Shown here: piece by piece, positions 1 through 34,242 of the stretch
Position numbering within the stretch: position 1 is the first letter of the stretch
How the letters are laid out: every line of letters starts with the position of its first letter
NCBI RefSeq assembly: GCF_002154695.1
Contig: NZ_MTAV01000051.1
Location: 1 to 34,242, forward strand
DNA length: 34,242 nucleotides
Direction of reading: 5' to 3'
Source of the DNA: Nostoc sp. T09
Lineage (GTDB): Bacteria; Cyanobacteriota; Cyanobacteriia; Cyanobacteriales; Nostocaceae
Notes under the pieces: generated by a model
The model's input: the letters and a program-made list of their open reading frames with translations, nothing else
The model's database searches: none
Told to the model about the DNA's origin: nothing
Translations under genes and position numbers: made by a program

Positions 1-617
1 GGCATTCTAACTCGGTTAATGCGATCGCCATCAGCCCAGATGGTAAAACCGTTGCTAGTGGTAGTAATGACGAAACTATCAAATTGTGGAATTTGGCAAC
101 AGGAGCACAAACCCGCATCCTTAGAGAGCATTCTGTCTCTGCTTATAACTCGGTTTATTGCATCGCCATCAGCCCAGATGGCAAAACCCTTGCTAGTGGT
201 AGTTATGGCGGCACTATCAAACTGTGGAATTTGGTAAAAGGAGAATTGATCCGCACTCTCAAAGGGCATTCTAACTCGGTTAATGCGATCGCCATCAGCC
301 CAGATGGTAAAACCGTTGCTAGTGCTAGTGATGATCGGAGCATCAAACTATGGAATTTGGTAACAGGAGAATTAATCCGCACCCTCAACGGGCATTCTTA
401 CCCTGTTTCTTCCTTAGCCATAAGTCCAGATGGCAAAATCCTTGCCAGTGGTAGTAACGATCAAACTATCAAACTCTGGAATTTAGCAACAGGAGAGCAA
501 ATCCGCACCTTCAAAGGGCATTCTGACACGGTTGATTCCGTCACTATCAGCCCGGATGGCAAGATTCTTGTCAGTGGTAGTAATGATAAAACCATCAAGA
601 TTTGGCGGTTAAAGTAG
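1..617 (+). CDS. WD40 repeat protein, C-terminal fragment
   Basis: The reading frame is open from the window edge (first full codon at base 3) to a TAG stop at 615-617, so this is the 3' end of a longer gene. Five WD40 blades of about 42 residues are visible, each with an 'AISPDGK' strand, an 'LASGS' strand and a 'TIKLWNL' end. WD40 propellers are protein-binding scaffolds. In filamentous cyanobacteria such tails are often fused to Ser/Thr kinase, NACHT/AP-ATPase or other signalling domains, but the N-terminal part is outside the window and cannot be named. Bases 1-60 and 265-324 are identical, which shows recent homogenisation of the repeat units. Confidence is high for the fold, low for the full protein's role. 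Confidence 0.9.
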   Translation, partial: HSNSVNAIAISPDGKTVASGSNDETIKLWNLATGAQTRILREHSVSAYNSVYCIAISPDGKTLASGSYGGTIKLWNLVKGELIRTLKGHSNSVNAIAISPDGKTVASASDDRSIKLWNLVTGELIRTLNGHSYPVSSLAISPDGKILASGSNDQTIKLWNLATGEQIRTFKGHSDTVDSVTISPDGKILVSGSNDKTIKIWRLK

Positions 618-767
618 TGAGTGCTGAGTTCGCAGTTTTGAGTACTATTGCAGATTAATCAAAATTATCTGGATCTATACCGAGCGATCATCGCACAGGT
701 AACAAATACAATTTACCAACAACACAGGACCATGAATCCTGATTATTCTTTTATTGCTGGACTCTTT

Positions 768-832
768 GAGCGTTAGCGTTCGCGCAGCGTCTCGAAGAGA
801 AGCTTAACGAAGTTATCGCTTCCTCAAGCGTG
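768..832. repeat. Nostoc-type dispersed intergenic repeat (candidate)
   Basis: This GC-rich block in an otherwise AT-rich spacer (618-872) carries GCGTTAGCG and GCGCAGCGTCTCG followed by the small palindrome TCTCGAAGAGA. It resembles, from memory, the short dispersed repeats common between genes in Nostoc and Anabaena. No mobility function can be seen. The rest of the spacer shows nothing I can interpret. Confidence 0.45.
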
Positions 833-872
833 ACATAAATAAGATAAGCCTTATAGCGTTACAACATCCAGA

Positions 873-1652
873 GTGAAAACCGACAGTATATTTTATCGCC
901 TATTTCAAGAACTCCCCAGCATCTTCTTTGAACTAATTGGCAACCCTCCCGAAACTGCCAACATCTATCAATTTGCTTCGCTTGAAATCAAACAAACAGC
1001 TTTTAGAATTGATGGTGTATTTCTCCCCACCCCAGATAAAGAAATCCCGATTTATTTTGTAGAAGTCCAATTTCAACCAGATGCAGATATTTACTTACGC
1101 CTAATATCAGAAATTTCTTTATACTTACGCCAAAATAAACCTAAAAATCCTTGGCGAGGAGTAGTGCTCTATCCCAGCAGAGATATAGATATCGGGGATA
1201 AAGAACATTTCTTAGAATTATTCGATAGCCAGCGTATCAGTATAATTTACTTAGATGAATTAGGCGAAACTACATCCCTGCCGCTAGGTATTGCTACGAT
1301 AAAATTAGTAATTGAAGAGTCAGATACAGCAATTAACACCGCCAAAGAATTAATCAACCGCACCCAGCAAGCAGACAATTTACAACTCCCACAAAAACAA
1401 TTACTAGAATTGATTGAGACAATCCTAGTTTATAAATTTCCTAACATGAGTCGAGAGGAGATAGAAGCAATGTTTGGCTTAAGCGATTTAAAGCAAACGC
1501 GCGTTTACCAAGAAGGACGTTTAGAAGCAAAATTAGAAGCTATACCTAAGCTTTTAACACTGGGTTTAAGTGTGGAACAGATAGCACAGGCTTTAGACTT
1601 AGATGTTTCACAAGTCCAGCAAGTAGCACAGCAAACACCCCCAAATCAATAA
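873..1652 (+). CDS. Rpn-family (DUF2887-like) PD-(D/E)XK nuclease
   Basis: This 259-residue protein resembles the Rpn/YhgA-like 'recombination-promoting nuclease or putative transposase' family common in cyanobacteria. The N-terminal ~110 residues hold the expected nuclease core: Asp47 in 'RIDGVF' and Glu64-x-Gln66 in 'FVEVQF'. The C-terminal part is helical and ends in a helix-turn-helix-like stretch ('LSVEQIAQALDLDVSQVQQVA'). Members of the family cleave DNA and stimulate recombination; the role in this host is unknown. The start is GTG at 873, chosen because the conserved N-terminus 'TDSIFYRLF' follows directly; no strong ribosome site is seen. It is separated from the next gene by 68 bases containing a HIP1 palindrome. 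Confidence 0.8.
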   Translation: MKTDSIFYRLFQELPSIFFELIGNPPETANIYQFASLEIKQTAFRIDGVFLPTPDKEIPIYFVEVQFQPDADIYLRLISEISLYLRQNKPKNPWRGVVLYPSRDIDIGDKEHFLELFDSQRISIIYLDELGETTSLPLGIATIKLVIEESDTAINTAKELINRTQQADNLQLPQKQLLELIETILVYKFPNMSREEIEAMFGLSDLKQTRVYQEGRLEAKLEAIPKLLTLGLSVEQIAQALDLDVSQVQQVAQQTPPNQ

Positions 1653-1720
1653 ATTAATATTCACGCGATCGCTATCTAAACTAAAAATATCAGCAAAACC
1701 CCTTACTTGGAGGTGCAGCA

Positions 1721-2416
1721 GTGGTACAACAAGTCACACCAGAAACCACCATCAAAGTCATCTACCCAGAAAGCGACAGACAGCCAATGGCGGATAATAC
1801 AGAACAATTTACATGGATTGTCAAAATTAAAGAAAATTTAGAAATCTTATTTGCAGCGCAAGCTGATGTATTTATCGCCGGAGATTTATTTTGGTATCCA
1901 GTTCAAGGAAACCCTAATATTAAACAAGCACCCGATACGATGGTAGTCTTTGGTAGAGCAAAAGGAAAACGGGGTTCTTATTTGCAGTGGGATGAAGATA
2001 ATATTCCCCCACAGGTAGTATTTGAAATTCTATCGCCAGGTAACACCCTTAAAGAAATGACCAAAAAATTGCAGTTTTACCAGCGTTACGGTGTAGAAGA
2101 ATATTATATTTACGATCCGGCTAAAAACGATTTTAATGGTTTGCTGCGTTCTGGGGATAGTTTTGAAGTCATCGAAGAGATGAATGGCTGGGTAAGTCCG
2201 CGTTTGGGAATCCGTTTTCAACTAACAGCAGATACTCTGGAAATCTTTTCACCCACCGGACAAAAGTTTTTGACGCCTGTAGAAATTGACTCCTTACGGG
2301 AACAAGAACGCCAAGCCAAGGAAGCGGCTTTAGAAGAATTACAAAAAGAGCGCGATCGCTATCAAGAATTGTTAGCTAAACTCAAAGCACAGGGAATTGA
2401 CACAGATAATTTGTAA
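1721..2416 (+). CDS. Uma2 family (DUF820) restriction endonuclease-like protein
   Basis: The 231-residue product matches the Uma2/DUF820 family of PD-(D/E)XK-fold proteins that is greatly expanded in cyanobacteria. The core is visible as 'APDTMVVFG' (Asp72), 'PQVVFEILSPGN' (Glu102) and 'KLQFYQRYGVEEYYIYDP'. The last ~45 residues are a charged coiled coil ('REQERQAKEAALEELQKERD'), usual for the family. The start is GTG at 1721, preceded by a good ribosome site (TTGGAGGTG). It is predicted to be a cytosolic nuclease, but its biological role is not established and neighbouring genes give no clue beyond a general accessory character. Confidence 0.85.
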   Translation: MVQQVTPETTIKVIYPESDRQPMADNTEQFTWIVKIKENLEILFAAQADVFIAGDLFWYPVQGNPNIKQAPDTMVVFGRAKGKRGSYLQWDEDNIPPQVVFEILSPGNTLKEMTKKLQFYQRYGVEEYYIYDPAKNDFNGLLRSGDSFEVIEEMNGWVSPRLGIRFQLTADTLEIFSPTGQKFLTPVEIDSLREQERQAKEAALEELQKERDRYQELLAKLKAQGIDTDNL

Positions 2417-2480
2417 TTGCTGCTAGAGTTAAAGCTTTACAATCCAAAAATCAAAAATATCAATTACCGTTGTAAAACCA

Positions 2481-2756
2481 ATGAAGTGGAAACTTGACGA
2501 AGCACAACAAAAACTCCCAGAGGTAATAGATGCTATTGCCTTAGAACCTCAATTAATCTTCAGGCAGGACAAATTAGTTGCTGCAATTGTAGAACCGAAA
2601 CTTTTTCAAGAATTCCTTGCTTGGCATCAGCAACAAAAAGTCTCTTCTCTTGCAGATGCTTTTGCCGAATTACGTCAACTCTGCGCTGAAGATAATTACA
2701 TTTTAGAGACTCCTGCACGATCTAGCGATCGCCCTATTCCATTTGCTGAGGAATAG
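2481..2756 (+). CDS. Phd/YefM-like antitoxin
   Basis: This 91-residue protein begins 'MKWKLDEAQQKLPEVIDAI', the typical opening of Phd/YefM antitoxins in which the first strand and helix form the DNA-binding dimer. The stretch 'RQDKLVAAIVEPKLF' is the second conserved strand, and the C-terminal tail, expected to wrap the toxin, is less ordered. Its stop is one base ahead of the ATG of the PIN toxin gene at 2758, so the pair is very likely co-transcribed and translationally coupled. The pair is expected to repress its own promoter, upstream of 2481. Function is assigned by family and arrangement only. Confidence 0.8.
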   Translation: MKWKLDEAQQKLPEVIDAIALEPQLIFRQDKLVAAIVEPKLFQEFLAWHQQQKVSSLADAFAELRQLCAEDNYILETPARSSDRPIPFAEE

Positions 2757-2757
2757 T

Positions 2758-3153
2758 ATGAGCTTTCTCTGTGATACTAACATTATCAGTGAATTAGCTC
2801 GTCCAATACCCAATCCTGGAGTCATTGCTTGGAGTCAAAGCATCTCATCAATTTTTCTCAGCGCTATTACATTGGAAGAAATTTGCTATGGTTTATCAGC
2901 AAAACCCAACCCCAGGATTCAAACTTGGTTTAATAATTTTTTGGTAACTTACTGTCAGATAATTCCTGTCAGCCCAGAAATTGCTAAACGTGCGGGTGAA
3001 TTAAGAGGATCCCTACAAACTCAAGGAAAACCCCGCACTAAAGCGGACATAATAATTGCCGCAACCGCCGAAATCCACCAAATCGCACTAGTAACAAGAA
3101 ATACAAAGGACTTTGAGGGATGCGGTATTACCATACTTAATCCATTTACTTGA
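2758..3153 (+). CDS. PIN-domain toxin, VapC-like ribonuclease
   Basis: This 131-residue protein is a PIN domain with the four expected acidic positions: Asp6 in 'FLCDTNIISEL', Glu40/41 in 'ITLEEICYG', Asp97 in 'KADIIIAATA' and Asp118 in 'TRNTKDFEG'. VapC toxins are magnesium-dependent RNases that cut tRNA or rRNA and are held inactive by their antitoxin. I use ATG at 2758 rather than the in-frame TTG at 2743, because the ATG follows a GAGGAA ribosome site, gives the conserved N-terminus and avoids reading through the antitoxin's end. With 2481-2756 it forms a complete type II toxin-antitoxin module. Confidence 0.87.
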   Translation: MSFLCDTNIISELARPIPNPGVIAWSQSISSIFLSAITLEEICYGLSAKPNPRIQTWFNNFLVTYCQIIPVSPEIAKRAGELRGSLQTQGKPRTKADIIIAATAEIHQIALVTRNTKDFEGCGITILNPFT

Positions 3154-3212
3154 ATTCTTTGCACCTACTCTGCTGGTTCAGGCGCAGTATAGATGAAACC
3201 AAAATTGACGCA

Positions 3213-4157
3213 TTAACTAGTAACAGCGATCGTAATTTTCCCAACTGCACGTTCTGTTTCACTCTCAGTATGAGCAGCCGCTAGTTCTTGTAGGGGATAG
3301 GTGCGATGAATAACAACACGAATTTTACCCGCTTCAATCAACTCTTTTAAATAAAGCAAGTCCTGAGTATTGGGTTTTTCTAAGATAAATTTAACTTTTT
3401 GACCAGGTAGGAAGGTTGTTAAAACACTTTGCACGACACTTTCAGGGCTGGGCAGGGTTGTGATATATATGCCATTGGGTTTGAGGACTCGTTTGCAATC
3501 AGAAGGCGATCGCTTACCAACGGCATCGAAAATAATGTCATACTGCCATGTTTCTTGGGTAAAGTCTTGTTGCTTATAGTCAATTACCCTATCTGCTCCC
3601 AAAGATTTTACTAAATCTACGTTTTTGGTACTGCAAACTCCCGTTACCTCTGTCCCTAAAGCCTTGGCAATTTGCACTGCAAAAATCCCTACACCGCCAG
3701 CAGCGCCATTAATCAAAACACTTTGTCCTGACTGGATATTACCTTGGTCGCGTAAGGCTTGCAAAGCTGTGAGCGCAGCTAAAGGGACTGCGGCTGCTTC
3801 TTCATAGCTCAAGTTCGTAGGTTTAGGAGCCGCTAAATTTTCAGGAATAGCAGCAAATTCTGCATAAGCGCCTCCAGGTAAAGCAGTACTACCGTAGATT
3901 GCGTCGCCTAGCTGGAAACGTTTGACTTGAGAACCAACCTGGACAACTTCCCCCGCCAAATCAAATCCCAAAATCAACGGGAAGTTGTAACCTGTGAGCA
4001 ATTGCAACATTCCCTGGCGAATTTTCCAATCAACGGGATTTACACTACTGGCGTGAATCTTCACAAGTATTTGGTCAGGTTTAATTGTCGGTTGCTCCAC
4101 ATCCTCATACTGCAACACCTCAGCAGGCCCATATCGGCGGATAACAACAGCTTTCAT
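3213..4157 (-). CDS. Zinc-independent MDR alcohol dehydrogenase / quinone reductase-like NADP oxidoreductase
   Basis: This 314-residue medium-chain dehydrogenase/reductase lacks structural zinc cysteines. The N-terminal GroES-like part is recognisable ('VKIHASSVNPVDWKIRQG', 'LGFDLAGEVVQVG'). The Rossmann part carries the NAD(P) motif 'INGAAGGVGIFAVQIAKALG'. The family reduces quinones, enones or related substrates with NADPH in the cytosol; the actual substrate cannot be read. Its start has a strong ribosome site (AGGAATTAAG before ATG). It is transcribed away from nifB and has no evident link to nitrogen fixation. Confidence 0.87.
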   Translation of the reverse strand: MKAVVIRRYGPAEVLQYEDVEQPTIKPDQILVKIHASSVNPVDWKIRQGMLQLLTGYNFPLILGFDLAGEVVQVGSQVKRFQLGDAIYGSTALPGGAYAEFAAIPENLAAPKPTNLSYEEAAAVPLAALTALQALRDQGNIQSGQSVLINGAAGGVGIFAVQIAKALGTEVTGVCSTKNVDLVKSLGADRVIDYKQQDFTQETWQYDIIFDAVGKRSPSDCKRVLKPNGIYITTLPSPESVVQSVLTTFLPGQKVKFILEKPNTQDLLYLKELIEAGKIRVVIHRTYPLQELAAAHTESETERAVGKITIAVTS

Positions 4158-4721
4158 CTTAATTCCTCCTGCTACCCTGTTTTTCTCTATGAATACAGTT
4201 TACTGGGGGCTGGGAATTGAAGATTAGGGATGAGGAAGATAAGCTCATATCTTCTACTTCTCCGTACAATCCTTATTTGAGGGAGATAATTTCTAATAAA
4301 GTTACATTATTTTTCTCGATTATTATCGCTAAATCAATGACTTTGGATTTTTTACTTAGTCCTTAAATAACATCAATTTTTTTGTGAAAGTTGTTAGCAA
4401 CAGAAAAATACTTGCTTGTCTTCCTCCTTCTGAAAGAAAGAAAAATTAAGGTAAAAAATTAAGTTTTTTGAAAATGATATGCATTAGTCAGCTTGTTCTC
4501 ACACAGCTACAAGGTTTATATAGCAAGGTTTGTAAGCGCTCTTGACTATCATTTTTAATGAAAAATTAAAAAAATATAAATTACATTTTTACCCAAAAAA
4601 AAATGATATGTTGGATACAGAATTGAATTTCGCACGTATCTGGAGTAGAACAACGTAGCCTACTCCAGTTTTTCCCCCTCAATCCCTTATCACTACTAGC
4701 TTTGGGAGAGTTTCGGGGGAA

Positions 4722-4741
4722 GTTTGAGTACAAGCTCAAAC
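4722..4741. promoter_or_regulatory. Inverted repeat GTTTGAG-N6-CTCAAAC upstream of nifB
   Basis: A perfect 7-base inverted repeat flanks TACAAG. The 13-base word TTTGAGTACAAGC inside it (4723-4735) recurs exactly at 4921-4933, and a variant TGAGTACAAAC lies at 4796-4806. The symmetry and repetition suggest a protein-binding site rather than a transcript hairpin; the protein is unknown. Confidence 0.45.
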
Positions 4742-4810
4742 ATCTAAAAAGAATATAAAATACAGTCCAAATTCTTGCAGGGACTAGGTTTTAGCTGAGT
4801 ACAAACAAAT

Positions 4811-4876
4811 CCTGTACCCCACTTCAAAAATACTTGTACCCCAATCGAAAAAGACTAGAACCCCTACCCGAAAAAA
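4811..4876. repeat. Three imperfect 22-bp tandem repeats upstream of nifB
   Basis: Units begin at 4811 (CCTGTACCCC), 4833 (CTTGTACCCC) and 4855 (CTAGAACCCC), each followed by an A-rich half. The 22-base period is close to two DNA turns, so a protein could meet all three on one helix face. The reverse of the first half, GGGGTACAAG, shares GTACAAG with the words at 4728 and 4926. Confidence 0.55.
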
Positions 4877-5335
4877 ACTTTTTTAATTCTTGTAATCCCT
4901 AATTTATCAAGGTTTCAATATTTGAGTACAAGCATAATAAATCCAATAAATTCTATGCCATATATACATACCACCGACCTGAGAATCGGCTGATATAAAT
5001 CATATATCGCCAATCACTTAACGCTTATACACAAAATAAAAGCGAAAAGTGAGTGGAGGGATGAGATAGCACCATGCCTCTGTGAATAGAAGTCGCGGCG
5101 TTACGCACGAATTCTACCCACGACCCTAACGTTGACACACACCAGCCGAAAATCAAGGATTGTAAGCCTGCCCTACTCTCAAATTGGATGTTTTAATCAG
5201 CATCTGCGCTACCGCAAAAGAGTAAGTTCCTGCGAGCAACATGAGTAGAAGCTGCGACTTCGATTCCTAGGCATCAAGAGTAGCAACGGCATCTCTCACA
5301 GTGGCAAGCCAGTCCACCGACCCTTGCGAAATTCA

Positions 5336-6784
5336 ATGACACCACCGTCTACAGGACTCCTCACCTCCTCCGATCGGGAACCGACCACTACCCAAGCCAA
5401 ATCAGGTGGTTGCGGATGCGACAGCAAAAGCAACGCCACCGTCGAAATGGATGAAAAACTCAAGGCACGCATTGCCCAGCATCCCTGCTATAGCGAAGAC
5501 GCACACCACCACTACGCCAGAATGCACGTTGCAGTCGCCCCAGCTTGCAACATTCAATGCAACTACTGCAACCGCAAATTTGACTGCGCTAATGAAAGTC
5601 GTCCTGGTGTAGTTAGCGAGTTGCTAACTCCAGAAGAAGCAGCCCATAAAGTATTGGTGATTGCAGGTAAGATTCCCCAAATGACAGTCTTGGGAATTGC
5701 TGGTCCTGGCGATCCATTGGCGAATCCAGAAAAGACATTCCGCACCTTTGAGTTGATTGCAGACAAAGCCCCAGATATCAAACTTTGCCTCTCAACCAAT
5801 GGTTTGATGCTGACCGAATATGTCGATCGCATTAAACAACTCAATATAGATCACGTTACTATTACCCTTAACACAATCGACCCAGAAATCGGCGCACAGA
5901 TTTATTCTTGGGTTCACTATAAGCGTAAGCGTTATAGAGGTGTTGAGGGTGCTAAGATTCTGCTAGAAAAGCAGATGGAAGGATTGCAAGCCCTCAGAGA
6001 AGCCGACATCTTGTGCAAAGTCAACTCGGTAATGATTCCGGGAATCAACGACCAGCACTTGGTAGAAGTAAATAAATTCATTCGTGAAAACGGCGCATTC
6101 TTGCACAACATCATGCCGTTGATTTCTGCACCAGAACACGGCACACAGTTCGGTTTAACCGGTCAGCGCGGCCCTACAACCAAAGAACTCAAAGAAGTTC
6201 AAGACAAGTGTGCAGGCAACATGAAAATGATGCGTCACTGCCGTCAATGCCGCGCCGATGCTGTAGGATTATTAGGAGAAGACCGCAGCCAGGAATTTAC
6301 CAAAGATAAATTCTTAGAAATGGCTCCCGAATATAACCTCGAACAACGTCAAGAAGTTCACGAAGGTATTGAGAAGTTTAAACAAGAAATTAAAGCAGCC
6401 AAAGAAAAGGCACTAACTGGCAAGAAATTTGCTAGCAATCCCAAGGTTCTCGTTGCCGTAGCAACCAAAGGTAGTGGATTAGTTAACCAACACTTCGGTC
6501 ATGCAAAGGAATTCCAGATTTACGAAGTGGATGGTAGTGAAGTTCGCTTTATCAGTCATCGCAAAATAGACCATTACTGCCAAGGTGGATTTGGAGAAGA
6601 AGCCACTTTAGACAACATAATCAAAGCGATCGCAGATTGCAAAGCGGTTTTAGTCTCCAAAATTGGGAACTGTCCCAAAGAAGAATTGCACAAAGCTGGC
6701 ATACAGACTGTTGAAGCTTACGACGTAATTGAAAAGGTTGCTTTGGAATTTTACGAGCAATATGTCGAAGGGCTAGGCAAATAG
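5336..6784 (+). CDS. nifB: Nitrogenase FeMo-cofactor biosynthesis protein NifB
   Basis: NifB is the radical SAM enzyme that builds NifB-co, the 8Fe-9S-C core of the FeMo cofactor, from two [4Fe-4S] clusters. The radical SAM motif is Cys71-x3-Cys75-x2-Cys78 ('CNIQCNYC'), followed by the family sequence '[14 protein letters not shown]'. The N-terminal 'GGCGC' stretch is typical of cyanobacterial NifB. From about residue 370 there is a NifX/NafY-like domain ('[21 protein letters not shown]') that holds cofactor intermediates. I start at ATG 5336 (482 residues), which gives the usual 'MTPP' N-terminus, rather than the TTG four codons upstream. No clear ribosome site precedes it. It heads the operon whose next gene, fdxN, is interrupted. 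Confidence 0.97.
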
Positions 6785-6789
6785 GCTAT

Positions 6790-6893
6790 GGGGCATAGGG
6801 CATGGGGCATGGGGCATAGCGCAGGATCTAAGATTCCCGATGCCCATCGAACAAGCCCAATCCTCAATGCCCAATCCCCAATGCCCAATCCCC
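6790..6893. repeat. Heptanucleotide tandem repeats between nifB and fdxN
   Basis: Four heptamers of GGGGCAT type fill 6790-6817. Five alternating AATGCCC/AATCCCC-type heptamers fill 6859-6893. These are the short tandemly repeated sequences typical of heterocystous cyanobacteria. GGGCAT on one side can pair with ATGCCC on the other, so the nifB-fdxN transcript could fold into a hairpin just before the fdxN ribosome site (TAAGGAG). Confidence 0.75.
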
Positions 6894-6909
6894 TATAAGG
6901 AGAATAGTC

Positions 6910-7227
6910 ATGGCTTACAAAATTACTGGCCAATGTATTTCCTGCGATTTGTGTCTATCTGTATGTCCCACTGGTGCAATCAAAATAATTGATGGTAATC
7001 GCTGGATTGACCCCGAACTTTGCACAAACTGCGTCGGTAGTATTCATACAGTAGCTCAATGTAAAGCTGGTTGTCCCACCTGCGATGGTTGCGTTAAACA
7101 ACCTAGCGATTATTGGGAAGATTGGTTTGCAAACTACAACCGCGTTTTAGCGAAATTAACTAATAAACAAGATTACTGGGATCGTTGGTTTAACTGTTAT
7201 TCTCAGAAGCTTATACTATCAAATTAA
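6910..7227 (+). pseudogene. fdxN: fdxN 5' part, interrupted by the fdxN element
   Basis: This encodes a bacterial-type 2[4Fe-4S] ferredoxin of the nif operon. The first cluster ligands are Cys9, Cys12, Cys15 and Cys19 ('CISCDLCLSVCP'), and the second group uses Cys38, Cys41, Cys51 and neighbours. The start has a good ribosome site (AAGGAG). The family sequence continues through 'DYWDRWFNCYS' and then ends with 'QKLILSN' and a stop. Codons 97-98 (Tyr-Ser) contain TATTC, the core known for XisF excision. I read everything after 7202 as element DNA, so the true 3' end of fdxN lies beyond the window and would be rejoined in heterocysts. The gene is split rather than dead; 'pseudogene' is used here for its unexcised state. 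Confidence 0.9.
7198..7202. other. Attachment core TATTC, nifB-side end of the fdxN element
   Basis: TATTC sits exactly where the fdxN coding similarity stops. The same five bases are the published crossover repeat of the 55-59 kb fdxN element of Anabaena PCC 7120. The partner copy is expected next to the fdxN 3' half and nifS, outside the window. Confidence 0.8.
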
Positions 7228-7440
7228 AAATATGTGTTGAAGACAGCCCGTCGCAAACGAAATGGCTACTCAACAATAAATGAAATGAATTTAACGCCAA
7301 AATGACGGCTTGAATACTCATGCCGCCCATAAATTCTTGTATAACTAAACTGGTTAGCTGACACTCGCGGTACAAAAATATCTTGCTACATGACAACTGA
7401 AAGTGCAAATATAAGAACTAGAAATTTCAAAGAGGTAATT

Positions 7441-7725
7441 ATGGTTCCGCTGGAATGGGTTGTCATGCTGGCGTGGAACAAAGAGTGTGGCGAAACTCTA
7501 AAATTATTGCGTGGTAAAAGGTCTAGACGCGAAATTGCAGATGCTGTTTCTCAGCAAGGTGTTGAATGCTCACAAGAGTACATCAGAAAGCTGGAAAACG
7601 GTGAAGCCGCCTCTGTTTCCACGAAAATTATCACTACAATTGCTAAAACCCTTGATGTTGAATTGATTGAGATAATTTATGACTTGCGTGTTGAAGTCAC
7701 AACAATAATTTGTACTAAGAGTTGA
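7441..7725 (+). CDS. XRE-family helix-turn-helix regulator
   Basis: This 94-residue protein has a Cro/CI-type HTH: 'GETLKLLRGKRSRREIADAV' opens the domain and 'CSQEYIRKLENGEAASVS' is the recognition helix region with the typical 'YIRKLENG'. Such proteins bind DNA as dimers and often control genes of mobile elements. I choose ATG 7441 because AGAGG lies five bases upstream; an ATG at 7390 in the same frame lacks such a site. It is the first gene inside the element and the only evident specific regulator here, so it could control element genes, but no target site is recognised. Confidence 0.8.
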   Translation: MVPLEWVVMLAWNKECGETLKLLRGKRSRREIADAVSQQGVECSQEYIRKLENGEAASVSTKIITTIAKTLDVELIEIIYDLRVEVTTIICTKS

Positions 7726-7766
7726 TTTTTGTACTCTGAGTTGTTATTTTAGATAATGTCAAAGTG

Positions 7767-7811
7767 AAAGGCGATCGCTCAGAGCCTGGAAAACTTGTGC
7801 GATCGCTTTTT
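7767..7811 (+). terminator. Possible terminator made from two HIP1 palindromes
   Basis: AAAG-GCGATCGC and GCGATCGC-TTTT can form a ~12-bp stem with a 20-base loop followed by a T run, between the XRE gene and the next gene. HIP1 copies are frequent in these genomes, so the pairing may be chance. Confidence 0.35.
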
Positions 7812-7835
7812 AGTCCTTTAACAGGAAATACCATT

Positions 7836-8693
7836 ATGACTCAAACCATCTATAGCTATCAACAGCTGCAATACAAATCCATAGCTCGACTTAAGCAAAT
7901 CTACAACGACATCATCTGCACTGTTGAGGTACTTGACAAGCGGTGCAAGGATGCCTGGATTAATGCGATCGCTGAGTATCAAGCTAGCAAGGTTCAGACA
8001 GTTGTTGATGCTGTCTCTGACGAACAAGCCACAGACCAAGCTGAACTCGACCACTACATTGCTGATCAAGCCGAAGCTATAGCCCCGCAACTGACAACAG
8101 TAGAAATCAACTTCTACCACCATGAAGTTTATATAAATAAGCAATTCATAGCTTATATCGCCTACGATATTGATGAATTTGTTATGCAACCTTGGTTGGT
8201 TATGGTTAACGGCAAAGAGATTTTCCGGGGCACCACATCTGCCAAATGCTTGCGCTACATTCAATGGCATTACCAGGACGGCACACTCAACCCATCAAAC
8301 CAAGTTGAACTGGCTGAAGTCCCAGAAGTCCCGACAATTCTAAAAATCTCGTTTTATGAGCAAGAGGCATTTGTCGGTGAACAACTGATAGCTAGGATTA
8401 GCTACGACTACGGAAATTACGAGAACCTATACTGGCGGGTGATGATTAACGGTAATGAGATTTTCCGAGATATTAGCCCAGCTAGATGCCACAGTTACAT
8501 CAAACAACAGTACCAGCTAGGTAAACTCCCATTACTAGAGCAGTTAGAACCTTTGTTATCAAAGATCAACTCTTTGACCACGACTGATGCATATTTGCGA
8601 TACCAACTACTTGAACATCTTACCCCTAGAGAATGGCGATCGCTTCTTTCGTGTTCAGCCCAACCACAAGTTCAAGAACTGGTAACAGTCTAA
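7836..8693 (+). CDS. Unknown protein with a SAP-like N-terminus and a duplicated ~64-residue domain
   Basis: I do not recognise a named family. I start at ATG 7836 (285 residues), behind an AGGAAA ribosome site; a frame extension to 7764 runs through the HIP1 hairpin. The N-terminus ('RLKQIYNDIICTVEVLDKRC' then 'WINAI') resembles a SAP/LEM-like helix pair used for nucleic-acid binding. Two similar modules follow: one with 'INFYHHEVYINKQFIAYIAYD' and 'VNGKEIFRGTTSAKCLRYI', and one with 'ISFYEQEAFVGEQLIARISYD' and 'INGNEIFRDISPARCHSYI'. Both are predicted mixed alpha/beta domains. The C-terminus is helical ('HLTPREWRSLL'). A perfect hairpin terminator begins within its stop codon. Function is unknown; a DNA-associated role for the element is only a guess. 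Confidence 0.75.
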   Translation: MTQTIYSYQQLQYKSIARLKQIYNDIICTVEVLDKRCKDAWINAIAEYQASKVQTVVDAVSDEQATDQAELDHYIADQAEAIAPQLTTVEINFYHHEVYINKQFIAYIAYDIDEFVMQPWLVMVNGKEIFRGTTSAKCLRYIQWHYQDGTLNPSNQVELAEVPEVPTILKISFYEQEAFVGEQLIARISYDYGNYENLYWRVMINGNEIFRDISPARCHSYIKQQYQLGKLPLLEQLEPLLSKINSLTTTDAYLRYQLLEHLTPREWRSLLSCSAQPQVQELVTV

Positions 8694-8742
8694 AACCAAC
8701 AGTGGGCAGCAGTACAAATTGCTGCCCACTGTTGGTTTATTT
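8693..8742 (+). terminator. Rho-independent terminator with a perfect 19-bp stem
   Basis: Bases 8693-8711 and 8720-8738 are exact reverse complements around an 8-base loop (GTACAAAT), followed by TTTATTTT. The left arm starts at the last base of the TAA stop of the preceding gene. The rest of the spacer to 8948 shows no feature I can identify. Confidence 0.85.
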
Positions 8743-8948
8743 TCTGAAAAAAGATAGTGCGTAAGCATTGCCTAACGTTCGCATAGGTTCTGGCATAGCC
8801 AACACACCAGAATAGAAGTTATCGCTTGATGACATTGTTAATCTGCAATTGACTAGCATAGCCATCTTTATTTACAAAACTTAAAAAAATTGTAGCGGCA
8901 TTGCAATCATGCCGCGATAGTTTCATGCGCCAAAATTTGGAGAAAGTA

Positions 8949-9266
8949 ATGAGTGCTATTGTCTCCTCTCACAAAATATCTGTGCTTGTCATATTGCGAC
9001 GAGAGTATCTGGAAATTACTGGTAACTTCTGTGCTGCCAAGTTGATTGAGTATTTTAGACATTGGACAAAGTGGAAGCTGAAAAATCATCGCACTCCTTG
9101 GGTTTATCAACCACTCAAGAAAATCTATGCTGACCTCATGGGTGAACATAGCTTACACGTTATTAGGAGTGCGATCGCTCTACTTGAGACTATAGGTATT
9201 ATCGAAAAGCAGAAAAATCCAGGCAATGGGCAAGATAAAACTTGGCAGTATATAATTACACTTTGA
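8949..9266 (+). CDS. Winged-helix-like protein, N-terminal half of a frameshifted gene
   Basis: This 105-residue piece starts at ATG 8949 behind GGAGAAAG; the same frame is open upstream to 8901 but without a ribosome site. The stretch 'WVYQPLKKIYADLMGEHSLHVI' followed by 'SAIALLETIGIIEKQKN' has the look of a winged helix of the kind seen in plasmid and element replication or partition proteins. The frame ends CTT TGA at 9261-9266. A +1 shift at that point continues as 'DVLNQLLEHRKGK' into the next reading frame, which is open to 9957. I take the two as one gene of about 335 residues, either broken by one base or read by frameshifting. Confidence 0.7.
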   Translation: MSAIVSSHKISVLVILRREYLEITGNFCAAKLIEYFRHWTKWKLKNHRTPWVYQPLKKIYADLMGEHSLHVIRSAIALLETIGIIEKQKNPGNGQDKTWQYIITL

Positions 9267-9282
9267 TGTACTCAATCAGCTA

Positions 9283-9957
9283 TTGGAACATCGCAAGGGC
9301 AAAACTGAACCTTCCAAATTCACTGTAGAATCACATCTTAGATCAGATCCTGAAACTTCTAAGCCACAACAACATGCTGTTGAGGAAAAAAACCATGAAG
9401 ACGTGGAAGAAGAGGTTCTATTACTCCAAACCAAGATTTGTGATTACGCCCAAAAGTCAGTTCGTCAAAGTCCACAATCACAGCAAACCCAGATTACTCA
9501 CTTGGCTGATGAATCAGAACCTGATGACTCAACTGACGAGATAGATCCTGATGAAGACATATTTTCCGAGGCGGAAGTTGAAGTCGATTCAAGTATGGAT
9601 AAGCCCAGCAAGCGCGAGATTGCAGATATCTGCACTGAGTTACGGCGACTGCGAATTAACCCTGAACCTTGTTTGGGGGTGATGAAGAAATATTGGGTGA
9701 ATGTGCAAGGTGCGATCGCACGAGTGAAAGAAGCAATTCATGATGGATGGTGCGATAATCCGACTGGGTTGTTTATCAATAGCTGCAAGAGTGGAGCGAA
9801 GGGTAAAAATACAGTAACCTCGGATGTGAGCGCTTGGTTTGAGTGGGCGAGGCAGCAGAGGATTGCGATCGCAATGTCACAGGGAGTAGTTTATACTCCA
9901 GAGGGGCAGGCTGTAGCAGTTAAAGAAATGATGCAGAGATATCCACTAAAAGAGTAA
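9283..9957 (+). CDS. C-terminal half of the frameshifted HTH-like gene
   Basis: This frame is open from 9256, with TTG at 9283 the only nearby candidate start, and neither has a good ribosome site. That supports reading it as the continuation of 8949-9266. It has an acidic low-complexity middle ('DESEPDDSTDEIDPDEDIF') and then a conserved-looking C-terminal region ('SKREIADICTELRRLRINPE', 'AIARVKEAIHDGWCDNPTGLF'). I cannot name the family. Similar helical tails occur in accessory proteins of cyanobacterial elements, from memory. If translated alone it would lack the winged-helix part. Confidence 0.6.
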   Translation: MEHRKGKTEPSKFTVESHLRSDPETSKPQQHAVEEKNHEDVEEEVLLLQTKICDYAQKSVRQSPQSQQTQITHLADESEPDDSTDEIDPDEDIFSEAEVEVDSSMDKPSKREIADICTELRRLRINPEPCLGVMKKYWVNVQGAIARVKEAIHDGWCDNPTGLFINSCKSGAKGKNTVTSDVSAWFEWARQQRIAIAMSQGVVYTPEGQAVAVKEMMQRYPLKE

Positions 9958-10052
9958 ATGAAGCTCCTGCCTTTTTTGACTAATTCATTTTCTGGTGTTG
10001 TACTGCGATATCTTGAGCTATTGAAAATCTCGTTAAGGAATTTACCACAGTG

Positions 10053-11090
10053 ATGGCAAAGAAGCTGAAAGAAGCAATGCTCTATCAAAAACAGCAGGAT
10101 AGGCGTGTTTTTTGTCAACTATGTCCCCATTATTGTGTGATCGATGAGGGCAAAAGAGGCATTTGTCAGGTACGAGAAAATCAAGATGGATTGCTTTATT
10201 CGTTGGTTTATGGTCGCACAGTAACTCAAAATATAGACGGAGTTGAGAAAAAACCCTTATTTCATTTCTATCCTGGTTCAAAAACATATTCTTTAGCAAC
10301 GGCTGGGTGTAATTTTCATTGCCAATACTGTACTAATTGGCAAGTGTCCCAAATGTCAGTAGAGGAATTTGCAGAGTGTGGTGTTGAAGCTACTCCTGAG
10401 AAAATTGTCAGCACAGCAATTGAAGCGGGTTGTCAAAGTATTGCCTATACCTATGTCGAACCAACTATTTTTTTTGAATATATTCATGAAATTGCTAGTT
10501 TAGCTCACAGTTATGGTCTATTTAATTTGTTTAAAACTAACGGTTTTATGACCGCAGAAATGCTAAAAATATGTCACCCTTATTTGAATGCAGCCAATGT
10601 GGATTTAAAAGCTTTTCGAGACAAAACTTATCGGCAGATGGGAGGTAGTTTACAACCTGTCCTTGATAGCCTTAAGCTTATGAAATCGCTGGGAATTTGG
10701 TTAGAGATAACTACAGTTATTATTCCTGGAATTAACGACGAACCAGAAGAATTAGCAGATATTGCTGAATTTATTGCTCAAGAGTTAGGAATAGATGTTC
10801 CCTGGCATATTACAAGATTTTTTCCTGCTTACAAAATGGAGAATGTACAACCTACACCATTAGAAATTTTATATGAAGCCCGTGATATTGGGCTGGGAAA
10901 AGGATTGCAATATGTTTATTTTGGTAATTTTTTAGGTAGAGGAAATCAGGATACAGTTTGTCCTACTTGTAAACAATTGTTAATTCAACGTCGTGGTTTT
11001 GAGTTAATAGAAAATTTAATGCAGAGTAATCAATGCCCATTTTGTGAAACATTAATTCCTGGCGTTGGTTTATGCCATCAAGTATCCTAG
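10053..11090 (+). CDS. amrS: AmmeMemoRadiSam-type radical SAM enzyme (AmrS-like)
   Basis: The product (345 residues from ATG 10053, or 346 from the GTG just before it) is a radical SAM protein with 'CNFHCQYCTNWQVSQ' as the [4Fe-4S]/SAM motif. The N-terminal cysteine group 'CQLCPHYCVIDEGKRGICQV' is characteristic of the AmrS family, found with MEMO1-like and AMMECR1-like proteins. Further family signs are 'LFKTNGFM', 'ANVDLKAF' and 'ITTVIIPGINDEPEEL'. The C-terminus carries two CxxC pairs ('CPTC', 'CPFC'). AAGGAA at 10035-10040 is the likely ribosome site. The other two AmmeMemoRadiSam components are not nearby. Its end overlaps by 21 bases the convergent vWA-WD40 gene. Its substrate is unknown. 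Confidence 0.88.
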   Translation: MAKKLKEAMLYQKQQDRRVFCQLCPHYCVIDEGKRGICQVRENQDGLLYSLVYGRTVTQNIDGVEKKPLFHFYPGSKTYSLATAGCNFHCQYCTNWQVSQMSVEEFAECGVEATPEKIVSTAIEAGCQSIAYTYVEPTIFFEYIHEIASLAHSYGLFNLFKTNGFMTAEMLKICHPYLNAANVDLKAFRDKTYRQMGGSLQPVLDSLKLMKSLGIWLEITTVIIPGINDEPEELADIAEFIAQELGIDVPWHITRFFPAYKMENVQPTPLEILYEARDIGLGKGLQYVYFGNFLGRGNQDTVCPTCKQLLIQRRGFELIENLMQSNQCPFCETLIPGVGLCHQVS

Positions 11091-13385
11091 TATTTGCCCT
11101 AAATCTGCTGTTTGTTCGGCATCTATGTATGAATATCGTTCGCATAAATTAGCAATAGCTGGTTTTACTTGCATATTAGGATATTGCACAAATAATCCCC
11201 GCAATCCTGGCACACGAGATAGTTGTACTTCAGCACCAAACCAAGGATGAGTTAGTAATAGAATAATTGGTTCTAGTCCACTTTCATCTAGTAAATTAGT
11301 GCGGATGGCATTAGCTAATTTTAAACTTCTCAGTTCATTGGCTGGTGACATTGCGTGATATGTCCAAATTTCTACTAAATCCTGGGGATTCTCCAGTTGC
11401 AATATTTGTTCTTGCTCTTCGCCAGTGCTAATCAATACTACGGGTATGTCTGCTTGTCGTAAAAAGTTAGCCACTGCAAATGCAGCTATGCGGGTAATGG
11501 CTTCAATGGGGCCAAAAACAGGGGGACTTACATCTAAAAGTAGTACGGTAGGACGCAAACGGGGTGGTTCAGCTAGTTCGCGGGTGCGAAATAATAATTC
11601 TCCTCGTTGGTAACGATAGTTAAGTACTGTTTGGGGTAAGGCTAATTGAGTGGGAAGCAACGAACTCCAATCAGTGCGGCTGGATGTTTCTACACCACTG
11701 ACTTGACCTCGTTCTGCGCCAGGAGTATTGCCAATGGAGCGTCCTGTATGGTCGCCAAAACAAACGCGCATCCCTAATAATTGGCGTTGTAGGAAATTTA
11801 AAGCTGGTAAATTTGGGATACGGGAAAGTAACCGTAGGGGTAAAGCTGGTTCTGCGGCGACGGCTTGCTCACCTAGAATGGTGAGTAGGGATAACAGTTG
11901 CTCATCAATTAGTTTAGCTGCTTCTTGTAATAGAGAGATAGGCGGAGGTGGGGCTTGTGGTTCGATGGGTTCTCCTGCTAATCCAGCTTGAAGGGCGTTG
12001 CTAATTTCTTTGGGTGATATACCCGATGGTGGTTCCCAGCCAGGGAAGGGAATTTTATGAAGTAGTAAAGCAACTAATCCAATGCGAGCAGGTGCAGACC
12101 AACGTAGGGCGATTAATTCAGAAATTTCGGTATTTTTTGCTAGTTGAGCGAGGGGATTATCTACGGGTTGACCACCTGTGAGCTTGAGGAGGTCTTGGAT
12201 GAGGGATAATGGGGCATAAATTCCCAGTCGGTGCATTTGGGCTAGGGCTGTGGGGAGTAGGCGGAAGTGACTGGGTAAAGGCGGAGTAGCATTTGGATCA
12301 AAGGTAGTGACCGTTTGGTTGGGTAATAGGTGGCGAACGTCCCAGAGATAGAAATAGTCATTTAAATGGCTAGAGGCAAGGAATGCACCATCAGGTGACC
12401 AAGCAACTCTTACAGCGTATGCACCTGCATCTAGGCATGAGAACTTCTCTAGTTCTTTGCCAGTTCGAGTATCCCATATCCGAATTGTACTGTCATTAGA
12501 TGTTGAAGCAAGCAAGTATCCATTGGGTGACCAGACAACACATTTGACTGACCCTAAATGATTGTTACAGTGCAGAAGTTGAGAGTGAGTCTCAAAATTC
12601 CAAACGTATATACTAGCGTTTGTGTATCCCTCACAACCAAATGCTACATATTTGCCATTTGGTGACCACTGAAGAGTGAATACATTTTGATAACCATTCA
12701 AGGAAGTTACTTCTTCTCCTGTCTTGGCATTCCATATTCTAGAAGGCATACTAGCCCAACTGCCAGAAGCAATAAATTGTCCATCGGGTGACCAATCTAC
12801 TGCCCATGTTGAAGCACCACAATTAAGAGTTCGCAGACATTGAGCGCTATTGATATCCCAAATACAAATAAAATTGTCATTAAAAGCAGATGCTAGAAGT
12901 TTCCCATCAGGTGACCAGCTTAATTTGGGAACTTGTGTAGTATGACCGTGAAAGCGTTTGAGGCACACTCCAGTGGTAGCATCCCAAATACGTACAATGG
13001 CATCGTTCGAGCCAGTTGCAAGTAAATTTTCCTGGGGGGAGCAGGCAATATCCTTGATTACAGAACAGCCTTGATCGGTACTTTGCCAGATGGGTAAACC
13101 TGTTTGCAAGTCGTAACAGTGCAGTTGACCCTGAGAGTTTCCCGTAACTATGCTACGCCCACCTGGGAGCAGGGCAACTCCACGACCAGAAGTATTAGAT
13201 TGACCATAACTATGAGAGTAAAACCTATTACTACTTGTATCAGATTCATTTCTACCAATTATCCCCAAGCAGTGTCCTGTTGCCCCAGATAAATAAGGAA
13301 CCCATAAAGGACGAGTTATTTGTTCTACTTTTATCCCTACAGTTGCAGCTTGACGAGTGAGGTAGGTTTCTATTGTTTCTCTCAT
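11070..13385 (-). CDS. WD40-vWA fusion protein of an FtsH-vWA-MoxR ternary system
   Basis: This 771-residue protein has seven or so WD40 blades at about residues 65-350 ('WSPDGKLLASAFND', 'TIRIWDTRTGK'), a helical linker (370-600) and a C-terminal von Willebrand A domain (about 612-771). In the vWA domain the metal site is degenerate: Asp618 and Ser620 in 'LLLDVSPPV' are kept, but the third MIDAS position is Pro622, and the usual 'TDG' loop reads 'THPWFG'. MoxR ATPases are known to act with vWA partners, the vWA binding substrates that the ATPase remodels. Here the partners would be 17916-19088 and 20886-22868. It is the last gene of the minus-strand cluster, 16 bases after 13402-15027. AGGAGT precedes the ATG. 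Confidence 0.85.
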   Translation of the reverse strand: MRETIETYLTRQAATVGIKVEQITRPLWVPYLSGATGHCLGIIGRNESDTSSNRFYSHSYGQSNTSGRGVALLPGGRSIVTGNSQGQLHCYDLQTGLPIWQSTDQGCSVIKDIACSPQENLLATGSNDAIVRIWDATTGVCLKRFHGHTTQVPKLSWSPDGKLLASAFNDNFICIWDINSAQCLRTLNCGASTWAVDWSPDGQFIASGSWASMPSRIWNAKTGEEVTSLNGYQNVFTLQWSPNGKYVAFGCEGYTNASIYVWNFETHSQLLHCNNHLGSVKCVVWSPNGYLLASTSNDSTIRIWDTRTGKELEKFSCLDAGAYAVRVAWSPDGAFLASSHLNDYFYLWDVRHLLPNQTVTTFDPNATPPLPSHFRLLPTALAQMHRLGIYAPLSLIQDLLKLTGGQPVDNPLAQLAKNTEISELIALRWSAPARIGLVALLLHKIPFPGWEPPSGISPKEISNALQAGLAGEPIEPQAPPPPISLLQEAAKLIDEQLLSLLTILGEQAVAAEPALPLRLLSRIPNLPALNFLQRQLLGMRVCFGDHTGRSIGNTPGAERGQVSGVETSSRTDWSSLLPTQLALPQTVLNYRYQRGELLFRTRELAEPPRLRPTVLLLDVSPPVFGPIEAITRIAAFAVANFLRQADIPVVLISTGEEQEQILQLENPQDLVEIWTYHAMSPANELRSLKLANAIRTNLLDESGLEPIILLLTHPWFGAEVQLSRVPGLRGLFVQYPNMQVKPAIANLCERYSYIDAEQTADLGQILGYLMA

Positions 13386-13401
13386 TACTAATTACTCCTA
13401 C

Positions 13402-15027
13402 TTACTTACCACCCATTGCTATGCGTTCATACAAGCGCCCTGCTTGTCCTGGATAACCTGCTTTTTCTAGCAACGCGGCTGCTTTTACCAAATCTCCTTG
13501 CAATTCTGCTTGTTGCGCTTGCTCTAAAATTCCTACGCCTTCAACACGCTTTTTTTGCTTAGGCTTAAAAATACTTGCTATTCCTTTCTTTGTTTCTTGC
13601 GGCTGTAACTGCTGAGAAATACTATTGAGCAATTTCTTGGCTTGTGGTGAAAGTCCTTGTTGAACTTTTGGTGCTTCTCCTACCCACAGCACCCAAGCAG
13701 GGGTGATTTGTGCTGTGTTGAAGCGATAGCTTTGGTTTCTAGCTACAACAACGGCTGTTTGAGAATTAAGCTGAAAACGCTGTTGACGAGCTGCGTCGGG
13801 TAAAGGTGGATAAAAATCCATACCTAGTTCTATATAAAGCGCACCTGGACCAATGCAAACTAAAGGAATGCCTAAGGGGATTTGGGCTGGTAAGCCTCCA
13901 GGAGCAGTTAATAGGTGGTATCCTAGCCCTGGTAAGAGAAATGCCATTTCTCCTACAGGTCGCCCCATGAGTAGGTTACGTAGCCAGGATAGTTCAATAT
14001 CATCGAGTAAAATTGCATCAACTTGTCTACCTGTTCCGGGGCGAGGGACAAGTTGCACGGGGATAGGTGCTGGCGGTTGAGCTTTAGGAAGGGAAGGTGA
14101 TTGAGCTTGGGGAAGTTGAGGTGCGTCTAACAGTAGTGAACCATCTATTTGATTCCCGGTGATGGTTAGTCGCCAATTACCTACATCTGCGGTTCCTAAT
14201 ACCCAAATTTCTGATTCGGGGATCATTGGCTCAATTACACTAGGAGCTAAGGTTAAACGCTGACGCACATCTACTAAAATTCTGCCTCTGTCAGTATCGG
14301 TTGAGGCAGCTGCTACTGTGGTGTAAGGTAAGCTGGTTAAACGATGAACTAAAGCGGCAGGAATGGTACGGTTTCCTGTAGCTCGCAGTTGTATCAGTAA
14401 AACCCCTGAGGCTTGTTGTTGCTGATTATTTAGGGGTTGTTGCAGGGCTGGGGTTAGGGTTACTTCTAAACCTAAAGCTGTAGCACGGCGCAATATCCAG
14501 CTACCGAGAGAACCAGGGGTAATTACATCGAGAACATTAGCCCCGCGATAGCGGCTGGGAGGAAGGCTGGCTGATGCGAGTAATTCTGCTAAATCAACAA
14601 TAGCCCAGGAACTAACATCTACTTTTTCTGTATTGGTATTGTCTGCGGGTAAATCTCCTGATAAAGACAAGGCTACCCATTGCTGATTGTGACGGATAAA
14701 GGGACGACCCCCGGCTGTCCAGATGAGGGGGGTGATGGGTTGGTGAGCCACGGCTACTTCTACCCACCAAGTTCCCTGGGGACTACGACGAACAACGGCG
14801 GTTTCTGATAACCTGGTGCCGAAAACTGAGCCGAGAAAAGCCAAAACACTGTTGACGCTACGGAAACGCCCACCTGTTGATGTGTCTAATGAAGGTTGGG
14901 GAGTTGGTGTTTTTGGTGTTGGTGGTGCTGGGGTTGGCGTTTGGTTTTTTACAGGGGGGGTTGGTTGTGATGGAGGCTTTTCCTCTGGGGTTATCCGCCG
15001 AATTGTAAACTTTGGGGGGTCTGCCAT
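13402..15027 (-). CDS. Unassigned ternary-system partner protein with a Pro-rich N-terminus
   Basis: This 541-residue protein is not one I can name. Residues 14-47 are a proline/threonine-rich linker. A large beta-rich middle follows ('TWWVEVAVAHQPITPLIW', 'WAIVDLAELLASASLPPSRY', 'LLMGRPVGEMAFLLPGLGYH'). The last ~40 residues ('QQAELQGDLVKAAALLEKAG' then 'GRLYERIA') resemble a single TPR-like repeat, similar to the N-terminal repeats of the TPR-FGE proteins next door. Its place directly upstream of the vWA gene suggests it is one of the conserved accessory subunits seen in FtsH-vWA-MoxR systems (the 'fvmX' kinds, from memory). It has no membrane segments and no recognisable catalytic motif. 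Confidence 0.75.
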   Translation of the reverse strand: MADPPKFTIRRITPEEKPPSQPTPPVKNQTPTPAPPTPKTPTPQPSLDTSTGGRFRSVNSVLAFLGSVFGTRLSETAVVRRSPQGTWWVEVAVAHQPITPLIWTAGGRPFIRHNQQWVALSLSGDLPADNTNTEKVDVSSWAIVDLAELLASASLPPSRYRGANVLDVITPGSLGSWILRRATALGLEVTLTPALQQPLNNQQQQASGVLLIQLRATGNRTIPAALVHRLTSLPYTTVAAASTDTDRGRILVDVRQRLTLAPSVIEPMIPESEIWVLGTADVGNWRLTITGNQIDGSLLLDAPQLPQAQSPSLPKAQPPAPIPVQLVPRPGTGRQVDAILLDDIELSWLRNLLMGRPVGEMAFLLPGLGYHLLTAPGGLPAQIPLGIPLVCIGPGALYIELGMDFYPPLPDAARQQRFQLNSQTAVVVARNQSYRFNTAQITPAWVLWVGEAPKVQQGLSPQAKKLLNSISQQLQPQETKKGIASIFKPKQKKRVEGVGILEQAQQAELQGDLVKAAALLEKAGYPGQAGRLYERIAMGGK

Positions 15028-15246
15028 GCCTACTATAAAAGATGAGACATTTTTCTACTTTAGCCAGAGAATTACTCCAACTAGCTTTTATTTACGAGAA
15101 ATTCTATACATTTATTTTAGTGGTCAACCACGAAAGTTTTGGTAAATTAATTTTCCCTGCTTTATTTAGTCTTAGTAATGTAGCGAAAATCCAAAAAAAA
15201 ATTTTTAAGAAGTGCAAAAGGGGAAAAAGAGGAAAAGAGTAAAGGG

Positions 15247-16755
15247 TTAAGTCCTCCCAACCACGCCACAAACTCGAAAACCAACATCATCGTTGAAGCT
15301 GATGCGCCAGGTATCGTCGAAGCGGTACGCAGAGCGGCAATACCCAGAATTATTGAGCCACGAGCCGCCCCGCAGTACAGGAGAATAATTATTATTACTA
15401 TTTTTTAGCACAAGGACGGAAGCGTTTGGCGTTCCTTCATAGTTGTTATGCATTGGGTCTGCACACAATTCCCAGACATTCCCATGCATATCATATATGC
15501 CAAAGCTGTTGGGGGGAAAACTGCCGACAGGGGTCGTTTGTTCTCGATATTCTCCTGCTGGTTCTTCGGCATAGGTATAGCTAGCAGCATCATAATTAGC
15601 TAAATCACCGCTAATAGTCTCTCCATAGTGAAATGGTGTGGTGGTTCCCGCACGGCAGGCATATTCCCATTCGGCTTCGCTCGGTAATCTGTATTCTTTG
15701 CCTGTGGCTTTCGATAACCTGGCACAAAATTCTCTTGCATCTTTCCAGAAGACACACTCTACTGGGTGATTCTCCCCTTTGAATATTGAAGGGTCTGGGT
15801 TTAAATCTCGCTCAACTTTGGGCAGCTTTGCCACAGCACGCCATTGTGCTTGGGTGACTTGATATTTGCCCATGTAGAACGGTTGCACTGTCACTTGATG
15901 TTGCGGTCTTTCTCTGTTGAGGCTATTGTCTGGCGAACCCATCATAAAGGTTCCACCTGGTATGTAGACCATTTCTAACTCAATGCCATTCCCCAAGGGT
16001 TCACTGAAATATTGAGCTTGTTGCCAAACTCGGTTGATGATTTCTCCTTTGCTGTTGACAGTCACTACCTCAAATTCATCGGTGGCTAATTCATCTACTG
16101 GTTCTTGTTTGGGTACTCCTGTGGCATCTTTGAATGTGGTAATTGCCCATTGTTCCCATTGTTGGCAGATGTTGGGCATCTTTGCTTTATATGCTGTGGC
16201 GTATATCAGGGCTGTTAAGTCTGGTCTGGTTAATACTTGGGCTATTTTTAATGCCCATTGATATAAGTGCTGTTGTGATGGGGTCAGCAGTTTGAGTAAT
16301 GGATTTAATTGTTCTCTTAGTATGAGGGCGCTTTCAGCTTTTTTATTACTGCTGGCTTGGCAACGGGCGGTAATTAACTGTATTTCTAAGGCTTGAATTT
16401 CTGTTTGGGCTACAAAGTTGGTTAATTGTGCCTGAACCCGATATATCTGCTGCAGGCTATCTACATATATCCAGGCGGCTTTGAGAGTGTCGTTGGCTTG
16501 GAGATAGCAGTCGGCGGCGGCTTGGGGTTGTTGAGCTTTTTGGTAGTAATGGGCAGCTTTTGACCAGTTTTGGGTTTGTTGGTAGCAATGGGCGGCTTTT
16601 GCCCAGTTCCCTAGTTGTTCGTAGGTGATGGCGGCTTGGTGGTATTCTCCGATTTGTTCCCAAAGGCGACAGGCTTCTGCTAGCCATCCCGCTTGCTGGT
16701 AGCAGGCTGCGGCTTTTTGCAGGAGTTGTTTTGTTTCTTGGGGGGATGGGTTCAC
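15247..16755 (-). CDS. TPR-FGE (C-type lectin fold) protein 1, candidate DGR target
   Basis: The 502-residue product has TPR-like helical repeats at about 8-110 ('AAACYQQAGWLAEACRLWEQ'), a helical middle, and a formylglycine-generating-enzyme-like domain at about 258-498 ('EMVYIPGGTFMMGSP', 'YRLPSEAEWEYACRAGTTTP', 'IYDMHGNVWELCAD', 'LRGGSW'). This fold is used both by true FGE enzymes and by ligand-binding C-type lectin proteins, including targets of diversity-generating retroelements. The last ~40 residues differ at nearly every codon from the paralog at 19384-20889, while the flanking parts are well conserved. The start is GTG, overlapping the preceding stop by four bases. The likely role is target recognition, not sulfatase maturation. 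Confidence 0.87.
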   Translation of the reverse strand: MNPSPQETKQLLQKAAACYQQAGWLAEACRLWEQIGEYHQAAITYEQLGNWAKAAHCYQQTQNWSKAAHYYQKAQQPQAAADCYLQANDTLKAAWIYVDSLQQIYRVQAQLTNFVAQTEIQALEIQLITARCQASSNKKAESALILREQLNPLLKLLTPSQQHLYQWALKIAQVLTRPDLTALIYATAYKAKMPNICQQWEQWAITTFKDATGVPKQEPVDELATDEFEVVTVNSKGEIINRVWQQAQYFSEPLGNGIELEMVYIPGGTFMMGSPDNSLNRERPQHQVTVQPFYMGKYQVTQAQWRAVAKLPKVERDLNPDPSIFKGENHPVECVFWKDAREFCARLSKATGKEYRLPSEAEWEYACRAGTTTPFHYGETISGDLANYDAASYTYAEEPAGEYREQTTPVGSFPPNSFGIYDMHGNVWELCADPMHNNYEGTPNASVLVLKNSNNNYSPVLRGGSWLNNSGYCRSAYRFDDTWRISFNDDVGFRVCGVVGRT

Positions 16756-17033
16756 TCTGTTTGTCTTTGTTTTTGGTCTTCAATTTCAGGGGAAATCAAG
16801 GGTTCTTCAATATTGGGTTGTTCGAGAATGACTTCACTATCTGTTGCCAAGCCTGGAAATGCTTCCACTATATGAGGGTTACGCTCAATGATATTACCCA
16901 ATTCTGCGGCAATGCGATCGTGTTCGCGGTTGTGCTCTGCTTCGGATAAACGCATGGTTCCTTCATCGGTTACCTCGAATATTTCTACTTCGCCAGTTAC
17001 TTGATTAAAGCGAAATCTGACTTTGACATCCAT
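16752..17033 (-). CDS. Small acidic protein of the ternary system
   Basis: This 93-residue protein opens with two beta strands ('VKVRFRFNQVTGEVEIFEVT'), continues with a helix ('EAEHNREHDRIAAELGNII') and ends in a disordered acidic tail. It has no known catalytic motif. Small proteins of this kind sit next to MoxR genes in FtsH-type ternary systems and in the cyanobacterial DUF2997-like group, from memory, but I cannot assign it firmly. It is translationally coupled to the following TPR-FGE gene by a 4-base overlap. Confidence 0.7.
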   Translation of the reverse strand: MDVKVRFRFNQVTGEVEIFEVTDEGTMRLSEAEHNREHDRIAAELGNIIERNPHIVEAFPGLATDSEVILEQPNIEEPLISPEIEDQKQRQTE

Positions 17034-17068
17034 AGGAATTGGTGGTTTTGGATTGGTGGTGATATGTG

Positions 17069-17093
17069 TTGGGTTGCGCTGCGCTTAACCCAA
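17069..17093. repeat. Inverted repeat TTGGGTT...AACCCAA
   Basis: TTGGGTT (17069-17075) and AACCCAA (17087-17093) flank GCGCTGCGCTT in the 83-base gap between two minus-strand genes. From memory it looks like a widespread Nostoc dispersed repeat. It could also fold in the mRNA and modulate expression of the downstream genes. Confidence 0.5.
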
Positions 17094-17116
17094 ACTACTT
17101 TTTGAGTAAAAATGCT

Positions 17117-17893
17117 CTATTCACGTAGGGTAAATTCAATGTCGATGATATTATTATCTTCACTAAACTGGATATTTTCGGCTCCGTTACGTCTAGCATA
17201 AGCGAGGATTGCATCTCGATAACCTCTGGCTAAAATCCGGTGAAAAGCTTGGCGACATTGTAATCCTATAGTGTCTAGGTGTTGTCTGGCTTGGCTTGAG
17301 AGGGCTGCTTGGCGTTCTGCTGCTAGTTGTTGTAATTGGATTTGTGCTTGGGTACGAGCTGCGGCTTCTATATCTGCGGCGGCTGTGGCTTCGGCTTGAT
17401 TTTGGGCTTGTTCAATTTCAGCGCGAGCAATTTGGTCTAATTTTTGTTGGGCAGCTGTTTGTGCTTGTTGTTGAGCTAGTTCTTCTGTCCATCCTCCCCA
17501 ACCATCGTCATAATATCTGCCTTCACCTTCGGCTGCAAGTTCTGTATTGATTGCTCCGGTGATTTGTCTGGTTTCTTGTGCAGATATCTGAATTTGGTCT
17601 TCTAAAGTTGCAACAATTTCTAATGCTCGCTCTTCTACGAGGTAAATAGCATAACCGCCTTCGACATCATAACGATATCCTGCTTCTACTTCTCTCCAGC
17701 CTGAATCTTCGGCAGCTAATGCTGATTCTAAGGCTCGCAATGCTGGGGTGCCTAAGGTAGAATCGAGGGGTTGACGTACTCGCGCTTCACCAATTACTTG
17801 CTCTTGCAATTCTACTGTGCGGGAGACTTCTCTTTGCCAAGCTTCATTTAATTGCCTGGTGGCGGTTACTCTAATGCGTCTGGGATTACACAT
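17117..17893 (-). CDS. Unassigned coiled-coil protein next to MoxR
   Basis: The 258-residue protein opens 'MCNPRRIRVTATRQLNEAW', has a mixed region to about 130, a long Ala/Gln-rich coiled coil (about 135-205, 'AQQQAQTAAQQKLDQIARAE'), and a short alpha/beta end ('RGYRDAILAYARRNGAENIQ'). No enzyme motif is visible. It lies 22 bases after the MoxR gene in the same direction. Together with the neighbours it is probably one of the small sets of conserved partners in FtsH-vWA-MoxR ternary systems. The exact family number cannot be assigned from sight. Confidence 0.75.
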   Translation of the reverse strand: MCNPRRIRVTATRQLNEAWQREVSRTVELQEQVIGEARVRQPLDSTLGTPALRALESALAAEDSGWREVEAGYRYDVEGGYAIYLVEERALEIVATLEDQIQISAQETRQITGAINTELAAEGEGRYYDDGWGGWTEELAQQQAQTAAQQKLDQIARAEIEQAQNQAEATAAADIEAAARTQAQIQLQQLAAERQAALSSQARQHLDTIGLQCRQAFHRILARGYRDAILAYARRNGAENIQFSEDNNIIDIEFTLRE

Positions 17894-17915
17894 AAATTTT
17901 GAGGATTAATGTAAT

Positions 17916-19088
17916 TTATCTACTTACTTCCAATCGTTGCAATCCTTGTTGAATTACTGCTTCTACTCGTTTACGGGTATTAATATCTTGGGGATGATTG
18001 GCAATGAGTTCTTGTCTGAGCTTGTTGAGTGCCATAAGATGAGCACCTATAGAAGATTCTGAAGATAAAAACTGTTCCTGGGCGGCAATAGTTTCTAAAT
18101 CTAGGATAATGTCTGCGACGGGTCGGGATATTTTGAGGGAATCTAGTCCGGCTTCTTCTAACCTTGGGTTCAAAACTGTTTTGAGAACATCCGCTTCTTC
18201 TGGTCTATCCCAGAGATGATACAACGGCCACAAATCCACAACTTCTGCTGATTCTGCACCGCGTAATAAGGTGGCTCCAGCAATTAATTTTAAGCCTTTG
18301 ACTACACGGCGATCGGAAAAATCAATGCCTTCTGCTCTCATTTCCCGCACTAAGGAGCCATATTCAGGTCGAATATTAGCTATATTTACTTCCATTAATC
18401 GTACGTGCAACTGGAGAATGTCATCTAGTTTGACACTGGACAATACTTTAGTCGCAGCTTGATTTGCCATTGCCCGTTTAGCTGCTTCAATTCTCTCTTG
18501 TTCTAGTTCCCAGCCTTGTTCTAGAAGTTCATCAATTTGGCTATCTTCTACTTTGTTCACCTCTAACCGCAGCACAAATCGGTCAGCAAAGGCATGTAGG
18601 GAAGGATCATCAGGTACGCTGTTAGAAGCACCAATTAAACATATTAGTGGCACTGCTTGACGTTGGGAACCGTTATAGAACTTGCGTTCATTGAGAATGG
18701 TCAATAAAGAATTGAGGATGGCGCTACTACCTTGAAATACTTCATCTAAAAACACAATTTGTGCTTCTGGTAGCATACCTTCAGTGCAAATATGGTAAGT
18801 TCCTTTCTGGAAAGCTGCCACATCCAAAGGTCCAAAAAGTTCTGAGGGTTCGGTAAAGCGAGTTAATAAGTAAGAAAATTCTTGAGCATCGATTAGGTCG
18901 GTGTAGCGGTTGATAATAGCTGTTTTAGCAGTACCAGGGGGGCCAATTAATAATAAATGCTCTTGACAAACAGTGGCTAATACCAGTAGTTCAACTGCCT
19001 GGTCTCGCCCTGTAAATAAGCCTTTGAGATTGCGTTTAACACTGTTTAAGCGTTTGATGGTGTTGTAAACACTTTGCGGCCAAGCCAT
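17916..19088 (-). CDS. MoxR-family AAA+ ATPase
   Basis: This 390-residue protein is a MoxR/RavA-type AAA+ ATPase. Walker A is 'GPPGTAKT' (49-56), Walker B is 'IVFLDEVF' (111-118), and sensor 1 is in 'GASNSVPDD' (Asn155). The MoxR-specific 'FTEPSELFGPLD' insert and 'SSAILNSLLTILNERKF' are present. MoxR proteins are chaperone-like ATPases that work with vWA proteins, here most likely the gene at 11070-13385. The 295-base gap upstream (19089-19383) may hold a separate promoter, but apart from the sequence duplicated from the end of the FGE gene I see nothing definite there. Confidence 0.93.
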   Translation of the reverse strand: MAWPQSVYNTIKRLNSVKRNLKGLFTGRDQAVELLVLATVCQEHLLLIGPPGTAKTAIINRYTDLIDAQEFSYLLTRFTEPSELFGPLDVAAFQKGTYHICTEGMLPEAQIVFLDEVFQGSSAILNSLLTILNERKFYNGSQRQAVPLICLIGASNSVPDDPSLHAFADRFVLRLEVNKVEDSQIDELLEQGWELEQERIEAAKRAMANQAATKVLSSVKLDDILQLHVRLMEVNIANIRPEYGSLVREMRAEGIDFSDRRVVKGLKLIAGATLLRGAESAEVVDLWPLYHLWDRPEEADVLKTVLNPRLEEAGLDSLKISRPVADIILDLETIAAQEQFLSSESSIGAHLMALNKLRQELIANHPQDINTRKRVEAVIQQGLQRLEVSR

Positions 19089-19383
19089 AGTTAGTTAAAA
19101 ATATAAATTAGTGGTTGTTAATTTTACTAATAATAATCAATCAGAGAACTTCAAAAAATAAATTATCCAATTTCACCGAATTAAAACTCCCTTGCTCCCT
19201 TGCGATCAAAACGATGGAATATTTTTTTATTTATAAGCCCCTAAATTCCACCTATTTATCTTTTATCTTGATAATTTCCTCAGTTTTTGGATCTCGTTGA
19301 TACTAACATTTCTTGTCCAAGCCCAGAGGGTAAATTTTCAAAAAAATTTTTAAGAGTAGCAAAAGGGGAAAAAGAGTAAAGGG

Positions 19384-20889
19384 TTAAGTCATCCCAACCA
19401 TGCAACAGACTCGAAAACCAATATGCGAGTAAATGAGGTCTCGCCTGCTATGCTTGTATCGATATCCGGATCTGCAATTTCCAGAACTGTTGAGCCACGA
19501 TCCGCCCCGTAGGACGGGAGTATAATTATCATTACCATTTTCTAACCAAACTCTCCCATCCTTTGGTGCTCCTTCATAGCTGTCATGCCAAGGGTCTGCA
19601 CACCATTCATAAACATTCCCGTGCATATCGTATAAGCCAAAGCTGTTGGGGGGAAAACTGCCTACTGGGGTGGTTCGCCTTCGATATTCTCCTGCTGCTT
19701 CTTCAGCATAGGTATAGCTGGCAGCAGCATAATTAGCTAAATTACTGGTAATCGTTTGTCCATAGTGAAATGGTGTAGTCGTTCCCGCACGGCAAGCATA
19801 TTCCCATTCGGCTTCGCTGGGTAATCTATATTCCTTTTTTGTTGCTTTTGATAATCTGGCACAAAATTCTACTGCCTCGTCCCAGGATACATACTCTACA
19901 GGATAAGTCGCTTGATTATAGAAATAACCAGAAGGGTCTGGGTTGAGATCTCGCTCGATTTTGGGCAGATTTGCTATAACGCGCCATTGTGCCTGAGTTA
20001 CCTGATATTTGCTCATGTAGAATGGTTGCACTGTTACATGATGTTGAGGTCTTTGCGAATCATCGCTATATATCTCCTTCTCTGGCGAACCCATGATAAA
20101 AGTTCCACCTGGTATGTAAACCATTTCTAAATCATTATTTCTTAAGGGTTCGCTGAAATATCTAGCTTGTTGCCAAACTCGTTCTATGATTTCACCTATG
20201 CGATTGACTGTGATTACCTCAAATTCATAGGTTGCTAATTCAGCAACGACTTCTTGTTTGGGAATTCCGGTGGCATCTCCTAATGTGGAAATTGCCCATT
20301 GTTCCCATTCTTGACAGGCATTAAGCATATTTCCCCTGTATGCTGTAGCATATATTACAGCAGTTAAATCTGGTCTGGTTAATACTTTTGCTATTGTTAA
20401 TGCCCATTCATATAAATGCTTTTGCCCTTGTTTAAGTAATGGCTCTAATTGTTCCTTGAGTCTTTTGGCACTTTCGGCTTTTTTACCACTACTGGCTTCA
20501 CAACGGGCGATTATTAGCTGGATTTCTAAGGCTTCGGTTTCTGTTTGAGGAATAAAATTGCTTAATTGTGACTGAGTAAGATAAATCTGCTGGAGGTTAT
20601 CTGCCCATATCCAGGCGGCTTTGAGGGTTTCTCCAACTTTTTGCCAACAGTCTGCGGCGGCTTGGGGTTGTTCACACATCAAATAGCAACGGGCAGCATT
20701 TGACCAGTTTTGTGTTAGTTGATAGCAGTGGGCGGCTTTTGCCCAATTGCTCATTTGTTCATAGGTAAGGGCTGCTTGGTGGTAGTCGCCGATTTGTTCC
20801 CAGACTCGACAGGCTTCTGCTAGCCATCCGGCTTCGACGTAGCAAAAGGCGGCTTTTTGTAGTAGTTGATATGATTTTTTAGTGCTCAT
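19384..20889 (-). CDS. TPR-FGE (C-type lectin fold) protein 2, candidate DGR target
   Basis: This 501-residue paralog of 15247-16755 has the same order: TPR-like repeats from about residue 5, a helical middle, the linker 'ELATYEFEVITVNRIGEIIE', and an FGE-like domain ('MVYIPGGTFIMGSP', 'YRLPSEAEWEYACRAGTTTP', 'YDMHGNVYEWCADPWHDSYE'). The C-terminus from 'VLRGGSWLN' onward is nearly as long as in paralog 1, but most residues between Gly-Gly-Ser-Trp and 'GFRVC' differ. The gene overlaps the AAA+ gene upstream by 4 bases (ATGA), placing it in the FtsH-like unit. About 45 bases downstream of the stop also match the sequence downstream of paralog 1, so a whole gene block was duplicated. Confidence 0.87.
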   Translation of the reverse strand: MSTKKSYQLLQKAAFCYVEAGWLAEACRVWEQIGDYHQAALTYEQMSNWAKAAHCYQLTQNWSNAARCYLMCEQPQAAADCWQKVGETLKAAWIWADNLQQIYLTQSQLSNFIPQTETEALEIQLIIARCEASSGKKAESAKRLKEQLEPLLKQGQKHLYEWALTIAKVLTRPDLTAVIYATAYRGNMLNACQEWEQWAISTLGDATGIPKQEVVAELATYEFEVITVNRIGEIIERVWQQARYFSEPLRNNDLEMVYIPGGTFIMGSPEKEIYSDDSQRPQHHVTVQPFYMSKYQVTQAQWRVIANLPKIERDLNPDPSGYFYNQATYPVEYVSWDEAVEFCARLSKATKKEYRLPSEAEWEYACRAGTTTPFHYGQTITSNLANYAAASYTYAEEAAGEYRRRTTPVGSFPPNSFGLYDMHGNVYEWCADPWHDSYEGAPKDGRVWLENGNDNYTPVLRGGSWLNSSGNCRSGYRYKHSRRDLIYSHIGFRVCCMVGMT

Positions 20890-22868
20890 TCTATTGGTTT
20901 ATTGCTGTCTGGATTGGGAGATTGTGTCAGTAAAATCATTGGTACTATTGGTCTAACTCGTTCACCAGGACGAACACCTTCAAAAGCTGAGGTTCGACGT
21001 TCAGCAGCACTGGCATTACGTTCTATACTAGCCTTACGCAGTAGCCCTACCAATTCGCCAAAGCGACGAGCATCGGCTGGGCGGGGTGGTTCTTCGCAGT
21101 ACAAACTAACACAAGCATCGCGGAATAAAGACCGAATATCATCTCCACTCATGCCCTCGGTTTCTGTAGCAATTACTTCTAATAGCTCCGTAGATACATT
21201 AATGCCAAAGTGTTGAGCATGAACTTGTGCGATGACTCGTCTGGCTTGGGTGTCTGGTCGATTAATAGCAATTGCTTTAAAACGGCTGGGGCGTAACAAT
21301 GCCTCATCAATAATATCAAGTCGGTTGGTTGTACCAATCACCAGCATAGGCACATCAGGACGAAAGCCATCCATTTCCGTTAAAATTTGGGCAACTAAGG
21401 CGTTACCGGCCCTGCTACCACCATCATCGCGTCCTGAACGCTTGGTGGCAATAGAATCAAATTCATCAAATACCAAAACTGCTGGGGCGTTGCGTCGAGC
21501 TTCTGCAAAGAGTTCCCGGACTTTGCGCTCACTTTCACCAACGTACATATCAGTGACTTCTGGCCCTGATACTACCTGAATAGTGGCGTTGAGTTGGTTA
21601 GCAATGGCTTTGGCAAATAGGGTTTTACCTGTACCTGGAGGCCCGTGGAAAATAAAACCTCTGGGAATGAGTTCTCGGCGTAACTGCTCGTTGGGTAAGT
21701 TGTAGGAACCAGTCATTAACTGCAATGCTTTACCGAGTTCTGCTTTAACTTCATCGTAGCCACCAATATCAGCAAAGCTGACATTAGGAACTTCAAAATT
21801 GATGGAGGTTTGAGCTTTAAATGCTCTGATTGCTTGGTAGAGACGGGTGACAGGGACTTTTTCTGTACCCGCTACTTCTTGCACAGCATATTTAATGGCA
21901 TGGCGCAACCGAATTGGATTCATGCCAGCGATATTTTTATACAATCCTTCTGGGTCAAAATCTTGGAAGTGGGCGACTTCATCGGCGGTAACTAAAGCTT
22001 TACCGATACTTTTTTCTTCTCCGTTGGGATAAGTAACTATACGGGATACGCCACTGATAAGTAGACGCACAGCAAATCGTGCTGCTAAAACTTCGGGAAT
22101 ATCTTGGGAACGATCTGCAAAAGCCAACATTAGGCGATCGCTCTGTTTGTAAATTAATTCTATGAGTTCTCTAGATTCTGTTGATAAATTAGTATCACTG
22201 CCCCCAGCCAGTAAATCGAGATGGGGAATTACCAAAATATCCCCTTGTTTGAGTGTATTAATCAAAGTCTTGAGGGTGGCTAGTTGACGTTGACGCAGAC
22301 TGCGCGGCATTAAGCTGGCTTCGTCTTCGTCAGGAACAGTCAACTCAATGGGATTAAGATTAGCTCGCTGTGCCATTTCTCGCCAGAGGTGTTCCACCAC
22401 TAACTTTTCGCACACGACTAAAACTGAAAGTCCGGTTCGTAAAAATGATGCAGCTGTATCAATTTCTTGGGCATAAGCTAGTCTGACAGCGTCTTTTTCA
22501 CTAATAGCGCTAGGAAATTCATCATCTGGGGGTGTGGTGAGGGTTTCAGGGTTGCTTGCTATTAGTTTTGATTCAGCAATAGGTGGCGCAGGTTTGGGAT
22601 TTGGTGATTGTTTGTTATTTGTTGCTACTTCTTGAGTAATCACCAAACCAGGGGGACGATATAGAGGAGAATCTGGTGGTGCGTCCGCAACTGTAATGAT
22701 TAATTGCCCTAACTCTTGTTCCATCGTACTGGCATCAATGGCAGAAGTACTCAAGGCAGGACATTGACTCAGAAAATCGCGCAATTTTAGAGACTCATCA
22801 ATATATAGACAGTCGCGGAACTGTTCTGCATCTATGAGAGGAACAAGCTTAATCTTTGTTCTAGCCAT
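20886..22868 (-). CDS. FtsH/CDC48-like AAA+ ATPase without protease domain
   Basis: This 660-residue protein has an active AAA+ module at about 360-580: Walker A 'GPPGTGKT' (409-416), pore loop 'MYVGES', Walker B 'VLVFDEFD' (464-471), sensor 1 Asn515 and arginine fingers in 'LLRPSRF' (526, 529). Residues ~140-275 look like a second, degraded AAA+ domain: 'ILVIPHLDLL' keeps a Walker-B-like shape but there is no Walker A. No transmembrane helix and no HExxH zinc motif are present, so despite the family name it is not a membrane protease. It is probably the unfoldase of the ternary system, feeding or remodelling substrates. The TPR-FGE gene is coupled to it by a 4-base overlap. Confidence 0.9.
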   Translation of the reverse strand: MARTKIKLVPLIDAEQFRDCLYIDESLKLRDFLSQCPALSTSAIDASTMEQELGQLIITVADAPPDSPLYRPPGLVITQEVATNNKQSPNPKPAPPIAESKLIASNPETLTTPPDDEFPSAISEKDAVRLAYAQEIDTAASFLRTGLSVLVVCEKLVVEHLWREMAQRANLNPIELTVPDEDEASLMPRSLRQRQLATLKTLINTLKQGDILVIPHLDLLAGGSDTNLSTESRELIELIYKQSDRLMLAFADRSQDIPEVLAARFAVRLLISGVSRIVTYPNGEEKSIGKALVTADEVAHFQDFDPEGLYKNIAGMNPIRLRHAIKYAVQEVAGTEKVPVTRLYQAIRAFKAQTSINFEVPNVSFADIGGYDEVKAELGKALQLMTGSYNLPNEQLRRELIPRGFIFHGPPGTGKTLFAKAIANQLNATIQVVSGPEVTDMYVGESERKVRELFAEARRNAPAVLVFDEFDSIATKRSGRDDGGSRAGNALVAQILTEMDGFRPDVPMLVIGTTNRLDIIDEALLRPSRFKAIAINRPDTQARRVIAQVHAQHFGINVSTELLEVIATETEGMSGDDIRSLFRDACVSLYCEEPPRPADARRFGELVGLLRKASIERNASAAERRTSAFEGVRPGERVRPIVPMILLTQSPNPDSNKPIE

Positions 22869-22900
22869 AACCCCTGATTAAATAGCTTTAACTATAACTG

Positions 22901-23758
22901 TCAAACACTGCCTAACATTCTTTGAGACAAATTAAATAATTTAATGCCCTCACGATAAGCATAACCAAGGTAGCGACGCTGACGCAGTTGATTGACATCT
23001 GCTCGCTCAATTGCCCATAGAGGTTGCCACCAATTAGCTATTGACAAGGCATCTCGCAATTCTTCTTCATTGGCAGCTGTTTGGCGATCGCTAATGATAC
23101 TATCAGCAGTCCTGACTTGGTTAATTACCTCTTGCTGATGATAAATCATTGCGGTTTCATACACATCGAGGACAAAAGTCGCTTTTCCAAGACGCAGACG
23201 ATCCAATAGTTGCGTTCTCCAATCGCGGATTTTGATATCTACGGTTGGTTTTGCTAGATGTAAAGTCAGGGACAATTTAGCTTCTGGGTTTTGCAATAGT
23301 TGCAATCCTACATTCACAGCTTGATTTTCTTGTCCTGGGATTGGTCGATTCAACACAGTAGTTAAGGGCGATAACAGTCTGCAATCATCTGCAATCTCAT
23401 CTTTGAGAAATGATAAAGCGGGGGTAATTAAACCATGACGTACTACCCAATCCCCTGAACAAGATGGTGCTGGAACTGCTTTAAGCAAGACGCGGGCTAA
23501 CTGGGGATTGGCTGTACCTAAAGCTGCGGCAATTATAATGTTATCTAAACTGATGGGACGATGATCTCCTAAAGGAGGCATTGACCATCGCAACTTAGCC
23601 GCGGTAACGATGCTGAGTTGTTGTAGGGTTTGAACAAGTTTAGCAGAAGGACGCTCCAACTTTTCTATGCCAGATAAATCACCCTGGGGTATTACTCCTG
23701 AGACTTCCTGGTTAGTCGCCCACTCAATTACTTGTAATGCAGTATCAATGGCGCTCAT
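22901..23758 (-). CDS. Unassigned protein between the JAMM peptidase and the AAA+ ATPase
   Basis: I do not recognise this 285-residue protein. It is mostly helical, with 'LDNIIIAAALGTANPQLARVLLKAV' and a C-terminal 'LRQRRYLGYAYREGIKLFNLSQRML'. It has no membrane segment and no catalytic motif I can identify. Its start overlaps the end of the JAMM gene by 14 bases, and the AAA+ gene begins 32 bases after its stop, so it is tied to both halves of the cluster and may be the physical adaptor between them. That is inference from gene order. Confidence 0.75.
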   Translation of the reverse strand: MSAIDTALQVIEWATNQEVSGVIPQGDLSGIEKLERPSAKLVQTLQQLSIVTAAKLRWSMPPLGDHRPISLDNIIIAAALGTANPQLARVLLKAVPAPSCSGDWVVRHGLITPALSFLKDEIADDCRLLSPLTTVLNRPIPGQENQAVNVGLQLLQNPEAKLSLTLHLAKPTVDIKIRDWRTQLLDRLRLGKATFVLDVYETAMIYHQQEVINQVRTADSIISDRQTAANEEELRDALSIANWWQPLWAIERADVNQLRQRRYLGYAYREGIKLFNLSQRMLGSV

Positions 23759-24929
23759 CTATCACCCAATATGGACAAAGAACCATTTTGTTTCCTTGAC
23801 GGACATAAAAACGCAAGGTGCGCTGATTCCCATCTAAGTTAATCAACCCTGCTAATTGCCAAGGAATAGTAAAAGTGCTAAAGTGCAACTCTACATCAAT
23901 AGAGGATAAGCCAAAAGTTGGTGTAGCGGGAAACAAGTGGGTGTGATACCAACCCAAAAGACGTTCTCCAGAGTGACTTTGATTTAATGTTCGTTTCACC
24001 TCAACAAAAGAATCACCTGTAAAAGTCAAATGCAGAAATGAAGCGCCTGTATGTTGAGCCGTTAAAGCATTGCTGACTTCTACTAAATAAGTATTCTCTT
24101 CGTCACCATCTCGATAAACGTTGCCAACCAAAAAGCCACCCTCTTCAACTTTTTGAGAAAGGGGGCGTTGATGACATAGATTTTGGTAAAGCGATCGTGC
24201 TAAAACAATTTTGACTGGTGCTTTGTTTATTTGGTCTTGAGATGTAGTAATTTGGGGGGCAAAATTTTTTTCCTGTGTGATTCTCTCCCCGGTTTCTGGC
24301 GCTGTTAATGATTCGACTAAAACAGGATTGATTTGATTTCCAAATATTGGTATTTCCCCAGCTGTTTGACCAGATGTAATACCAAAATCAGCTAAAGTTT
24401 TCAGGGGAGGTTCTGCTTCTGCTAAACGCCGAATCTGAAATTTTGGTTTTTCCCCATGTGGATGTGGATAAGGAATGATCTCTGCATTGCCTTCCCTTGC
24501 TGGTGTGGGATGCAATGTTGAGACTCTAGGGTTTAACCGGAATGCTGAAATTTGGGGCATTCCCGGTATATCGACACGAAAACCCCACCAAATTTCCTCT
24601 GGGTACTGATTACTCAATTTCGTTCTTAGGTTTTTGGTTAAAACGTCATAAAGACGATGGGGGTGCTGATAGATTAAAAAGTTTCCTTGATACACCTTGA
24701 TGTAAGTATAGCCGAAATCTGGAACCAGATTTTCGACTACAGGGGATTCTATGGGCAGAGGTTCTTCTGGTACTTGCAGAAGTATGACCAGGATAGATTT
24801 TAAAAGTAAAGAACGTCCGAGTAAGCTCTCTAGGGATTCTTGTACAATAGGTAAAAACGGCATTGTGCCAAAGAACTTGCGGTCTGCTCCTCGGTATAAT
24901 TCAATCCTATAGTCATCCCGTTCCTTCAT
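23745..24929 (-). CDS. JAMM/MPN-domain isopeptidase (deubiquitinase-like)
   Basis: The C-terminal domain (about 240-394) has the complete JAMM zinc-protease set: Glu263 in 'EEGGFLVGN', His329 and His331 in 'GWYHTH', then Ser342 and Asp345 in 'LSSIDVE', with the usual 10-residue spacing. JAMM enzymes cleave isopeptide bonds or trim ubiquitin-like proteins before activation. The N-terminal ~160 residues form a separate, unidentified domain ('YTYIKVYQGNFLIYQHPHRL'). The gene overlaps the EAD-Ubl-E2 gene by 4 bases (ATGA), so E2 and peptidase are made together. Predicted cytosolic. Catalysis is likely, given that all ligands are present; the substrate is unknown. Confidence 0.9.
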   Translation of the reverse strand: MKERDDYRIELYRGADRKFFGTMPFLPIVQESLESLLGRSLLLKSILVILLQVPEEPLPIESPVVENLVPDFGYTYIKVYQGNFLIYQHPHRLYDVLTKNLRTKLSNQYPEEIWWGFRVDIPGMPQISAFRLNPRVSTLHPTPAREGNAEIIPYPHPHGEKPKFQIRRLAEAEPPLKTLADFGITSGQTAGEIPIFGNQINPVLVESLTAPETGERITQEKNFAPQITTSQDQINKAPVKIVLARSLYQNLCHQRPLSQKVEEGGFLVGNVYRDGDEENTYLVEVSNALTAQHTGASFLHLTFTGDSFVEVKRTLNQSHSGERLLGWYHTHLFPATPTFGLSSIDVELHFSTFTIPWQLAGLINLDGNQRTLRFYVRQGNKMVLCPYWVIDERH

Positions 24930-26374
24930 TCGCTCAACCGTTTAATATTGAGTTTAGGGGGGGTTTGCATCTCATCGATTAATTTACGCAGGATACACTG
25001 TCCACCTCGCTGTTCAATGGCAATTTGACCTTGATCAGAAATTGCCCATTCTTGTGCTTCCTTGTTATACCCCTCGTCTAAAGCATAATTCTGGTAGCTG
25101 GCAATATCAATGAGCAACTGACACAGTTTAGCAAAATCTAATCCTGGGCGATAGCGATCGCCTAAATCCCCTAGGCAAACTAAACCAGTTTGAGGTTCTA
25201 TATTGGGATGGAATATAGGAGTTTGCCAAAAAGCTTGGGGTGCTTGCATTGGGAATGTTCCAGGTAGCATTAGATAAACTTCATGCTCATCAATGGCTTG
25301 AGGTTCTCCACCTGATTGCAGAGGTGGTGCAAATCCTGGGGCGTTGAACTTTAATAAGTAATCAGTAGGAACTAGATGGTTATTGGCAGAAACTTGAAAC
25401 CCAGGATGAGCTTGAGCATAAGCCATTATTTGGTTTCTAGCACGAGCTAGGGCTTCTTGGCGCAGTTGGGGATGGATTGCTCCCGCAGTTGCTTCTGGTG
25501 CAACACTGAGGGTATCCTCTTCTTGAATATTAGCTTCGTGCAATGTTTGGTCATGAGCTAAACGTTCTGTTGAGCTATCCTCACTTACCCTGTCAACTAC
25601 AACTCTTCGTCCTCTACCTCTACTATCTTGGAACATTCTGGGGTCATAGGCTTCTGACATCACCCCTTTAGCGATTTCTCCTACTGTAGTATCGGAACTA
25701 ACATCACAAACTTCAAACCTTGCTTGATCTGGTCCCTCAACAAATATGCGACTGATGAGATAAGGTTGAGGATCTTCTGTTAATACGCTTACTTGTACCT
25801 GGTTTTGTCCAGATTGGAGTATTGTTTGCAGTCCACCTGCAAAAGATGCAACTGCTTGCGAACTACAGTTATTGAGTCCTAGTAATACAACGCCATTACC
25901 GGAAAATCTCAATGTGATATTTTCGGGTAAAATGCTTTGTCCTGGGGCGATAACTCCTGCTGAGGCTAGAACATTGTTGGCATCATCTCGACCTTGGATC
26001 AATATGGTGAATAAGTTGCTGTTACTTGCTTGTGGTGCTTGCGGTGTGGAACTTGGCTGATTATTGTTAGGGTTGGGGGGGTAAGTGCGATCGCTACGAT
26101 ATTGATTAAAAATACGGTTGGATTGATACAAATCGGCGGCTTCGTCAATCAGTGCTTGTAAATCAGTTCCTTGTGGTAAGATACCATTTGTAATTTGCTG
26201 GCAAATTTCTCGCCAATAGCCTAGAGTACTACCGTTATTGGGAAATTGAGAACGCATTCCAGCAGGAAAGTCAATTAAATCCAGCAGAAGATTAGCCATA
26301 GTCTCATCATGAAATAAGACTGCAAATTCATTCAATATTCCATTTTTGATTAAGTCCTTTAACGTTAGAGCCAT
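24926..26374 (-). CDS. EAD-Ubl-E2 (UBC-like) fusion protein
   Basis: Residues 1-95 form an effector-associated domain ('LNEFAVLFHDETMANLLLDL', 'GYWREICQQITNG', 'LIDEAADLYQSNRIF'). Residues ~120-215 are beta-rich and unidentified. Residues ~216-295 look ubiquitin-like ('DTTVGEIAKGV', 'DQTLHEANIQEEDTLSVAP'). Residues ~300-450 are an E2 fold with 'PGTFPMQAPQAFW', 'FHPNIEPQTG' and the catalytic Cys400 in 'GLVCLGD', matching the HPNI-x-G-x-VCL pattern of ubiquitin-conjugating enzymes. E2 proteins accept a Ubl from E1 on this cysteine and pass it to targets. The EAD is closely similar to the one ending the CHAT protein encoded just upstream, so the two are expected to meet through it. Confidence 0.88.
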   Translation of the reverse strand: MALTLKDLIKNGILNEFAVLFHDETMANLLLDLIDFPAGMRSQFPNNGSTLGYWREICQQITNGILPQGTDLQALIDEAADLYQSNRIFNQYRSDRTYPPNPNNNQPSSTPQAPQASNSNLFTILIQGRDDANNVLASAGVIAPGQSILPENITLRFSGNGVVLLGLNNCSSQAVASFAGGLQTILQSGQNQVQVSVLTEDPQPYLISRIFVEGPDQARFEVCDVSSDTTVGEIAKGVMSEAYDPRMFQDSRGRGRRVVVDRVSEDSSTERLAHDQTLHEANIQEEDTLSVAPEATAGAIHPQLRQEALARARNQIMAYAQAHPGFQVSANNHLVPTDYLLKFNAPGFAPPLQSGGEPQAIDEHEVYLMLPGTFPMQAPQAFWQTPIFHPNIEPQTGLVCLGDLGDRYRPGLDFAKLCQLLIDIASYQNYALDEGYNKEAQEWAISDQGQIAIEQRGGQCILRKLIDEMQTPPKLNIKRLSE

Positions 26375-26441
26375 TTTTTAATTACTTAGAAAAATTATCA
26401 AATAATTTAAAATTCGATTAATCATAAATTTAATAATCTGT

Positions 26442-28118
26442 TTAATATTGACTACGATGTTTCTGAAAAATCGGATTAGCCGGAAAAAACTCCGCAGCTG
26501 CATCCACCAGTAATTGTAAGTTATTTCCACTGGGTAAGGCACCATATTGAATTTGCTTACAAATCTCTTGCCAATAACCCAAGGGTGTACCTTGTTGCGG
26601 AAAAATTGGACGAAGATGACCAGGAAATTCTATAGTGTCTAACAACATATCCGCTATCTCTTTATTATTAAATAATGTTACTAACTCTTGAAGAATTTTA
26701 TTTCTTATTAAAGCTTGTAAGTTCATTTTGCCTGGTTTGATCTTGAGATCGGCAGAAATATTAGTTTTTTCAACTCGAGTGGGGAGGTGTACTGTCTGCG
26801 AACTATCTGGCTGTTCAAACAACTGTCCTCCTTCATTATCATGCCAGCGCAGATATAAAACAGGACGATACCACTGATTTCCTTCGATATCCATTGCAAT
26901 TCTTGCTTGCCTTACAGCCGCAGAGAGAGAAAGTTTCTGCCCTAAAGCACGGTAGAACTGTTCTGCAAAATTTTTCGCTGCCTTAACACTCACAGAATAT
27001 TGCATAGCTACCACTGCGGGAATGCTGTGATGAATTAACTTTTGAGCAGTACCGTTAAATAAAGACTCCCCCGCAACTGCCATACCAGACTGACAGGCGC
27101 TAAGCACTACAACAGCTAAACTTCCATGATTAGTATTTTGATAACTTGGTGTTAAATTCTGTAATGTAGCTCCGAGTTTTGCGGCACTAACATAATCCGG
27201 TTGACCTTTTTCATCTGCAAATACAAGATATCCTTGAGCAGGGGGCAAATTCTCTCCACATAATTTATTCTGACATTTTTGGGGTGTGATTCCAGGGTGG
27301 ATATTTCCACATTTGAGGCATTTCTTGCCATATAAGCCATGACCATCAAAATGTAATATGTGTGGTTGCTGTTCTCCTCGATGTTCAGTTAAATATTTTT
27401 GCAAAGCATTGAAAGTAGGAATACCCCCAATTTCTGCGGCTAAATCTGTAAGATGGATATAGCCTTCTTGACTAGCTAACTCTAATCCTGCTGTTATTGC
27501 TTGGCGATCTCCCTGTCCCAATTGTTTCATGTCTTGAGCAGTATCAAAAGCTTCTGAACAGACGAGTAAAACATTAACCTTGTTAACTAAAGGTAGATTA
27601 GGCGCAAAATCATTGTAGGCAATGTAACGAGAAAAGCTAACCTTATGCCAAGCGAGAAATCGTGTCCCATCATGCAACAATTCCCAAGGGTAATCCGCAG
27701 CACGATTAGTTCCTACAGAATCAGGTTCAAAACTAAATTGAATGTGTAGTTCGTCTCCACTTGCTCTTTGCAATGCTGCCTTGAGAATTTCTTCAGATTT
27801 TTCACCTTTTGGAAACAAAGATTGGTAAAGTTGTTGACCAAGCTTAGGCAGTATAACTGAGATTGAATGAAAGTGTGTTTCCTCCTGATTCAGAAACCCT
27901 GCCTGAAGCAGCCAATTAGCCTCGTCTGAATTAAAGCGTTGAGGATTAAATTCAGTGTTTCCGTGCGATGTAATTTCTATTACTCTGATTAGGGTTGTTC
28001 GGTAATCAATTTCTCCATCAAAAAAAGGAAGCGTTGTTTTTGTCGTACCATGTTGGGTATTAATGACTTCAAACTCACGGTCATTGTGGGGGTTAAGAAA
28101 AAACCCTATAACTTCCAT
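26442..28118 (-). CDS. CHAT caspase-like protease with zinc-ribbon insert and C-terminal EAD
   Basis: This 558-residue protein contains a CHAT (caspase HetF-associated) domain with catalytic His260 in 'ILHFDGHGLY' and Cys342 in 'VVVLSACQSGMA'. Directly after the histidine, four cysteines (267, 270, 282, 287) form a probable zinc knuckle. The N-terminal ~180 residues include 'DYPWELLHDGTRFLAWHKVS', typical of the region before CHAT. Residues ~463-558 are an effector-associated domain. CHAT proteases act in bacterial immunity and programmed death by cutting host or toxin proteins. The E2 fusion gene begins 67 bases downstream and shares the EAD. Confidence 0.9.
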   Translation of the reverse strand: MEVIGFFLNPHNDREFEVINTQHGTTKTTLPFFDGEIDYRTTLIRVIEITSHGNTEFNPQRFNSDEANWLLQAGFLNQEETHFHSISVILPKLGQQLYQSLFPKGEKSEEILKAALQRASGDELHIQFSFEPDSVGTNRAADYPWELLHDGTRFLAWHKVSFSRYIAYNDFAPNLPLVNKVNVLLVCSEAFDTAQDMKQLGQGDRQAITAGLELASQEGYIHLTDLAAEIGGIPTFNALQKYLTEHRGEQQPHILHFDGHGLYGKKCLKCGNIHPGITPQKCQNKLCGENLPPAQGYLVFADEKGQPDYVSAAKLGATLQNLTPSYQNTNHGSLAVVVLSACQSGMAVAGESLFNGTAQKLIHHSIPAVVAMQYSVSVKAAKNFAEQFYRALGQKLSLSAAVRQARIAMDIEGNQWYRPVLYLRWHDNEGGQLFEQPDSSQTVHLPTRVEKTNISADLKIKPGKMNLQALIRNKILQELVTLFNNKEIADMLLDTIEFPGHLRPIFPQQGTPLGYWQEICKQIQYGALPSGNNLQLLVDAAAEFFPANPIFQKHRSQY

Positions 28119-28162
28119 AATTTCTCATGTTCAACGCAACTAAATGTTAAAATCACTAAATA

Positions 28163-28546
28163 TTAGAATCCTTGTCCAGCCTCATGAGAAGGATTTTTCA
28201 GTAGTTCAATTGAAGCTTTTATAATTTCTTCCTTTTTTTCTGGGTTACGTTGTAAATAGAGTGCGATAAGTTTTTGTTTATCAACTAAGGGAGATAAGGT
28301 TACTTTAACTTTATGCATATTGTCTTTGCTAAATTTATCTGCTAATTCACCACTAAAAAGTGACATCACATTAATTTTTATTTTGCCTCCATCCTGCCGC
28401 TGAACTGTAACCTGGAGTTCTAACTCTACTGAATCCACACTCAGAAGAGGAACATCTTCTTCTTCCGCAGGTGATGTGAGCAATTCTTGTTTAACCTGTT
28501 CGATTAACTCTGCAAGACCAATAGGATTATTTTGATTGTTAGTCAT
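28163..28546 (-). CDS. Trypco2-like (trypsin co-occurring) small protein
   Basis: This 127-residue protein opens 'IGLAELIEQVKQELLTSPAE', then 'VDSVELELQVTVQRQDGGKI', then 'SKDNMHKVKVTLSPLVD'. This is the pattern of the Trypco2 domain described with bacterial conflict systems that also carry trypsin-like, CHAT and EAD proteins. The helix-strand-strand core is followed by a helical tail. It has no catalytic motif and is thought to be an adaptor or inhibitory partner. It lies 44 bases before the CHAT gene, so a direct functional pairing with that protease is plausible. Assignment is from memory of the family pattern. Confidence 0.75.
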   Translation of the reverse strand: MTNNQNNPIGLAELIEQVKQELLTSPAEEEDVPLLSVDSVELELQVTVQRQDGGKIKINVMSLFSGELADKFSKDNMHKVKVTLSPLVDKQKLIALYLQRNPEKKEEIIKASIELLKNPSHEAGQGF

Positions 28547-28661
28547 GATTCAGGATAAAAAATTTGACTTTTGTTTTTTTGCTTAATTTTTAGATCAAAC
28601 CTTAAATAACTTAAATAATTGTAAATAAAGTTTTATACTAATACCTAAAATTAAGCTGTCA

Positions 28662-29723
28662 TCATTCTAACTCAAACCATTGCCAACCTTTCATTGTTTT
28701 CACCGTAAGTATTTCACGGGGAGGAATACCCAAATCTGCAAGCTTCACCAGATCCGGAACTTCATCTAATTCAATGGTTGTTCTAGGTCTTAAAGGTTGT
28801 TGGCACTGAGGGCATAAATTTATAGAGGGAAGTCCCCAAAGAATTTCCTGAAAATTGCAATGCGAACATTCAACAAGCTTTTGCACTGGTTCCCAAACAA
28901 GGGGTACTGCTGATTTAGGAAGGAGACTACGCAACTTTTGCATAGTCTCCTGAGAACTAACACTAATCTTGCTGACAAAATCTATTGATGTATGCAAAGG
29001 ACATTCAGAATCTCGTACCTGTGGAATAACTACTGTAGTTCCTCTGGAACTATCAATCCTTAAAGTGCCAGCAGGACAAGTCAGGTTCATCAAAAAACGG
29101 ATCGCGATGATGCCCATCCAAGTTCCTACTAAAGCAGATGATGGCACTGCTGATCCCACAGAATCCTCAGGTCTGGTATCAAGACAACTCCAGGGAACAT
29201 CAGCTATGCTACGCTCTTCTGGGGTGAGGCTACATCCATAGCATGGGTCATCTGGATCTAAGTAAGGCCGCACTTCTCCACCCCAAGAATGAGTTCCACC
29301 ATCAATGTAGGGAGTTTGTACCAACTTACAACGGCCAGTCAGCTGTAAACGAGCCGAACGACTATCTAAACAACTAATAACTAAATCAACATCTCGGATT
29401 TCTCCTAGACCCACACCGTGAATTAATGGAAGCGATCGCGTTTCAACTGCAAGTGTAGGATTTAATTCTCTTAAAGCTGTGGCTGCGGCTTCTACCTTAA
29501 AATTACCAATATCTGACTGTCGAAATAACACCGTTCTACTCAGATTAGATTCTTCTATCCAGTCTGGATCACACAAAAGCAAGCTACCAATTCCAGACAT
29601 AGCCAGAATTCTTGCAACCTCATTACCTAGTGCCCCCATACCAAAAATAATTACCTTTGCATTTGCAAGCTGTTGCTGGTTCCAACCAGGCATTAACTCA
29701 TGTCGAGCATAACGACTACTCAT
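28662..29723 (-). CDS. E1-like ubiquitin-activating (ThiF/MoeB-fold) enzyme
   Basis: This 353-residue protein begins with the ThiF/E1 signature: 'YARHELMPGWNQQQLANAKV', the nucleotide loop 'GMGALGNEV' (28-36), 'LLLCDPDWIEESNLSR' and 'RQSDIGNFKVEAA'. Candidate catalytic cysteines are in 'VPWSCLDTRPED' (Cys180). A C-terminal zinc ribbon (Cys286, Cys289, Cys304, Cys307) and an extra tail follow. E1 enzymes adenylate the C-terminal glycine of a Ubl and pass it to E2, here presumably the protein from 24926-26374. Its ATG overlaps the end of the RING-like gene by 8 bases. Confidence 0.92.
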   Translation of the reverse strand: MSSRYARHELMPGWNQQQLANAKVIIFGMGALGNEVARILAMSGIGSLLLCDPDWIEESNLSRTVLFRQSDIGNFKVEAAATALRELNPTLAVETRSLPLIHGVGLGEIRDVDLVISCLDSRSARLQLTGRCKLVQTPYIDGGTHSWGGEVRPYLDPDDPCYGCSLTPEERSIADVPWSCLDTRPEDSVGSAVPSSALVGTWMGIIAIRFLMNLTCPAGTLRIDSSRGTTVVIPQVRDSECPLHTSIDFVSKISVSSQETMQKLRSLLPKSAVPLVWEPVQKLVECSHCNFQEILWGLPSINLCPQCQQPLRPRTTIELDEVPDLVKLADLGIPPREILTVKTMKGWQWFELE

Positions 29724-30309
29724 AAAGTTTTTTTGATGTAACAGGACAGTAATATTGTCTATTAGCTCCTGGATTCCATAGCTCTAAACAATTCAGACCA
29801 TGCATTAGATCTCGATGAACAGCTATCTTGCACAAAGGTTGATGAGGACTACAAGGACAAATCACAACCTGATCATTCTGCCGTAAGGTATGGCTACAAA
29901 CTACACAAGTATGACGTTGAAAACCTGCAAATGGTGGGGCTAGTAATTGGTGAACAGCATCTAAGCGTACTACAGGTAAACCTTGGGGAAGAGGCCATGC
30001 TGTATCCAAACCCATAAAGAAAGCTGATGTTTCTTGCGAAAATTCCCACTTACTGACATCAGCTTTGTTACCTTGTAGCAAAGCACTATCATGCTTAACA
30101 GTACCATCTTCAGCAATATATACTTCCTCACCCAGTCGAAAGGTATGAGAGCAAATCGGACAGTAGTGATGTAACCAATAAGAATTTAATGTGGTTATCC
30201 CTTTACCGCCTTTTTGAATTGCAGTGTTATTGACTGGGTCTGTAGCAATTAGAACTCCCTTGTCAAATTCGCTATGCAAATCCAGTTGTCTTTTGGTTTG
30301 TTCTGTCAT
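29716..30309 (-). CDS. RING-like double zinc-finger protein (E3-like candidate)
   Basis: The 197-residue protein has two Cys/His clusters. The first, 'HHYCPICSHTFRLGEEVYI' (Cys50, Cys53), is followed by a linker. The second starts at Cys135-x2-Cys138 ('HTCVVCSHTLRQNDQVVICP') and continues with Cys151, Cys153, Cys160, His165, His170 and Cys174, a treble-clef/RING-like spacing. Bacterial RING-like proteins are known beside E1/E2/JAMM genes and are proposed ubiquitin-ligase analogues. I use ATG 30309 (GAGG just upstream); the preceding GTG would add one residue. Ligase activity is inference. Confidence 0.8.
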   Translation of the reverse strand: MTEQTKRQLDLHSEFDKGVLIATDPVNNTAIQKGGKGITTLNSYWLHHYCPICSHTFRLGEEVYIAEDGTVKHDSALLQGNKADVSKWEFSQETSAFFMGLDTAWPLPQGLPVVRLDAVHQLLAPPFAGFQRHTCVVCSHTLRQNDQVVICPCSPHQPLCKIAVHRDLMHGLNCLELWNPGANRQYYCPVTSKKLYE

Positions 30310-30452
30310 CACACCTCAAATTAAGGTCAAATGCTTTGAAAAATTAAATTATGTGGATAAAGATAATTGAACTTAGCATTTATTCAAACTGTTTTGCTAC
30401 ATCAACTCAAATTTCTAAAGCTAATAATTATCAAATTTTAATATCAATTAAC

Positions 30453-30689
30453 TTAACCACATAGTATCCTTTCGATTTCATCTGCACCTAATTGAGCCAT
30501 TAATTCTTCTATAAGGTAAGCGTACATACTATCACCTAAGATATCGACTCCTTCATTATTCATGTTAATTCGCACACGGATTTTTTTTTGCTCAGAACTA
30601 AGAAGATAGTCTTCTTCGGTGATTAAATCTGGCAAATAAGAAACAAAGCTTGTTTTGACAGGTTGATTAGAAATTGAATTTTCTTCCAT
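30453..30689 (-). CDS. Small protein ending in Cys-Gly, first gene of the cluster
   Basis: This 78-residue protein has a disordered N-terminus, two predicted strands ('KKIRVRINMNNEGVDILGD') and a C-terminal helix ending 'IERILCG'. It is the most upstream member of the minus-strand cluster, 140 bases before the RING-like gene. A terminal glycine next to an E1 gene raises the possibility that it is the modifier or a tagged adaptor, but the fold seems too short for a full beta-grasp and there is no Gly-Gly. Equally it may be an unrelated small partner. No strong ribosome site is seen. Confidence 0.6.
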   Translation of the reverse strand: MEENSISNQPVKTSFVSYLPDLITEEDYLLSSEQKKIRVRINMNNEGVDILGDSMYAYLIEELMAQLGADEIERILCG

Positions 30690-31453
30690 AAAGTATTTAA
30701 TAATATTTAAAATGTAGACAAAAAATTGTAATTATTATGAGATTAACACATATTAAAACAACCCAATTGGTATCAAAGTAAAATAAGACTTGAAGCACAG
30801 TTTTTCTTTAAAAATTTGCCAAGAGAAATCTGGGTACATAGCTAAGCATCATATTTTAGGATTCAGTTTGGACATATATTAAATCTGCACTTATAAGGAA
30901 TATAACGCAAAAATAATAAGTGAAATCGCTCCTTTTGATCAATCTCACCAGAGAATACTATCCAATAGTGTATCCAGCATCTTCGATTTGTACTGTGCAA
31001 GTAACATTGATTGACTGCGCTGACTAGCATCCAAGATCTATTTTTAAGCTCATCGCCATTCATTTTTCCAAGCTGGTTCTACTTGTAGTAAGGGCTTCAG
31101 CCCTGGCTTTATGCAACTTAAATGCTCATTAGCTTACCCTGATATTTTGACTTCTGGGTGAAATAGCTCTAAAATGAGTAAGAATACTTAATAAAACTGA
31201 CTTTTGGGTGCCAGAGAGAGAAATAGCTTGAACATAAATAGCTAAATAAGCTAACGTGCATAATTTTACCCTAAAAACTTCAACACCCATACCTATCTCT
31301 AACAGGGGTTTCACATTTTTATTTACATGAGACTTTGAGTGCAACATTAATTCTTGGCTAGAGTTTGGCAAGCATAAGCTTATATTCATATTAATCACAG
31401 CTTGCTTTGCTAGCAGTTAGAGGTACTTGGGTTAATACTTTTTGAATTTAGCC

Positions 31454-31484
31454 TTGACATCTGGGCTTATTATACAGATATAAT
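31454..31484 (+). promoter_or_regulatory. Consensus-like promoter TTGACA-N19-TATAAT
   Basis: TTGACA (31454-31459) and TATAAT (31479-31484) match the sigma70-type consensus exactly, though the 19-base spacer is longer than ideal. The expected start is near 31490, about 165 bases before the next gene's ATG. Confidence 0.5.
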
Positions 31485-31490
31485 TATAGA

Positions 31491-31566
31491 TATGATTAAA
31501 ACTTAAAAAGCCAAAATTAATTAAATAATCAACCTAAGCCGGGGATGTAAATCTCCGGCTTTTTTG
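31491..31566 (+). ncRNA. Candidate ~75-nt small RNA or attenuated leader
   Basis: The predicted transcript from the promoter at 31454-31484 would end after only ~75 bases at the strong hairpin 31537-31560. It contains no start codon with a ribosome site. It could be a free small RNA, or a leader whose terminator limits expression of the gene at 31659. No known RNA family is recognised. Confidence 0.35.
31537..31565 (+). terminator. Rho-independent terminator
   Basis: AGCCGGGGA (31537-31545) pairs with TCTCCGGCT (31552-31560), with one G-T pair and a 6-base loop, followed by a run of six T. There is no coding gene upstream on this strand back to AmrS. Confidence 0.8.
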
Positions 31567-31658
31567 ATAAGTCATTATTTGGCATTCTACTCAAGGGTTT
31601 TTAAGTTTTAAATTGGTAAAAAATTGAGACTTATGTAATTAAGTTCATTGGAGTAATA

Positions 31659-32540
31659 ATGAAAACTAATCACACAAAATATCTCTTACAGCAAGAAGAA
31701 CTGAGACTAGGTACATACAATCTAATCATCCAGCGATTAGATATACAAGGCAAAGAAAAGCCTAGTCGTAACGAATATATTCAAGCATTTAAGCTTTTAC
31801 CGGATTTTGTTCTTAAGGCTAATGGAATTTTAAGCTCTGACTTAAATGAGGGACATTTAGGAGTTTTACTTCGGTCTCATAGAGATGCTTTTAAGGCTAT
31901 ACATAAGTGGTTAGTTCACTTTGATAGCACTAACAATAATAGCTCTTCTGTTGATCCACCAGAGCTACGTTTTAGTTGGGAGTTTGACTATAAACCCCAT
32001 GCTAAACAATCTTGGGCTTTCCTAAATCTCTGCAAAGAAATTCTCAAACGCGACCAATTTGGATGGAAAGAGTCAATTAAACATCTTTCTGCTGCTCAAC
32101 TTTGGTTTAGCTACGAATTTGAGCGATTGGAGAATACTTTTAAAAGAACAGGAATTTTAGGAACAACTTCTTGGAGAGGAAAACATTCTGACTGTGATGC
32201 AATGTCAAAACGAATCAGCGAAAACTTTGATTCTCTTCATTCACGACGATTTGCAGAAGCTTGTGATTTTCAGCCGAATCAAATTCAAAGTTGGGATTCT
32301 ACAGAGGCAGCTATCCAAGCACATGCTGAAAAAATTGCACAGCAGGACTTTCCGTTTCGGAAAATCTACTCTAAATACATCAAGATTCGGAAACAAACTC
32401 TCAGAAGCATTCGTAATAATCCCAATCTACAGTTTGCTGCTTTAGAAGAAAATGGTTCCCTGTCTGTTGGTGGAAAGGGTAAGCGAGGGAAAAGTCAAAA
32501 ACCCACTAAACATCATAAGGGGTTTTGTAAAGAAAATTGA
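31659..32540 (+). CDS. Unknown protein, 293 residues
   Basis: I do not recognise this family. The start is ATG 31659 behind GGAG. The protein is largely helical, rich in Lys, Trp and Phe ('FKAIHKWLVHFDS', 'LRFSWEFDYKPHAKQSWAFL', 'LSAAQLWFSYEFERLENTF'), and ends in a basic tail ('GGKGKRGKSQKPTKHHKG'). No membrane segment, metal-binding cluster or known catalytic motif is seen. The basic tail could bind nucleic acid. It is transcribed toward xisF, with its own strong terminator between, so it is probably a single-gene unit of the element. Confidence 0.7.
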   Translation: MKTNHTKYLLQQEELRLGTYNLIIQRLDIQGKEKPSRNEYIQAFKLLPDFVLKANGILSSDLNEGHLGVLLRSHRDAFKAIHKWLVHFDSTNNNSSSVDPPELRFSWEFDYKPHAKQSWAFLNLCKEILKRDQFGWKESIKHLSAAQLWFSYEFERLENTFKRTGILGTTSWRGKHSDCDAMSKRISENFDSLHSRRFAEACDFQPNQIQSWDSTEAAIQAHAEKIAQQDFPFRKIYSKYIKIRKQTLRSIRNNPNLQFAALEENGSLSVGGKGKRGKSQKPTKHHKGFCKEN

Positions 32541-32575
32541 CAAGTTTCCAAAAAGATGCACAAAAGATGAAATTT

Positions 32576-32617
32576 AAAATCTGCTCTGACAAGCTAGTTT
32601 CAGAGCAGATTTTTTTA
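32576..32617 (+). terminator. Rho-independent terminator after the unknown gene
   Basis: Bases 32576-32589 (AAAATCTGCTCTGA) and 32600-32613 are exact reverse complements around a 10-base loop, with a T run at the 3' side. The remaining spacer to 32853 is AT-rich and presumably holds the xisF promoter, but I see no clear motif. Confidence 0.85.
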
Positions 32618-32853
32618 GGAGATAACATAAATCGGTAAATGATGGTTTTATCTTCTATTTTTCATCTGTAACTGATAGAAAAAATTGGTTTTAAAGGAGC
32701 AGTTTCAAGATGGAATAATCCTTGATTTATCAAGCTTCTGTGCATACCCAGTAGGAAGTAGATAAGCACAAAAATCTGCTAATATTTTCATATTAATTGA
32801 GCATCAATATGAATGGCGACCGAATAAACTTTACTCAATCAGAAAGGAGAAAA

Positions 32854-34242
32854 ATGATCATTGAATTAGAAAAACCCAAAAGAATAGTTGGTTATGCTAG
32901 AGTTTCTTCTCGTGAACAAGCTGTTGATTCTCATGCATTGGAACAACAGATAGCAAGACTCAAAGCGGCCGGAGCGACAGAAATTTTTCAAGATATTCAA
33001 TCTGGTAGTAGGGATAACAGACCTGCTTTGAAAGAATTGATGAAATCAATCAGCGAAGGGAAGATAGATGAAGTCGTCATAACTAGGATCGACAGAATCG
33101 CACGTTCTTTACCGAAGCTGCGAGAATGTGTAGAAATTTTTGTAAATGCTGGAGTAAGTCTCCTAGTTTTAGATCAGGCGATTGATTTGACTACATCCCA
33201 AGGCAGATTAATGCTTAATTTATTAGGCTCTCTTGCCGAATGGGAAACTGACCTTCTATCAGAGCGAGTACGTCATGGTAAAAAGTACCGTCGCGATAAA
33301 AAAGCAGCTAGTGAATCTTACCCTTGGGGTTATAAAACAGTTAACGATCGCTATCAACTCAATGAGACTCCATTTCTGTGTCTCATATCCAACAGACCAT
33401 CTAATTATCGGGAACTCTACCATGAAACAGACGTGACAAAACTAAATGCTTTAACCGTTAAGGAAATTGCCAGAGATTGTATTGATATTTTTTTCGATGC
33501 TAAAGGAGCTACTAGAGCTTTAAAAGTCATATTTCAAAAATATGGTTTAGCTAAAATCAATTATCGGAGAACTGGTAGCGATGGTAAATTTCATTGGACA
33601 GTTACAGGATTTATTTGGTGGTTAAGTAATCCTGTGTTATGTGGACATACTGCCTATCTGCAAAGAATTAATCTAGGGAAAGGTAAAAGAAAGAAGAATC
33701 AACGCGAAAACTGGGAATTTATTTATAATACACATCCCGAACACAGACTCATTACTGATGAAGAATACTTAGAAATTCAGCGCATACTCAAGTTTAATAA
33801 CAAGAAAGGGCCAATCGCAAATCCAGAACTTGATGGGACTAACTCATATCGAGAATATGCGTATCAAAGTGGGCTTGTTTTTTGTGCTGAATGTGGTTCT
33901 AAATGCATTACTAAAAGTGCTAAACGTAGAGAGGGAGGAATGTATTATTACTTTGCCTGTAGATACGCAGGGATGGGATGTAAAAATCTCATATCTACTC
34001 GGAAACAAAATATTGAGGATGCTCTGATTCAGACTTTAGTGCAACGTTCTCAGACTCTCGCAAATGAGTCAGAGCAATCTCCCATACCACAAGGAAAGTC
34101 AGAGAAGCTAAAGGAATTGGAGTCTAGGCTAGATGCTCTCGATAGAATTCCGGGTTTTGATCCAGACTTGGAAAACCTCAAGGCTAAGAGGTTGTTTGAA
34201 AAGTCCAAGCAGGTAAAAAATCATGCAAGTCGTCTAACCATA
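32854..34242 (+). CDS. xisF: XisF-like large serine recombinase, 3' end outside the window
   Basis: The frame is open from ATG 32854 (strong AAAGGAGA site) to the window edge: 463 residues without a stop. The N-terminal resolvase domain has the catalytic Ser18 in 'YARVSSREQ', plus 'TRIDRIARSLPKL' and 'LGSLAEWETDLLSERV'. A recombinase domain follows ('SNPVLCGHTAYLQRI'), then a zinc ribbon ('CAECGSKC', 'CRYAGMGCKN') and the start of a coiled coil ('SEKLKELESRLDALDRI'). XisF is the site-specific recombinase that excises the fdxN element during heterocyst differentiation; the known protein is about 514 residues. Here the identification is supported by the TATTC-interrupted fdxN. The helper genes xisH and xisI, expected nearby, are not in the window. 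Confidence 0.9.
   Translation, partial: MIIELEKPKRIVGYARVSSREQAVDSHALEQQIARLKAAGATEIFQDIQSGSRDNRPALKELMKSISEGKIDEVVITRIDRIARSLPKLRECVEIFVNAGVSLLVLDQAIDLTTSQGRLMLNLLGSLAEWETDLLSERVRHGKKYRRDKKAASESYPWGYKTVNDRYQLNETPFLCLISNRPSNYRELYHETDVTKLNALTVKEIARDCIDIFFDAKGATRALKVIFQKYGLAKINYRRTGSDGKFHWTVTGFIWWLSNPVLCGHTAYLQRINLGKGKRKKNQRENWEFIYNTHPEHRLITDEEYLEIQRILKFNNKKGPIANPELDGTNSYREYAYQSGLVFCAECGSKCITKSAKRREGGMYYYFACRYAGMGCKNLISTRKQNIEDALIQTLVQRSQTLANESEQSPIPQGKSEKLKELESRLDALDRIPGFDPDLENLKAKRLFEKSKQVKNHASRLTI

Follow-up and report, generated by a model that had tools for sequence, protein, structure and literature searches.

A predicted FtsH ternary conflict system of the complex type within an fdxN interruption element of Nostoc sp. 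T09

Gene content of the locus

The window, i.e., the whole stretch of 34,242 nucleotides of Nostoc sp. T09 DNA that was analysed, contains a run of 16 minus-strand genes (11070-30689) and a convergent radical-SAM gene (10050-11090, plus strand; Table 1). The count comprises 15 open reading frames of at least 80 aa and the 78-aa gene 30453-30689, with the overlapping frame 16457-16783 left out; a previous sequence-only reading had listed 14 minus-strand genes and omitted the radical-SAM gene. The short gaps and overlaps that it described are borne out: at five joins the neighbouring genes overlap by 4-14 bp, and the remaining joins leave less than 300 bp between genes. The Pfam matches of fvmX1, fvmX2, bpMoxR and fvmJAB_N are far beyond chance, and the E1, JAB, Trypco2, CHAT-EAD1, AAA+, bpMoxR and two FGE proteins named in that reading are all recovered as Pfam families. 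The motifs of E1, E2, JAB, CHAT and both ATPases are intact. Six of the ten proteins scanned with PADLOC, including fvmX1, JAB, the E2 protein and fvmX7, have no match.

Table 1. Features of the window in order of position
Feature	Position	Strand	Evidence or remark
fdxN 5' part, interrupted	6910..7227	+	
Left direct repeat TATTCTCAGAA, 11 bp	7198..7208	+	fdxN interruption point
Left element genes	7390..9957	+	HTH 7390-7725; 7764-8693; 8901-9266; 9283-9957
Unit with the whole locus	9959..31431	.	blastn vs G405 sister fdxN element slot
Radical-SAM enzyme, convergent	10050..11090	+	PF04055 7.9e-22
WD40 propeller, divergent vWA-like C-terminal region	11070..13385	-	WD40 PF00400 3.9e-38
fvmX7	13402..15027	-	PF20005 2.1e-50
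TPR-FGE protein 1, candidate sensor, tail weakly DGR-like	15247..16755	-	PF03781 4.5e-58
fvmX3	16752..17033	-	PF19999 1.1e-29
fvmX2	17117..17893	-	PF20000 3e-78
bpMoxR AAA+	17916..19088	-	PF20030 2.1e-79; GPPGTAKT P-loop
TPR-FGE protein 2, candidate sensor, no DGR-like excess	19384..20889	-	PF03781 8.8e-59
FtsH-type AAA+ ATPase	20886..22868	-	PF00004 7.8e-43
fvmX1	22901..23758	-	PF19998 2.8e-120
JAB/JAMM peptidase with fvmJAB_N domain	23745..24929	-	PF20011 4.7e-63; HTH...SSID motif
EAD1 - YukD-like/Ubl - E2 fusion	24926..26374	-	PF20006 4.3e-25 (fvmYukDl_N), PF00179 7.9e-9; HPN...C motif
CHAT (caspase-like) protease, C-terminal EAD1, putative effector	26442..28118	-	PF12770 1.5e-23, PF19955 4.6e-9
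Trypco2 protein	28163..28546	-	PF19631 4.4e-18
E1-like adenylating enzyme (ThiF), C-terminal CxxC...CxxC	28662..29723	-	PF00899 5.2e-44; GMGALG loop
RING-like zinc protein, candidate E3, 198 aa	29716..30312	-	Prok-RING_1 E 0.0018
fvmRadSAM-pep, 78-aa FtsH-ternary-associated peptide, first gene of the run	30453..30689	-	PF20007 2.8e-36
Right element gene, 293 aa	31659-32540	+	Relatives in G400 and G405 elements
Large serine recombinase, runs off contig	32797-34242	+	Resolvase/Recombinase domains

In the ubiquitin-like (Ubl) half, the E1, E2 and JAMM proteins are all upheld by the profile searches. The closest solved structures of the E1-like protein are UBA7, ThiF and ubiquitin E1, and its best PADLOC matches are models named E1-E2. 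In the E2 fusion, both the fvmYukDl_N and the E2 domain score above the Pfam cut-off, and the E2 domain has relatives in the PDB at 4.6e-8. The EAD1 domain of this protein has no Pfam match in the window but shares 48% identity over 92 aa with its equivalent in the CHAT protein, and in genome G252, which contains a related locus, it passes the cut-off. The proposed EAD-Ubl-E2 architecture therefore stands for E2, the YukD-like domain and EAD1, whereas the Ubl fold lacks independent confirmation (14.5 bits against a cut-off of 25.4 in G252; structure prediction with a mean pLDDT of 33.1 and no usable model). The JAB models proper fall below their cut-offs (20.6 vs 22.5 and 19.9 vs 25). The RING-like assignment is favoured by a Cys/His pattern that is preserved in the 69% identical G252 counterpart but weakened by a Prok-RING_1 score of 18.6 bits, below the cut-off of 29.1; the predicted structure (mean pLDDT 28.4) gives no usable model. 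A motif scan finds the catalytic motifs HFDGHG and SACQSG in the CHAT protein, and no counterpart of the Trypco2 protein was found in the G252 locus.

In the ternary half, the FtsH-type ATPase has a single intact P-loop at 409 and a Walker B motif at 464 but no HEXXH protease motif; Pfam matches the active AAA+ copy and does not recognise an inactive N-terminal one. The GPPGTAKT P-loop of bpMoxR agrees with the GxxxTAKS-like form that characterises MoxR in complex FtsH systems. The WD40 protein had been read as vWA-WD40. Its WD40 propeller is clear, but no vWA family is found among the best 25 of 57 Pfam matches and no DxSxS motif in the C-terminal region; this region is held in common with the G252 ClpN protein, which yields no vWA family either. 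Highly divergent vWA domains have been noted for FtsH ternary systems (PMC7159879). The peptide encoded by the first gene ends in ...ERILCG, and a C-terminal Cys-Gly is present also in the G252 and Moorena copies. An 82% identical copy of the radical-SAM gene adjoins the G252 locus, and its relatives in all seven same-genus genomes searched are merely 22-31% identical. No metallopeptidase besides JAB is among the families listed for the 17 scanned products. Taken together, fvmX1, fvmX2, fvmX3, fvmX7, fvmJAB_N, fvmYukDl_N, bpMoxR and fvmRadSAM-pep identify the locus as a predicted complex FtsH ternary system.

The two TPR-FGE proteins had been described as variable-looking; a DGR-like pattern is weak in one of them and absent from the other. 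Compared with a template found in genome G402, FGE1 differs at 18 of the 33 A sites and at 22 of the 81 remaining ones (p 0.009, uncorrected), and FGE2 at 15 of 33 and 29 of 81, i.e., with no A excess (p 0.40). The pair shows no codon-position skew either (11/7/11 in 24 codons vs 82/64/148 in 472, p 0.24). Among the four FGE paralogs of G252, variable sites of the tail are distributed over codon positions as 17/11/4 (24 codons), compared with 63/45/163 in 480 codons (p 2e-7), the pattern expected from the DGR mutagenesis reported for other ternary-system targets (PMC10907252). A cruder count of G252 tail columns with A (25 of 40, vs 138 of 237 in the unaligned upstream part) gives no clear excess. 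DGR reverse transcriptases are characterised by the motif (I/V/L)GxxxSQ, which occurs in none of the seven RVT_1 matches of the window's genome (G000) or the four of G252 and is present in G401 and G402. A search with a template-repeat pattern finds the template in G402 and nothing in G252, and its sole match in G000 is FGE1 itself; given that it also finds nothing in G401 despite the DGR-type reverse transcriptase there, the pattern may miss some templates. In the proposed reading, the lectin-like tails of the TPR-FGE proteins look descended from DGR targets.

The fdxN element and related loci

An fdxN interruption element carries the locus 10050-30689 as cargo. The rest of fdxN is located on another contig (C258) together with nifS and an XisF-like recombinase, with the partner direct repeat at G000:C258:45049-45059. 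Joining the repeat flanks yields a 117-codon fdxN frame, the end of which resembles the intact gene of G404; fdxN is intact in two same-genus genomes. The C258 recombinase, a 520-aa Resolvase/Recombinase protein, shares 479-484 of its 520 residues with the copies in four same-genus elements and is probably of the XisF type. The xisH and xisI genes, required in Nostoc 7120 (PMC4874684), are present in the G400 and G401 elements and were not found in C251 or in the 19 kb of C258 covered, the element being split across contigs. Among the left element genes, 8901-9266 and 9283-9957 correspond to one 351-aa gene in G405; relatives of this gene and of 7764-8693 are found in G400, G401 and G405, those of the HTH gene in G401 only, and the G399 element has no relatives of the left genes. 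In a blastn comparison with the slot of the sister element in G405, the match stops at 9958 and restarts at 31432, with 385 unmatched bp in G405. The unit with the whole locus is thus missing from the same slot in G405, through either gain here or loss in G405. Related cyanobacteria excise such elements in cells that differentiate to fix nitrogen, and excision is presumed also in Nostoc sp. T09.

The G252 locus lies outside fdxN, which is intact in that genome. The order of the backbone genes is identical and the EAD1-Ubl-E2 proteins are 78% identical, with effector and propeller modules exchanged between the two loci. Where the window has CHAT-EAD1, the G252 locus encodes an EAD8-trypsin protein, an FGE protein and an EAD8-EAD1 adaptor. 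The EAD1 of this adaptor shares 49% identity with the one on the E2 protein; the two EAD8 domains, both above the Pfam cut-off, are 26% identical and match each other weakly. Retention of the adaptor while the protease varies is as expected if EADs recruit effectors.

With one marker per half, 388 genomes of the class were searched; fvmX1 (ternary half) and fvmJAB_N (Ubl half) are found in the same two genomes, and the 22 listed handles are identical in both searches. None of the seven same-genus genomes listed has fvmX1. That two unrelated systems adjoin here by accident is hardly credible. FtsH systems of a simpler type, lacking Ubl genes, do exist (PMC7159879) and are perhaps represented by the Moorena contig L059; its 5.8 kb carry fvmX1, FtsH and the peptide gene but show no Ubl gene, in keeping with that type. 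Against accident, genes overlap across the JAB-fvmX1 join, and both the gene order in G252 and the co-occurrence in 2 of 388 genomes tie the halves together. The proposal that they make up one system is supported by these observations and by the position of the whole unit between two genes that 385 unmatched bp separate in G405; the Moorena contig is the one exception.

Proposed working and alternatives

The observations cover gene content, intact motifs, paired EAD1 domains, a single unit in one slot and the fdxN position, whereas a defence or cell-death function and all its steps are predicted. The TPR-FGE proteins would detect invaders. A complex would be kept silent, and remodelled upon sensing, by the MoxR, vWA-propeller and FtsH-type proteins together with fvmX1, fvmX2, fvmX3 and fvmX7. 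The JAB peptidase would then free the EAD1-tagged Ubl, which E1, E2 and the RING-like protein would join onto target proteins. Contact between EAD1 domains may recruit the CHAT protease to the tagged targets, and their cleavage would leave the infected cell contained or dead. Trypco2 and the radical-SAM-modified peptide could be regulators or additional effectors. To this reading as a whole, in which the fdxN element carries a complex FtsH ternary system that works through sensing, Ubl tagging and CHAT cleavage, we give about even credence.

It is also conceivable, if rather unlikely, that the Ubl is neither released nor conjugated, so that EAD1-Ubl-E2 is a whole scaffold and E1 and E2 act on, say, the Cys-Gly peptide or a host protein. 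The Ubl indeed forms part of a larger polypeptide. Its linker to E2 (..SVAPEATAGAI..) is identical in both genomes, where no cleavage site stands out because most of the protein is equally conserved, and the run opens with the gene of a small protein that terminates in Cys-Gly. The JAB peptidase with its intact motif, however, fits Ubl release, and the peptide gene adjoins fvmX1 on the Moorena contig, where no Ubl genes are seen, so that the peptide seems tied to the radical-SAM part. A role in protein quality control or in differentiation of filament cells instead of defence is harder to reconcile with the rare and patchy distribution of fvmX1, which speaks against a core developmental role, and with the differing effector and propeller modules. 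We consider it improbable even though the fdxN location adjoins nif genes, regulated proteolysis would equally suit a protease and a Ubl cascade accompanied by two AAA+ ATPases, and the CHAT protein has a weak, partial match to the model of HetF (31.4 bits, with the cut-off at 1200). As cargo of an integrated element that encodes caspase-like effectors, which are able to kill, the locus could in principle be an addiction module that maintains the element by killing cells after its loss; but in that case heterocysts would die of the programmed loss, and the G252 locus lies outside fdxN, which is intact in that genome. We hold this to be very unlikely.

Given the fdxN placement, one may ask whether terminally differentiated cells of a multicellular bacterium are rid of an immune or suicide system. 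Tentatively, and with doubt prevailing, vegetative cells may keep the diversifying Ubl cell-death system that heterocysts delete; if so, terminal cells would be left unprotected, or spared suicide during nitrogen fixation. The common backbone with swapped effector and propeller modules in G252 makes EAD recruitment testable. The G252 FGE tails would link the Ubl/FtsH system to DGR-style diversification, which the FtsH section of PMC7159879 does not mention.

Comparison with known systems

The union of the two halves had been thought unusual; it is not new, given that Kaur et al. 2020 (eLife) described FtsH/MoxR/vWA joined to a Ubl tri-ligase, JAB and EAD1-caspase as a "more complex variant" of FtsH ternary systems (PMC7159879). 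The Nostoc sp. T09 locus shares with that variant MoxR, a propeller protein with a putative vWA region, the FtsH-type ATPase, fvmX proteins, peptide and radical SAM, as well as JAB, E1, EAD1-Ubl-E2 and EAD1-caspase proteins and a candidate RING-like protein. It differs in the Trypco2 gene, the fdxN-element location, the lack of an observed non-JAB metallopeptidase and the two TPR-FGE genes within the run, FGE having no place in the FtsH section of that paper. The peptide, radical-SAM and metallopeptidase partners occur in most complex FtsH systems and are not obligatory, and FtsH ternary systems are rare in cyanobacteria (PMC7159879); FGE has been placed almost exclusively in cyanobacterial VMAP systems and also in iSTAND systems. 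The union is a published prediction, for which the locus supplies testable handles.

Like other fdxN interruption elements, the present one splits fdxN at a direct repeat and has an XisF-like serine recombinase (PMC4874684); unlike them, it carries a conflict system, and no xisH or xisI was found in the parts covered. Whether such elements are advantageous or disadvantageous has been called a mystery (PMC4874684). The DGR-diversified ternary targets of Dore et al. 2024 (PMC10907252) likewise have variable-tailed FGE/CLec proteins beside a MoxR ATPase, but here the type is FtsH/Ubl, not VMAP or NACHT, and neither G000 nor G252 yielded a DGR reverse transcriptase. A literature search found no experimental study of an FtsH ternary system. 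In CBASS, Ubl conjugation reportedly involves a JAB-type peptidase and fused E1 and E2, whereas in the window separate genes encode E1 and E2, the Ubl is fused to EAD1 and E2, and no cyclase is among the families matched. What the two have in common is chemistry of the E1-E2 type and an anti-phage setting, reported for CBASS (PMC10097602) and proposed for the present locus.

Gene content of the locus

The locus extends over 10050-30689. The sequence-only reading described a run of 14 minus-strand genes at 11070-30689; the run stands but the count rises to 16. Fifteen of these are ORFs of at least 80 aa (one overlapping frame was left out), and the sixteenth, fvmRadSAM-pep, was spotted through a relative in Moorena (see the table). 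As judged from the coordinates, five of the joins are overlaps of 4-14 bp, and at all others adjacent genes are spaced by less than 300 bp. The C-terminal Cys-Gly of fvmRadSAM-pep is identical in all three copies seen; the possibility that this peptide is a free Ubl was set aside, given that in Moorena it adjoins fvmX1 without visible Ubl genes.

A radical-SAM gene is convergent to this run. Its best relatives in all seven same-genus genomes searched are just 22-31% identical, whereas an 82% identical relative occupies the equivalent place in the sister locus of genome G252. The gene is therefore assigned to the locus, and the alternative that it is an ordinary host gene was rejected.

Features in and around the locus (window coordinates)
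Feature	Coordinates	Strand	Remarks
antitoxin-like/PIN-like pair	2481-3153		left of nifB; small antitoxin-like gene overlaps PIN-like toxin gene (by eye)
nifB	5324-6784		left of locus
fdxN	6910-7227		left of locus; ends early
element gene	7764-8693		relatives in G400, G401, G405
element gene	8901-9957		relatives in G400, G401, G405
radical-SAM gene	10050-11090	+	convergent to minus-strand run
FGE1	15247-16755	-	TPR-FGE protein
FGE2	19384-20889	-	TPR-FGE protein
fvmRadSAM-pep	30453-30689	-	78 aa; Pfam 2.8e-36
element gene	31659-32540		relatives in G400, G405
HTH gene			relative in G401

Pfam matches in the locus comprise fvmX1, X2, X3, X7, bpMoxR, fvmJAB_N and fvmYukDl_N with an E2 domain, CHAT-EAD1, Trypco2, ThiF, WD40, FtsH-type AAA and FGE, so that the E1, E2, JAMM, Trypco2, CHAT-EAD, MoxR, AAA+, WD40 and FGE assignments made from the sequence alone are borne out (e.g., E1 via ThiF and JAMM via fvmJAB_N). 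The E1, E2, JAB, CHAT, MoxR, FtsH and vWA proteins were scanned for their characteristic motifs. The scan found the E1 glycine loop, HPN...Cys in E2, H-x-H...S-x-x-D in JAB, the CHAT His and Cys motifs, the MoxR P-loop GPPGTAKT, and one P-loop in the FtsH protein. The latter is taken as a putative remodeller, not a protease, because the scan detected no HEXXH in it. A PDB sequence search identified relatives with solved structures for E2 (4.6e-8) and E1 (7.8e-26); the best E value for the JAB profile was 0.57, and the CHAT protein had no match among PDB sequences up to E 1. The RING-like and vWA assignments of the sequence-only reading, for which Pfam scores are under the cut-off or absent, are unproven, as is the Ubl fold, and the vWA region yielded no DxSxS MIDAS motif. 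The RING-like protein (mean pLDDT 28.4) and the EAD1-Ubl-E2 protein (mean pLDDT 33.1) gave structure models, each built on an alignment of 2 rows, that were too poor to use; the E2 family PF14461 matched nothing, controls included, and was not used.

Relatives of the locus

The fvmX1 family is present in 2 of the 388 genomes of the class, the genome of the window (8.25 Mb in 270 contigs, one of which the window spans in full, 34,242 bases) and G252, and the same holds for fvmJAB_N; the 22 genomes listed were identical between the two class-wide searches. Within the family, 2 of the 217 genomes contain fvmX1, with one degraded fragment excluded (G484, E 4.7e-4, three stops). The G252 locus encodes, in order, the peptide, the RING-like protein, E1, the effector region, EAD1-Ubl-E2, JAB, fvmX1, FtsH and FGE, followed by MoxR, fvmX2, fvmX3, two FGE proteins, fvmX7, the vWA protein and the radical-SAM protein. 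The backbone order is common to both loci, whose four conjugation proteins share 69-78% identity. The neighbourhood comparison that had been proposed as a check thus favors co-travel of the ternary and Ubl halves.

The two loci differ in their modules. There are four FGE genes in G252 (one inside the effector region) versus two in the window; the vWA protein carries ClpN in G252 and WD40 in the window; no Trypco2 relative was found in the G252 locus; and the place of CHAT-EAD1 is taken in G252 by EAD8-trypsin and EAD8-EAD1 proteins. Within G252, the EAD1s of the EAD8-EAD1 and E2 proteins show 49% identity, and the two EAD8s are 26% identical to each other; in the window the EAD1s of the CHAT and E2 proteins are 48% identical. 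On these identities, the G252 proteins resemble a chain of three steps (E2-EAD1 / EAD1-EAD8 / EAD8-protease), in contrast to the direct EAD1-EAD1 pair of the window. Conflict-type genes lie beside the G252 locus (G252:C3 2.711-2.743 Mb; L005, L003 1-4263, L117), including CHAT/AAA_35 and NACHT N-terminal/WD40 proteins, and several large proteins nearby share, by eye, a similar N-terminal stretch.

One contig scan found a single locus, the 5.8-kb Moorena contig L059, which encodes an EAD1 / VMAP-M1 / FGE protein, the peptide, fvmX1 and FtsH, with no visible Ubl genes, and probably represents the simpler FtsH type. Moorena as the named relative, together with the nif/fdxN arrangement, suggests that the window comes from a filamentous cyanobacterium. 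Plasmid carriage was rejected: neither fvmX1 nor the E2 protein matched any of 72,556 plasmid records. MoxR matches 79 such records; in the two examined (L060, L061), it is the only window protein with a match.

Residence in an fdxN element

Among the seven same-genus genomes searched, fdxN continues in two (G403, G404) and is cut at the same place in five (G399, G400, G401, G402, G405). In all five, the fdxN 3' part and nifS are located elsewhere; in the genome of the window, they are on contig C258. An 11-bp repeat, TATTCTCAGAA, occurs at 7198-7208 and at C258:45049-45059, and joining the flanks at the repeat yields a 117-codon fdxN frame with an end like that in G404. Also encoded on C258 is a large serine recombinase of 520 aa with Resolvase, Recombinase and zinc-ribbon domains, which shares 479-484 of its 520 residues with its counterparts in the G399, G400, G401 and G405 elements; from its location and PMC4874684, we infer that it is XisF. 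Thus, given the split fdxN, the repeat and the recombinase, the window contains 27 kb from the left side of an fdxN interruption element, of which C251 (the window's contig) and C258 appear to be the two ends. At about 7600-12300 of L107, a segment of C258, the genes that separate the recombinase from the right fdxN border may form a mycosporine (sunscreen) biosynthesis cluster.

Several element genes have relatives in the same-genus elements (see the table), with none found in the G399 element. The two ORFs at 8901-9957 (121 and 224 aa) correspond to one gene of 351 aa in G405, 361 aa in G400 and 327 aa in G401, which is probably broken in the window. Between two element genes, G405 has 385 unmatched bp where the window has 9959-31431, a stretch containing the entire locus, including radical SAM and the peptide. 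In either case, a gain here or a loss in G405, the two halves acted as a single unit. G252 has an uninterrupted fdxN next to nifS, and its copy of the locus is at another site.

According to PMC4874684, fdxN-type elements are excised during heterocyst formation, and xisH and xisI are needed for excision in Nostoc 7120. If the window's element were excised, the system would be lost from heterocysts and kept in vegetative cells; against this counts that neither xisH nor xisI was found in the examined C251 and C258 sequence. A literature search with poor coverage of subscription journals yielded no report of defence cargo in heterocyst elements, and PMC4874684 contains no word beginning with "defen".

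FGE proteins and comparison with described systems

The FGE proteins had been singled out as variable-looking. The four G252 paralogs are 85-89% identical overall but differ sharply in the 24 codons between GGSW and VGFRV. By codon position, variable sites number 17/11/4 in these codons versus 63/45/163 in the other 480 (Fisher p 2e-7); 20 of the 24 third positions are invariant, and the majority of variable codons have C or T as their last base, which is the outcome expected if a diversity-generating retroelement (DGR) mutates the adenines of AAC/AAT codons. Sequence past the stop codon is conserved too. The window pair shows no codon-position skew (p 0.24). In six tests with uncorrected p values against the G402 template, which belongs to a different DGR, the four G252 tails gave p 0.0005-0.005, FGE1 differed at 18/33 A sites and 22/81 other sites (p 0.009), and FGE2 at 15/33 and 29/81 (p 0.40). 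A cruder count of variable columns with at least one A (25/40 in the tail versus 138/237 in an unaligned upstream stretch, an unfair control) shows no clear excess.

An active DGR in either genome is not supported: no DGR-type reverse transcriptase is among the 7 (window's genome) or 4 (G252) RVT_1 hits, and the template pattern revealed no template in either genome, its one match in the window's genome being FGE1 itself. The missing template is weak evidence because the pattern recovers the G402 template yet none in G401, although that genome encodes a DGR-type reverse transcriptase. Most likely, then, the G252 tails descend from DGR targets, with the retroelement gone or outside the examined sequence; kinship with G252 and, within the pair, FGE1 alone suggest that the window proteins may share this origin. 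Elsewhere in the window's genome (L019 8166-9221, on C243), a reverse transcriptase, presumably retron-like by its QGSPASP motif, has as a neighbour, at a distance of about 1 kb and judged by eye, a nifH-like gene that is extended at its N-terminus.

A mechanism after Kaur et al. and the G252 module swap, as yet unproven, would involve sensing, AAA-driven release, Ubl-EAD1 tagging and recruitment of the CHAT protease. A literature search with poor coverage of subscription journals found no experimental follow-up on FtsH ternary systems. To our knowledge, what is new is the connection of FGE proteins to DGRs in a system of the FtsH type, along with the G252 adaptor chain, how far the unit extends and its location within an fdxN element.

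The system family and most of its anatomy are secure. According to Kaur et al. 2020 (PMC7159879), FtsH systems are rare in cyanobacteria, and simple and complex types split roughly 30/70. The "more complex variant" described there combines a propeller-vWA protein with a complete Ubl conjugation set in which JAB, E1 and RING each have their own gene, an EAD1-Ubl-E2 fusion and a caspase-like effector carrying EAD1, along with helical proteins occurring nowhere else. With its gene families named by Pfam, the window locus matches this description in most of its parts.
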